DNA from: Nereocystis luetkeana
Taxonomy: Eukaryota > Sar > Phaeophyceae > Laminariales > Laminariaceae
Length of the DNA: 64,000 bases
Direction of reading: 5' to 3'
Assembly (NCBI GenBank): GCA_031213475.1
Contig: JARUPZ010000002.1
Location: 5,341,049 to 5,405,048, forward strand
In this document: in pieces, positions 1-64,000 of the stretch
Position numbering within the stretch: the stretch's first letter is position 1
Layout of the letters: every line of letters starts with the position of its first letter
The notes under the pieces: model-generated
Told to the model about the DNA's origin: nothing
Seen by the model: only the letters and a program-made list of their open reading frames with translations
Databases searched by the model: none
Made by a program: the position numbers and the translations under genes

Positions 1-405
1 CGTCTTTCTTACGAACCGTTACGCATCGAGCGGCCCAGGCGGATGTGGATTTACGGATAATTCCTGCTTCGGCTAGTTTCTTCACCTCTCTCTGGATAGC
101 GTCTGCCTGCTCCGGCGAGAAGCGCTGTTGCTTCGCTGCGATCGGCGCGCACTCTTCGTCAATCAGGGGAATTCGCAACTCTCTTACCGTGCACGCCCGG
201 ACTCTCTTCGTGTCCTCCGGGAATAATCCTGCCACATTCTGGGGCCTCAGGGTATTCATCAGCTGATTCTCCTGAGCCACGCTGAGTTGCCCGATGTTGG
301 CGTCGGACAACTCCACCCCTCGCGTCGGGGTCTCGGTGCAGCCCGCGTCGGGGACAGACGGGGGGTCGTCAGGGGGCTCCGGGACGGGGTCAGGGGGCGG
401 TGAAC
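1..405 (-). mobile_element. Ty3/gypsy-type Pol fragment (window edge)
   Basis: Read on the minus strand, this stretch resembles the linker before, and the first part of, a Ty3/gypsy reverse transcriptase. A proline-rich segment is followed by the family signature of an acidic, proline-containing patch, a KQQRFSPEQ-like segment, EVKKLAEAGIIRKS and SAWAARCVTVRKKD. It runs off the left edge of the window, so only a fragment is visible. It is treated as an old LTR-retroelement copy; age and completeness cannot be judged. No LTR was identified in the window. Confidence 0.75.
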
Positions 406-408
406 GTT

Positions 409-775
409 GCATTTTTTTCCGAGAGTCACGCCTGACCCCTATTGATACGACACGTAAGTGAGCGAAGTTGACAGCCGAACACGTACACGACTCCAAATTG
501 CCTTTGTCTACCGGTTTAGCATCCTGATATACGTGAATGCTGCATTTTTGTCGAGAGTCACGCCCGACCCCTATCAATACGACACATGAGTGAGCGAACA
601 CGCAAGGAGCGGAAGCGTTGTATTGACGATCGGCCCGACCCAAAATTGCATCCATCTACTGGTATCGTATCGTAATGTACGTGAATGTTGCATTTTTTTC
701 GAGAGTCACGCCTGACCCCTATTGATATGACACATAAGTGAGCGAAGTTGACAGTCGAACACGGTACACGTGCGA
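409..775. repeat. Three-unit tandem repeat, about 135-150 bp per unit
   Basis: Units begin near 409, 542 and 690. Each starts GCATTTTT, then CGAGAGTCACGCC, CGACCCCTAT or TGACCCCTAT, and ACGACAC or ATGACAC followed by AAGTGAGCGAA. The array directly abuts the Pol fragment, so it may belong to the same retroelement. The units have diverged by small indels. Confidence 0.8.
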
Positions 776-2600
776 GCGGCTTCTCACCTACATGTGTCCT
801 GCGCTAGTCCTAGTAAGCATGCCACTGATAGTACAGCGGCCTATGCGAACATATGAAAGCTCGTGGGGTTGTGTCGGTTGCGTCATCAGCACCATGTTAT
901 CTCCCCTCTTTCCTTCATCAATATCCAACTCTCTCACCTCCCTGACTCCCTGTTGTGTGCGCGAGTGCTGTCTCGCCTCTGTTGATGGTTGGTGTATTAT
1001 GTATGGTGTCTCTATGTTGCTATATTTTACTCGTCCTCCAACATTATTTGTACTGCTGTACGGTTGGTCATATGTTGCTTGCGTAAAACATAATGCACTG
1101 TTTCGCGTTTGGTCCTGTCTGTGTGTGTATTGTTGTGTTTATGATTTATTATTGCACGTATGGGTGCGACAAGCCTGTGTACGTCTAGCGGTGAAACACG
1201 ACTAGACACCACCCCTCGTCTGGACTTGCAAGGCTCAGACGGCGAGGGGTAGGCGCTGCGCACTAGAAAGATATTATGTGTCGCGGCCGGCCCCAGGATA
1301 CGTCCATCCTTCCAAAAGACCGGCGTTGAACACATGAGTGGAGTGTGTGGGGCTACCACTTCTCGCGCATTATGAACCCCCCGAGTCCAGGATCTGTTGA
1401 GTGGGATCGGGGTGGCACTCCGACAGATCCTGAGCCTCGGGACCGCTGTTCTGCTGAGTGAGGCGTACCGCGCAACCCCTATCGGGGTGGCGGACTCCCC
1501 CTCACTCACCCACACTAAACCACCCACAGTGTACAGCACCAGGACCCCTTGGTGTCTGCCCTCGGTCCCACGTGGGGACCGAGGAGCAGACCAATCATCA
1601 CCTACCGAAGGTTCTCTCGAACGACGGACTCAGTGATGACCTCCTCGCTGTACATACTGTTGCAATCTTTCAGAAAATCTATGTTTCACTACCTAGTCTA
1701 TGGCGTAGTGATCGCAGATCTATATGTTTTTTAGTCTAGACTGCAATAAGTGGAACACAGAGAGACCTCCCCCCCAGTGAGCCATCAAAGGGAGGTCGGC
1801 CGTCTGAGCATGGGCCAGAAGTGTGGTGCAGCACCGGGCCTGAAAGCAGACTCCCGCGTGCTGCATGAGAGAGGTGCGAGCGACTATCCTAGTCGTGCAT
1901 ACCGAATCTCCGTCGAGCTCGGACTCTGCTGAACGGTACCTACCGCAAAACCTTCTCGGGGGCGGACTCAGTAACCGTTCACTCGCGCTACCTCTCTCAC
2001 AGCATAGCTTACGGATTCGGGGCTGGCCGTCGCTTCGTCTCTACGAAAACCGACGACCACCCTCCGTGAGGGTATGCTGACACATCTTCTGAGAACTCCG
2101 GGGACCGCAGCACTACGGGCGCGCGAAGGGTAGCAACCCCCCCGCGCGCCCGAGGCAACTGCGGCCTATGTCCCGCTCTACCATGCCTCGTTCATAAGTG
2201 GTGTCGGCCCTGTAGCCCTACCTACCAAGAGAAACTGTGCTGTGCTGTGTAGTGTGGTGTACGAGGATGAGGTTGCAGCAAAACAGACACACAATCAGAG
2301 AAACAAAAGAGCCGAAACAAAAAAACAAAAAAAAACAGCAGTCCACGAGTCTACGTGTGCACACCAAAAACAAGACAAAAGAAACCCGGAAAATAAGCTC
2401 ACGCTAAAGCCGTTCGCCTCCAACCCAAAACTCGGCGCCAAAGCTTGGTTGCCTCGCCCCTGCCTGGGTGCCTCGTAGCAGCAATGCCTCACCCTGGAAC
2501 CGAGACCAGGCCTGGCAGCAGGCCTGCGAGGTGACCGCTGACTGAGCCCTGTCCCGCCTGACCGGCCGGCGGCCAGGCTGAGCTGGGTACCATCTTGGCT
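776..2600. other. No gene recognised; GC-rich repeat-like block
   Basis: No conserved domain is visible in any frame. The block has short direct repeats around 1400-1500 (ATCGGGGTGGC twice), paired GTCCCACGTGGGGAC at 1565-1580, and an A-rich run at 2290-2400. It could be the rest of the retroelement at the left edge, but nothing in it proves that. Confidence 0.4.
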
Positions 2601-4090
2601 ACCTGGCTTACGTGATGTTTGTACGAGTACCTATATTTTGCTCTTCGCTATTCTGCCGATTTGTGCTTTTTGTATTTTCTCAGTTGTTTTTCTTACTGCC
2701 AACCGAGCGGCCGACGGTGCCTCCGCCAGCCCCTGGTCGCCTACAGGTTCAGGCTTGCTATCGGACCGGACACCATGTTACAGACGAACGAGCGGTGCGC
2801 GTGCCCTGCGTGCTAGAGTATCATCACCGGCCTCGCCAGGCCACATGTATATCATTCATGATCGAGGCCATTGCCTCTTCTGGCCTCTGGCCTCCACTCA
2901 TTTGTATCACAGTGATCACGCATACTCTACAACACAGTGTATTTATCGTTTCCCTTCGCAGGCCGGGTCCCTCCAACCCCATGGCCCTGCTTTCGCAACA
3001 CACTCAAGCTTCGTTCGAGTTCATAGGCAAGACTGACACCTGCAATCCCGTTGTTCCACCCATCCTGCTGTGCGTACGGCTGAGCCATCTCTTAGCTGTC
3101 TCGGCCGGTACTTCTTCTTAGCAGGGGAACACCGAGGATATGGAGCAATCTAGATGGAGCTAGCGGCGCCGGAGGTTCTGGACGCAGGAGCGCCCAAACC
3201 TCTCCGACCCTCATAGGAAGGCATACGCCTTCGGGGTCAGGGGACTAATTCACATTGTCCCCTTTTGACTCCACGCCATGAACTCTACTGGAAACCCCTC
3301 GGATCCTTGGTACACCACCGCAACAACTATACCTATTACTCCGAAGGGCCACTATTACGGCTGCTGCAGTCGCCTTACTCCTTCGCCCCCTCTGCGTTCT
3401 TCTTGTTGACGGCAGCAGCAGCAAAGAAAATACAATAGACGAGACATATTACGCAGCTTGCAAAGTTGAGTATCAACTACCAGGTATGTAATCAGTCGAA
3501 CTCACAGCTGACGTATTTCATCATTTTAAAAAATGTGCATACGTATATCGAAGATGCTTTAAAATTTTGTGTGCGTCACCGAACATATAAACATGCATGA
3601 GATACTTCGCAAAAACAAACTGGATAGTAATGTTTGACAAAGGTTTTCGTCACAAATACTCCCGTGTCGATCACCATCGAGTTGGAGTCTGGAATGTTGT
3701 GTGCTGGCTGGGACACTCATCGTGTGATCTCCCCGCTCGCAGACCCAGTTCCTTCCGAGCGGGAGCAGATGTTACTTCGAACGGATACCTTGTTTGGCAC
3801 CTGCGCATTCTGTGCTATCGTTGCACAACCATGCGCGGCCGGCAACCGACTCCGATTTCACAACACCCTACGCATTCGTTGGAGGTTGTTGCAGTTGGTT
3901 TCGTCGTTGCTGCCATTCAATAGAAGGAAGTAATAACGTAATAACCTCTCCGGTTGTTCATCACTACTGCTGTTGTAGAGGCAAAACAGTGCGCCAAAGG
4001 CCATGAATCGATTACATACGTACGAGTCGGGACTTTATCTTGCATAAAAATTGATTGGCGGAAACCGCGAGTTAGCAACATTCGATAAAA
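2601..4090. other. No gene recognised
   Basis: Open frames here are short, overlap in several frames and show no motif I recognise. One TACCAGGTA word lies at 3478. The interval lies downstream of the GPAT stop codon on the minus strand and may include its 3' untranslated region only near 5.1 kb. Confidence 0.4.
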
Positions 4091-4094
4091 GGAC

Positions 4095-4285
4095 AGAAGC
4101 GGGAATGCTGAATGAACCCTATGTGCGACAAAAATGGAGAGACGAGCCGGAAGGGGGGGGCGGGGGGGGGGGGGGGGGGGGGGGGCACCTGTGGCCACGG
4201 CTCAATGTCCAGAAGATACCTGATGGCTGAGGGTAAGAGACTCCCACGAGTTAAGCTGGAAAGTAAAGGTGATGCTCAAAGAAAT
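4095..4285 (+). mobile_element. SINE-B fragment, 5'-truncated
   Basis: Matches the 3' two-thirds of the SINE-B copies at 42.6, 53.5 and 61.9 kb (those are on the minus strand). Shared blocks are AATGCTGAA..CCCTATG, a G-rich centre, CACCTGTGGCCACGGCT, GTCCAGAAGA, GCTGAGGGT and AAGCTGGAAAGTAAAGGTGATG. The GGGG centre has expanded to a run of about 33 bases at 4153-4185. No tRNA-like head is present, as expected for a 5'-truncated retroposed copy. Confidence 0.7.
4153..4185. repeat. Poly-G tract (interrupted once by C)
   Basis: Eight G, one C, then about 24 G. It sits inside the SINE-B fragment at a position that is only a short G run in the other copies, so the homopolymer expanded after insertion, or its length is a sequencing estimate. 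Confidence 0.8.
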
Positions 4286-5102
4286 ATACGAAAAAGTTGG
4301 TGCCCGGGACCAAACTATCATATCGGCGCCTGGGATCGAACAACTACAACCTAGGGGTCGACCTCACAGCGAGATGGAGCGTACGCGGCCGGGTCAAAAT
4401 TTGTTGCCGTCAAGAAAGGGAACCATTGGTTTGACAAGAACAAGGGGAGGGGAGGGGATGGGACGGGAGGGGAGAGAGGGGGGGCACTTAGAAGCCGAGT
4501 GCATCGGTCCCAATTTGTCGCGATAAAATTCGGCTGTGCTGCAAAATCTCCCTACCTTGTGTTGGCTTGACGCCCGAGAGCGACGACTCTCGCATTCATA
4601 GACACGTCACATTTTCGCGGGGTACAAACGTCCGCCAGCATACGCCGACCTTTTTATGTTTGTTTCACCGCCAACTTATCAAAGCGTTAAATAGAGTTGA
4701 CGGTCCTGCCAGCAACCAACCGTTCATTCTGTTAATATCCCTGTGAGGGACTGTTTGGTCGCCGTCTGGACGCCCCCGTTGCGCGCTGCAACCACAGCAG
4801 AGTAAACCAAAGGGCAGCGTCCTTCGGAGCAGACCCTTCGCGCACAAAAAAAAATTCACGCCTGAAGCGGTAAGAATGCGAGACCCCTCCTTCGCCCCCT
4901 CTCAAGGGGATGCCACGCCTGTCAGAAACTCCTCAAAACTAAATACTGCAGAGCGGCAGGTAAAACCACCTATAACTCCCTCTCCCCCTAGCCACAAAAC
5001 ATTCCCAAGCACCCAAACGGTAGTACCGGGTACGACAGGGCATCAGCCCAAACTGACCAGAAACACACGAAAAACAAAACCCAACTCTCAAAAGCCTCAG
5101 CA

Positions 5103-5285
5103 TTATTGGGAGGAGTGGTAGTTGTCGAGCTGCTCGTATTCCTGCTTGACCCTCTCCTCTATCAGTGCGACGAACTCGTCCTTGGGCATTTTTTTCTGGC
5201 CAGGAGGCGGCAACACCTCCTCGCCGAAAGCGATGCTCGCCGGACCTCTGTCGGCCTGTCGCCGCTCGCCGAGCTCCTTGTTCAC
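5103..5285 (-). CDS. GPAT last exon with stop codon
   Basis: Acceptor GCTCCAG. It reads VNKELGERRQADRGPASIAF, GEEVLPPPGQKKMPKDEFVA, LIEERVKQEYEQLDNY, HSSQ and TAA. IGExR...GxSxxxEI...Ax..S.K.QY is the family C-terminus. It joins in phase 0 to LVPPPDQ of the previous exon. The length and position of the end fit plastid GPATs. Confidence 0.93.
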   Translation of the reverse strand: MNKELGERRQADRGPASIAFGEEVLPPPGQKKMPKDEFVALIEERVKQEYEQLDNYHSSQ

Positions 5286-8200
5286 CTGGAGCAGGCGGCG
5301 GCACGCAGCAAAGGGGTGCGTGACCATGTGAAACATAAAAATGGTGCACACACTTTTTTGCGGCCTCAACCCCAACCCTCTTGGGACTTCGGAGGGGAAA
5401 ATTGGCAACAAAAAAGTGACGGTTACTGCAACCATTGTGGCCACCGGTTGATTGGGAGGCGGTATGCACGATGGGGTCCGAGCTACAATGCAAGGATTCG
5501 TGCAGCACAGATGCACTACGATCCTATCCGTGATTCTGGGCCCTCACACTGCTCGTAGAACGGCTGACAACACAAAACGCTATCATTGTTTTGGTCGTTA
5601 TGTCGGGGTTAATGCCAAAGGGGTTTAAATCTCCATGTTCACAATAGTGCCAAGCCAGTAGAACAAGCGATCGCAGACAGGAAGAGGCCCACAATGAACG
5701 ATTCCATGTGCGCGGCTGCGGCAGCTGTTGGGGGCTACTTGCTGTTTCCTTCTTTCACCACAGGCGTTGCGTTAGCGCAACGCAAGCCGATTGGGAAGCG
5801 CGTGACATTCCAAGCAGCGACAACCACACCGACGAAGAGGGAGGGCGTTTCCTATTCAACCCTTTTACAGCTTGCCTGCCCCCCGTTTTTGGGACAAGAC
5901 ACCTCGAGAAACAGAATGGGATCATTTTTGCAGTACGATGACTTCTGAAGCTGCTGCGGCCATGTTTTGGGGACCAAAATACTTAGAAACAGAGGGGGGT
6001 CATTGTTGCAGTACCAAAAACAACAAAAGTTTTTTTTGCAGTCCCAAAAAAAAAAGGGTTCCACGTTTTTAGGGACAAAAACACTTGGACACACAGGCGA
6101 TCATTTTTGCAGCACCAAAAATAAAAAGGGTTCCACGTATTTAGGGCCAGAACGCTCGGAACTAGAGTGGGATCATTTTGGCAGTACCAAAAGTAAAATG
6201 TCATTTTTGCAGTTTCCAAAAACAAAAGGGGTTCCACGTTATTTGGGACAAAATGCTCGGAAATAGAGTGGGGGTCATTCTCGCAGCACCAAAAATAAAT
6301 ATCATTTTTGCAGTATTACGGAGGACCATAGTGAATACCAGGTAGGACCTATGGTATACATGAATACCTATTAATACCAGGTATATATTTAACCATTTTT
6401 ACCCACAATATTTGGTCCTATTAACTATGGTCCCCCGTAATACCAAAAATAGAAAATATGGAGGGTTCCACGTTTTTTTAGACAAAACACTTGGAAATTC
6501 AAGGGGGTTGTTTTTGAGGTACCAACAATAAAAAGGGTTGACGTTTTTTGGGACAAAACACTTGGAAACACAACAAGGGGATCGTTTTGGCAGTAGGGAA
6601 AAAGAAAAAAAACGTTCCACGTTTTTCGGGACAAAATGCTTGGAAACACAACAAGGGGATCGTTTTTGCGGTATCAAAGTCAAAAGAGTTCCACGTTTGC
6701 TTGGAAACAGAATGGGGTCCTTTTCGCGGTAGCACTCTGACCGGGAACGTAAGTCCCGTTTAGTGTTCACATCAGAGTCCAAACGGTCATTGAAATACCG
6801 GTCAGTGTTATACTGGTATGTACTAAAAAACCTCAAGAAACCCTTCTTTTTTTTTTTGGGGGGGGGGGGGGGGGCGGGTAAAGCGCTTCAGGAAAAAAGA
6901 GTGGGATCGTTTTTGCAGTGCCAAAAAAATAACCTCCCTTTTTCTTTTTTCAACGCTCGTCCGGCTGACCTGATCCGGAGGAGGCACTAGCTTGTTTGTC
7001 CACATCGCGAACGGGAAGAAATGAGTCGTCGGTCCGGTTCCTTCCCTCCCCTTGGCCTTGGCCGCCATCAGACGGAACACCTCCACCGACTTCGGGTCGT
7101 ACGGAGAAACCACGAACTTTCCAGTCTCAGGGTCCGGCCTGTCCCGCCCCCCGCTGGGTGCCACCCAGATGAATTGTCCCCCCACGCCCTGAAAGCGACG
7201 GAGGACGCACCAGGCAGGGCGTGTATATGGGGAAAAGCGGCCGTGGGGAGACCTCGTCATTGGTCGCAGTGGCAGCTTGCATCGGAGTTACGTACAGTGT
7301 GCACGCACAAAGAACAGGGGGCACCTTCCATCATAACGTTGCCGGTCGCTAAAAGCGCTACATGTGACAACCCTGCTGGAACTTGACTCAAGTACGTAAC
7401 GATCCCTCTGCATAGTGCCAGTATGCGTCAAAGACATCGGCACTACATGTAGCGGCAACCGGCACTACTCGGCACACTGCCACAGTATTTAATCCCATCT
7501 GCTGTGCCAAGCGATTTCACAGGCACTAAAACGGGCAGCCGGTACTACCCAACCGGCACTATAAAGGGGCCACTGCTGCTGTACACGAAGCGGCCTAAAA
7601 TATGCGATAAGTACAATCCTGTCAACATTCGTCTAAAAATAAAAAAAAACGGAGGCGCGTGCAAGCAGAAGGAGCAGCAACAGTACGAGTTATCGCCATG
7701 CCGCCTGCGCGTGTGTCGTATCAGGTGCCTCCTTCCGTTTCACTTCGGACACATCCCCTATCCCCTACCACCCCAGCAGCATATGCCTCCTTGGTATTAT
7801 GCCGCTACGTGTGGACGATGCTGAAACCGTCCCTTTTTTTCAGTCCCTGCTCCCTTTGAAGCCGCAGAGAGGCTACCGTAAACATAAAACATACCAGATA
7901 CACCAGTATATAGAACACGGGCGACAAAATACCACACCCCCTCGGGCGAATTTCAAAGCTGATTTTCTCTGAACAACGGGGAGAGAGCACATGCCGACCG
8001 ACCCGTTTGTTCATGGAAAAACATATCCCGACGAGATCTGCTCAAAATCGCTGCCATTCTCGATGGGTGCGCGCCCTAAGCTCCCCCCCTGGATTTGGAA
8101 AAATCAGCTCCGAACTTCGTCCCAAGGTGTTCCGCGATAAGCTATACAACACGAGAGTTGTACTGCTGCCGATGGTTCATGGCATTTCACGGTATCCCAC

Positions 8201-11200
8201 TGACCCGCGGTATCTGTGACACTACTCGGTATCTGTGACACTACTGTACACGTACCCGCACAAACTGTAGTACTCCCCCCCCCTCCCCCCTCGACCTCTC
8301 CCGCACAAAAAAACAAGCAACAAACTACGGCTCTTGAGGGAATCAGGTCGCGGTCCCTATCGCCCTCGAGTTTTTTTTCTATTATACAGAAACTCGAGAG
8401 CATCCTGTTTTTTTCGGCATGGAGGAGCACGCGCGGGATGGAGGTCTCACCATCATCTCCGCCATCTTCTTCAAGGTTCGCACGTTGTGCTTCTGCTTGT
8501 CTCCCTTCAGCTCCGGCGGGGTTTCCATGTACTTCTTCGAGAAGATACTGCCGGGACCATCACACCGCGAGGTCGGCAACAGGGAAGGGCAGAGTGGTGC
8601 GGGCGCATGGGCGGGGGGGTACTCATGTCATCCATGGTCGTAGTCTTATTACCATAGACCGTCGCATCCCGGGAGGGGGGGGGGGAGACTTTCTCTCGTT
8701 TTGGTACAATGATGGCGACGATGGTAACATTCATATACAAGTTCATTTCCATGAAGTCTACCCCGTGCTCACAAAAACGGGCTAAGGCTAAGCGTGTCTC
8801 GTTTGGAAAAAACAAACAAACTAGCACAATTATTAAAAAAAATGGGTATGTATCGCAGTAGTAAGGGGGCGGTACTGCGGGCGGTGGTATACCATCCTGC
8901 ACCACTTGCAATCTACCAGGTACCAGGTATACAACACTGCTGTAGAACACATCCATGGCACCAGATGCACGCACAGCAGTAGATCTGGGAAGGAGAAGAG
9001 GACTGCGTAGCAGAACAAAACAGCAAAAACTCTAAGCAAGCGTTTCTTGCATCAGCCGATCATGACCTATTACAGGTTGAGGAAAAAGTCAGCCGCCAAA
9101 CGCCAAGTGCACTATCGAACACAAAAATCATGGAACCGAACGAGAGTGCTCCTAGGGGTAAACTCTAGACTATATTCTACTCGTAATCGTAACGAATACC
9201 AGGTAGGAGGTAGAAGGTACTACAGCAGTAGTAGCTGCGTACGAGAGACAACAATGACCCGGGATGGCAGTCCTGAAACGAGCTCAGTCGAAAAGGGAAA
9301 ATGCCCACCACACCACCCCTCCCTGCAGTCGGTAAGTGTGACCCCCTCGCGTCAAAACTCCACCAGCGCAGACGGAGTTCCACGAGTGGGCGTGTACGTA
9401 CCGCAGCGTCGGCACGGCTCAACACCCCAACCCATACCCTCACGCCGTCGTCAACAAAAACAAATAAACGAACAAATATATACACCAAGAGCCTGTGAAG
9501 TACTATCAATACCATGCAAGCTGTCGCATATCACCAGAATACTAAACTTGGGAAATAGAGTAAAGGCCTTTGCAAACAACTTTCACTTCTTCTAAATTTC
9601 AGAAAATTGTATCAAGATAAACAACAATTCAGAACACGATCAGGGCCCTTTTATGGGTCGAAAAAAAGAGCCAGTGAAAAGTAAATAGTTCCCAACAACG
9701 AATTGGGCTGCACAGCAACAACTGCCGTATAACACGCAGGACAAAACACCCCCTCGTGCGATTTTCCAAGCCGGGGAGGGCGTACTGGATACGCCGAGCG
9801 ATGCGTCTATGCAACCTTCTCGACGGAATTTTTCCGAAGCCACCAATTTTGTTGTGTGTGCCCCCCCCCCAATGTTTTGGAGGAAACCGGGTCTGAAATT
9901 CGTCCCAGGGGGTGAGTTATCTTGTCACCCAGTGTGTTACGGTACCGCTGTGCCACCTCCTTCCCCGTTCCAGTCCTTTGCTCGGCCACATTTTCCGTTT
10001 GAACCGAGAACCACAGGGCCGTGCACATATTTACATTGTTGTTCAGCCACTTTTCCCCCCCGTTTGAACCGAGAATCACAGGCAGTGCGTTCACCAGAAA
10101 AGGTTCCTGCCCATGCTGAAAGGGATCGCCAGAGGATCCGTCGTCACGCGGTGGCCTGCCACGTTTATGAGTTGCGAAGCCATATCCCCGTACCCCTCGC
10201 GTTCCATCAAGAGGCTGATCACCTGGGGGTCGGCCTCCGTCTGCGAAGAAAACCACCCGAGAAAAACAAACGCAGCAGAACCATTCGGCGACAACGAACA
10301 TCAGCACGCTGAGTGTTAGGATATCGTCTCAAAAGTTTCGATAAAGCCATAAAAAATATCGAACTTGCGATATATCGTAGCGGACACGTTTTGCCCTCCA
10401 TCCCCCGTGGCATATTCCCATGTTTATGAAGATAGTAAACGAAAGCCTCGATGTACGAGGCTACCAAGTGTTGAAATCGTACCGACTGGATTTTGTGTCT
10501 ATCGGTGTGATAGTCGGTATCATATCGTACTCGACTCTCGTTCGATATCCAACACTGCGATAAGCACAACCACTCGACAACAACGAATATCAACAAAACC
10601 ATTCAACAACCCAGCAAAGCAGCGAAAAAACAAAGCACAAATAGTTGGTACTGCAATGCACAGAAACATAGATGTGTCTCTAATTATAGATGTGTCTCTA
10701 ATTCCCAGTAAATTGTCCCCAGAACGGAGAAGGCAGTAGTCCTCAAGTGGTGAAGAAGCGCAAGACGCCGTGCGACAACCTCTTGGGGAGAGAAAAACAC
10801 CACTCTACGATCGCGTCAAATGTGTTTTTTTTTCCTCGATCGGAACGGACCGGTTCTCGGCACGGTCTTGAGCACCCCATCGCACACATTCACGCTCGTT
10901 TTCCTCGCCCGGTCATGCAACTGCCACATCTGCGCGACTGATCTTGCCGCATGCGACTCTTAACGCTGTCTCCGGGCCGAGTCACACACTACGTCGGCTG
11001 TCGTTAAGCTTCTATCACGGTAAGTCCTCAGTAGCAGCATGAACTTCAGAGTTATTTCATACTAACTTCTCAACAGCACGACCCGACAACTATTTCACAA
11101 CAGGTCAGCAGCACGAGCCGACAAACACAGATGCAAACCACAGCCCCATGGCTACTATCAGGTAGGCGCTGCTCTACGGACAGCACCCCCCCCCCCCCCC

Positions 11201-13028
11201 CACCTGGTGGTTGGACAGCAAGAACACGTTCTCGCCCTTGGCGAGATACTCGGCAATTTTAGCTAGGTTTTCCTTGCCGGCAAGCCTGCGTTTCGCCACA
11301 GGGGAGGGGGGGGGGGGGGGGGGGGGGGGAGGGCGAAGAACGAAAGGCGTAGGGGCGAGCGTGAATCCACTGGGCGAACGACTAATAGGCGACAATCGAC
11401 CAATCCGCAATGAGCTAAGAAAGCTTCGACTTGGCCCGGCTATAAGCCGACAGACGGGGGGGGCACGCGAAAACTCCAGCGGGTGAACGAACAAGGGGCG
11501 ATAAGCCACCAATCCGAAATAGGCTAACCGTAGTGGGGGGGGGGAGGAGAGCTTGCCATGTGACCCCGGATGTGAGTTACGACTATTAACAGGAGGGAGG
11601 GCCAGGATAAGGGTGAAGGCAGTAAGTGGGAACGGAAATCAAAATAAAATAGAGCTGTGAGATGGCCCGGCTACAATTCGCCAGCTGAGTTGGCCGACTG
11701 AATTGGTCGACTATTAAGTCGCTGACTGAGTTGGCCGACTAGAAGGCGCCGACAAGTCATTGCGTACTGTACTTGGCTTGCTGTTGTAGGTATTACAGCG
11801 AAATGTCGTGAGGAAACTTCCGGAGTTTCTGCGTCTTTAGTGTCTAGCACGTTTTTGGCTCAACGTGTGTTGCTTATAGATGAAGTTTTTGCACATCGTC
11901 GGGTAGATGAGATTATCCACAGATAGATCATCCATAGATAGACCATCTAGACCCTAAGCTTCCATCACGAGACGTTGCAACCCAGGAAAAACGAGCTATA
12001 TCATGCAGACTATCCGGCTCCCACGCGGCAACATGAGCTACTGTAGATCATGCAAGACCAGGAACAGATATATCTGCCCTGACATATCTAGATAATCAAT
12101 CATCAACTGGGAGTGTTCTGTAGATGATCTGTAGATGATCTGTCCGACGTGTGGGAAGTTTTAGACCACTCCGGGAGGGAACATAAGGACCGCTTGGTCT
12201 TTATATTATTAATAGTGTCTAAACGGTCCTTACATTGCGCCGAGAGTGGTCAGCCGGTTACTTGGCTCAAATCGACACGCACCTAGTAGCTAGCACCATG
12301 AACGGAAATGAAAGGACCGTTCAGTCTTCATAGTAACGCTGAAAGACTTACTTAAGTTTTTCGGCCCAGCGCCGTAGCCCGTCAAGTCAAGCGCAGCCGA
12401 GGCATGCGTCTCAATTCGTCGCCCCAAAAAGCAAGAGTAAAGCCCACTGCCTCCCGGCGTCGGTTCGGAGTTTGCGAGAGAGGTTTCATGATCGGGCTTT
12501 TTGTTTTCAGCATACCCAGTATAGCAAAAAAAAAAATGGGGGGGCAAGACGACGAATGCAAAATTAACGCAGTTCCGTCAATTTTATGTTGAAAAAAAAT
12601 GGCACAATGGGACCTACCTAGCTGCAGCACGCGTCGGAACAGGACAAACAGTCCCGCCACTGCGGCGCGCAGGCCAGGCTAGGCTGTCCCTGACGAAAGA
12701 AAAACATATCGCCACTCGACATGGCCGATATAAAAAACAAGACATTGTTTTTGACGGCACCACTCCTCTGCCCTTTCTTTGTGAAAGCCAAGAAGGACTG
12801 CAGGTCGGACTACTCCAGTGACGTCTGGGAACGCCGTGAGAACCGCAGGTCAACCAGAGACGTCGTGGGACGCCGCGAGAAAAAACTGCGGGTCAACCAA
12901 AGACGTTTCTTGGAACGCCACAAGGACTGCAGGTAATTTAGTGACGTTTTGGTGGCTAAATATATACAAACAACGGTATGTAACTAATTTCCACTCAAGT
13001 TAAGCTCGAGGGGGTGACAGTAAAAAGA

Positions 13029-13077
<49 letters not shown>

Positions 13078-16000
13078 CGGAGGCAAGCCACTGTTAGGAA
13101 TTCCTTGCGTGTGAAAGACGAGAAGGGAAGAGGTTGAGCACTTTCGTGCACCCGCTCAAGCTCCCTCCACAACCGCGCCCCCCTTTTCGGGGGCAAACTT
13201 CTCGAAATTAGGGTAGGATAACTTCTTGAAGTAACACACACATATATATATATATATACCTGGTAGTAAATAACGAAGGCCACCAACTCTCCAAAACATT
13301 TCGTTTGAGCGCAGCACTATGTACCACGGTAGTAGAGAGGGGACTCCCCTCGACTTTGTTTAGTTTCCTGGTTCAAAACAAGAGAGCGAAGACTCTCGTT
13401 GTTTTTGCCACCCCGTCCTCACATGGACTTGTCCAGCTCCACCAAGGGGCGGAAGAAGTCGTTACCCCAGGCGTAGAGGTCCACAGGCTCCCTGGTAGAC
13501 GCGTGGAACAGCTCGAACTCGTACGGCTTCTTCATGTTTTCAGGCACCATCTGTTATCCCGAACGCAAGGGCGGACAGGTGGACGGACAGACAAGACACA
13601 CAGGAGGCACGCGTAAAATATCTTCAAAAATTAGCGTCTCTATTGACTATGGTGTTGGCGAAGTTCCGATCATGGTTTGGTTTGGCCAATTTCTATTTCC
13701 CCGATCCCAAAAAATAATCAACTTCCCAAAATCAGGACCCAAAATGGGCTCATATGGCCCATATCTTCACAAAATTTTCGGGTTGGGTTTGGCTTTTTGG
13801 GTTTCGATTAGGATCGTCAAGTTATTGGCCAGGACAACCCGGATCGCCCCGGACGAATGCAAACATCGTATTTGGCAAGTCATCATATTCATCTACGTCA
13901 GGTTCTCATGGCACAGCGTACAGCAGCAGCCAGAAGGAGTGAGGCATGATACATGGGTTGCCTCTCACCACCAAGCTATCTAACCAAGCGCACGGCCCAC
14001 CACCAAGCCCTCGTTATGGCCGGCAAAGGCATACGGCCATATGCGGCGGACGGCTGGCAGGGTGCAGCTTCAACATCGTTGACGGCGCCGTGTGCGTTGT
14101 GGACTGCTGCTGAAGTTGTTGCTTTGCTGTGCTGCTTGTTGTTGCTGCGGCAACAAAGCAGCGGTACTCTGGGCTCTGGGGCGTGTTACCGCACCACAGG
14201 CTCACCCACAGCACGCCTACGCACGCACTGCACAACAGGCCCCGGTCGCATCGATTAACACTCTTCGTATGACTGCCATGGAACACACAGAGCAGACACA
14301 AACGCAGCGAGCCACGCAGCAGCAGCAGGGAGCACTATCTCGTGCGAAGCCGTTGGTGTTCCATTTTTCGTACTTTTAGTTCGTTTTTTTGTCATTTGTT
14401 GCTGTATTCTAAATTCCTAGAATTGTATTTCCAGTTCAAAACCGAAATGGTCGTTTTGGGTTCTCGCAAGCAGTTTCAAACCCGATTATGTTTTGGTTTG
14501 GTGAGTAGCCTGTGGTTCGCGACCAAACCATAATCGGTTCTTTCGCTAACACCCTACTGCAGAAAAAAATATTCGATAGCAGGCCAACAGACCCCGACAA
14601 ACATGCTACTTACTGTCAATAGTACCCGCACGTATATATGTTTTTTTCTTTGCGGCGAAATAAGGTGGGGAGCTAAAAAAAACGGACGTTTCGGCGATCA
14701 GCATCTGGCTCCAGCGGAACGTGGGCACTGCGTGCAATTCTTCCCTTAACACGTGCATCGGCGGAACAACTCAACCAACCCCTAATGTGTAACCCTGCTT
14801 GGGAGCGATTCTCAGCTTTGAGCTGTCTTTACAGCTACTGATTGCGCAGTATCTCACGATGGCGTCTCGCCGATGACGCGTGCTTGGACGGAGATATCCA
14901 CACGTCCTCTCAGACAAAAACCTTCACCAAAAAGAAAACCGGCCAGTGGTACGCCCGATCCCACAACTTTCCACCGGCAGGACAGATCATCTACAGGTAG
15001 ATAGATCATCTGCAGATCATCTGGATCTTGACTTGCCTTTACGATTTTTTGTGCTGGATCCGTATAGATAGTACAGATGCAACCCAGGGAACATGCGCTA
15101 TTCTATGAAGTAGATCCATACGGATTAGGGCCGTTTCTAACGACTGAATGAAATAGCAAAAAACTTGCTATTTTGGCAAGACATACTTTCCATAAAGTTG
15201 CCAAAACTTTCTATCGTGAAACACTGCATATGTGGCAATATTTGGCACATATTCACAACTTAACGCCCTCAGATTTTTCGTCAAACCCCTTACAGCTGCA
15301 GCAGCAGGTAGTTCAGCAGGTAGCCGACGACGGCACGCTATGGAGTAAATGCTGCCGCAGAAAGGACTCCAGGCGCAGCCAACGTACCTCAGAGGTTGGC
15401 AGTTCTTCCAACCCGGCCAAAATCCCCTGGGAAAAGCTGGGACGGGTGGGAAAAGCTGGGACGGCTGCTGTTTGTTATTCTGTTTTAGCCCCCGCACAAA
15501 ATGATACCCATGTCCCATCCACCCACGGCTCACGGGCAGTGCCGCCAGCCCTATCATCGCTGTGATCAATGCCACCGGGTATCCTTCGTATCTCTCTCTA
15601 TTCCACAAGTTAGAGCGAGTCTAGCGTGGGGCGTCGTGGGGTGGTCTGGTTTGTACAACCTTGTGTGCGCGTTATTGGGCTAAAATAGCAAATAAATAGA
15701 AATTATCAATTTACATAAACTTGCCAACGAAGCAGAACGGAAATATCTGAAAAAAAAAACTTTGGCATTTCTTTTTGCTATTTTGGCAAGTCCACATTTC
15801 CACAAACTTGCTATTTTGGCAAATAATTTGCCAAAATATGTGTCGTTAGAATATGCCCCTTATGCTGCTTCCACCCGCGCTGCGACATGAGATGTAGGTC
15901 ACACATCTGCCTTGGCAGATCTGTCCATTGCTTCAAGTAAGGGATCGATTACCTAGATGTCCCTATGCGTAAGCATGTATGCTTCGGTGTCACTTTGTAA

Positions 16001-19000
16001 AAACGAATACCCTCTTCCTGGGGCGTCGTGAACCGCCCTCAATCTATATACCAGGCAGGGTGTATGGCCGATTGAAACTGTCGCTGAGGCTGTCGACGTT
16101 CCTCGTGCTACCATATCACACGGGTGATATTAAAATAACCCCCCCCCCCCTCGAACAAATGCATTAGGCGCACATACCATGCGCCAAGTAAGGGGGGGGG
16201 GGGGGGGGTGTACTCGATAGGAGAGATGTACTCGATCTCACGCATGGCCGTAGTCGTATGACCATAGACCCTCGCATCCCTACAATGCCGGGACGGAGCA
16301 TGTCGAGTTTTCACCGACCAGGCAGACATTGCTTGCACCAAGCGCGAAGCGCCGTGAGGTGTCTGGCGAGTCGCATGAAGGGTGAGCTGCATCCTACTAA
16401 GAACCGCTTTTGTGGCGGACTTGCATATGGACGACAGCTTCAATGAGTTGTATTAATTTCCGGTGTAGGTTTTTCCAGAGACAGCAATGGGAGTACTATG
16501 AAACTGCCTCTTGGGTGCCTTACCTTGAACACTACGTGATACGATCATTCCCAATTGTACGGAGTAAAGGTTCTCTACCTCGCACAAATGATTTAACTCG
16601 ACGACCACATGTGGGCGACCGCCAAAAAAAAAAACAAAAAAAAAACGGTACCCTAGTTGTCTAGCTCACGTAGTGAGCGGCATGTTTTACAGTGTCGTTG
16701 CCAACCGACGCCAACCCAACCTACATAAAATAGGGGGGGGGGTGTAGTTACTCATGAAACAAACACCAAGCAGTTGACCGACCGCACGACCAAAAGGTAG
16801 GAGCGCCAAGCGGTACGCAGGTATCTTGATGTCTCGAAGAATAGAAACCAGTACAAAATGTGGAGGGATCGTCGGCCAAGCTTTCGACCGCGAAGGCCTA
16901 CTCGGGAGCATTAGTCTGGTAGCTACCCATGTTGAAACGTACGCACGACGGAGAAAGCGACGTACGAGGCATCCCGATATGTGAGTTAAGACTTTGTGTT
17001 ACGCAAGCCGTCCCTGAACTTTGCACGGTGAAAGGAAATGACCCCCCAGGAGGAGACCAACCAGTATAGCAGCGGGGCAAGGAGATAGAAGATACAATCG
17101 TGGGACGCCAAAATGAACACCGTGCCCATAGCCTGACACAAACAAACGTGGGGCACTTGTGTCGAGGGTGTTGAACATGGCCCCAGGCTACGAGCCCGTG
17201 TTGGAAACACTGTCTAGTGTGGTGCGCCGGCAAAAGGACTGAAAGACATCAGACCCTCAACGAGTACTAGGATTGGGAAGTCCCAGTACCTTGAACGCTG
17301 TCCAGTAAAAAATATGAACACAAACAAGCTGGAGATATTCTCGGAAGAGATTGGCAGAGAGACAGTGGGGCAGGGTGGGTCGAGAAAGAAATATTGGCAG
17401 GGTAAAGCACTAGTAGTGCTGACATTTGGAGCTCCTAGCGACATGACTAGGATTGACTTCAAGGGGAAGTGCGACGAAGTAGGACTATACTGTTTTGCAG
17501 TGCGTAGGAAAAGTAGAACGGGAGGGAGAACACTTTCAAGTCACGCTAAAGCCGAAAGCGAGCACGGTGTGGCAGAGGACAGAAGCAGAAAAAGTGTCGG
17601 CATGAAATTAGAAGACAAGGATAAAGAGTATGCATTAGCTGACGGAATGGCGAAGCTGAGACGTGGTCCTTGGGTGAACGAAGGTAAAGGGAGGCAGGGA
17701 AGAGTAAGTGGCTAAAAGGGAATGGGGGAGAAACATAGGGGCGCAGAGCAAGCAGATAAAAAAAAACAGAAACGGATACGGAAAGAAAGCTCAAAGATAA
17801 AATAATCAAAATATTGGTAGCGACAACGGAGAAGAAACGACACACAGGAATAGGGTGGACAGTGAAACGAAAGGAAATGAGAATGGCATATGTGGATTCG
17901 CCGCGGAATAGCGCAAAAAGGATACAAATTGCCGAACAAGTAAGCGCGACCTAGGCATAGTGGGAATTCAAGAGTCGTGGGAGAAAGGGGGGGGGGGGGA
18001 GACAAGATGCAAAGTTGGAGAGTACGCATGGATAGGGAAAAAAAGGAAGGGACAGAACAGCAAGAATACGGGGGTGGGGGGCGTGGGGTTCCTAGTAAAA
18101 GAAAATCGGTGGGACATAATAGAGGTGATTAGAGGCACTAATTTCGACGAAAAAACATACCTGGTAAGGATAAAGATACCAGGGGGAAGGGGAGAAAAAT
18201 ATAACTTCTTAGATAACATCTATATGCCCCCAGAGTCGAAGAGTACGGTAAAAGATATACGGAGGAAGTTCGGACGAGTAGCAGTAGATGTACAGAAGTA
18301 TAAAAGACAAGAAGAGGTAGTAGTAGGAGATTTTGATTCAAGACTTGGGAAGGCACGCAACCCAAATAGAACATTGGACACTACAGAGAAGTAACCAAGA
18401 ATAACAATCGGGAAGAGATGACGAAGTTCCTTAAGCACAACGAGATGAAGATGTTGGACGACAGAGTAATAAAAGGCAGAACAGGAATGGACTAGACGCG
18501 GCATACAGAAGGGAGAAAGCTCTGCCCTTGACTTTAAAGCGGTAGAAAATGGTAGCGAGGAAACGGAAGTACACGTATGCGCAGCGGACACAGGAGCTAT
18601 GGATCACTGCCAAATATGGGCAGTCAGCAGACGAAAGCTATCAAATGTAGGCGAGGTAGAAAATACTACAGATGGAGAATAGATACACCGAAAGTAGAAG
18701 AAAAAACGGGAAGAGTTCCAAGGAGAGATGGCCAAAAATGCAAGGGAAATTCTCCGAGTTGTTGGAAAGAATAGATACGACGTATAACGATGTGGAGAGG
18801 GATGATGAAGGAGATAGGACAACAGAACGATGGGAGCATTTGGTCAAGACCACAGCAAGTATAAGAAATAGGGAAGCAGTTCATAGTATGCAACAGCGGA
18901 AAGGAGAAAGGCTTCCCTCGATAAAGGATGAAGGAGGCTAGTAGCGGAAAGGAGAAAGGCACACGCAATATATACATCGAGTAAAACTACAACAGGGTGG

Positions 19001-22000
19001 GAGGAACATGCTATAGCTATAGCTAGAAAGAAAGTAAAAGAGACGGTAGCGACTAAAGAAAGGGATATGAAAAGACGTAGTAAATAAAAAAAAACGATTA
19101 CTTTTGAGGGCGGGATGAAGCAGATGTGGGTAGGGATAAAAGGGATACCGGGCAAACAAGCAGGAGAGGCAGGTCCAAGGAATAGCTACTTGAAGAGCAC
19201 ACAACGGCAAAATGGTTATTAGTAGGAGTTCGAACGGGAAAACGAAGGTACTACTAGAGCATTACCGTACGCTAGGAACGCCCACAGTCAACGGGGTGCT
19301 CGACGCAGGATTCAAGAAAGAAGTCAACCCGTGGGCAGGGGCGACCGTACATTCATCAGAAGGGGAAGACGGTGGTTCAGAACGGTACAGAGAAAGCTCA
19401 AGAGGGAAGACGTAAAGAAGTGTGTAGCTAAACTTGAAAATAGAGAGGCAGCAAGGGCAGACCAGATAATGAAAGCAATTATGAAGTACGGGGGAGAACG
19501 CTTCCTATGATGGTTACGTTGTATAGCTGGACACGGAAAAACGAGTACCAGGTACGCAGCTAGGCGGTGGATGATAGGAGGAGATAAGGTTGACCCGGGG
19601 AACTATAGAGGGACAATGCTGTTAAGTACAGTAGGCAAAACGTTTAATAATATATTGAACGATAGAATGGTAACAATGATGGAGAAGGAAAACAGAATTA
19701 GCGAAGGGTGGGCAGGGTTTAGGTCAAACCGGTTCTGCGTAGATCATGTGTATATCTTAGGTGAGATCATCCAAGATAGGAAAGACGCGGGACTAACGGC
19801 GCATTTTCTGTCTATAGATGTACAGAAGGCCTACCACACAGTCCGGAGAAATGAATGGTGGAAAAAGCTGTGGGAATGAGGGATCAGAGGAAGGATGTGG
19901 AGAATGATGAAAATTTCGACGGGAATGTGCGAGAATAGCCGTGATGCTGGACGGGGAAATATCGAAGTATGTTGATATTTTACAAGGAGTTGCACAGGGA
20001 TGTACGTTATCATCTAATATGTTCAAGGTATATATTAACGACTTAATAGTAGCAGTCGAAGTAGTAAAGCAGGGAGTCACGGTGGGGAAAGATACGGTGT
20101 CGGGGTTGACGTTTGCGGATGACTTCGTGGGGATATCAGAAACACCCAGAGGATTGCAGAAACAAATCGAAAAGGCGCTTGAACACACTAGGGAATGGAG
20201 GGTGGCGGCGAACGAAAAGAAGTGCGCAGTAGTTGTATGCAACGAAGAGGTGAAACCGGTAAATTTCAGTTGGAAGTGGGGAAAAGATGAAATGCCGATC
20301 GTAGATCAGTATACCTACCTTGGCGTAGAGATAAAATAAGACTGCTCATGGGATATACACATATAGCAAAAGTAATAGGAAATGTTAAGCACACGTCGGC
20401 AAGATGGATGCGATCCCAACGGACTCGCACCTTGACACTAGGATTAAGATATGTATCACGATGAAGGTGATAGCACCAAAGTTAGAATAAGCAGGAGAAC
20501 CATGGGAAGGGAACGCGAAGTTCGTAAAACCGTTGGGAACAGCACAGATGACGGCAGCTAAAAAATACCAATAAAAATACCAATATGCTCAATCAAGCAC
20601 GACGACTAATACAGTACTAAGAGGAGAACTGCGCATGCACCCACTTGATAAAAAGTTGAAATGGCAACATAAAGTAAGGAACAATATAAAGTGAGGAACA
20701 TGACAATAGAGGCTGCCAGCCATAGTTGATAGAGCTGTACAGGAGAGAAACTAACGGGCGAGCTGGAATAAGGTGGGATACGAGTAGCGTCGTTGAGAAA
20801 GTGTGGAGGGATGTAGGAGGAAACCAAGAAGAGGTGATGTCCGCAGAGAAGTTTGGGAGATACAAGACAGAAGTAGAAGGGAGGACAGACAGAAAGAAGG
20901 GAAAGGCTAGCGCTAAGAAACAAGGTGAAATCGGAGAAACACTTAGGAGATGTGCGGGGGGGCTAAGCTAAGGGATAGGAACGGAAACGTATTTGCACGG
21001 CCCGATGGACTTCCCGAAAACAACGAAACTGCGATTTCGTGCGGGGGACCTGGAGCTGGCAGAAAGAAGAAAGAGGTATACCAGTAGCCGGGAGGAGGAG
21101 GAAGTAGATGCACAGACGTGCCCGTGTGGCAAAGCGATAGAGAGTAGAACTCACATAGTTGAAGAATGTGAAACGTACAAGGAGGAACGGGGATGTGTCA
21201 GAAGAGGTGAGAAACATAGACGAACGTGACACGGAGGAGTCTGATACATTAGACAGCAGCGAGAAAACGATCGCTATCCAAGGAGATAGATGGTGGCCAC
21301 AGGCGGCGAACCAGGAAGGGGATACGATTAGCAAAAAGTTTCTTATGTAATATATGGAAACGACGCAACGAGCGCCCAAATGTTGGAGGTGTCTCTATTA
21401 GGAGTAGGAGCGGTGCTCCGTCTCGAAAGGGATGCGTGGTCAATGGTCAAACAAATGACCAAGGCAGGTAACAAATGAGTACGCCTCCGCACCCCCCCCT
21501 TCGGACAAATGTCACTGAGACTGTGGTTAATTTTCTCAACAACTGGTACATAGAGTGCAACTGCCGAGCGATGGATGCGTCTATGGAAATATTTCGACGA
21601 TAAGTCTTCCCATAGCCACCGTTTACGTTTTGTGTGCCTGTCTCGTATCGTGGAAAAAAAAACGCCTCCGAAATTTTGTCCCAGGGTGTGTTATATGAAC
21701 CCTTTCAGTACCGCAGTCTCGTTTGGGAGACCAACTACTTACAAATTGAGTGGTTTGTGACCAAAACAGGGCCGCAGTCCTCAAAGGGTCAAGTGTTGTA
21801 CGGTAATCAACAGCAAGCATAAGGTCAGCGCGAACGACGCAAAGACCAACCCGATCTACCCAACATTGACACCGCTGCGTTTGTTTGCTTGAACGTTTGT
21901 TTGCTGCGACACATCACAACAAGAACAAATGTACATATAATATATATACTATTACGGGGGACCATAGTTAATAGGACCAAATATTGTTAGTAAAAATGGT

Positions 22001-24327
22001 GAAATATATAGGTATTTATGTATACCATAGGTCCTATTAACTATGGTCCCCCGTAATATATATATATATAAGCATGAGGCACGTGAGGACACTCTCCGTC
22101 TCTTTCGTCAAAACAGAAGGAAGGGGACTTTCTTTGTGCTCAATACCAGGTGTATTGTACGATATATATATATACCAGGTATACATTATACTTCGTCATC
22201 ATGTGTGGCAGCAACAAATGACCCCCCAAGTATATAGCAAGTCCCTGCGTTCATTTCGATGACGGAGGTGTGGACAGTTCCGTCTCATGTGTCTCGCGTC
22301 TTGTCTTACTGATCGAAGATGCTACACAAAATACCTGGCGCGTGGTAATGTATATATACACGTAACAATAAGCGCCTTGCCACCACCGGGAGAAGAAAAA
22401 TACCTTCTTCCTCGTGACGACGGACCTGCGTGTTGTGATCGCCCTCTATAATAGCCCAGATGTTGCGTTATTGTTTAGTTTTGTGACACACCAATGAGGC
22501 AAGCAGCAAGAAGCGCACCCTATGCACATTCGTTCCGCGACGAATTTTCCTGTTAGTTACCGACGGCAGAGAGCGGGGAACTCTCTTTATGACCGACGAC
22601 ATAAGAGTGGGAGGGAGAGATCTGACGTCAACCATGGTTCTGTTCATTTTTTTCTTGACACAACCATGATGCAACAACCACGACCACGAGGCGGTTCGCA
22701 ACCAGACATCGTTCCCGAGGAAGTGTCCCTTCTTTATGACCGTATGTATGGAGACGGTGGATTTCCCCTGACGAAAAAAACGTAGATCAAGAAGTACTTC
22801 ACTCCAGCATCATCGATAGTAAGCAAACAAAAAAGCGACACGGCCTGTGCTGCCTGCACGCGGAAACATGTCGAACCTCCGCACAAAAAACGCGAACATC
22901 AGAGGGGTATTATTGTTTGTACATATTGTGTAGGGACGCGAGGGCAAATTCCCATTTCCAGAAAATCATTTGCAAAAAAAACAACTTCAGAAAATCCTCA
23001 CAATAATCGAAAGCAATGTACAGCAGTCCAAAAAACGAGAACAATAACATGCCACGTGTGCATGCGAACATTTGCATCTTCCCATTTCCATCCACGACAG
23101 AAACGCGAACAGCAGTATGATAGCATTGCCTGGGGTGTTTTGAAAACAAATGGCACACCTCTATCCTAATAGAGTATATACCTGGTACGAAGAATGACAC
23201 CAAGGTGTTTATTTATGATGCTACACCATGACTTGCAAATATTCCCCTTCCCATCCAGTTCTAGATACGTACACTGCTGCAGAGTCCCACTCGATGTTTC
23301 TCCGTTCATTCGGGGCAATTCAATCGACTCACTTGAGATGAGGTCGGGTCCTGTCTAAACGGTCAGAATAGTCGCCTCGTTTCTTTCGTTTTTTCTCCCG
23401 TTCAACGGCATGCCATAGAATGTGTATGTCGTGCCTGTCGTACCCAGTACGATGAGCAAGCATGGCTATTCTGGTCACTGCGTAACAATGTATTACGGGG
23501 GTCCATAGTTAACAGGACCAAATATTGTTAGTAAAAATGGTTAAATATATAGGTTTTTACGTGTACCTTTGGTCCTATTAACTATGGTCCCCAGTAATAG
23601 TAGATCCTCTGCTGTGTCGTGGTTTTTGTGACAACAGAGCTTGTGACACTCTCAAGCATAGATGTCAGGAGACATGTCAAGCAAGGCAAAAGTTGCTGTC
23701 TGTCAAGGGTGTACGGCCGAGTGTTCCACACTAAAACCTAGTAGTGTGGTGTCAGTTAAGGCATGTCAAGGCAAAAGTTGCTGTCTGTCAAGGGGTGAAA
23801 ATGCTGTGTCCTGACATCTTTGCTCTCTAGGATAGAAAATCGGCACGTACACTGGTTTTGCTAGGTATTAATAGGAGGAACGGGATAATGTGAAGAACAC
23901 ACACCAGCATCCAGAACAACAAGCCTTACGGCTGAAGAATGCACACAGAGTAGACCCCCCCCCCCCCTCCCGCAGGCAGTACCATAACACAACCCTGTTT
24001 GGGCTACGTATATATAAACAATGACAGAACATCCTACACTAATTCCAAATATGCCTCCCACCCTCCCTCAACCCTGTTTGACTACGTCTATATACTGACG
24101 AAATCATCCAATACAAATTCCAAGTACTTTGTCCACAAAAACGTGGGTGCATGCGAATATAATGGAAACCCCTCGCGTCTTGCCTTGATGAGAGTGCCGA
24201 GGCTGAACTGGAACTGCTCCGGCGTCGTCCCCGCCATCTTTGCGCACTTGGAGTATCCCTCTAGGAACTCCCCGAAAATTGCCATAAATGAAGGATCCAT
24301 CCCATCGGCTGCCATGCCTTCCATCAC
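5103..24327 (-). CDS. Plastid-type glycerol-3-phosphate acyltransferase, spliced gene (at least 7 exons)
   Basis: Soluble GPAT transfers an acyl group from acyl-ACP to sn-glycerol-3-phosphate in the plastid stroma, the first step of plastid glycerolipid synthesis. Exons read on the minus strand: 24170-24327, 13423-13550, 11204-11285, 10095-10240, 8451-8547, 6970-7188 and 5103-5285 (stop TAA). Together they give about 340 residues covering the N-terminal helical domain and the full catalytic domain: SNHQTEADP (the NHx4D catalytic box), GRNLFC, SKKYM, KQKHN, IWVAPSGGRDRPDP and LVPPPDQ. Introns are about 10.6, 2.1, 1.0, 1.5, 1.3 and 1.7 kb. Splice phases agree at every junction except the first. 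The transit peptide and 5' exon(s) were not found; they should lie between 24.3 and 30.5 kb. The plant gene is called ATS1/ACT1, but I give no symbol because the species is unknown. Confidence 0.93.
5884..6740. repeat. Minisatellite in the last GPAT intron
   Basis: About ten diverged units of 70-95 bp. Each carries GGGTTCCACGTTTT, then GGGACAAAACAC or GGGACAAAATGC, TTGGAAACA, GGGGATCATTTT or GGGATCGTTTT, and TGCAGTACCAAAAA. One M1 MITE (6316-6440) has inserted into the array. A further half-unit is at 6900-6930. The repeat lies between the last two exons and is the main reason that intron is 1.7 kb. Confidence 0.85.
6316..6440. mobile_element. M1 MITE copy 1 (TA target), carries micro-insertions
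   Basis: Ends TTACGGAGGACCATAG and CTATGGTCCCCCGTAA, flanked by TA on both sides (6314-6315 and 6441-6442). Inside, relative to other copies, it has TACCAGGTA at 6336 and the compound TA-TTAA-TA-CCAGG-TA at 6369-6383. It lies in the last GPAT intron, within a minisatellite. Confidence 0.92.
6857..6874. repeat. Poly-T then poly-G tract
   Basis: T run followed by about 17 G, within the GPAT intron close to the 3' side of exon F on the coding strand. Confidence 0.85.
6970..7188 (-). CDS. GPAT exon F (APSGGRDRPDP)
   Basis: Acceptor CGCTTTCAG, donor GATCAG|GTCAGC, 73 codons in phase 0. It starts GVGGQFIWVAPSGGRDRPDP and continues through SPYDPKSVEVFRLMAAKAKG to LVPPPDQ. WVAPSGGRDRPDP is the strongest GPAT signature in the window; it contributes to the glycerol-3-phosphate pocket in solved plant structures. 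Confidence 0.97.
7391..7580. repeat. Dispersed GCCGGCACTA-rich repeat, uninterrupted copy
   Basis: Shares GATCCCTCTGCATAGTGCC, CGGCACTACTCGGCACACTG, CATCTGCTGTGCCAAGCG, ATTTCACAGGCACTA and AACCGGCACTA with 60590-61135. That copy is broken by two M1 insertions; this one shows the empty target sites. Related shorter pieces are at 36640-36700, 50160-50340 and 50530-50670. It lies in the intron between exons E and F. Confidence 0.85.
7932..8132. mobile_element. M4 TIR element, copy 1
   Basis: About 200 bp with imperfect inverted ends. The left end is ACACCCCCTCGGGCGAATTT..AAGCTGATTTT; the right end is the inverse of ACACCTTGGGACGAAGTTC..AGCTGATTTTT. Three other copies share this plan. It is in the intron between exons E and F. 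Confidence 0.75.
8451..8547 (-). CDS. GPAT exon E (SKKYM, KQKHN)
   Basis: Acceptor CCCGGCAG, donor ATGATG|GTGAGA. The first T completes a Cys codon, then it reads IFSKKYMETPPELKGDKQKH and NVRTLKKMAEMM. This matches the family CVYSKKHxxDxPELxxxKxxxNxRTLKEM. Phases 2 in, 0 out. Confidence 0.95.
8620..8690. repeat. Fragment of the F fold-back repeat
   Basis: Contains CATCCATGGTCGTAGTC, CCATAGACCGTCGCATCCC and a short G run, as in the copies at 16.2, 26.4 and 27.0 kb. It lies just upstream (coding strand) of GPAT exon E. Confidence 0.65.
9744..9918. mobile_element. M4 TIR element, copy 2
   Basis: Left end AACACCCCCTCGTGCGATTTTCC, right end GAAATTCGTCCCAGGGGGTG. The central GAGCGATGCGTCTATG is shared with the copies at 21.5 and 54.9 kb. 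It is in the intron between exons D and E. Confidence 0.75.
10095..10240 (-). CDS. GPAT exon D (TEADP, catalytic Asp)
   Basis: Acceptor TTCTTCGCAG, donor CTG|GTGAAC. It encodes TEADPQVISLLMEREGYGDM, ASQLINVAGHRVTTDPLAIP and FSMGRNLF. It begins exactly where the HQ of the catalytic box ended, so the box is split by an intron. VAGHRV and PFSMGRNL are conserved in the family (VAGDRV..DPL..PFSIGRNL). It ends in phase 2 (TG), completed to Cys. Confidence 0.95.
11186..11201. repeat. C16 run abutting the GPAT exon C donor (G16 on the coding strand)
   Basis: On the minus (coding) strand the intron begins GT followed at once by sixteen G. See the separate finding on pairing with the C24 run on the other side of the exon. 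Confidence 0.95.
11204..11285 (-). CDS. GPAT exon C (ends at SNHQ)
   Basis: Acceptor ACGCAG, donor CACCAG|GTGGGG. 82 bp encodes LAGKENLAKIAEYLAKGENV followed by FLLSNHQ, with the catalytic His of the NHx4D box as the second-last residue. The exon is bracketed by a C24 run on its acceptor side and a G16 run immediately after the donor GT (coding strand). Phase 2 in, phase 0 out. Confidence 0.95.
11306..11329. repeat. G24 run before the GPAT exon C acceptor (C24 on the coding strand)
   Basis: On the coding strand a C24 run ends about 20 nt before the exon and may serve as an all-cytosine polypyrimidine tract. Confidence 0.95.
11530..11640 (+). mobile_element. SINE-A fragment
   Basis: Matches the SINE-A 3' body: ACCGTAG, G-rich run, GAGAGCTTGCCATGTGACCC, CGGAT, TGAGTTACGA, then a purine-rich GGAGGGAGG tail. 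It is 5'-truncated and sits in the intron between exons B and C. Confidence 0.6.
11640..12790. other. Intron sequence without gene; low-complexity GATC-rich stretch
   Basis: Within the 2.1-kb GPAT intron. Contains repeated AGATCATC and TAGATGATCTG words at 11890-12150, one TATTAATA near 12218, and diverged TTGGCCGACT repeats at 11690-11745. No coding signal. Confidence 0.5.
12790..12945. repeat. Minisatellite, about 46-bp unit, four partial copies
   Basis: Units share CTGCAGGTC or CCGCAGGTC, AACCA, GACGTC or GACGTTT, and GGAACGCC or GGGACGCC followed by CGAGAA. It lies in the intron between exons B and C. Confidence 0.8.
13030..13077. repeat. G48 homopolymer
   Basis: The longest homopolymer in the window, inside a GPAT intron (C48 on the coding strand). 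A run this long is prone to length error in sequencing and is a strong G-quadruplex candidate. Confidence 0.9.
13423..13550 (-). CDS. GPAT exon B
   Basis: Acceptor ATAACAG, donor CCAT|GTGAGG. It encodes MVPENMKKPYEFELFHASTR, then EPVDLYAWGNDFFRPLVELD and KS. This matches the family segment with PFxFxxHHxxxREPFDYYxFGxxxxRPLID. It ends in phase 2 (AT), completed by the first G of the next exon to ATG (Met). Confidence 0.93.
13560..15127. other. Large GPAT intron, left part: no gene seen
   Basis: Start of the 10.6-kb intron (in plus coordinates). No conserved domain was recognised. TTTGGGTT-type repeats at 13670-13810 and 14360-14540 look like pieces of one older repeat split by later insertions. 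Confidence 0.4.
15128..15859. mobile_element. Harbinger-like non-autonomous TIR element
   Basis: Left end GGGCCGTTTCTAACGAC; the right end is the inverse of GGGGCATATTCTAACGAC. Both are flanked by TTA (15125-15127 and 15860-15862), a 3-bp target duplication typical of PIF/Harbinger. Subterminal AATAGCAAAAAACTTGC and GCTATTTTGGCAAG repeats occur in both orientations. The 732-bp interior shows no transposase. It lies in the large GPAT intron. Confidence 0.8.
16139..16510. repeat. F fold-back repeat, copy at 16 kb, with C12/G17 hairpin
   Basis: Begins with a C run (16139-16150) facing a G run (16192-16208), with an inner GGCGCA...TGCGCC stem. Then come CATGGCCGTAGTCGTATGACC-like sequence, CCTCGCATCCCTAC, GCCGGGACGGAGC, AAGCGCGAAGCGCCGTGAGG, GAGCTGCATCCTACTAAG and AGCAATGGGAGTACTAT. 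The same order occurs at 27.0 kb and, inverted, at 26.4-26.7 kb. Confidence 0.8.
17940..18394 (+). pseudogene. LINE endonuclease (EEP) domain
   Basis: Reads LGIVGIQESW (catalytic Glu), GGVGFLVKE, YMPPES and VVVGDFDSRLGKA (the GDFN-like box). This order identifies an apurinic/apyrimidinic-type endonuclease that nicks the target for reverse transcription. The frame ends at a stop near 18392. Confidence 0.88.
19571..20339 (+). pseudogene. LINE reverse transcriptase domain
   Basis: First part: PGNYRGTMLLSTVGKTF, WAGFRSNRFCVDHV and FLSIDVQKAYHTV (first catalytic Asp). After a stop and frame change near 19878-19940: ILQGVAQGCTLSSNMF, YINDL, TFADDFV (catalytic FADD) and YTYLGVEI. The catalytic residues are still recognisable, so decay is moderate. 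Confidence 0.9.
20993..21229 (+). pseudogene. LINE C-terminal Cys/His region
   Basis: CPCGKAIESRTHIVEECETY resembles the CxCG...THxxxEC motif seen after the reverse transcriptase in several LINE clades. It is followed by a highly charged tail. Confidence 0.7.
21490..21693. mobile_element. M4 TIR element, copy 3
   Basis: Left GCACCCCCCCTTCGGACAAAT, centre GAGCGATGGATGCGTCTATG, right AAATTTTGTCCCAGGGTGTG. It directly abuts an M2 MITE on its right. Confidence 0.75.
21697..21791. mobile_element. M2 MITE copy (diverged)
   Basis: GAACCCTTTCAGTACCGCAG at the left, inverted GGGCCGCAGTCC..AAAGGGTC at the right, with TTTGTGACC and GGAGACCAA around the centre. It is the most diverged of six M2 copies. 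Confidence 0.75.
21952..22056. mobile_element. M1 MITE copy 2
   Basis: 105 bp with near-perfect ends TTACGGGGGACCATAGTTAA and its inverse, flanked by TA (21950-21951 and 22057-22058) within a TATATA run. Confidence 0.95.
22060..23420. other. No gene recognised; within the large GPAT intron
   Basis: Contains TACCAGGTA at 22173 and TACCTGGTA at 23179. Open frames here show no conserved motif. Confidence 0.4.
23425..23905 (+). mobile_element. M3 TIR element copy with two nested insertions
   Basis: Begins TATGTCGTGCCTGTCGTA and ends with GAAGAACACACACC, as at 38.9 and 39.5 kb. It is interrupted by an M1 MITE (23493-23597) and by a ~150-bp insert whose ends are inverted (GATGTCAGGA...TCCTGACATC, 23665-23818). 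That insert carries AAGGCAAAAGTTGCTGTC twice. A TATTAATA lies at 23866. Confidence 0.75.
23493..23597. mobile_element. M1 MITE copy 3
   Basis: TTACGGGGGTCCATAG...CTATGGTCCCCAGTAA flanked by TA on both sides; nested in an M3 copy. Confidence 0.93.
24170..24327 (-). CDS. GPAT exon A (N-terminal helical domain)
   Basis: Follows acceptor TTCGTTAG and reads VMEGMAADGMDPSFMAIFGE and so on, through FLEGYSKCAKMAGTT to SLGTLIKARRE. This aligns with the helical-bundle region of plastid GPATs (plants read MEELYxNYKxAV...EIVLSNMT). The 5' edge is well supported. The 3' edge is uncertain: the nearest GT (GAGGG|GTTTCC) leaves phase 2 while the next exon starts at phase 0. The frame stays open to about 24088, and a phase-0 donor (TTT|GTATTG) lies further on, but it would add about 14 residues not usual in the family. 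Confidence 0.75.
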
Positions 24328-24550
24328 CTAACGAAAACCGTCACAAGAAGAGTGGGAGTCGGACAGAGACGTAAATATATCTACCATAAGTAGCTAAGCG
24401 CCAAGATGTACCGAGTACGGACAGAACGAGCGTCGAACTATCACTAGAGGACAACTCTAGACTGCGTACCATTGTTCGTCAAAGTCAGCTGCCAGGTACG
24501 GGTACAAGACAGAAGAAAACCATCGGAGCGTGTCTATATATACGCACCTA

Positions 24551-24656
24551 TTACGGGGGGCCATAGTAAATAGGACCAAACATTGTTGGGAAAAAATAGC
24601 GAAATATATAGGTTTGTGTGTGTACCGTAGGTCCTATTTAATATGGTCCCCCGAAA
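24551..24656. mobile_element. M1 MITE copy 4
   Basis: TTACGGGGGGCCATAGTAAA...ATATGGTCCCCCGAAA, flanked by TA. It lies about 220 bp upstream of GPAT exon A. Confidence 0.93.
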
Positions 24657-24839
24657 TAGCGCTACTGGCTGCTGTAGCACTACGTGCGCACCCGGTGTTT
24701 ACAAAAAAAAAGGCGACTACGGGTACGTCACGTACGTAGGCTGTGAGGTAGAAAATTGCCTCCAAACACATTTTTCCAAGTTGCGTGTGACACTACGGTC
24801 GCGCGTGCCCTAAGGGGCGTGTAGCTAGCTAGCTAGCTA

Positions 24840-24944
24840 TTACGGGGGGCCATAGTAAATAGGACCAAATCTTGTTGGCAAAAATGTCGAAACATAGAGG
24901 TTTTTGTCTGTACCGTGGGTCCTATTAACTATGGTCCCCCGTAA
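24840..24944. mobile_element. M1 MITE copy 5
   Basis: TTACGGGGGGCCATAG...CTATGGTCCCCCGTAA within GCTAGCTAGCTA; TA on both sides. It is only 183 bp from copy 4 and in the same orientation. Confidence 0.94.
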
Positions 24945-25324
24945 TAGCTTGCTAGCCCAGCATGGCTTTTTGAAGTAAAAAACTATTCCTGCTCCTTACG
25001 GCTACGAGTATAGCTGTGGCGGGCTTCGCCATCGTCAACATATCAAGAAAACTATCCAACCCTACTACCTCGTAAAATAGCGTGGACCGTCAGAGTCATT
25101 CCGAAAACTACCACAACCCGAGCGGCAGAGAAGACTAGGCATTTTGCCCGGGACTGGGTCTCGCCAAGGGCTGAAAGGAGCGTTTGAGATGCCGCGAGGG
25201 TCAGCCGGCATAAACTACATACAGCACTGTTCCTGTTCTGTCCTGTCCTGAGTGGGTGACTCCACGCCACCAAGCAATAAGAGTCGTGCCGTGCCGCCTG
25301 CCGCGGGGTACGATTGGCAGCTGA

Positions 25325-25720
25325 CGATAGCGAGCAGACAATGCAAAGCCGCAACGCATACGTACACATATATACCGGTATATACTTGCATTCTGTCCCA
25401 AAACATCCAGACCGCTTTTATTCAATGTTGATGTGCCAACGCTGCTAACGTTTTGGGACACAACGCAAAGCCGCATCGTATACTGTGTATACGACCGTGT
25501 ATTTTAAAACAAAAAAGAACGCTTTGATTCAGTCTGAATGTACAAACGCTGCTTAAATATCGGGACACAACGCAAAAGCCGCATCCTATACTGCTGTATG
25601 TATACCATGTACGTATACGTCTGTGTCTATAAAAGTCTAAAAAACGCTTCGATTCAGTATGAATGCGCAAACGCTGCTTGAATTTCGGGACACAACACAA
25701 AGCCGCAACGAATACAGATA
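25325..25720. repeat. Tandem array, about 115-bp unit, four copies
   Basis: Anchored by GGGACACAACGCAAAGCCGC near 25455, 25561 and 25689, plus a diverged unit near 25336. Each unit also has AACGCTTTGATTCAG-like and AACGCTGCTT blocks. A TACTGCTGTA at 25594 and TACCAGGTA at 25719 sit at variable points. It is upstream of GPAT exon A. Confidence 0.85.
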
Positions 25721-26420
25721 CCAGGTACCCGTTACGTGTTAGGCAATCAAATAGGAAGGGTGACAACAATCCCTTCACGTATCTTCCCGCGCAGGAAGAG
25801 TGGCGGGAATCATGCGGGGGAAAATATGTACAAGGAATCAGGAGTATAACGCTTGTATTTATACAAGTGAAAAAGAAAGGTGAGGGTGGCCACGGCAAAA
25901 TCCCCGCTTCGCATGTATCCCGCGAGCGCGCGCGCGGAACGATTTTTTCATTTTTTTTGTTCTTTCACAGTCTGCGGAATGGCACTCAGTCCCCCGCTCC
26001 GCAAAACATTTGTTGCAACACACAGCGCGCGCCGACCGCGTTCAGAGCGATGGCATTTCAGCACGTCGCAGCCCCTCTTCCGAGTCCTTCCGCAACACAC
26101 ACCGCACACGGGTGGAGTCTGAAGGTCAATAGAAGCGCACTCGGCCGCCGGCGTCATCGCAGCAGCACTAGCTAAAGTTAATCGTGTACGTAGAGGCAGA
26201 CGGTGAAGGAGGATGCTCTCGAGAGAAGGGGCGTCGATGGCAAAAACAATTGCTCGCTTCAGAGTAGCTTATGATTTTGCGCTTCGAGAATCGGAGAGCG
26301 CGGGCCAACAGGTGCATACCGTTTTTTCCTGGGTAGTGACGAAGAAAGCGATAATTCCCTCCCCCCCCGGCGAATGGTCGCTTCACGTAGTGTTTATTTA
26401 TGGTAAGGCACCAACGATGC
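25721..26420. other. No gene recognised; GPAT 5' side
   Basis: This interval should include part of the 5' exon(s), promoter or first intron of GPAT, but no transit-peptide-like exon joined to a proper splice site was identified. Confidence 0.35.
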
Positions 26421-26424
26421 AGTT

Positions 26425-27245
26425 ACATACTGTAGTTCCCCCATTGCTGCCTCCGGATGTGGCCACATCGGAAAATAGATTGACTCATCGAAGCTGTCAT
26501 CCCTGTGCAAGCCCGCCTCACAAGCGGTTCTTTATGAGGATGCAGCTCACCCCTTCCCTGCGACTCGCCGAACACCTTACGTTTCGCTTCGCGCTTGGTG
26601 CAAGCAATCAATGTTTGCCTGGTCGATGAAAACCCGACAGGCTCCGTCCTCGCATTGTAGGTAGGGATGCGAGGGTCTATGGTCATACAAATACCGCCAT
26701 GCATGATATTGAGAACAACGCCCCCCCCCCCCCCCCCCCCCCCCCCCCGGGTCATACGACTACGGCCATGCATGAGATCGAGTACATATCTCCTATCGAG
26801 TACACCCCCCGGGGTCACACGACTACGGTCATGGAGGATGGTGATTACGCCCTCCCCCGGCAAAATGTGTGCTGCAACGCGCGATCCGAGAGATCTGCTT
26901 CCTGCACCGGATCCCGTGGTGGGTGCCGCAATTCATTTTCGGCCGGCGCGCCCAATTAGAAAGCGCGGGACAGAAAAGTTCGGCAGGCGTTCTCAAAGGG
27001 CCGGGGAGGGAGTGTACTCGATACCATGCATGGCCGTGTAGTCGTATGATCATAGACCCTCGCATCCCTGCAATGCCGGGACGGAGCACGTCGGATTTTC
27101 ACGGACCATGCAGACATTGCCTGCGCCAAGCGCGAAGCGCCGTGAGGTGTTCGGCGAGTCGCATGAAGAGTGAGCTGCATCCTACTAAGAACCGCTTGTG
27201 AGGCGGCCTCAGGGAGGGGGGGGGGCGGGGGGGTGAACTCGATAT
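26425..27245. repeat. F fold-back repeat: two inverted copies around a C28 core
   Basis: The left arm (26425-26710) is the inverse of the right arm (27010-27240). Shared blocks include AGCTGCATCC, AAGCGCGAAGCG, TAGGGATGCGAGGGTCTATG and its inverse. Between them lie repeats of GTCATACGACTACGGCCATG (26749 and 26812) and a C28 run at 26721-26748. The whole can fold into a hairpin several hundred bases long. Confidence 0.75.
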
Positions 27246-27345
27246 TATGCATGGCCGTAGTCGTATGACCAGAGACCCTCGCATCCCTACAAAGCCGGGA
27301 CGGAGCACCACGTCGTGTTTTTCACCGACCAGGCAGAGTGATCGA
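27246..27345 (+). repeat. F repeat, partial third copy
   Basis: CATGGCCGTAGTCGTATGACC, CCTCGCATCCCTAC, GCCGGGACGGAGCACC and CCGACCAGGCAGA directly follow the fold-back. Confidence 0.8.
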
Positions 27346-27535
27346 TCGGTGCGTGTTGTAAGAGAGAAAATATATACCTATACCTATACAAGAAAAAAAG
27401 AAGAGTGCATGATGTTATTGTCGTCCTTGTCTCAAGGCGTTTGACGGTTCACGAACCCCGTGCACGGCGTGCGGACCCCCCCCCCCCCCCCCCCCCCTCC
27501 GACTAAACTTATCGTGACGACCGAGATCGGGTCGT
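27337..27535 (+). repeat. Direct repeat, left copy of a pair
   Basis: Starts GAGTGATCGATCGGT and ends CCGAGATCG. The second copy is at 27902-28108. The pair flanks about 365 bp with no coding signal. A C22 run at 27476-27497 replaces a short GTACC stretch of the other copy. Confidence 0.7.
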
Positions 27536-27901
27536 CTTCTTTTCATCCCCGCTCATCTCCTACGCGCGGGAGAACTCTCCGAGGTGCCACAGCATTGGAC
27601 GCCATCGATCGAGGGTCGATCAAACACACCAATCATGCGCGGGCGTTACTCTTTCTCTCACGGAAGAAGATTATTTCCGAGCTGCAAATATCGCGTCGTC
27701 ACGCATCGATACAAGTTCCGCTGCTGCTGTGCGCGCACGTACGTAGAGGAATGGGACGGGAGGGCCTCGCGCAAGGTTGGAAAACATATCGATGACCCCG
27801 ACCAGGGAAAGAGAAGTGCCGCGAGGGTGGTGGTGCATACCGAGCCCGGCGACCTCTAGCCGGAGGTGGCGTGTAAAAGGAGTATTGTTACGGGACCGGC
27901 C

Positions 27902-28108
27902 CGAGTAATCGATCGGTCGGTGTATTGAGAACAAAACTATATATCTATTCATAGACATAAAAAAAAACATAACAAAATTGCGGATGATATTATTGTCGCC
28001 GGTAACTTTTGACTTAAGAAGTTCGACTCTGCACGGCCCACGGCCCACGCGTACGGCGTGCGTACCACAAGCCGGTCGAACTTTATCGCGATAACCGAGA
28101 CCGTTTTT
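27902..28108 (+). repeat. Direct repeat, right copy of a pair
   Basis: Starts GAGTAATCGATCGGT, then TATATATCTATTCATA, GATGATATTATTGTCG, GCACGGCCCACG, GTACGGCGTGCG and CGATAACCGAGACCG. Two direct copies about 565 bp apart could be segmental duplication or the termini of a miniature element; the sequence does not decide. Confidence 0.65.
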
Positions 28109-28148
28109 TTATTTCTCTTTCCCCCTCGACTGAACACACGTACACAAA

Positions 28149-28252
28149 AAAAAAAACGGTTCCCCCGAAACGTACGCCGAGGTTTGCTCGGCACGGATAC
28201 AAAAAAAAAAAACGGTTCCCCCGAAACGTACGCCGAGGTTTGCTCGGCACGG
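28149..28252. repeat. Tandem duplication, 51-bp unit
   Basis: Two nearly identical units of an A run, CGGTTCCCCCGAAACGTACG, CCGAGGTTTGCTCGGCACGG and TA or TT. Confidence 0.9.
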
Positions 28253-28379
28253 TTGACCACCGGAAACATGACGCACACACGCACGCACGCACACACAAGC
28301 GGACACACAGAGCCGCAAATGGAACACAGAGCACACCAACACCACGTACATCAACGGCGCATCTGCGAAGAACGCAAGA

Positions 28380-28510
28380 AAAACAACGGCCGGAGGAAGC
28401 GTCCGCATCGACCGGAGGAAGTGTCGACAGCAACCGGAGGAAGCGTCCACAGCAACCGGAGGAAGCGTCCACAGCAACCGGAGGAAGCGTTCACAGCAAC
28501 CACGGCAGCA
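28380..28510. repeat. Minisatellite, 22-bp unit
   Basis: AGCAACCGGAGGAAGCGTCC plus AC, three tandem copies with flanking partial ones. The long open frame across it is a by-product of a repeat with no stop codon. Confidence 0.85.
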
Positions 28511-30495
28511 CCCTCGGAGAACACTCCCCACCACAATTGCAACCAGCCCAACAGCCTCACTCCGGCGGTTTCATCTATTCTCTTTTTATTTCAGGGGGCA
28601 AGGCCTAGTCGCGCCAAAAATCCCCCTCCCGGCCCAATAGCCCCACCACAAAACATAACGGCCTACGTAGACCAACAAAAATTTCAGGGCCTCACGGTAG
28701 TTAGACCAGAGGACGAGGGACGCTCGTCCAGAGGACGAGGGACGCTCGTCCAACCCACTAAAGAAATAAATACCCGATACAGTATTGAGCATAACACACA
28801 GCGCCCGTCCAACCCACTAATAAATAAATACCAGGGTACTCGATACAGTATTAAGTGTAACACACAGCGCCCAAGCCGTTTCTAGAGTACCACAAACCCA
28901 CCCAACTCGCTATTACAGCACAAGCGAAATGCGCTACCGTTTACCACCAGCTAATCCACCAGACAGACATACAAGACACACAACGCAACTCCGCGCAGGT
29001 AAGACCAACCGAGGCCGACGGCAACTAGCCGAATCCGGCAGGGGCACTGCCGAACAGGCCCTGGGTTGTACATGTACATACCCGACTATCACTTGACATA
29101 CTAAAACTATTAGCTCTGACTAAAAAGTGCGACTACAAAACAAAAAAAGCCCTTCTCGAAGTCCCACCTCGAAGCAAGCAAATTCCTGCGGGTTTTCACA
29201 AAGTGAGACGTGCGCGCGCCCCTAACATCTCCACCGCACCTGCTCCTCTCGGGGGTCAGGTCGGGTCAACGTGCCCAACTGGGCTAAATTGACACACGAC
29301 ACGAACGTGGAAGTGTGGTGAGCTTAAGCTTTATTTTTACCAATCCGCCGGAGGATAAAAAAAAAAAAAAAAAAAAAAAAACATCGCCAGAACCCGCGCA
29401 CGGCACATTCGCACAGGTTTTCGTCGCGGCCGCCGAGGACAGCAAGAGCCGAACACAAAATATCACGGCGGCAGGGCTAACCTTTCACACGACACGACAT
29501 CTGAATTACGACAACTATCTATTAATAGCGGGGTGAAATCATGTAACTATTAATGTATGATACGCCAAAAGCTTCAAAACGGTTACTTATCGAGGACCCG
29601 ACAGAGCAGCTCAACCGGCTCCAAAGTCTTTTGTCCTACACTGGTCTAAGCTATGATATCACATCAGCAATTCTCTTCGACGCAACAGCAGGCAGCAAGC
29701 GAGCGAGCCACGATCTAAGACTACACGAAACCCCAACCCCGCTCGCCGATCTTGCGAATGGCACTCCCTCTACACAGCGAATGTCACGCACTCGAGCACA
29801 GGGTCGTTCCGCGGACGCAAGGGAGCAACATGCACAAAAAACACAACCAACCCGACGGAAAGCGCAGTAGCATCCACGGGTCGCATGACCAAAAACCGAA
29901 AAAAAAAAAAAAAAAAAAAAAAACACTACCACTCACTTATCCCCAGAAGAACGGACCGTATGCACATCAATACTCATTGGAAACGGTCCTGATATCTACA
30001 GGGGCAGAGTGGTAGAAAACACGCCGCTCCGAATGGGGACGACGGGGCCAGCCCGTCTCGGTTGCAGAAAATGGATGCAGCCCGCCACCAAGAAGTGCCG
30101 CCCCCTTGCACCGAGTAAGAACCGTGCGGCTCCCACCAACCGAAATTTGGAAGCCCAGATAGCTGGAGCCACGCGCGAGGCAATGCGACCTTAGTCCTTT
30201 GGCATCTATCTGCCCGTAAGGGCCTCCGCTTTCTTTTATTTACGAGCGTGACATGCCACCCCCTCCCGCGCCGCCTCGCTCCCCCCAGTCCGGCCAGGGA
30301 GAGTCCGGCACAAGAGAGCCTACCCCCCACCCCCCGGCTATCGGGGAGGGGCCGACCAGCAGCCGCACACCCACAGCAATCTACCGTCATGCACCGCGTC
30401 TACTCGAACTGCAACACAGAACGCCGTCAATACACGCACACGAAAGAAAACGCCCCGCCCAAGAGCTATTACCGGCGTGGCGTGGCGTGGAGTGG
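28511..30495. other. Intergenic block between GPAT 5' side and kinase 3' end
   Basis: No conserved domain. It has two near-identical GACGCTCGTCCA units at 28725-28752 and a repeated CACAGCGCCC at 28798 and 28862. Long A runs at 29357-29380 and 29903-29922 could be tails of old plus-strand retroposed copies. One open frame (29553-29870) ends just before the second A run but resembles nothing I know. Confidence 0.4.
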
Positions 30496-30831
30496 TTACC
30501 ATGGCCGTCCGGTCCCCGCGGCGAGGATGTGGCTAAGCATTTGCCGCGCCTGGGGCATGGCAGGGCGGCAGTCCGGATGGGGGTGCCAGCACGCCTGCAA
30601 GAGCTGAATGAGGCCCGCCGGCCACCTGGGGTCCAGGGGCGGTCTCAGGCCGCCGAGGACCACCTGTTGGTAGTGGTCCACCTCGCTCATGCCGGAGAAA
30701 GGCTTCCGCAGCGTGCAGATTTGCCAGAGCACGAGGCCGAACGAGTACACGTCCACCTTCTCGTTATACGAAAGGCTGTTGCTGCAGACCTCCGGCGCCA
30801 TGAACCGCTTGCTCCCAGCCATGCCCGACAT
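30496..30831 (-). CDS. Kinase last exon: APE to C-lobe, stop
   Basis: Acceptor GGTGCTACAG. MSGMAGSKRFMAPEVCSNSL, then DVYSFGLVLWQI, LQACWHPHPDCRPAMPQARQ, ending GTGRPW and TAA. The C-lobe is complete, so the protein ends shortly after the kinase domain. Confidence 0.95.
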   Translation of the reverse strand: MSGMAGSKRFMAPEVCSNSLSYNEKVDVYSFGLVLWQICTLRKPFSGMSEVDHYQQVVLGGLRPPLDPRWPAGLIQLLQACWHPHPDCRPAMPQARQMLSHILAAGTGRPW

Positions 30832-32563
30832 CTGTAGCACCAAGTTTTGGTGGTGCGGATGGAGGAGGGACGGGGCAGGACGCACAAAAAAACGATGACG
30901 GCCACAAAAAAAAAGAACAAACAACCAAAGAAGGGGGGGGGGGAAGGCAGACGGTGTTGAACAGGAAGGTAGAGATGCCGTGTACCTACACACGTTTACT
31001 CCGGAGTATACAACATTTAGCAAGAGAGGTATTTCATGTTTCATCGTAGCGAGACAGGTTGGGAGGAGGAAAAAACACCGACTGCAACCAGGCGTTTCTC
31101 AAGCGAGCACGCTTTTCGCGACAACAAAAAATTGACAGGAAGGGTGCACAGAGCAGCCCAAAAGCCAGCCAGCAGCAACACCAGCAGCAACATCAACGAG
31201 AGACCGTATGTATCGTACATATACCAGTATACTACTTGTAGTACATAGACAAATGCAACCAATGAAGCTACGTCTCTTCAAACGGGCGGGGAAGAGCCCC
31301 CAGGGGGATGATTCGACTGAAGATAATACCCACCACGACAGAACGACAGTAAGAAAAGGTACCTGATATGAAATACTCCTTCATAATTTACTGCCTGGTA
31401 CATAATAAGAATATAACAACAGACGAGGCCTGCCGGCCGTTGTAGGAACAGCATACCAGATATACCCTTGAATACTTATTAATAATGTACACGTGTAATC
31501 AGCATAAAAAACTCAGCTGCGAGGTAGAGCCTATACCGTTCGTAAATAGATAGCTGTGAGAATAGCACAAAAAAACATACTGCTGTACGTAGATACACTC
31601 CGACCCCTTCACTCCGTGCGCATCGCCGAGAGGACTAGAGAGTCGACCGGAATAGACCAGAGAAAGAGTGTAGGTCGCCAAGGACGTCGGGCCTGGCGGT
31701 GCTGGCGTCGCTCGAGCGAAAGGCAAAGGGGGAACCACGGTACGACGAACAGCCAACGCCACCGCGCCCACGGTACGACGAACAGCCAACGCCACCGCTA
31801 CGGGCGCTCGCTCGCAGCGGTGTCGGTTGTCCGGAACCACTCGCACCCGACTTGCGACGCTCTTTGTTACGTACTGCTTGAACTGGTCCATTAAGGCCGC
31901 CATTTTGTGCCACCATATCTGAGACCTAAGGGCCAATTGCATGTTAATATATACCTGGTACCTGGTACAATATGTGGGTGCATCGAATGCTAATAGCCGA
32001 GGGCGGACGGAAAAACGTTTTCCCGTTCGATGGAACAAAGTCCCGACGAGTCAAATCGATGGCCCCTATTATTCCCCAGCAAGCGTAGGTACCACTCCCG
32101 CGCATGGGCAAAGACGTCCCGGGCGGAGCCGCCACAAGCTGCATGCCAGTAGAGACTACATTTCTACACTCGGGCCGCACAACAATCGTTTTGCTCTTGC
32201 CATCTCGCTCCGCCATATTTCAATATGTGTCTTTATCAGCGGAATATATCGCTCCATTATCTGGCTCCGACACCTCCCTCCGCTGTCATCAGTCGGGGCC
32301 TGCATAACCGAGATATTAGTAGATACCAGGTACCAGGTATACAATATTGCATAATTTTCTAGGAAATAATCACCTCGTAAGCCTCTGTGCTTGATTCGAC
32401 GGCATCCTTGACCACAGACAGCCCCAGATCGAACACCTTCACGTGACCCTGCCCGCAGAGACCAATGTTCGACGGTTTCAGGTCGCTGAGGGACGAAAAA
32501 GAAACAAGGGGCGCAGACCGACGGCGTACGGAACTGCTGAGTTAACGAAGTTCTTTGGAGATA

Positions 32564-32594
<31 letters not shown>

Positions 32595-34582
32595 TCTTAA
32601 TCGTCGAGCTTTCGCGTATCAAGCGCTGGTCCAGCGAAAACATGAGGAGCGCCGCGACGCAAGAAAGAAACAGCGCTGGGCATATCCATATATCCATATC
32701 ATACGTGGCAGACGCACATCGGCATGGCGTAAACCAGAAAAAAAAAAGCCAGAAATATTTACTCGAAGTATTTACCCAACAGCAGTGGGCGCTACGTATG
32801 TCTTAGAAGGACCACAAGTTTGCCCCAAGAGGCGGGCACAACAAATACCCTATCAACAACAAGGGTTTTTGCACGGCATAACTTTTCCTTGGCAAGTGTT
32901 CGTCAACGACCGTTAACCCGTTTAGAACCGCAGTCCCGTTTTGGGTACAAACTACTCGAAATTAGGATGGTTTTTCCCCAAAACGGGACTGCGGTTCTAA
33001 AAGGGTTAACATACAAAACCTCGTGCCAACGGGGCCTGTGCGAGTATTAGTTTATACAAGCAAATCACCCAGTGAATATAGCCCGTTCGAAAAAAACGGC
33101 TGGGCATTGGCAGCAGGGTACAACAATACGACGTACCTAAAGCAGGTCTGCCGTGAGCGCGTGTGGTCGACCTGGGCACCAACGCTATATCCGCTAACCG
33201 CAACTTCTGTGAAATATATTTAATAATCAATGATGCTGCTGCTGTGCCAACGAGCACGGACAAATGGAAAAGAAGCAGGCACGTGTGACCCAAGGAAGGG
33301 CTTCCAGCTCGGAGCGCGCAACTCGCATCATGAAAAACATGGTACCTGGTACGTATTCACTCTCTCGCCACGAAATGAACGTATGAAATGAAGCTCCAAC
33401 AACCACACTTCGTACGGAAGTTCCCTTGTATACGCGGTGCATCAACCAACGTGACGTCCTACATTATAACCCTCTTATAAACTGCTATTGATAACTACCT
33501 GGTATTTGTTTTGGGGGGGGGGCACATACTATACTTGGGATAAGTGCACGATATATTGTTTTGATTAATAGTGGTGTAATAAGGGTAAAGGAAGGGAAGA
33601 ATTAAAAAAAAAACACGAACGAACGAACGAACCACCAAACTCAACCTGAACCAACGAACTTAAACTAATAGTAATACAAAGTATTGATATTACGGGGGAC
33701 CATAGTTAATAGGACCAAATATTGTTACCGGTATTAATAGTAAAAATGGTCAAATATACAGGTTTTTATGTACACCATAGGTCCTATTAACTATGGCCTC
33801 CCGAAATAGTATACGTAGCTACGTAGCCAGCGAGCAAGCAAACAACCGAAAACCACGCTACCTACGCCCAAGCACAGATAAAACAAACAAGTCTCACCGG
33901 TGCAAGATAACTCGGCCAGGGATGGCTTGGTGGTGAAGAAAGGCGATGGCATCCGCCAGCTCGATCGCCACGGGAAGCCGGCCCACCGGGTCACTCCATG
34001 CGTCGCTGAGCGGCATGCTCTGCTGGAACGCCTTCTCCAAAGTACCACCGTCGAGTCGCTCCAGCACGAGGAATGGCGTCCGCTTCCCTCCCTGTGTCTG
34101 GAAGCCGCAGCCGTAAGCGAGGGCCATGTTGGGGTGCCCTCCTCGTTCGGCTATCTTCTTGTAGATAGAGATCTCCATCATCAGGTCCTCGATAGCCTCA
34201 TCCGAGCCACCCGGCCCGGTGCACTTCAACACCGCTCGCCGCCCGCGGTATAGGCAAGAGCAGATTACGCAGAAACCTCCCCGGGCGAGGGGGGCCACCT
34301 CGGTAAGCTCCGCGAGAGACATGTTGTCGTGGAACATGTTTTCAGCCGCTGGAACGAAATAGAAACGAGAGCGCGTCCGTTGTATTTACTGCTTGCCGCT
34401 GCGTTTCGCTCTTCTTGGCGTTGTTGGGTCTGTTTACTTGCTTCGCTTCGCTTTGCTCGAGTAGTCTTCGACTTTCTTCCACTCGGCTTGTGCTTGCTTG
34501 CCCTTTTTCTTCAGCGCCTGAACAGCAGTGGCCTCAAAAACCACCCCGAGACGAAAAAAAAAAGGAAACAGCAGATGCCACC
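30496..34582 (-). CDS. TKL-type protein kinase, spliced gene (core exons)
   Basis: Exons on the minus strand: about 34582-34700 (5' edge uncertain, open to 34815), 33898-34348, 32374-32485 and 30496-30831 with stop TAA. The three downstream exons agree in phase (CAC CG|C GAC across the HRD motif; phase 0 after EAYE). Kinase marks in order: a glycine-poor loop LARGGFCVIC, AVLK (ATP-binding Lys), the alpha-C Glu in MMEISIYKK, hinge FLVLERLDGG, HRDLKPSN, DLG in place of DFG, GSKRFMAPE, DVYSFGLVLW and a final RPAMPQARQML. The MSGMAGSKRFMAPEV activation segment is typical of tyrosine-kinase-like serine/threonine kinases. Likely a cytoplasmic signalling kinase; the substrate is unknown. Start coordinate is the stop; the 5' end is open. 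Confidence 0.93.
31739..31796. repeat. Tandem duplication, 28-bp unit
   Basis: Two copies of CACGGTACGACGAACAGCC plus AACGCCACCGC, in the kinase intron between the catalytic-loop exon and the last exon. Confidence 0.85.
32374..32485 (-). CDS. Kinase exon: catalytic loop and DLG
   Basis: Acceptor TCCCTCAG, donor TACGAG|GTGATT. It encodes DLKPSNIGLCGQGHVKVFDL, GLSVVKDAVESSTEAYE. Catalytic Asp and Asn are present; the metal-binding motif is DLG rather than DFG, a substitution also found in active kinases. Confidence 0.95.
32913..33008. mobile_element. M2 MITE copy (best preserved ends)
   Basis: TTAACCCGTTTAGAACCGCA ... TGCGGTTCTAAAAGGGTTAA, 96 bp including the TTAA at both ends. The interior arms are CAGTCCCGTTTTGGG and CCCCAAAACGGGACTG. 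It is in the kinase intron. Confidence 0.93.
33690..33806. mobile_element. M1 MITE copy 6, with compound micro-insertion
   Basis: Ends TTACGGGGGACCATAG and CTATGGCCTCCCGAAA, flanked by TA. At 33726-33739 it reads TA-CCGG-TA-TTAA-TA where other copies have a single TA. It is in the kinase intron, 92 bp from the exon. Confidence 0.94.
33898..34348 (-). CDS. Kinase exon: N-lobe to the catalytic HR
   Basis: Acceptor CGTTCCAG, donor CACCG|GTGAGAC. AENMFHDNMSLAELTEVAPL is followed by the N-lobe with AVLK and the hinge, then LADAIAFLHHQAIPGRVILH and R. The intron splits the Arg codon of HRD. Confidence 0.93.
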
Positions 34583-34700
34583 CAAGAGGTGTATATATTT
34601 TTTGTCTCTGCGTACGAGCTCTTTGAAATTCTTGTTGTCGTCGACCGTCGGTTGCACCAGGTTCTGTGCGACCTTCAACGCAGCTCGTAGGTTATAGAGA
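34582..34700 (-). CDS. Kinase 5' exon (N-terminal helical segment, boundary uncertain)
   Basis: Reads VVDLPSCLSSFSGRLYNLRA, then ALKVAQNLVQPTVDDNKNFK and ELVRRDKKYIHLL. It ends at TTGG|GTGGCA in phase 1, the phase the next exon needs. An acceptor CACAACAG precedes GTTGTCGAT near 34737; the frame stays open to 34815 (LKNLTLHECPACPSL). The amphipathic helical look resembles N-terminal helical bundles ahead of some TKL kinases, but I do not recognise the domain. Confidence 0.6.
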
Positions 34701-34815
34701 CGACCGGAGAACGACGAAAGGCAGGAAGGCAGATCGACAACCTGTTGTGCTGTGCTGCTGTGGCGAGATGCGCTGGGTGAACGCAGCGAAGGGCACGCTG
34801 GGCACTCGTGTAGCG

Positions 34816-36780
34816 TGAGGTTCTTGAGTCAGGTGGGCCTCGAAAGGGTGACCTCTGCCGCCCGCCTCCGTCGCTCGCTTGTCGTATCAGGTTCCGCTGC
34901 CACAGAAGAGGGTTGCGAAACTGCAGACAGTAAGTCTACTGCTGCTGCTGCTGCTCCTGCGGTATTGTCGTACCAGGTGGCAGTCGCACACTTCACGTAC
35001 CCCACCTCACTCACGTATTGTATGACCACACTGGCAGTAGTAGAGGTAGTACAAATAGTAGTGTACTATTAGTAGCACTCGTATTATAGTAATACGTACC
35101 TGGTACTGTAGTACTGCAGTAGTGCTGTCGTTGCAGCAGATAAATGGGGGAAGGTGGTGATAGCGTTCGACTGTGGTTGATGGTGCCCGGAGGAAGACTG
35201 AAGACTGAAGACCGAAGCTACACCGAGGCTCGCTCAACCACGAGTACTGCTCTAATTCAGATCAACCGCGGGTCGTTGGCGTCCAGCTGTTGTGAGAAAG
35301 AGGTGATAATGCTAGTGGATTGAGGGGGGGGCACGCCAACCAAGTAACGGTCAGAGAGCTATCTTTCATTTGTAGCTCGGGAGGAGACGAAGTACGTATC
35401 TTTCCTGGGAGGTTTCTTCTACGGTGGTTGGCAGTGGCCTCTCCAGGTAAAATCGGAAGTGAAACGTGAGGATCCCACCCAAGTCTTCTTTGAAAAATCA
35501 ATCACGACCAAACGTCGCTTGTCGGAAATTTCTTCTGGGACGTACGGCAAAATCGGGCGGTTCGTCCGGATACCGCGATTACCCCCGTATCCCGCCTCCT
35601 GCGCCCCATTAATCTCTGATATCCGTCGGTGTGTACGTCGGTATAAGTTCACTCGTAAAAACATACATTATGTCGTGTAGTATTTTAGATGATAGTTTTA
35701 GCTACAATAACCTGGTATGTACGTACATACATGCGACAATACTGCGGTATATACAATTTTAAAAAAACCGACAGCTGTGAGACCGAGGAATTTGTCGAAA
35801 CTTATCTCACATTTGCCTAAGCTCTGCGTGGGATACTGTACAATATATACTCGAACGGTAAAAAGCAAAACGAAACGTTATCATCTCACGCATAAACCAA
35901 GCTTGTCGAAATCAGAGGTTTCGCCGCTGCACACAGAGCTACAGCCTGGGTCAAAGCGCGGCAGGAATCATGCTACGCAGTTTATCTTTATATACACGAG
36001 TACCTCTTGTCACATACTGGTACCAGTACTTGGCACATGAACATATACCTGGTACATACACATGGACGGGTATATCACAAAAATAGTAGGGGTCGTCAAA
36101 CATCATACCTGGTAGGTGATCAATCAAGGCGGCAACAGCAGCAGCAGCAGCAGCAGCTGCAGCAGCATGTGGACAATAAGACCGCCTTGCGAGGTGCAAT
36201 CAACCATTCGTGTTAGACAGTTCCTCTTCATACTCTGCCTGGTACGCTGGTATATATTGGTATATATACATCAGCAGCAGGAAGTACAAGTCAGTCTACT
36301 TACAGACTACATACCGGGCAATATGCTGCTGCATAATATACGCCGGTATGCAGACTGCCCTGATACAAAGTCCAACAAAAAAAATACGAGGTATGTTACC
36401 TTCGAACACGTACAAAACCACTGAAAAGCTTGCGGAAAAAACATAGCATCAGCGGTGGACAATCATTTTCTATTTATTTTTACCCCAAGAGTTACCTGGT
36501 ATCGGTACAGAGCAGTAGTGGTCCCTTTCGTATAGTGCCTCTGAAATCGCTTTGCACAACTACTTTGAGCAGTGTGCTACAGATTATTATATACCTGTGG
36601 TACGTGCATACAAGGTACCTGGTACAAAATAGTGGTCCAAGCCAACTAATACCGGCACTACTCAGCACACTGACACACTGGGCACTATGTTTGTAGCAAC
36701 AGGTGTGTACCAGTTACATACCTGGTACCTGGTACTTCACTCTGACAGCACTCCAGATAGCAGGCAGGTGTGTTCCTCTT
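34816..36780. other. No gene recognised; upstream of the kinase
   Basis: Could hold the kinase promoter and 5' exons. A minus-strand open frame at 35419-35664 has a protein-like composition but no motif I know. TACCTGGTA words are dense (35097, 36046, 36106, 36493, 36616, 36719, 36726). A CAG-type run sits at 36137-36162. Confidence 0.4.
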
Positions 36781-36782
36781 TC

Positions 36783-37110
36783 GTTTTCACGACTACCGTG
36801 CGTTTCGTACGGTGCAGGCAGCACTTCAGACAGCATCCGCTGTAGTCAGCAGCCACGAGTTGGTTAGTGGTGGGAACGGGGGTACTCTTCTATCTATGTT
36901 ATAGTTGAGAGGATATACCCGCGGCCATGTTAGTTCAGTTTTGCACATTGGTTTTATCTTGTGTGCGCTTTTTCCGTCTCGTGTATTTTGAGGCAGCCGA
37001 ATTTTCGTTTTTTTTTGTTTTTCGGATCTTCCTAGGGCTCCAGCACCTTTGTGTGACCACGGACTCCTTCGTCAGAGAGTTAATGTGAGAACAACAACAA
37101 ACAACACACT
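36783..37110 (+). repeat. H dispersed repeat, uninterrupted copy
   Basis: Shares TTCACGACTACCGTGCGTTT, CGTACGGTGCAGGCAG, GTAGTCAGCAGCCACGAGTT, CGGATCTTC..AGGGCTCCAG, TGACCACGGACTCCT and GAGAGTTAATG..GAGAAC with 53930-54450. That copy is split by a SINE-A fragment. Confidence 0.85.
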
Positions 37111-37271
37111 ATGAGGCTCTGTGGTCACATACTACGAGCATGGCACAGAGACACCCAAACGCATTCCAAACTACTTTATGTCGAGTCAGGCGTGATATGT
37201 TCGCACACAAGCGAAACATCAGGACGTACAGAGGTGCATAGTGCTCTAACCGGATAACGAAGAGGACAACG

Positions 37272-37272
<1 letters not shown>

Positions 37273-37307
<35 letters not shown>
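37273..37307. repeat. (AT)n microsatellite
   Basis: About 17 AT dinucleotides. Confidence 0.95.
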
Positions 37308-37310
<3 letters not shown>

Positions 37311-37429
37311 GAAAGAAAAAAAAACAAAAAAGAACAAGGGAAAAACAAAATGGATCACGATAAAAGAAAGGCTTCGCACGTGGAGCAAGCAAAGCACGCG
37401 CATCAGAATACAGAACCATGATACGCGAC

Positions 37430-37690
37430 GTTGCACAGATGGTCCCGGCATACTCGTACTTCGTATCATACTCCGAGTATACATATCAAACGCTGAGTAT
37501 TTTGGTACTGCGAGTACTCGCACTACCAATGGACGAAGTTCTGCCAGTACTTGGCAGCATCCCAGTAAATAGCCCTGAAACACTTGAAGTGCCTTGCTGT
37601 TCCACAGTATTTTTTAAGCCCGGTATACTGCGAGTATGGCAGTACCCGCAGTACATAATGTCGAAAATCTGGCGAGTACTCGCAGCGTCC
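37430..37690. repeat. T repeat: GAGTACTCGCAGTAC-rich block
   Basis: GTACTGCGAGTACTCGCA, GAGTATTTTGGTACTGCG and GACGAAGTTCTGCCAGTAC recur in the larger block at 59.5-60.35 kb. Short inverted and direct copies of ACTCGCAGTA make it partly palindromic. Confidence 0.75.
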
Positions 37691-37764
37691 CGCAGTAAAA
37701 AGCCAAAATACAGCGTGTACACGAGGTACCTGAAGTATGTTCTCTCGGCAAAGTGTGTTATTTA

Positions 37765-37985
37765 CCCTTCACCGTTCTTTACACCCGTCGGCATCCAGCA
37801 CAACCAGTGTCCGTGCCGATCCTCGATCCTATTAATAGAGAGATACTTGTACACGCTCTGTGGTCACAAAACCATGACAGAGTTCCTACTGCTGTAGGTT
37901 GTAATGCAGTGAGCAGAGTAGACAACTTGGCGCGATGCCATGCCATCTTACTTACTGGATGTCCTTCGGTTTGCCTGCTACGAGT
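37765..37985 (-). mobile_element. M3 TIR element, minus-strand copy
   Basis: Inverse of the 39.5-kb copy: CCGTTCTTTACACCCGTCGG, ATCCAGCACAACCAGTGTCC, GTGCCGAT, TGTGGTCACAAA. TA-TTAA-TA at 37830-37837 and TA-CAGCAG-TA (as its complement) at 37888 are extra relative to other copies. Confidence 0.7.
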
Positions 37986-38130
37986 ACGATATTCCCTTTC
38001 GTTCATACAATAGTCTTACAACCCTAACATGGAGTGGTGGTCTTACTACCTGTTCGTTTTCTCTTCTTCTTACTTCATTTCGATTTGTTATTGGGTGAGA
38101 GCCCGTCTTTACGAGAAACATTTTTTCATG

Positions 38131-38900
38131 ATAATCGAATAGGAAAAAAATAATTTGATTTGGTTTGAATATAATTTCGTAAAAAAATGTGCCTTTGGGT
38201 CCTATCGAGGAATAGCGTATTTTTTAAAAAAATCGAAAAACACACAAGGGTCAACGAACACCAGAGGGCAACCGACGAGGCGAGCGACGGCCCGCGTCCT
38301 CCCCAGGGCGCCGCGGTCAGCGGCCGATTGTTTCTGCCGGCACCGCCGAAAAGGCTATCGCCCTTGGCACATCTTGGGTGGCTGGCGCAGCCCCGAAGTC
38401 CCACGCAGGCAGCAGCGACGGGGATACAGCGATCGAACTTCTGAGCGAAGTCGTGACCTGGTCGGTGCTCGTGTGGTTTGCGAGCCAAAGAGGGATGAAA
38501 AACTGGTTTGCGACGGCCTTGTAAATTTCTGAGGCGCCGCGGATGGTCTACTCTGTGCTATTAATAGGGGCCGTCGGACCTCGCGCTGCGACTACTCCCG
38601 TGGCCCTGTCTCTCGAGAATGGCGGATCTCACCTGTGAAGCAGCCGACAACACGGCTCAAGTTTGCGCGGATTGCTCCGGTTTTAGGAATATGCCACGTC
38701 GAGTTCGACAAACTCCCCAAATCGAATATTAATAGCACGAAGAGCAAAAGAAGCCCCAAAAGACTTCTTGCTGAATTCGTCTTTTTTCGTTTTTTTCGAT
38801 TCAAGTGTCAAAAAGTCTGCTTGGTGATTCACTTTTTCACCAATCAGATGATTTTTTTTTTTTTGGAGAGTAACCTAAAAAAAGTTTCTCGTTAAGATGG
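38131..38900 (+). repeat. J dispersed repeat, copy 1
   Basis: Aligns over its length with 58435-59275: GGTCCTATCGAGGAATAGCG against TGTCCTATCGGGAAACGGCG, a CTTGGGTGG centre, then GCTTGGTGATTCAC..CCAATCAGATGA. The GC-rich middle has similar translations in both copies (LSPLAHLGWLAQPRSP and LSLSGYLGWAEGALKR), suggesting a once-coding element. Confidence 0.75.
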
Positions 38901-38936
38901 GCCCTGACTTTTATTTCATCTCTTTGATATAATGTG

Positions 38937-39160
38937 GATGTCGTGCCTGTCGTATTCAGTACGATGGCATGATATTGCATTGTTTACTCTGCTTACTGCA
39001 TAACAAAGTAGTCTGTGTCGTACTTTATTGACGACAGAGCTTGTATCTCTCTACAAAGCATTGAAGAATCGGCACGGACACTGGTTGTGCTGGATGTCGA
39101 CGGGTAGAAATAGTGGTTTACTGTGAAGAACACACACACTGGATACGACAGGGACGCGAT
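38937..39160 (+). mobile_element. M3 TIR element copy
   Basis: GATGTCGTGCCTGTCGTATT at the left, CTGGATACGACAGGGACG at the right. The interior has GAATCGGCACGGACACTGGT, TGTGCTGGATGTCGACGGGT and GAAGAACACACAC. At 39001 it has a simple TA where the 39.5-kb copy has TA-CCAGG-TA. Confidence 0.8.
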
Positions 39161-39227
39161 CCAGATAGCCTGTTGTCTGCTGTTGTGTCCTTTGCTGCGG
39201 TATTCATAGCGGTGTGATTGTTGTACT

Positions 39228-39380
39228 TGGTATGGTGTGTGTTCTTCATTTTTTCTACCCGTCGATATCCAGCAAAACCAGTGGCTGTGCCGATTCTTCA
39301 ATCCGGGAGAGGTACAAGCACCGTGGTCACAAACTACGCTACAGTTATTTCTACCCGTCAACATCCAGCGGGGGGGTACG
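39228..39380 (-). mobile_element. M3 TIR element, partial minus-strand copy
   Basis: GTGTGTGTTCTTCA, CTACCCGTCGATATCCAGCA, GTGCCGATTCTTCAATCC and GTGGTCACAAA are the inverse of the neighbouring copies. Confidence 0.75.
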
Positions 39381-39510
39381 ACAGTTTGTTTCTTCTAGTT
39401 TTCTTTTTTCTTTTTTCTTTCATTTTTTTGTTTTTCTCTTTTGATTCTTCTTCTTTGTTTTTGTTTTCTCTTTGATTGTTTCCTTCCGTTTCTCCATTTC
39501 ATGGAATGTG

Positions 39511-39856
39511 TATGTCGTGCCTGTCGTATCTAGCATGATGACATGACATTTCATTGCCCACCGCTGTGCTTACTGCATACCAGGTACGTGACAACGTAGT
39601 ATCTCTGTGGCGTAGCTTTGTGACCACATAACTTGTATCTCTTCTATTAATAGGATAGAAGAATCGGCACGGACACTGGTTGTGCTGGATGTCGGCGGGT
39701 AGAAAGAACGGTTTCATGTGAAGAACACACACCCAGTGTTCGTGCTGAGTTCAATCCTCGACGGTGATACCAGGTACCAGGTACCTGGTATGCAGCAAAC
39801 AGAGTAGACACTGCAATGCCATAGTCATCTTATTGGATACGACAGGCACGACATAC
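39511..39856 (+). mobile_element. M3 TIR element, best full-length copy (346 bp)
   Basis: Perfect inverted ends: TATGTCGTGCCTGTCGTATC at the left and its inverse, ending GGCACGACATA, at the right. No transposase. Micro-insertions: TACCAGGTA at 39578, TATTAATA at 39645, and an array of three CCAGG/CCTGG units near 39769-39795. Confidence 0.85.
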
Positions 39857-40036
39857 GCGTTTTAGCATTCATTGAAGGAGAGAATCATCGAAAGAAACAA
39901 AGGGCGACAAATCGAATACCAGGTAGTAGCCAGGTAGAGAGGAAAAGTAGAAAAAAAGCGTCGTGCCCCCCGAAGGAGATGTGGCAGACACAACCCAAAA
40001 CCAACAAAAGAAACAAGACCGTATCATATAGAAGAC

Positions 40037-40126
40037 TTAACCCTTTTAGAACCGCAGTCCCGTTTTGGGGACAAACCAGTCAAATTTCAAGTAGTTTGTC
40101 CCCCAAACGGGACTGCGGTGCTAAAA
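40037..40126. mobile_element. M2 MITE copy
   Basis: TTAACCCTTTTAGAACCGCA at the left, inverted CGGGACTGCGGTGCTAAAA at the right; the right terminal GGGTTAA is lost. Confidence 0.88.
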
Positions 40127-40235
40127 AAAAGAGAGGAAAAGACAGGCAAACCGAAGCGCCCTCCAGGCAGCCGCAGCAGTGTATGGTACGATAGCATATA
40201 GAGAGGTTATACCTACCACCGTACTGCAGCCGGTC

Positions 40236-41250
40236 TGGTACCTTGTTACCCCGTCTGCCGTCTCCTTCCTGCTTTCGTCAACCGCAGTTTCCCTAAGATA
40301 GTTGCCCCCTACCTACCTCCCCATCCCCTTGAACGCCACCGATATATCGGATGTGTCGCCCCCTACTCAGCTTCGCCTCCTTCACGTGCCAAAGACGAAC
40401 GACACACGGAAAGAAAAGAAACAATTCCGAAATAAACGAAAACAAGAGGTACCAACCAGTACGTGACTTAAAGCTACAAGCACGTAACTAAAACCAAACA
40501 AAGAAAACTCAAGAATATACGGAAAGACAGGAAGCAAGGCAAGAAGCGACCACAACGACAAAACAAATCAATACGAGCGGCTGTATGTACAGTAGTATCG
40601 CTGTCGTGTCTCCCAGGAGGAAGCCGCGACGACAGCAAAGGGAACCGAACTACACTAAAACAGAAACAGCTACCAAGATAAACACCGAGAAAACAGGCTC
40701 GCCACCCATCAAGCCCGGCAGGACTCTCTCTCCTAGCGTAAGGATAAGATCGAAAGGGAAAAAGAAAAGGGAAGGGAAAACCCAGAACACTACAGCGTCA
40801 CATTCGAAGCAGCCGCAGAGGCTCGTGGGAAGAGTGGCCACGACAGGTTCAACGTACTGTTTAATAGTCGACCTGGTACCTTGCTACCTTGTCGGCTGCC
40901 TCTTTCCTGCCATCATCAACCGCGGTTTCCATACGAGAGTTGTCGCCCCCCCTCCCTACCATTCCCTTGGGCCCCAACCACAACGGATGCTTGGCGCTGT
41001 CTACTCAGATCCGCCTCATCCTTGTGCCACTTAACCATGAACCGTTCCGCCGCTTCGAGGACCCTCCCGTACCACTTGCCCGCCTTCTTTGCTGCAACAC
41101 GGTCCACACCGCGGTCTCAACCCCACACACTAACGGGGAGTGTTCCGTGACTCCCTCGGTGGCTCGAAACACCTTGAGGTTTTCAAATACTTGGGAGGCA
41201 TCTATGCCGAGTCTTTGTCTGTCAGCCCCGTTTCCGACCGTCCCCACCGG
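40236..41250 (-). repeat. Duplicated segment with coding-like minus frame
   Basis: 40236-40395 and 40866-41030 are diverged copies of one sequence (CTGGTACCTTG.TACC, TCCTGC, TCATCAACCGC, GTTGTCGCCCCC, TCGCCTCCTTC). The right copy reads on the minus strand as KWYGRVLEAAERFMVKWHKD and further. The left copy keeps WHVKEAKLSRGR at the same place. It looks like fragments of an old element of unknown type; I do not assign a family. Confidence 0.45.
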
Positions 41251-41925
41251 TCATCGCCGCGAACATCACCCCACCGGGTGATAATTACACGTGGCTTTGT
41301 CGCGCCCAGGCCCCCGCGAAGAAGAGCCGTCGTTTACGGATGGTCGTTTCAGTGCTCTCGCATCATGTCTTCTTGGGGCTTTCACGTAGGAGAGGGTCGT
41401 GTAGTCGGCACGTCGTCGGCGCTGGTGACCCGCAGAAGGACTTAGTGCAGCGACCGGAGCCTGGCGAAGTGCTGCCCACCGAGAGTCTAAGTGTACACAT
41501 TCGTACAGCAGGGTCTCAGCTAACGTCAACACGCGTACTTTCAGACGAAGCGATAGCATATGTACCTTAGAGCAGTACGCGTATGTATCAACAGCAGCAA
41601 GATGGACGATGCACAAAACACAACCTGCGTACCGGACGTATCAGTACAAACGTGTACAAACCCTGCTGCTGCTGCTGCTGCTGCGGGTGTAGCTTTGGCT
41701 CACTGCCGACTGCATACATCACCGCGACAGTTCCGACGCATGTTGACCGGTGAAGGCGGTTTGACTATTCTACGGCAGCAGGTAGGTGCCCTCTGCGTGT
41801 AAAAGTACCTCTACGACATCTACTGCTGTTGTGCCTGGTAAATGTAGTACTGCTGTACATGGTGTCAACTGCAGAAGCAGACAGCTGCAAGCGTCGTATG
41901 GTACATTCTGTTTTTCACCGTCGTA
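41251..41925. other. No gene recognised
   Basis: Contains a CTG run at 41662-41683, TACTGCTGTA at about 41847 and a fragment similar to the K repeat (ACATCACCGCGACAGTTCCG near 41720). Confidence 0.4.
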
Positions 41926-41929
41926 TATA

Positions 41930-42033
41930 TTACGGGGGACCATAGTTAATAGGACCTATGGTACACATTAAAAACTATATATTTAACCATTTCACTAACA
42001 ACATTTGGTCCTATTAACTATGGTCCCCCGTAA
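41930..42033. mobile_element. M1 MITE copy 7
   Basis: TTACGGGGGACCATAGTTAA...CTATGGTCCCCCGTAA flanked by TA at 41928 and 42034. Confidence 0.95.
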
Positions 42034-42165
42034 TAGTAATCGTCACGCATAGCGCCATTATTAATATTAATAGGGGGTTGTGGGTGATACGCTGGTATGT
42101 GCTGGTATACTGCTGCTGTGGATGTCAAAAGTATCGTATTGTACATAGAGTACTAAGAAACAAAG

Positions 42166-42640
42166 ATGGCGGCCAATTGCATAAGCCGACACCTGCAGGT
42201 TAGTATGAAAACAACGACTCTTGTGTATGTACGCATCACATGTTGTAGTATTAGTACCAGGTATGTAATTCGTACCAGGTATCTCATCGTATCAACTAAG
42301 TTATTATTAATAATAGTGCATCCGAAATATATACCAGGTACCTGGTACCTACGTACCTGGTACCTGATACCATGGGAAGATGGTAAGTCGTATCATGAGT
42401 TACTACAAGTACAAGTGTGATAGGTACTCATGGTATACTCTTGAAGAATAATCACAACAACACCGGTTACCGACGGAAAGTCCCTACGTAGCTTGGTCTT
42501 GGTGTGAACTCTAAAATATGAACCCACAAAAAGCTCGGCTTCCTGCTCTGTGGGTCTGTTGACTGCTTACATAAGCGCGTAACGTCCGACTCATGCTGAT
42601 TAGTGGGGGTAATTTGGAACACGGCAACCAAGTTACATCA
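42166..42640 (+). repeat. K dispersed repeat, copy 1
   Basis: GGCGGCCAATTGCATAAGCC, GGTTACCGACGGAAAGTCCC, TGTGGGTCTGTTGACTGCTT and TAGTGGGGGTAATTTGG are shared with 44470-44870 and, in part, 54478-54730. Its middle carries five TACCAGGTA/TACCTGGTA words absent at the corresponding place in the others. Confidence 0.7.
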
Positions 42641-42965
42641 CTTTTTACTTTCCAGCCTAACTTGTGGGAGGTTTCACCCTCAGCGGCCTTCTTCTGGACA
42701 AGCCGTGGTCACAGGTGTCGTCTCTTTTCCCCCCCGGTACGTGCATTTATCTTTTGTCGCGCATAGGGTTCAGCATTCTCACTGCTCGTCGATTTTCATC
42801 GAATGTAGCTATACCTCACACACTCTCGCGCTTTCCGCGAATCAATTTCTTCATGCAAGAAAAAGTCCCTACGAGCATGCACTCGGCGAGACTTGAACCC
42901 ACGAAATTGATCTTGATAGGCACGCGGACCACCCACCAAGCCACCGGGGACGCCGGCCGTTAGGT
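42640..42965 (-). mobile_element. SINE-B, full-length copy with tRNA-like head
   Basis: On the minus strand it begins GCGTCCCCGGTGGCTTGGTG (A box TGGCTTGGTGG) and has the B box GGTTCAAGTCTCGCC about 50 nt on. The body follows with GAAAATCGACGAGCAG, ACCCTATGCGCGACAAAAG, GGACAAGCCG and AGGCTGGAAAGTAAAAAGTG. It is tRNA-derived, with an internal pol III promoter; it would need a LINE partner for retroposition. Confidence 0.85.
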
Positions 42966-43330
42966 TGTACCAGGTATGTAAAAGTACTTATTATTCCATC
43001 TATACAAAGTACGTACGTACCAGGTATATCATAGACGTATGATAGCATACGACATACGACAGGTAATGTTCTACGCATATGTCATGTACCAGAAACCACA
43101 TTTATACCTTTATACCCGACGGTACTACTGCTGTACGCGAGGAATACACTATTAATACTTCCGCTGGTGTTAATATCATAAGAACGGTAGGCGGGGGTAC
43201 CTGTCCGTTGTGGGTGGCATTATACAGCAGTACGCTATTAATAGTACATAATTACATAATTACATTAATATGCACAACCGGTCGCCTCTGTGGTCTACAG
43301 TAGTGGTTACCCTCGAATGCTGCTATTAGT
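42966..43330. other. No gene; micro-insertion-rich stretch
   Basis: TACCAGGTA at 42968 and 43018, TACTGCTGTA at about 43126, TATTAATA at about 43148 and 43229, TACAGCAGTA at 43212, all in 365 bp. Confidence 0.6.
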
Positions 43331-43332
43331 AT

Positions 43333-43839
43333 TACGGAGGACCATAGTGTGTGTGTTCTTCACATTTAACCATTCTTTCTATTAATACCAGTTTTTTTTT
43401 TTGCTCATCCCATTTAGTATCTTCGCACATCTTCTTCTCTCTCTCCTTCCAACTCGTACCTCAGATCAGGGGTCACATAGCAGGCTTTTCTACCCCCTTC
43501 CCGCTACGGTACGTGCCTTCATTTTTATTGCGAGAAGATTTCAGCCTTTTCTTCCCTCGTCGACTCGCATCGAATTGTGCCTACCCACGCCGCTGCAAGG
43601 CGCTCTCAACAATTGAATCCTTTGGATTTTGATTTTTGCAAATAAAGTCAAATGTCCGACCCACCTGGGGCTCGAACCCAGGACTCAAACACAAGTGGAA
43701 TTCGAGGTTAACCACTTGAACTGCCGGGGCGACCGGCATTAAATAGGGCCCAAGGTACACACGAAAACCTATATACCTGGTATTTACCTACTTATACTAT
43801 TAATAACAATATTTGGTCCTATTTACTATGGTCGCCGGT
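43333..43839. mobile_element. M1 MITE copy 8, split by a SINE-A
   Basis: The head TTACGGAGGACCATAG is at 43333-43348. The remainder resumes at 43738 (TTAAATAGGGCCC) and runs to the right end CTATGGTCGCCGGTAA at 43839. Between them lie a short M3-like piece (TGTGTGTTCTTCACATTTAA) and a full SINE-A. The tail carries TA-CCTGG-TA at 43774 and TA-TTAA-TA at 43798. Confidence 0.85.
43388..43737 (-). mobile_element. SINE-A, full-length copy with tRNA-like head and A tail
   Basis: On the minus strand: GCCGGTCGCCCCGGCAGTTC, AAGTGGTTAA, then the B box GGGTTCGAGCCCCAGG, body, and a tail GATGAGCAAAAAAAAAA. Short flanking TTAATA / TTAAATA may be its target duplication. Its central GAAGGCACGTACCGTAGCGG segment is shared in part with SINE-B. 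Confidence 0.88.
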
Positions 43840-43849
43840 AATCGCAATA

Positions 43850-44235
43850 GGATTGGTACCAGAGTTCGGATCCCACCGTGGTCCCATTTGCGTAAATGAA
43901 AATGAACCGATTGACAGCGCCTTCGAAGCGTGGGTATCATCGGCGCAATTCGACGCGAGTCAACAAGGGAAGAAAGGGCTGTAGTCTTTTTCGCGATAAA
44001 AATGCAGGGCGCGAACCGTACGTAATGGGGAGGGGGGATAAGAGCCTGCTATTACGGGGGGCCATAGTTAATAGGACCAAATATTGTTAGTAAAAATGGT
44101 CAAATATATAGGTTTTTATCTATACCATAGGCCCTATTAACTATGGTTCCCCGTAATAGGTGACCTCGGATTTGGGTTACGATGTACTACAACAGGAGTA
44201 AGATGGAGAGAGAAAATGCCGACGAAGACAAGTAC
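43850..44235 (+). mobile_element. SINE-A, plus-strand copy interrupted by M1
   Basis: AGAGTTCGGATCCCACC (B-box region), ATTCGACGCGAGTCAACAAG, GGAAGAAAGGGCTG, GAGCCTGCTA, then M1 (44052-44156), then GGTGACCTCGGATTTGGGTT and AAGATGGAGAGAG. The intact sequence GAGCCTGCTATGTGACCCC is found (inverted) in the copies at 43.5 and 54.3 kb. Confidence 0.85.
44052..44156. mobile_element. M1 MITE copy 9, inserted in SINE-A
   Basis: TTACGGGGGGCCATAG...CTATGGTTCCCCGTAA with TA at 44050-44051 and 44157-44158; the SINE-A empty site has one TA there. Confidence 0.97.
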
Positions 44236-44430
44236 ATTTTTTTTTTTTTTTTTTTTCTCATCCCATTCATTATCTTCGCACATCTTCTTATCTCTCTCCT
44301 TCCAACTCGTAACTCAGATCCGGGGTCACATGGCAGGCTCTTCTCTCCCCTTCCCGCTACGGTACGTGCCTTCATTTTTATCGCGAGAAGATTTCAGCCT
44401 TTTCTTCCCTCGTCGACTCGCATCGAACAT
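44236..44430 (-). mobile_element. SINE-A, 5'-truncated copy with A18 tail
   Basis: On the minus strand it ends GATGAG followed by about 18 A. It is tail-to-tail with the plus-strand copy to its left. The head is missing beyond CGATGCGAGTCGACGAGGG. Confidence 0.88.
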
Positions 44431-44469
44431 GGGATTCGTTCGTAGGGGGCGAAAAAAGGAATACCCTGG

Positions 44470-44870
44470 GAGATGGCGGCCAATTGCAGAAGCCGACAAA
44501 AATATGTACTGTATGTACGATTTATACCAGGTATACCAAGGGTATACGTTATGAAGTGCGTCGAAAACTGTTCAAATCGGGTGTTTCATTATATTCATAC
44601 CTGAACAAAAACGACAACATCCGCCACCGACCCAAATTACGGCATCTACGAAGTCTGTATACCAGATACGGTGCACATGATACTTCCAGCCGGCAGGTGT
44701 ATATCATATGTTGGTAAGCAGTGTCGACTAAACATGCGAAAAAACGAAAAACTGAAGGGCGTTTTCTCGGTATTCTGCACTGGCTGTAGGTCTGCTGACT
44801 GCTTACATCACCGCGAAATTTCCGACATATGATCACTGGGGGTAATTTGACATAAGTTCCTGTGCATGAA
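44470..44870 (+). repeat. K dispersed repeat, copy 2
   Basis: GATGGCGGCCAATTGCAGAA, CGCCACCGACCCAAATTACG, TAGGTCTGCTGACTGCTTAC, ATCACCGCG and CTGGGGGTAATTTG. Includes TACCAGGTA at 44524. Confidence 0.7.
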
Positions 44871-45089
44871 AAAGTGGACATTTTTTTACATATGATACGT
44901 GCGCATAATATACACCACGTATGTTATACCAGGTATACCAGCACCAGGTACCTGGTATATAGTACCCACTACAGCAGTACATGACGTATCAATAGTGGCC
45001 CCTCTTACAGTGCCGGTTGCCCGCTACAAGTATAGACACACACTCCAGGAATTCTGCAGCGTCAGATTTCGTCTTCCTCATATACGGAC

Positions 45090-45230
45090 CGGATGGTCAA
45101 CTGGCCCAGTTTCGATTTTTCACCCGGTTTCAAAAAAAAAAACGAAAGTGGCCACCTGTTTCCTATTGTCCATCCCATCTCTATAAAAAAAAACGAAACT
45201 GGACCAGTTGGCCTGAGTTGGCCATCCGAT
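45090..45230. repeat. Inverted repeat (possible small hairpin element)
   Basis: GGTCAACTGGCCCAGTTTCG on the left faces CGAAACTGGACCAGTTGGCC on the right, with ACCGGATGG facing CCATCCGATGG outside. The loop holds two A runs. Confidence 0.7.
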
Positions 45231-46185
45231 GGCATTTCGAGCCTGCAAAATCGGCCAGTATCACTATAGAATCCTTTCGAAAAATAATCAATATCTCGTT
45301 CAGATATCAGGAGACATTCTTGAGCATCCCCGAGAGAAAAACCTGCAAATGTGTTGAACCATCCCGTGCTGGTTTCGTCTCCCTAGTAGTCGGCCTCAGT
45401 AAGCTACGTACAGCTGCCGCAGCACAAGAAAAAACTGTAAGGGTGTCCGCACATATTATCAGGCGTTCTATACCAGGGGGCTGGGGGGCATATGCATATC
45501 TAGACAGATGGATATGCCGAGACAGGCAGCCTAGACAGGCAAGACAGACAGCTTGACTATTAATAGTCTCGTGACATATTGCCACGCAGTAGCCAAACCA
45601 CGCAGCACACAGCACAGACCATAGCAGCTGGACCACGCACGCAGTACGGTGGCTTCGGCATTCGGGTTTCTTCGTCATGAATGGCACCGGGGGTGGCATA
45701 GTGCAGCGGCTTGCAGCAAATCCCCACTTGACGCTCAGCACTTGGGTCCGTGTGTGGCACGCACGTTCCATGAGCCAACACGTTACTGACGGTGGGTGGT
45801 GCTTCGCTAGCAACCACCATCGGCAGTAGGGGGGGGGGTGTTGTCCAACACGAAAAAAAATGCCCGAGGTAACCTTCGCACAGAGTCACACAGACTTACA
45901 AGGGCGTTCCCTGGAACTGCTTCGTCCGTGTGCACCACCTCTCCCCATCCATACTATTGACGACGACGAGCAGCGAGGCCTCGCGGCTTCCGCTGTTCCT
46001 ATCATGATAACGGGGGTATACAGCAGTGCCGCGGGCCGAGGCGCTAAAGTGCCAAAAAAAATAGTACACAAAAAGCAAAGAAGCACGAAATAATCAACAA
46101 ACTTGGGTGTTACGCATGCTTATTATGAAAAAAGGAAGTAAGCGCGGCCTTGTTGGATTGATGATGCTTATGAAAAAAAAAGACG
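45231..46185. other. No gene recognised
   Basis: No domain seen on either strand. One TATTAATA at 45549. A G9 run near 45830. Confidence 0.4.
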
Positions 46186-46189
46186 CTTG

Positions 46190-46998
46190 AAGCCAATGGG
46201 AAAGTTAAGTGATAACAAAAGGTTTGAATTTCAAAGATACCCTCAAAAAAGAAATACAACACGCTTCCTATCGGCACGTTTATGGAAAAAAAAGTTGCAA
46301 ACTTTTGGAAAAGGCCGAAAAAAGCAAATCTGGCCAACTTCGGCTTGAGAAAAACTAACGCCGATCTTTGGTTCGAAGGGGCGAAATTCCGAGTCCTTGA
46401 CAGACATCGATCGACAAACCAACGACTGCGTCATGAATTCTGAACAGAGTGCGCTCGTTAGGGGCTCCGACCCACAGTAGGGTCACCGTCTCCACACCAT
46501 GGCCGGTGTCATGTGGCGGGAGCTGACCAAGCGTATGATAAAAAAAAACAAATTGGCCGCTGGTGTGCACAAAACAGAAGACAAAACTTCTCCATCCGTC
46601 TTGAATGGCAAAAAAATAGGCCTTTTTTCAGGTTTGGGAGGATACCGTAGAACGCCGCCGACAAGCTCTCGCCCCCTAGACCATGGATCCACCTGATATC
46701 TTCGAGGCCGTCATCTGTATTCGTTGGCCTTGCCGGACACCGAGCGGGATGGCCGTGGGCTGAGTCTATGTCGGGATCGAGCGTTGATCATCGCACGAGC
46801 TGGTTTCTATCAGCGTGTTGACAATTTGCAACCAAGAAAAACAAATTGCGCCGCCTGCAGCCGTTGGGGGGGGAAAAAAAACAACAAACATGTTTTCTCT
46901 TTTTTCCCACAGCGGCGGTACGAGGAAATTTTCGGCTGTTCTATGAAAGCAGAAACTTTTGGACTTCGCGTTTCCATTGGCATACCTGGTAGGTCTAA
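46190..46998 (-). mobile_element. D1 TIR element, minus-strand copy
   Basis: About 0.8 kb, inverse of 52718-53531. Shared: CGTTAGGGGCTCCGACCCAC, GGTCACCGT, AATTCTGAACAGAGTGCG, ATCCACCTGATATCTTCGAG, GCGCCGCCTGCAGCCG. The right terminus GCGTTTCCATTGGCATA is broken by CCTGG before TAGGTCTA. The left terminus is eroded. Confidence 0.8.
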
Positions 46999-47535
46999 GC
47001 TGCAGTACGCATGGTTACTGAGTTGTTTACCAACACTATTCACGACTTCTGTGCCAAGGGTTTTTAGAGTAGGGCAACAAAAATTGGCATGGTCGGGTCT
47101 TCATGGCAACATGGAAAGCCAAAAAGGACAGCCCACACACATTTAATATTCCATCAAGAACAGAGTTCCAAACGTTGTTTCCAAAATCTCATAAACCATA
47201 GCGCAAAAAAAAAAAATTGCGTCAAAAAATAATAATAAAAACTGTAGGAAGAGGACCATTTTCATATTCATTAAAAAAAGGCCCAAAATTGACCGAGAAA
47301 AGGCCTAACGTAGAGACCTAGTTTGCCGCTTGAAAACAAATATTCTTCATGAGCCACATCGAATGTCAACCGAGACCATTTCTAAGCGTGCTGGTGCCGT
47401 AATATCATGAGTCAAGCACTATTGGTCGTGTGATCAATAAAAATACAAAAAAAATACCCTGATTTGCGTCAAAAATCCTGTTTTTTTTTTCTTTCTTCAT
47501 TTTCGCTTCCTCGCCTGGTCAAGCACAGTCCCGTG
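46999..47535. other. No gene; AT-rich
   Basis: A-rich runs near 47210-47275 and 47440-47490. No motif recognised. Confidence 0.4.
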
Positions 47536-47539
47536 CGAC

Positions 47540-48075
47540 GTTCATACTCGTACCGGGAACTTATGTGACTTCTGTACGCCCGTGGCACAATACCCGGCGT
47601 ACGGGTGCGTCCTTCGAAAAAAAATCGGGTGCGGGCAAGGGAACGGGTACAGCGTTCGCGCAACCTACCCGGAACTTCCGCGGGTTCTCCAAGACTTCCA
47701 TACCGTACCCGGAACCTCCGTGACTTCTGAAAGACTTCCATACCCGTACGCGGAACTTCTGTAAGAGCGGGGTTGCCTTTCTGTAGGGAGCATACCCGGG
47801 ATATTTTCCCGGGTACTACCCGTACCCGTACGGACATTCACACTCGTACCGGAAACATATGTAAGTTATATACGCCCATGGGCCAATACTTGAGGAATAA
47901 TACGGGTGTACCATCTTGAGAATACCCGGGTTGTGGGTCCGGGTACCCGGGTAATGCATTCGTGTACGTACCTACCCGTAACTTTTGGTGATTTCTGAAA
48001 AACTTCCATACCCGTCCCCGGAAATTCTGTGAGTCCTGGAAGACTCCCATACCCTTACCCGGAATCCACAAACCC
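47540..48075. repeat. Degenerate tandem array rich in TACCCGG
   Basis: Units of about 45-50 bp carrying TACCCGGAACTTCTGTGACT, CTGAAAGACTTCCATACCCG and variants, at least eight partial copies in two sub-blocks. Confidence 0.75.
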
Positions 48076-48209
48076 TACAGGACACATCCTTGGATTTTTA
48101 CGCATCTGCTTCTGCTGTACTGCAGCTACTGCTGTTCTGTACCGTACTGGTACAACACGGGATTTCTTTTTTTTTTTAATGAGGGAACTTTTTTTCCTAA
48201 TGTCGACTA

Positions 48210-48314
48210 TTACGGGGGACCATAGTTAATAGGACCTATGGTACACATAAAAACCTATATATTTGAACATTTTTACCAACAATATTTGGCCCTATTAACT
48301 ATGGTCCCCCGTAA
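48210..48314. mobile_element. M1 MITE copy 10
   Basis: TTACGGGGGACCATAGTTAA...CTATGGTCCCCCGTAA, TA on both sides. Confidence 0.95.
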
Positions 48315-48319
48315 TAATA

Positions 48320-50160
48320 TGGGACCGGAAAACAGAAACCAAAACAGTTTTTTCTTTGTGGTGAAACTCACACAAGGGCTCTTGACTTCTTTATTCTGAC
48401 CCAAAACCTGTCCAAGGCAGCAAAACATACGTGTTTCTAGACACAAACCACTAAACGCCGCCACCGAATGCTCGCATCACAGAGCACGGATCGCTGCAGC
48501 ACTAAGAGGGTGTACGGCCCACTGAGCAGAGAGTCGTCGGTGGCAAGTTTTAGGGCGGTAGATGGTCCGTGTCTGAAGGTCTCGCTTGGCGCGTGAAGCC
48601 TTATCCTGTCTCATCTTTTTGCTGAGTAGAACACGAGGTCACTCCCGAATAGAAACAAAAAGTTGATACATAGAGAAATGGGTCATGCTATCACGTCCCA
48701 AGCGAGATCTTCATACACAGGCCACATACGTTCGGTCCTCAAACTTGGCAGCGAAGATTCTCCGAGGAGCAGAGCATGCATAACCGTGGAAGTCTCAGCA
48801 TGATCCCTGTCCTGTGCGGTCAACATCCGCGGCGGCGGTTGGTGCTGCGTGCGAAAAAAGTGTTGTTTCCTCCGTGGGCAGCCTACAGCAATGATCCATC
48901 ACTACCGACGGCACCGCTCGCGGGCCTCTGCACGAAGAAGGGGAAAACCTTTTCTTGTTTTCTGTTTTCCGATCCCATGATAGTCGGCCCGTATGAAAAA
49001 ATGACCGTTTTCAAGCACGAGATAGCACGCCTCGCAACTCTCTACGTAAGAATGATCGAGGCGGGGGGGAACCCCAAATGCACACCGGGTGTGCAAATTA
49101 AACTTTGCACACCCCATAGTATGCCACTCTGGCCGGAAATGTAAGGACCGTTGGATCTCCATGTTGATGCATAAAAGCGCCATGGTACGCTGGTTTTCGT
49201 GTGTGTTTTCCTCATGCTGTTGTCGTTTGGTGGAAACCTGATATTGGTGAGTATACAGGGCTGTGCATCGCGTGGGCTTCACGTCACTTTCACGGCTAGT
49301 TAAAATTAGATAGTTGGGTGTGGCGAAGTGAGCCAAATAGATTACTCCATTTTCTCGTCTTTCCCTCGTACGCAATACGACGACAAGAAAGCGCAATCCG
49401 AGCCACAAACACGCCAGTCGGACACAGAGACAAGACGCGGAGCTCCGCAAATTACGGCAGGTTTTTACCGCACGCGACTGGCTGTAATAACCGGCCCAAC
49501 AATGGGTCGTGGCGACTCACAGCCAGCCCGCTCAAAGCCCTAGATATCGGTGGATTGGGTTGGGGGTGGTATCGGGGTGCCAGGTGGGCGGCCCTGCGGG
49601 CGATAATTGTGCTCAGTTTGAAGGGCTGAGGTCCGGGTGGGACCAGGTCGGGGTGGCATCAGGCTGCCAAGCGGGAGAAGCGTGGAGGTGTGCAAGTGTA
49701 TTGGCATGCTCGTATCAGCCAAATTAGGGCTACTGTAGTCATCAAGACACTTGAAATGCTGCGCGAGCACATTACACCCACGCCTTCAGCGCAGCAAACG
49801 CTGACGGTTTGTTAAGTGTCCGCGTACAGCAGCTGCATTGCTGGGCCGTTCATCGTGCGCGCACCCCCGCTGCGCTCTCATCAGGCAAATAAATTCATGT
49901 GAGAACATCCTCCTCACGCCCCGTCACGAGGAAGAGACGGACAAGAGCGGCCGGCCATGGCGAAGCACACATTTCTGCCCCTATATCTCAACGAGGTCCC
50001 TCCCCGCCCGTCACGCATTGCATTCCCCCTTTCGACGAATCACTCCGGCTGGCCTAGTGTCACCACTACAACTGAAAATAAAGTGTCCCCCACTAATTCG
50101 AGGTAGCATGCCCCAAACAAGCGGTTCAAGTGTCTTGAGGCGTTAGTTAGTGCAGCACTG
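48320..50160. other. No gene recognised
   Basis: The longest open frames (48776-49144 plus, 48902-49450 minus) overlap each other and show no motif. GGCCGGAAATGTAAGGACCG at 49130 recurs near 60506, so part of this is dispersed repeat. Confidence 0.4.
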
Positions 50161-50670
50161 GAGGGTTCAGTTATCCTCCCATAGTGCCGGTATTGGCACT
50201 GTTGAGGGAATCCCAAAACATCAATAATGCCTGTGCCGGCACTCTCTGCGCCTAATAGCGCCGGTGTAGTACCGTATTCCCAGCTGGCACATATCGCCGC
50301 TACAAAGGAATCACTACTGTGCTGCAATGCTGCATATACCGCTCATCATGCGCACCCCCACTGCTCCTCCATGGCGGAGTCCACGTACGTTTCGGTCCCT
50401 ATGTAATTCCGAGGTCCCTCCCAACCGCCATGCACTGCATTACATTGCCCCTTTCGACGTATCACTCAGCATTTGGCCGAGTAGCCTGTTAGCCCGTAGG
50501 TACAGCAACGTAACCTTGCATCATTATTTTCATATAATAATGCCGGCATCAGCGTTATTGAGGGAACGCCTCAATAGTGCCTGTACCGGCTCTGCGCCCA
50601 GTAGCGCCGGTTGCCGCTACATTTAGCGCCGGTATGTACCGGCGCTATGTGTTGAGGGTAGAGGGATCGT
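50160..50670. repeat. Two blocks of the GCCGGCACTA-type repeat
   Basis: ATAGTGCCGGTATTGGCACT, AATGCCTGTGCCGGCACTCT and TAGCGCCGGTGTAGTACC at 50178-50275, and a diverged second block at 50540-50655. GTTGAGGGAAT or ATTGAGGGAAC occurs in both, so this is a local duplication. Confidence 0.7.
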
Positions 50671-50945
50671 TACTGCTGTACCGCGTATGTAACTATAACG
50701 GTACAACAGTATACACAAGCGCCCCGCCTCGGATGGTCTAATATTAGTGGTGAAACCTCGTGCCAAAGTCGTGAGTTCGAATGCTGCCCACGCAGGATTT
50801 TCCTTGTCTCTCATACCGTATATAAGTAGGATCAAAGTTCGCACGCAGCTGCAAAGATGAGTTTCGAGGGGAAGACTTAATCTCTGACAGCTGACTGACG
50901 AGTATTTGAACATTTGAACATTCAAAAAATAATCTGTAGATGAGC

Positions 50946-51050
50946 CATATGTGTGTGTGTTCTTCACATCAAACCGTTCTTTCTACCCGACGACATACAG
51001 CACAACCAGTGTCCGTGCCGATTCATCAATCCTAGAAGAGGTGCGCGTAA
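50946..51050 (-). mobile_element. M3 fragment, minus-strand
   Basis: GTGTGTGTTCTTCACATCAA, CCGTTCTTTCTACCCGACG, ACAACCAGTGTCCGTGCCG and CAATCCTAGAAGAGG. It gives the uninterrupted CCTAGA for the TA-TTAA-TA at 37830. Confidence 0.75.
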
Positions 51051-51249
51051 ACGTACGTTTGTGAAGTTTTCGTATATATCTGTGTTGTTGTTGTTGTTGT
51101 TGTCGTCGTCGTTGTTGTTACAGTATCATTATTATGCTTGCCATCCACGTCATGTGTGTATACCGGTTCGTGGTACCAGGTATCTGGTATCGTATCGTAC
51201 CTGGTAAGTATTTTTACATGCACGGGAACTTCACGTCAACTTATCCGCA

Positions 51250-51360
51250 CCGATTAACATGCGTCGGAAATTGCGCGGTGATGTAAGCAGTAAGCAGATC
51301 CGCACAGCAGAAAACCGAGAAAACGCTCCAGTTTTTGCTTCTTTTCAGAGTTGTATATAA
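51250..51360 (-). repeat. K repeat fragment, inverted
   Basis: CGTCGGAAATTGCGCGGTGA, TGTAAGCAGTAAGCAGATC and GAAAACCGAGAAAACGC are the inverse of the K repeat at 44.75-44.83 kb. Confidence 0.65.
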
Positions 51361-51515
<155 letters not shown>

Positions 51516-51729
51516 GTAATTACAAAAAGAGTGATCATAAAAACAAAAAATCCATAATATTGATATAATAGTAACAATAATATATACCAGGTATATAATA
51601 TTAATACATACCAGTACCTGGTACACGACGTACGGCACTGCTGCTGTTACTACAGGAGTAGCTGGTGGGCCCTCGGGGCAGGTACCAAAATGATGATACC
51701 TACAAGGGTGTTACTATTTTTCAATCGTC

Positions 51730-52040
51730 TACGAGCCGCGTGAGCGCCCAGTCAGAGCATGGTATTGCGCCCGTATCTTACAGCAGTATAATAGGATCAC
51801 TTGCCCTGTGACTCGGGAACAAGATAGATTGCATCAATCTCCGCATCACGCGGTGACCGTTCATGTATCGTCAATGTGTATCGTCAGGTCTTCCTTCTTC
51901 CCTCCGAAGTCCCAAGTTATCATTACCTGCCCATTGTGCGTGGTAAATGCTGATGTAGATGTAATAATAACGTAGATTGTGCCCAATTGCGGAAGCAGTC
52001 ACTCACCACGCGAAAATCAGCAGCTCACTGCGTCTGTAGT
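51730..52040. other. No gene recognised
   Basis: TACAGCAGTA at about 51779. No domain. Confidence 0.4.
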
Positions 52041-52043
52041 ACT

Positions 52044-52122
52044 TGAACCCTTTCTACGGACACACCAGTCAAATTCTAAGCAGTTTGCCCCCAAAACGGG
52101 ACTGCCGTCCCGAAAGGGTTAA
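52044..52122. mobile_element. M2 MITE copy, left-arm deleted
   Basis: TTGAACCCTTTCTACGGACA, then CAAACGGG-type right arm CCCCAAAACGGGACTGCCGT and GGGTTAA. Most of the left arm is missing. Confidence 0.85.
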
Positions 52123-52123
52123 A

Positions 52124-52228
52124 AACCCTTTTAGAAACGCAGTCCCGTTTTGGGGTCAATTGGGGACATACTACTTGGAAATTTGAGTGGTTTGTCCCCA
52201 AAACGAGACTGCAGTTCTCAAAGGGTTG
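52124..52228. mobile_element. M2 MITE copy, adjacent to the previous one
   Basis: AACCCTTTTAGAAACGCAGT ... GACTGCAGTTCTCAAAGGGT. Two M2 copies lie head to tail with almost no spacer. Confidence 0.9.
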
Positions 52229-52717
52229 AGGTACACGTACGAAAACGCGCTAGCCTAGCCCATAGTGCCGATCGTGGGTTGTGGTCGGCACTACAGCAGA
52301 GTACGTATGAAAAATAAATATCAACATCTGGTATAAATAGTAAACACACTCAGCTCGCAAATGGGAATTTCGAGGAAACTGTATGAATGTCTCACAGCTG
52401 GCGTATTATACTGCTGCACGTGTCTTTTTTTTTAACCTTTTCACTCGTACAGCCAGAACCGCACGTTGCGAGGAGCATTTTGGTTTTTGGGACGGGGAGA
52501 AGGGGAAACCGACTGGAAAGGAGTGGCGCCGAGAGCACCGGCGCGCACACCATCACGAGAGCAGCAATCATCGGGTTTTTTCCTGGAATTTCTTACGAGG
52601 CAGCGCAAGTAGTACCTTTTATTTACGCCACTCGTCTTTGTAGTAGAGTTGTATACCCTTCATGGGGATTTTTTTTTCTTGTTACGTTTTCAATCGTCAC
52701 TTTCACTTCCCAGCTCA

Positions 52718-53531
52718 AGACCTATGCCAATGGAAACGCGAAGTCACAAAGTTTTCTTTCAAAAATGTTGCTTTCAAAGAACAGCCCAAAATATCCTCGT
52801 ACCGCCGCTGTGGGAAAAAAAGGACAAAATGTTCCAGTTTTTCTTCTTTTTTTTCTAACGGCTGCAGGCGGCGCAAATTTGTTTTTTCTTGTTGCAAATT
52901 GTCAAAAGTTGATAAAATCGTGCGACGATAGACGCTCGATTTCGACATTGACTCAGCCCACGGCCAACCCGCTTGGTGACGGGCAAGGCCACCAACGAGA
53001 ATAGATGACGGCCTCGAAGATTTCAGGTGGATCCATGGTCTAGGAGGCGAGAGCTTGCCGGCGGCGTCCTACGGTATCCTCCCAAACCTGAAATAAAAAC
53101 TATTTTTTGCCATTCGAGACGGGTCGAGAATTTTTGTCATCTGCTTTGTGCACATCAGCGGCCAATTGTTTTTTATAATACTCCTGGCGCCCGCCACATT
53201 TCACCGGCCACTGTGTGAACACGGTGACCCTACATAGGGTGGGTCGGAGCCCCTAACGAGCGCACTCCGTTCAGAATTCATGACGCAGTCGTTGGTTTTG
53301 CCGATCGATATCTGTCGAGGACTCGGAATGTCGCCGCATCGAACCAAACATCCGCCCGAGTTTTTTTAAGCGGATCTTGGCCCAACATCGGCCCAAGAAA
53401 TGTTTTTTTCGGGGGTTTTCGTTCCGTTTTAAGAAACGTGTTCATAGCAAGCTGTACCTGACAAATTCTGAAGGGTATCTTTGGAATTCAAACATTTAAC
53501 GGAAACTTTGCGTTTCCATGGGCATAGGTCT
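52718..53531 (+). mobile_element. D1 TIR element, plus-strand copy, nested in SINE-B
   Basis: Inverted ends AGACCTATGCCAATGGAAAC and the inverse of AGACCTATGCCCATGGAAAC; 814 bp. No transposase. To its left lies the SINE-B 3' piece (TCACTTTCACTTCCCAGCT) and to its right the rest of that SINE (TCGTAGGAGGTTTTACC). The intact SINE-B at 42.66 kb joins these directly. Confidence 0.85.
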
Positions 53532-53850
53532 AACTCGTAGGAGGTTTTACCTTCAGCGATCTTCTGGGCAACTCGTGATCACAGGTGTCGTCCCTTCTGC
53601 CCCCCGGTTTGTGCCTTGATTTTTACCGCGCAAAGGGTTCAGTATTCCTACTGCTCGTCGATTTCCATCGAATGTTGCTATTAACATTAATAACTCACGC
53701 TCTCGCGCTTTCCGCAAATCAATTTTTACGCCAGACAAAGGAAAAAGTCCTTGCGAATACGTGCGTATGCACTCGGTGAGACTTGAACCCACGAAATTGA
53801 TCAAGGCAGGCACACGGACCACCTACCACGCCACCGGGGACGCAGGCTAA
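53532..53850 (-). mobile_element. SINE-B copy, split by D1
   Basis: GGTGGCGTGGTAGGTGGTCC (A-box region) and GGTTCAAGTCTCACC (B box) on the minus strand, then the body. Its 3' end continues left of D1 at about 52670-52717. Confidence 0.85.
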
Positions 53851-53929
53851 GAATGACCCCTACGGTAATTATGGCCTGATATCATATATAATAGCTCTGC
53901 TGCACGTAGTCAGACAGTCCGGGAAGACG

Positions 53930-54239
53930 CGGCGCTCGTTGATATTTGTCTGTGTTCACGACTACCGTGCGTTTCCGTACGGTGCAGGCAGTACTCCAGA
54001 CAGCAACCGCTGTAGTCAGCAGCCACGAGTTGGATAGCTGTTGGAACGTGGGGAACTCTTAGGCTGTAGTTGAGTGCACACGCCCGCCAATTATACATTG
54101 ATTTCATGTCAGTGTGCGCCTTCCTCGTTTCGTGTATTTTTAGGCGGAAAGAGTAGTGCTTCCCAGCCGAATTTTGATTTTCCATGGTTCTTCGGATCTT
54201 CGTAGGGCTCCAGCACCTAGCCACGTGACCACGGACTCC

Positions 54240-54279
<40 letters not shown>

Positions 54280-54450
54280 TTCATCCCATTCATTATCTTC
54301 GCACATCTTCTTCTCTCTCTCCTTCCAACTCGTAACTCAGATCCGGGGTCACATAGCAGGCTCTTCTCCCCCCTTCCCGCTACGGTACGTGCCTTCATTT
54401 TTTTTTATCTGAGAGTTAATGGGAGAACGACAACAACCAGAATGTACATG
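53930..54450 (+). repeat. H dispersed repeat copy, split by (AT)n plus SINE-A
   Basis: CACGACTACCGTGCGTTTCC to ACCACGGACTCCTCG, then the insert 54242-54407, then CTGAGAGTTAATGGGAGAAC. The unbroken copy is at 36.8-37.1 kb. Confidence 0.85.
54243..54407 (-). mobile_element. SINE-A, 5'-truncated, with (AT)n tail
   Basis: On the minus strand AATGAAGGCACGTACCGTAG through GGAAGGAGAGAGAGAAG to GGGATGAAAAAATATAT and about 17 AT units. The tail position is poly-A in other copies and (TA)n here. Confidence 0.85.
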
Positions 54451-54512
54451 CATGCACGTACGAACCTGTTGTATAGTTGGCGGCCAATTGCATAAGCCGA
54501 CAGAAGTACATC

Positions 54513-54618
54513 AACGGAGGACCTTGCAGTAAATAGGACCAAATATTGTCGGTAAACATAGGTAAACACATGGGTTTTTGAGTGTACCGTAGGTCCTATT
54601 AACTATGGGTCCCCGTAA
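54513..54618. mobile_element. M1 MITE copy 11 (eroded left end)
   Basis: ACGGAGGACC at the left, TAAATAGGACCAAATATTGT, right end GTCCTATTAACTATGGGTCC and CCGTAA. Inserted in a K-type repeat (GGCGGCCAATTGCATAAGCC at 54478). Confidence 0.85.
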
Positions 54619-54887
54619 TAAATATGAAATAATCAAGTAATCAGTGGCTCATGATACGACCTTCTTGAAGAAAATTAATATCGGTCACCGACGGAAAGGA
54701 CGCATCTACGTACCTGCATCAGCTGGTATTAATGAACAAAACTGTGTTTCAGTTTTCAGGTTTCAATCTTCAATTTTCAGCCCCTCCCGGCAGAAAAACA
54801 AACACACCACCAGACATCAGGATATCGTCGCACGAGCCAAATCAACTTCTTCCTGGGATGTACGAGTACCGTGAAACACGGAATTTA

Positions 54888-55078
54888 AGACACCAGCCCC
54901 CTGGGACAAGGTTCCGGGCTGATTTTTCTCCACAAGGGGCAGAGTACAACTGCGGAGCGATGCGTCTATGGAAATATCTCGACGAGATATTTTCATAAGC
55001 CTCCGTTTTCGTTCATGTGTGCCCTTCTCGTTTCGGATAAAATCGTCTTCGAATTTCGTTCCAGGGTGCGTGTTATCT
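54888..55078. mobile_element. M4 TIR element, copy 4
   Basis: CAGCCCCCTGGGACAAGGTT..GGGCTGATTTTT at the left, AAATCGTCTTCGAATTTCG and TTCCAGGGTGCGTGTTATC at the right. The centre GAGCGATGCGTCTATGGAAA matches copies 2 and 3. Confidence 0.8.
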
Positions 55079-55168
55079 TGGTTTCTGCGTCTAATACGTA
55101 TCATACGGTACTGCAGGGTCAACCGGAGAAAAAAGGTGAGGGATATCTACGGTCGCGTACTATTAATA

Positions 55169-55276
55169 TTACAGGGGACCATAGTAAATAGGACCAATTT
55201 TTTGTTCGTAAAAATAGGTAAACGTACAGGTTTTTGTTTGTACGGTAGGTCCTATTTACCATAGGTCCCCCGTAAA
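55169..55276. mobile_element. M1 MITE copy 12
   Basis: TTACAGGGGACCATAG...CATAGGTCCCCCGTAAA flanked by TA and preceded by TATTAATA at about 55160. Confidence 0.9.
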
Positions 55277-55329
55277 TAGTAATACCTGCTATACGGCTGT
55301 CTTCACAAGCAGGAGAAGGCATTCCCTTG

Positions 55330-55831
55330 GGCCACTTCTGATGCAGTCGGATTTGCAGTCAGTTGGAAATGGTGCTATCAGCACGTTCGCACGAGCTTTT
55401 GCCCCGAAAATGTGCGAAACTGCTGTTTCTCGCCTCAGAATGACTTGGGCCATTCTCCAAGACCTATCTAGAGCTGTTTCCCGCTTCTCCAGGTGCCCAG
55501 TTGCACAAAACCACCTTCGGTACTTTTCCGATCCAACTGGGTCAAATACCATTACGATCAGGGATCGGATCGGAAAAAACGTTTTTTCCGATCCAATCGG
55601 GGTTTTTAATCGTATTTGACCCAGTTGGATCGGAAGAGTACCGGAGGTGATTTCGTGCAACTGGACACCTCGAGAAGCGAGAAACAGCTCTAGATAGGTC
55701 TTGGAGAAAAGTCCAAGTCATTCTGAGGCGAGAAACAGCAACTTCGCACATTTTCGGGGCAAAAGCTCGTGTGAACGTGCCGATAGCACCATTTCCAACT
55801 GACTGCAAATCCGACGGCGTAAGAAGTGGCC
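55330..55831. repeat. Near-perfect 502-bp palindrome
   Basis: GGCCACTTCT at the left and AGAAGTGGCC at the right. Arms of about 235-245 bp match along their length with few differences, closing on GGATCGGATCGGAAAAAACG near the centre (55570-55590). Either arm reads as VGNGAI(S/G)TF(A/T)RAFAPKM and onward, which follows from the symmetry. Probably a fold-back or MITE-type element. Confidence 0.9.
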
Positions 55832-56049
55832 TTACCAGGTGCCGTATACTGCTGTACCCAGCATCTCGCGCAAGCGTTGGGCATTTTTTTGTTAAAAATA
55901 CAAGGTCTTCTTCCCTTTGGGGCGTGGTTGACTCAAAATCCCGCGGGTGTCGCGAGTTGAAAAGCGGAGGCATCATCAGTATCATCAGGCGTTCCTAGTT
56001 ATACAAGTATACCAGGTACTTCGGAAGTATCTCATGCCAGGACAAGGTT

Positions 56050-56510
56050 CAAGCGTGTGTGGTTGACAAGTACATTGCAGGTGAACATGTCATCATCTGC
56101 ACACACAAACACTCAAGCACCGTGGCTGTCACAAAGACGGGAGCCTCATGCTGTTGTACCGTTGCTGCTGTTGTAGTGTACACACCGTGGCTGCGCGGCT
56201 GCGATCGAAAGTACGAGAGAGCGTACAGTAGGTTTATCTCGTGTTGCCTAGGGTTGAATACAAACACACAAAAAACATGGACTGATCACGATTTTTTACT
56301 TACGTTTTTTTTTTCAAAATCGCTATCATCGCATTCACAAAGATCGGAGCCTCAAGCGCGATGCTGCTGTACCGCTGTTATTGTAGTGTAAACTATGCCC
56401 GCGCGGTCGCCCTTGAAAATCCGAGAAAGCTAGGGTTTACATCGTCCTGCCTAGGGTAGAAATAAACATAAATCACGACGTCTGTTTAATCGTGATTTTC
56501 CAAATAAAAA
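56050..56510. repeat. Tandem duplication, about 210-bp period
   Basis: TCACAAAGACGGGAGCCTCA at 56128 and TCACAAAGATCGGAGCCTCA at 56336, each followed by GCTGTACCG or TTGTACCG, TTGTAGTGTA, GCGCGG, CCTAGGGT and an ATCACGA..TTTTT end. Confidence 0.8.
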
Positions 56511-57220
56511 ATCAAATCAACTGGCCTTGTTTTTTTTTCAATGTTTTAGCTGTAGGATTTCAGCATGGTACGAGTATACATGCAAATAACGTGCACGTGT
56601 TTTGTAATGCCCGTTACAAAACCTATACAAACTGAAAGTGTATGCATTTTAGTGTGCAGGTATATTGTATGGGTTTCAATTCAGTAAACCGTTCTAAAAT
56701 ACCATGAACAAAATGCATTTGGGTATTAAAGTACTATACAAAAACGCCATACGAGCTACCAAGTAATCAACTATTAATAATGACTTATCCGCAATAAAGT
56801 AATAAACAATCAAACATCAAACCAAGTCCGTAGTTTTGTTATTTCCAACCCTAGTCCTGCCACGCTGCGCACTCAGTTAAACATTCACTTAAACAGCTAG
56901 CTCTTGACATCATGCATTCGATGCTATTTCCTAGGACAACAGGGAACACGGCCAACACACGCAAACATGCGCACCGTCCACGGCCGCCACAAAGGGAAGA
57001 GCTTGAAGTGCGACTGCTCTCGTACCGTGGCTGCCACAAAAGCAGAGAGCGCGAGAGCGGGAGGGACAGAGTGATAGCAGCAGCCGAGTGAAAAGGCTAT
57101 AACTGCGGGATTTCCATGCTCCTGCGCGGCTTGGCGTACGCAACCCCTTGAAAAAAAAAACAGCTCGCGAGACTATCGACGCCCACAGCACGCGTCACGG
57201 AGCCCGGTCGGGGCCTGAAC
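56511..57220. other. No gene recognised
   Basis: AT-rich in the left half. One TATTAATA near 56769. Confidence 0.4.
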
Positions 57221-57223
57221 TTG

Positions 57224-57835
57224 CGCCGCATCCAATGTCCACGCCGTTTTTAGGATAAATACCCTGAAAATTGGCACACGCTTTGCATGAACCCCTGCCA
57301 ACCCGCTACCGAAGGTGTGTTCGTGTGTTCCGCCAGGTTTTTTCTCGTAGTTTCGCATTTTTTGGGAGGACCTTTAACAAATTGGGAGAAGGGATCTTTA
57401 GGTTGGTAGTCTGTTCAGGTGTTTTGGTTCCTGTTGGGATCAAGGTACGGGCGAAGACCCAACCCAACCCCTGACTCTAACCCTAACCCTAACCCTGACC
57501 CCAAACCGCAGCCAAAACGGGCCAAAACTCGCCATAAACGCGGCTGCGCCGCGTTTGCATCGAACCAGGAAATTTCTCAGTTGCGGACGACGATTCCGAA
57601 GTGCAGACCACGCTACGCATTTTTCAAGTCAAAAACACCCCTAAAGATCCCTTCTCCCAGATTGCTAAACCTACTCTTTTTTGGGTATTCGGGTCTCTTT
57701 CGGATATCCAAAAATTCCGGCGAAAACAAAAAGAAGAAAAATCGTTCAATAACGGCTCGTCAGTGGCTCAAAGAACACGCGAGCAAACAATCAAGATTAA
57801 TCTCCAAAAAACGGCGCGCACATTGGACTTTTGCG
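57224..57835. mobile_element. Fold-back TIR element with telomere-like patch
   Basis: Ends TCCAATGTCCACGCCGTTTT and the inverse of TCCAATGTGCGCGCCGTTTT. Inner inverted blocks GGGAGAAGGGATCTTTAGG (57391) and AAAGATCCCTTCTCCCAG (57644). The loop holds CTAACCCTAACCCTAACCCT at 57477. No transposase seen. Confidence 0.75.
57477..57496. repeat. Interstitial telomere-like (CCCTAA)3
   Basis: Three perfect CCCTAA-type units followed by degenerate CCTGACCCC and preceded by CCCAACCCCTGACT. Confidence 0.85.
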
Positions 57836-58434
57836 CGGTAAAAATGCAAAAGATAAAGCGTTGCCTCGTAATTTGCTTAACTTCAGTGCAGGGTCAACTC
57901 TTGGCATCAAAAATGACTCGACAAGAGCTGGTTCAAGCATATTGCCCCAAATTTCGTCAGCCACGAAAGCCGCATGCAACATCAACTCAAATGTCACATA
58001 ATTGTAAGGCTGGGCCCCGGTCCAGTATGTACTGCCAGTACAGCAGTATTACTGTACTGGCTGAGGGAGGTGCCAGCATTGCAAGTACTTTGACTGTTTA
58101 CCTGATACCGCCTAATAACGTAGCGGAAACCCATCGAAACGTAGGGTGGAAGAGCATAGAGGGCACTTAGTACAGCGATAGAGGGAAAGAAGGAAGGAGA
58201 CCGTGAGCGCGATGGAGGAGCCCGCTTCGACCACTGATCGCTTGGGCTCTGCGGATCCCAACAAAAATTGCCTCATGTACAGGCGGTATACCAGTCCTGT
58301 GATCACGATTCTCCGGGTGGATTTTCATTCTGACCCTCGCAGGTGTGGCCTGTCCTTATTTTACTTTTCAGGGGCGCCCCTTGCTCGTGCACAGAACGAT
58401 TAGGGCCTATCTTAACGGGGAGCGCTAAATTTCG
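57836..58434. other. No gene recognised
   Basis: Open frames here lack any motif. TACAGCAGTA at about 58042. Confidence 0.4.
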
Positions 58435-59275
58435 TTATTCGGAATTATTTTAAGTTCAATGAATTTTATTTTGATTTCGAATATAAAACTTCGTTTGTGT
58501 CCTATCGGGAAACGGCGCATTGATTGTCGAACACAAAAGAATTCGGAATAACCTGGAATAACGAACCGCGTCACACAATGCCCAGCCGACAAACAGCGAC
58601 GACCGTAGACGAGAGCGAAGGTTTGCGTTGTCGCGTGCGCGCCGCCGCCAGCCTCTTTTTCTTTTTGATGGCGCGGGATAGGAAGCTATCACTCTCAGGG
58701 TATCTTGGGTGGGCGGAGGGAGCCCTCAAGCGCCACGTGCGGAACAGCAACGGTGATGCAGCTGTCGAGGTCTCGAGCGTATCCTCGTTTTTTTTGCTCA
58801 TTTGCTCGGTTTTCGTGATGGTTGGCTGATCGAGCAGGCCGAAAAATTGGGCTTGCGGCCGCCATGGTTTTTTCTAGGCGCCACCGCCGGGGTACGATGT
58901 GCTATGGTCTGTGGACGTGGGCGCGGCTATTGCTCCGGTCGGCTCTCGTTGAGGTTCGCGTTTTATCGTCTCGATCGTGGTCACCGAAGCGGCCAAGCAT
59001 CGCCCCAGACTCCACCGGGGTTGTTGACACACCATGAACATGCTAAATACATCAAGGCTGATCAACTCCCAAATTCCAAACTGAAATTGAATAAATCACA
59101 CGAAAAAGTCACGAAAGACTTCACACTCAAAATGGTTTTTTTCATTTGCCTTGAGAATGCCTGCTTGGCGATTTACTCTTCGGCCAATCAGATGCAAATT
59201 AAATTAGAAAAAATAAACAAAATCAAACTGAAAAAACTGAAAATCCTCGATAAGACGGGTCCTTATAGGCCAACC
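58435..59275 (+). repeat. J dispersed repeat, copy 2
   Basis: See the copy at 38.1 kb. At 59092 it has a plain ATAAATCACACG where copy 1 has TA-TTAA-TA. Confidence 0.75.
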
Positions 59276-59313
59276 GTCCCAGTAAAATCGTCCTGGTGAC
59301 TCTCTGGTACTAC

Positions 59314-59408
59314 CTAACCCTTTTAGAACCGCAGTCTCATTTTGGGGACAATCCACTCAAATTCAAGTAATTTGTCCCCAAATCGGGACTGCGGTTCTAA
59401 AAGGGCTA
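59314..59408. mobile_element. M2 MITE copy
   Basis: CTAACCCTTTTAGAACCGCA ... TGCGGTTCTAAAAGGGCTAA, with CTAA at both ends in place of TTAA. Confidence 0.92.
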
Positions 59409-59499
59409 AGGGGGGCACCGGCCAATATCGGCCAATATCCTAAATGACTTCGTATATTTTATGAACGCCGAAAATTCGATCTCACAGCTCACGTAGTAT

Positions 59500-60345
59500 T
59501 AGGTGTTTATTTTTTACTTTCGTGAATATTTCACAGATGCTCGCAGTATACTCCATTCTCCGAGTATCGAGTACATTTCGTACTCCGAGTACTGAGAGTA
59601 TCGCAGTACCAGCGTACCAGCGTAGGAGTTTATTTTTAACTTTTGTGGATATTTAGCAGATGCTCCCAGTATACTTCATACTCTGAGTATCGAGGGCACT
59701 CCGGAACAGAGAGTATTGGAGTACTGGCGGCCTAAATACTGCGAGCACTGGGAGTACGAGCAAATACTACGAGTGCCGGGAATATGAGCGGTACAGAGCT
59801 CCGAGCACAAGCAGTACCCGCAGTACAAACATCCGACATACTTGGGAGTACTCAAGAGTATGAAGAGTGTTGAACCCATAAATACTGCGAGTACTCTCAC
59901 AGTATACTCACGGTACTGCCAGCACTAGCACTACCCCTCCCCCCCCCTAATGTAATTTGGTCCAACTCCCACTCGTGGAACCATCTGCGAATATTTTCTG
60001 CAATTAAATCGGGACGAAATATCGAATCGGTGCAGAAATGGTCGAAAGTATACTTCCAACTACCGAGTATACTGCATATATTGAGAGTATTTTGGTACTG
60101 CGAGTACTCGCAGTACCAACGAACGAAACACTGCGAGTACTGCAAGTACTAGCGCTACATGCGAGTACTTCAGTACGGAACCCTAAAATGCTTCAGAGTG
60201 CAGGGGATATCCACAGTACGAAACAAATATCCGCAGTATCAAACCTCGAATTACTGAGAGTACTCGCAGTATCCGCATTCCAAATATAAACTCGAAATAC
60301 TGCAAGTACACCAACTTCCAGCAGCATTTTCTCTCGAAAATACTC
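59500..60345. repeat. T repeat: long GAGTACTCGCAGTAC-rich block
   Basis: Dozens of ACTGCGAGTACT, GAGTATCGAG and GTACTCGCAGTA words in both orientations. Includes a segment near-identical to 37490-37560 (GAGTATTTTGGTACTGCGAG). Confidence 0.8.
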
Positions 60346-60683
60346 TGCTTCACTCCCACGAACCGCGAGCCTCCGCGAAACATTTAGCCCCCGTAGCACT
60401 CGCGATGGAAGTGTCACACGCGGCTTGCAAAGACGAGTTTCGACGAAATCCTTGATCACACAACCGAGAGGTGTCTTTATAATCTCAAGTTGTTTACCCC
60501 TCTGGACGGAAATGTAAGGCCAGTTCAGACTTCACATTTATGACTCAACGACCCTTATACTTTTGTCCACAGCGGTATGTATGAACGGCACAGATGCCAC
60601 GTGAATGGTCCCTCTGCATAGTGCCGGTGTGCTCTGCATAGTGCCGGTGTGCGCCAGCCAACAACACCAGCACTATACTCGTA

Positions 60684-60881
60684 TTACGGGGGGGCATAGT
60701 TAACAGGACCAAATATTGTCAGTAAAAATGGTTAAATATATAGGTGTTTATGTATACCGTAGGTCCTGTTAACTACGGTCCCGGGGGCATAGTTAACAGG
60801 ACTAAATATTGTCAGTAAAAATGGTTAAATATATAGGTGTTTATGTATACCGTAGGTCCTGTTAACTACGGTCCCCCGTAA
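60684..60881. mobile_element. M1 MITE tandem dimer (copy 13)
   Basis: Two almost identical M1 units in direct orientation. They share an internal junction GTCCCGGGGGCATAG near 60778 and have TA at the outer ends only. Confidence 0.92.
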
Positions 60882-61010
60882 TAGCGGCAATCGGCACTAC
60901 TCGGCACACTGGCACACTGTTTAGTCCCATCTGCTGTGCCAAGCGATTTCACAGGCACTACGTAGGGTATTACAGCGGGGCAGCCAACACTACATACTCA
61001 GCCGGCACTA

Positions 61011-61116
61011 TTACGGTGGGCCATAGTAAATAGGACCAAATATTGTTGAGTAAAAATAGCGAAATATATAGGCTTTTGTATGTACCGTAGGTCCTATTTA
61101 ATATGGTCCCCCGTAA
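61011..61116. mobile_element. M1 MITE copy 14
   Basis: TTACGGTGGGCCATAG...ATATGGTCCCCCGTAA, TA at 61009 and 61117. Confidence 0.94.
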
Positions 61117-61919
61117 TAGAGAGGGACCACTATTGTCGTATCCAGCACACCCATGGGTCCCCTAGAGCAAGTAGGTACGTCTGTGTTCTTACTGGTCAAC
61201 CTGTGGTTCGTTCGTTTCTTTTCCCGTACTCGTACTACTGCTGTGTATACAGTACAAGCACAGACCCAGACTGGCAGTGCAGAAATACATAGACAACGGC
61301 CTGGTGGGTTGGTCATCAGATGCCTGCCTGCTCACCAGGTATATACCCCTCGTAATAACTGTAATATTAAAGAGAAAGCGACTCGTTGTCGTGTGACCTG
61401 TGACACTACAGCAGTAGCTATTGTAACACGTGCAGCGGTAGGCTGCATAACTGGGGACGTGTACTCGTACCAAGATCCAAGTTCTGCTTCAACCTCAACG
61501 AGATAGCGGAATAGTGGTGGCGTTGTCGTTGTACGGCGCGTTGCATACTGGTATACTCGTGCCAGTTTACGTATATACCAGGTAGATCAAGATGAACGTA
61601 TTTATTGTTATTGCCCTCGATGAAATGCATTCGAGCGCTGTTCTCAGTTTGCTTGTCTTTTCTTTTTGGAAGTCGCAGTTGGAGTTGGTGCGAGTGTGGG
61701 GATAGGTCAGTCGGCACCGGCACAGACGGCCCCCCAGCAGGCGGGATTTGGCTCAGACTGAACGTCTGTTTTTTCCTCGTGTTTGGCTCATACTTAGGGT
61801 CTGCGTGCTGGCTATCAGTACTACTCGTGATCGTACTGGGCGGGGATATAGGATATTCGTCGTGGCTCTTTTTTTTATATATGGACCGCGTGATATATAT
61901 ACCTGGTATTTTTTATCAT

Positions 61920-62238
61920 CACCTCAGCTTTCCAGCAGGAGGTTTACCCTCAGCGGTCTTCTCCTGGACAAGCCGTGGAAACACAAGTGTCGTCCCTTCT
62001 CCCCCCAGGTACGTGCCTTCATTTTTTGTCGCGCATAGGGTTTAGCATTCCCACTGCTCGTCGATTTTCATCGAATATAGCTGATAATAACTCACGCTTT
62101 CGCGCTTTTCGCTACAACCAATTTTTATGCAACAAAAAGTCCTTACGAGTATATATGCACTCGGTGAGACGTGAACCCACGAAATTGATCTTAGTACGAA
62201 TAGTCACGCGGACCACCTACTAAAAGCCGGCGGGGAAA
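61920..62238 (-). mobile_element. SINE-B copy
   Basis: On the minus strand GTAGGTGGTCCGCGTGAC, the B-box region GGTTCACGTCTCACC, then the SINE-B body to GGAAAGCTGAGGTGATG. Confidence 0.85.
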
Positions 62239-62261
62239 TTAACACAACTAATTGCACATGC

Positions 62262-62375
62262 AACAATTCGATACGAGTCGACGAGGGAAGATCGTGTCAG
62301 TTGAGAGCCTTGAGTGTCAGTACAGCAGAGGCGGCGCAAACGATCATACAGCAGTAAAAATGGGCGGTACCACAT
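62262..62375 (+). mobile_element. SINE-A fragment
   Basis: CAACAATTCGATACGAGTCG, ACGAGGGAAGATCG and GCAGTAAAAATGGGCGGTAC match the middle of SINE-A. Short and diverged. Confidence 0.5.
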
Positions 62376-62379
62376 GTAC

Positions 62380-63635
62380 GAACGTACCAACACTGTTCAC
62401 GACGATACAACCACGTGCAGGGTACATGCTTCAATAAGTCGAGGTGACACGCTACTGCAGGTATACAGGCAATCTCATGCGCTACGTACCATGACAGTTA
62501 GCGCTTTCAATTTTAAGCTTGTGCCACATTCGTTTGGGTATCTTTTCTCGCGTTGCCGTACATTGCTCAATTGTTTCTTGCGTTCACAAGCTACTTTTGG
62601 TGGCATCGCTGCTGCCAAAAGCTCATCTGCTTCTGTGGAGAGTTTCGCGGAAATCGGTTCTTTACCGCGCGCGTAAAAGCGTCGTGTTGAAGTTGGGCTG
62701 TGTTGGCGGAGGTTACACCGCTCGTCTCTGTACGTGTTAGTACTTTTTCATGGAGTATCACTGTGTTGCCAGCAGCTCGTTTGTGGGCAAAAGGGCACAC
62801 AACTGGCTACTGCTTGGGCTCCCAGATCGATATGGTCATACGCTATGGGTGTACTGGTATGCTGCTATCCTTGGGTGCTGTTGCCCGTATCTGGGCTAGT
62901 GCTGCCTTGTTCTGTGATTTGTGTCCCTTTTTACCCATCCTGGAACCGCACCCTACGTGCAGCACTGAACTACTCCGATTTACTGTTGAGCAGGAAGCGA
63001 TCCTGCCGAAAAACACCACCGAATATATTGCAAACCCCATGGGGCCGAGACCTTGTACTACCAGGAGCGACCTTGCACGGTCGTTTGCGAGCGGCGGGCA
63101 ACGACCTCATTAATGCCTTTAGCCAACCGCGCTGAGCGAGCCACGCTTCTGTAAGGTGATTCCACTTTAGTTACGATCGATGCGCTGTAGCCAATTGGCG
63201 AAACATTGCGCTGCTCGTACCGACTCTGGCACAAGCGATTGTCTACAAGCGATTCTCCCCCCGGTGAGGCTGGGTCGCGTAGCTCAAGGCGCAGGGCTCC
63301 GTTGAACCCGAAAGTCGGCCCAGGCTGCTTGTATGTGTGTCCGCTATGGATTCGCGCGGTATACACGTCAACGTCGGGAGCAGTTTGGGCTCAGATTTTG
63401 CGAGGGTGGTCGGAGTTTCCTTGTGACTGCGGACAGTCAGACAGACAGACAGACAAGTTTGCAATTACCAAAACAGAGACTCAGTTCTACAAACTGAGAA
63501 TTAGTATTAACGCAGTACATATGATCTCGTACCCGGTACGGTGGCATTTAACTAGCTTACATACCGGCACTTTGACTCGGTTGCGAGTATTTCGGATTTC
63601 TCTTTCCTACAGCAGTCTATGAACACACCTATAGC
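62380..63635. other. No gene recognised
   Basis: Two overlapping plus-strand open frames (62700-63135) of about 135 residues give no domain I know. A (CAGA)n stretch lies at 63437-63453. Confidence 0.4.
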
Positions 63636-63639
63636 AGTA

Positions 63640-63745
63640 GTAGTTGTGTCTCTCCGTGATAGGTTGAAGGATCAGGACGGACACTGGGCACACTGATGAT
63701 GGCGTTGGGTAGAAAGAACGGTTAAATGTGAAGACAAATGTTAAG
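63640..63745 (+). mobile_element. M3 fragment
   Basis: GATCAGGACGGACACTGGGC, GGGTAGAAAGAACGGTTAAA and TGTGAAGA match the right part of M3. Confidence 0.65.
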
Positions 63746-64000
63746 ACAACAACACAACAACAATATGCCAAAGGGCGCCGAACAACATAACAATAGGGGG
63801 AAAAACAAGAAAAAACAGCAAGTTCAGTTTCAGTTGTTCACACAGGCTGGGTAAACTGCTGTATGTAGAAGCCAGAATCCAGTAGTTAAGTCATCCAGAT
63901 ACCTGTGGTACTACAGTAGCTGCCTGGTACTGCCTGGTACGACACGTCGGTGCGTCGGTGCTGCGTGCTCTCTGCGACTTCAGACTCCTGAGTGAAAAAT

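Follow-up and report, generated by a model that had tools for sequence, protein, structure and literature searches.

The 64-kb stretch of Nereocystis luetkeana DNA analysed here (the window) contains the word TACCWGGTA, where W is A or T, in large excess, and it raises the question of what process set five nucleotides between two TA dinucleotides so many times. We counted 49 occurrences (26 CCAGG, 23 CCTGG) while 100 dinucleotide shuffles of the window gave 0.47 ± 0.63, with a maximum of 3. A previous sequence-only reading had estimated about 48 copies where a random 64-kb sequence should hold fewer than one; 48 of the 49 lie within the range 6316-61908 that it considered, the remaining one, TACCAGGTA, being located at 3478..3486 (+). 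Nor does the word belong to a general excess of TA-N5-TA words, which that reading had named as contrary to its proposal: among the 309 such words of the window 49 are CCWGG words and the runner-up, TATTAACTA, occurs 9 times.

The excess extends well beyond the window. Our main sample of 352 kb, in which the window is joined by 25 ten-kb loci taken at fixed coordinates and by 11 that gene searches had yielded, contains 160 TACCWGGTA where a 4-mer Markov chain predicts 3.6; several analyses relied on a 331-kb subset of this sample, and all samples come from one assembly (465 Mb). Mitochondrial nad2 on its contig C1987 points to a kelp, with 94% identity to a cluster named after Laminaria solidungula and 92% to Saccharina. 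At least one copy was found in 23 of the 25 ten-kb loci, with a mean of 3.84. The genome-wide count, proposed earlier as a check, amounts to 182,395, a density of approximately 1 per 2.5 kb, while the reversed word, used as baseline, occurs 1,744 times. Apart from those found in dissected repeats and in tandem arrays, which are presented below, the copies of the window, hereafter scars, lie on the forward strand (+) at 9197..9205, 13257..13265, 22173..22181, 23179..23187, 25719..25727, 33343..33351, 33496..33504, 35097..35105, 36046..36054, 36106..36114, 36493..36501, 36616..36624, 39917..39925, 42255..42263, 42273..42281, 42354..42362, 42968..42976, 43018..43026, 44525..44533, 44927..44935, 44949..44957, 51174..51182, 51198..51206, 51585..51593, 51615..51623, 56010..56018, 61576..61584 and 61900..61908.

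Repeats present in several copies reveal how the word arrives. The most informative is M1, a TA-flanked repeat of 107 bp that has terminal inverted repeats and the ends TTACGGGGGACCATAG, of which the 331 kb contain 40 full copies; short, with TIRs, TA-flanked and numerous, M1 is a MITE. A TA-flanked, unscarred copy with ends TTACGGGGGACC...GGTCCCCCGTAA lies at 21950..22058 (no strand is assigned to M1 copies). The 40 full copies carry 12 insertions of at least 4 bp, ten of the form TA-X-TA, the two others being a 43-bp duplication and a duplication of ATAG. Eight of the ten contain CCWGG or a one-letter decayed form of it, one is TTAA and one combines CCGG and TTAA. The alignment gap measures 5 bp rather than 7 in two of the eight scarred copies because the copy differs nearby. 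In the window, the M1 copy at 6315..6442 bears a TTAA scar and a pair of CCWGG scars: TACCAGGTA at 6336..6344 (+) and a second at 6375..6383 (+), which adjoins the TTAA scar at 6369-6376. The copy at 43742..43842 contains a CCWGG scar at 43774..43782 (+) and a TTAA scar at 43798, and the copy at 33689..33809 contains a TA-CCGG-TA-TTAA-TA insert at one TA.

Other repeats tell the same story. The end of repeat D1 is scarred at 46983..46991 (+) but not in the copy at 53521, and repeat M3 is scarred at 39578..39586 (+) but not in a copy at locus L020. Likewise, the repeats scarred at 18158..18166 (+) and 19546..19554 (+) each have a copy without scar at locus L030. The sequence-only reading had claimed that CCWGG came as 7 bp at a single TA, with duplication of that TA, and had cited M1 at 6336 and 43774, D1 at 46979 versus 53521 and M3 at 39576 versus about 38998. 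All of these comparisons hold, although four more bases, CGTG, also distinguish the M3 pair; the L020 copy has the CGTG but no scar.

Genome-wide counts of the exact M1 stretch AACCTATATATTTAACCAT, either empty or with an insert of 1-14 bp at its TATATA, agree with this claim. The stretch is empty in 3,659 copies and filled in 902, so that 19.8% of the 4,561 exact copies carry an insert. Among 100 inserts listed out of the 902, TACCWGGTA is present in 71, and it accounts for 57 of the 64 seven-bp inserts listed. The others listed include CCGG, CCCTGG/CCAGGG, CTTCGAAG and CTCCGGAG, together with CCATGG, CCTAGG and CCAAGG, once each. At a control point of M1 that is not at a TA, inserts of 1-14 bp were found in only 101 copies and were absent from 7,560 (1.3% of 7,661); TACCWGGTA does not occur in the 100 listed out of these 101, nearly all of which are single-base or short tandem duplications. 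Thus, both at the M1 site and in the repeat copies, the TA target is found duplicated on the two sides of the insert.

The M1 TATATA is a hot site and its 19.8% is not a genome mean, since an all-versus-all BLAST of repeats at large gave 342 insertion alleles of 4-30 bp, of which only 67 have TA on both sides and 5 contain exact CCWGG. The same survey uncovered CGAC in 8 TA-flanked 6-bp repeat alleles, three of which were shown, each against a single other copy.

Could the word instead be ancestral in these repeats and merely lost from some copies, the second outcome that the sequence-only reading had named as contrary to it? Among four M1 copies that have a scar at one TA, identity averages 0.834, compared with 0.844 when all pairs of 41 copies are taken, and each has a copy without scar as its closest relative; two carry CCAGG and two CCTGG. 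Because 3,659 of the 4,561 copies are empty and the four scarred copies are not sisters, M1 did not originally contain the word, which has appeared recurrently at one TA, and we reject loss of an ancestral word. Some of the 902 inserts may share an origin, since a scarred M1 copy could itself have moved.

Scars also share a palindromic target preference around the TA. In the 160 scars of the sample, whose flank counts were symmetrised by construction (the left side being mirrored on the right), the base before TA is a purine (A.45, G.40, versus T.05), A is frequent at -3 (.48) and -6 (.53), and A or T occupies -7. A matrix built on half of 128 isolated scars and scored on the held-out half distinguished these from the TA background (p = 7e-20). 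The related words follow this preference to different degrees: T before TA is also avoided by CCAGGG (n=12) and CCSGG (n=16), while A at -6 is kept by CCAGGG and CCGG (n=17). The CCSGG words lack the A at both -3 and -6, which counts against the explanation that we favour below.

Scars tend to accumulate on one another. Pairs of scars with a common TA number 15,917 genome-wide, against 2, and comprise 8.7% of scars. In the sample, 14 of the 160 scars have a scar as right-hand neighbour where the chance per TA is 0.8%, and the TAs of scars outscore TAs elsewhere as targets, though this is in part by construction. In the window, two scars with one TA in common are found on the forward strand at 8914..8929 (+), 31952..31967 (+), 32324..32339 (+), 36719..36734 (+) and, in mixed orientation, 42332..42347 (+), and three consecutive scars (CCAGG, CCAGG, CCTGG) at 39768..39790 (+).

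A second word provides a yardstick from within the same genome. TATTAATA occurs 21 times in the window versus 0.9 in shuffles, and its full form TACTATTAATAGTA occurs 1,131 times genome-wide versus 1. The preferred bases in its flanks (T.56, A.55, C.51) are those found around M1 insertions (T.56, A.56, C.56; n=43), with flank correlations of r = 0.97, 0.88 and 0.72 over 3, 5 and 10 positions; the corresponding values for the CCWGG scars are -0.39, -0.26 and -0.15. The M1-like motif persists in the 75 TTAA words located away from M1 ends. M1 starts with TTA and finishes with TAA, and the simplest reading is that the TTAA word is the residue of M1 excision, an event suggested by this match of ends and targets. 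Consequently, TTAA and M1 would offer an in-genome example of how scar words arise.

TACCWGGTA is, very probably, the excision footprint of a TA-targeting cut-and-paste transposon of the Tc1/mariner-like kind with ends CC...GG. From the sequence we infer the following course. The element would insert at TA in a palindromic context, approximately W-A-N-N-A-N-R-TA-Y-N-T-N-N-T-W, and duplicate the TA. Its transposase would later make its cuts a short way into the element, some few nucleotides from each end, so that both flanks keep short 3' overhangs starting with CC, and the host would join these flanks, mostly as CCWGG. Such a joint might form in two ways: overhangs of 3 nt, CCA and CCT, could pair on one A:T and yield CCAGG, or a 5-nt CCWGG overhang could pair with itself around one central mismatch. 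Rarer joins would be CCATGG, CCTAGG or CCAAGG where the tips stay untrimmed, CCGG where they are trimmed, and CCCTGG. A scar would still offer good targets at its TAs, leading to tandem pile-up. This explanation gains weight from the target motif, the tandem re-insertion, the side products found at the same TATATA and the TTAA word that matches a resident MITE.

The sequence-only reading had already suggested, as the first of two possibilities, a scar left by a TA-targeting transposon with CC...GG ends. While the scar itself is supported by the evidence listed above, the element stays putative: the insert spectrum fits CC...GG tips, but inverted-repeat, end-pair and self-alignment searches of up to 352 kb found no TA-flanked family with CC ends, including the CCAGG- or CCTGG-ended elements that the reading had advised looking for. 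A scan of 331 kb for inverted repeats following TA returned 292 pairs corresponding to M1 and other repeats, CCWGG ends appearing solely through pairing of one scar with another. TACC...GGTA pairs with matching arms were mostly scar-scar pairings or parts of other repeats, and the frequent family boundaries in self-alignments were those of M1 and of a TTAA-flanked repeat. TACCWGG half-sites that are not followed by TA (121 in 278 kb) displayed no common continuation by eye and no readable TIR.

Transposase genes were also sought for. Profile searches of the genome gave no match for DDE_3 (PF13358) and none for PF01359, a profile that matched no control genome either and is thus uninformative here, whereas DDE_1 (PF03184, pogo-like) gave 28 matches. 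Six DDE_1 loci, inspected over 1.5 kb on either side, contain no TA-flanked TIR above the shuffled level, and at a seventh, L038, two matches lie inside a long inverted duplication that obscures its arms. In the window, an Rfam scan at gathering thresholds returned no match and none of eight ORFs reached the cut-off for a Pfam family. With no CC-ended family in 352 kb and no DDE_3 match, there may be far more scars than resident elements. Given full search sensitivity, of which our searches fall short, the rule of three would set the number of resident elements at fewer than about 4,000 genome-wide versus 182,395 intact scars.

It is conceivable, though rather unlikely, that the footprints come from a self-erasing system in which insertion at TA is followed by near-constant excision, so that scars exceed elements by tens to hundreds to one. 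Excision may then be scheduled, or tips may be inserted without an element, and the A/T orientation bias of neighbouring scars would reflect how the joint is templated. Going one step further, a transposase or repair enzyme could place the 5-bp palindrome at TA directly, for example through aborted synapsis of two tips, and no full element would be involved. Such direct micro-insertion would agree with scars so abundant in the absence of a source element from up to 352 kb, and with the near uniformity of the insert (57 of the 64 seven-bp M1 inserts listed). However, CCGG, CCATGG, CCTAGG, CCAAGG and CCCTGG at the same site are what the joining of two trimmed tips is expected to produce, TTAA words and a resident element have one target motif, and we know of no insertion mechanism of this kind. 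We hence regard direct micro-insertion as improbable.

The orientation of neighbouring scars bears on another explanation, in which tandem slippage, or a 7-bp minisatellite process, would have spread TACCAGG units. Tandem pairs with a 7-bp period are common (the 15,917 above) and the same orientation is commoner than mixed ones: among 59 distinct pairs listed out of 15,917 and counted by eye, 40 have the same orientation, 14 are A-T and 5 T-A, and the 352-kb sample contains 11 same and 3 mixed pairs (p = 0.057). Yet of the 139 clusters counted in 331 kb, 126 consist of one scar, first insertions occur at plain TATATA in M1, and copying one unit cannot yield mixed orientations. Slippage may add to tandem scars, but as their origin it is very improbable, and it is the single scars that speak against it. 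The A/T orientation of neighbouring scars is nevertheless non-random, and the inserts listed at the M1 site are 41 CCAGG versus 16 CCTGG; the footprint explanation leaves the orientation of neighbours unexplained.

The decay of the word is informative with respect to selection. For each intact word there are 0.63 more one-mismatch forms than expected (an excess of about 101 against 160 intact), corresponding to a mean divergence of approximately 7% per site, from which scar formation seems to have been spread over a long time. A functional motif held at high frequency by selection, such as a binding site, would account for a palindromic word and for intact words outnumbering the one-mismatch excess, but that same excess fits gradual neutral decay, and a word that is inserted again and again into a MITE and further repeats is at odds with selection, leaving little room for this proposal. 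Least of all do we believe in an assembly or library artefact, for although CCWGG is a common restriction and methylation site, the target motif, the decayed forms, the spread over 23 of 25 loci and the M1-site counts do not fit one.

Past excision of DNA transposons is difficult to recognise in a genome, given how short and varied its scars are. If the footprint explanation holds, a near-uniform scar with about 182,000 intact copies would constitute a dense fossil record of excision, in which decay, target choice, repair outcome and site re-use could be read from one assembly. It suggests that counts of resident elements can greatly understate past transposition. The 7-bp inserts, one every 2.5 kb or so, also form a set of small indel markers that can be used in kelp. 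Should the element truly be gone, or always be leaving, how this comes about becomes a new question.

Numerous TA-flanked sequences are also removed in ciliates, whose internal eliminated sequences (IESs) are thought to be transposon-derived; once an IES has been excised, one TA stays behind in the somatic nucleus. The scars described here, unlike those junctions, retain two TAs and 5 nt in the assembled genome; precise excision of the ciliate type, with one TA left, is not what we observe. Closer by taxonomy are the mariner-Tc1 elements and MITEs of Ectocarpus, also a brown alga, for which sections of PMC12477816 report 17 families and 11,912 copies. Likened by description, the TA-targeting M1 could belong to that kind; the words "footprint" and "excision" are absent from the main text of that paper. 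In literature judged by title and start of abstract, a scope outside which most subscription journals and bioRxiv fall, we found no report of a comparable scar swarm. Of 119 papers in which TACCAGGTA appears, the 20 listed deal, judging by title, with other matters.

The closest parallels are the footprints of Tc1/mariner and Stowaway elements. For Sleeping Beauty and mariner, passages of PMC7827188 describe a first cut 3 nt inside the element, producing 3' overhangs whose end joining creates the footprint, and, according to an extract of PMC4561436, excision of Stowaway-like and mariner elements leaves the TSD and short end sequences. Triticeae Stowaway footprints comprise 2-4 bp next to one TA and 1-2 bp next to the other, and a second Stowaway insertion took place at the TA of one such footprint (PMC1925063, in part). 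Footprints of ZB and Tc1/mariner elements are given as 0-3 or 2-4 bp in a portion of PMC7913693. From partial accounts, those of Passer measure 0-4 bp in cell assays, and only 8 of 94 rice excisions were clean, most showing deletions or fillers. Given these cell-assay and rice outcomes, a uniform 5-nt footprint is unusual. Unlike with Sleeping Beauty, ZB, Osmar/14T32 and Triticeae Stowaway, the element has not been found here, and it is this missing source, together with scale and uniformity, that is new. The scars nonetheless resemble Tc1/mariner and Stowaway footprints in having two TAs around a few nucleotides, here presumed to be element-end bases, in taking several forms at one site and in re-insertion at a scar TA. 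They depart from them in that one 5-nt form dominates with about 182,000 copies in a single genome, whereas the published footprints, as far as the excerpts go, come from plasmids, single loci or 94 mixed rice excisions.

The order of the two words within tandem scars, in which two CCWGG scars (TACCWGGTA, read as transposon excision footprints) have a TA in common, is non-random. By-eye counting of the 59 distinct pairs among those listed, drawn from the first 2.86 Mb of contig G000:C1 of the same assembly, gave 40 with the same word twice, 14 with CCAGG preceding CCTGG and 5 with the reverse order.

The TATATA site of the 107-bp MITE M1, which bears CCWGG, also carries other inserts: among the genome-wide matches listed, these are CTCCGGAG, CTTCGAAG (twice) and CTCCGAG (G000:C1:19194163, C3:7540890, C3:14161148 and C2:15840935). 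This is how scars left by a Stowaway-like family with CTCC/CTTC ends would appear. TA-CAGCAG-TA is perhaps a third scar word, occurring 44 times in the 352 kb sample versus 1.9 expected, in diverse flanks (e.g., TACAGCAGTA and TACTGCTGTA).

At sampled locus L008 (~3400-5170), GCTGCCTACAGACAGCTA units in both orientations form a satellite-like array, one stretch of which is broken up by CCAGGG and TTAA scars. Locus L038 contains two DDE_1 (pogo/Jerky-like) open frames (295-1791 and 3405-4901) inside a 1.5-kb inverted duplication of 99.7% identity. Another open frame lies near 1-655 of the window (minus strand), and its end appears similar to the beginning of a reverse transcriptase of Ty3/gypsy type. 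Finally, a ~97-bp TTAA-flanked repeat with CCC ends (window 32913-33009, 59315-59409 and 40037-40126; locus L009 377-473) has the termini TTAACCC[CT]TTTAGA or a near variant, flanks and ends that we take to be like those of piggyBac-type MITEs.
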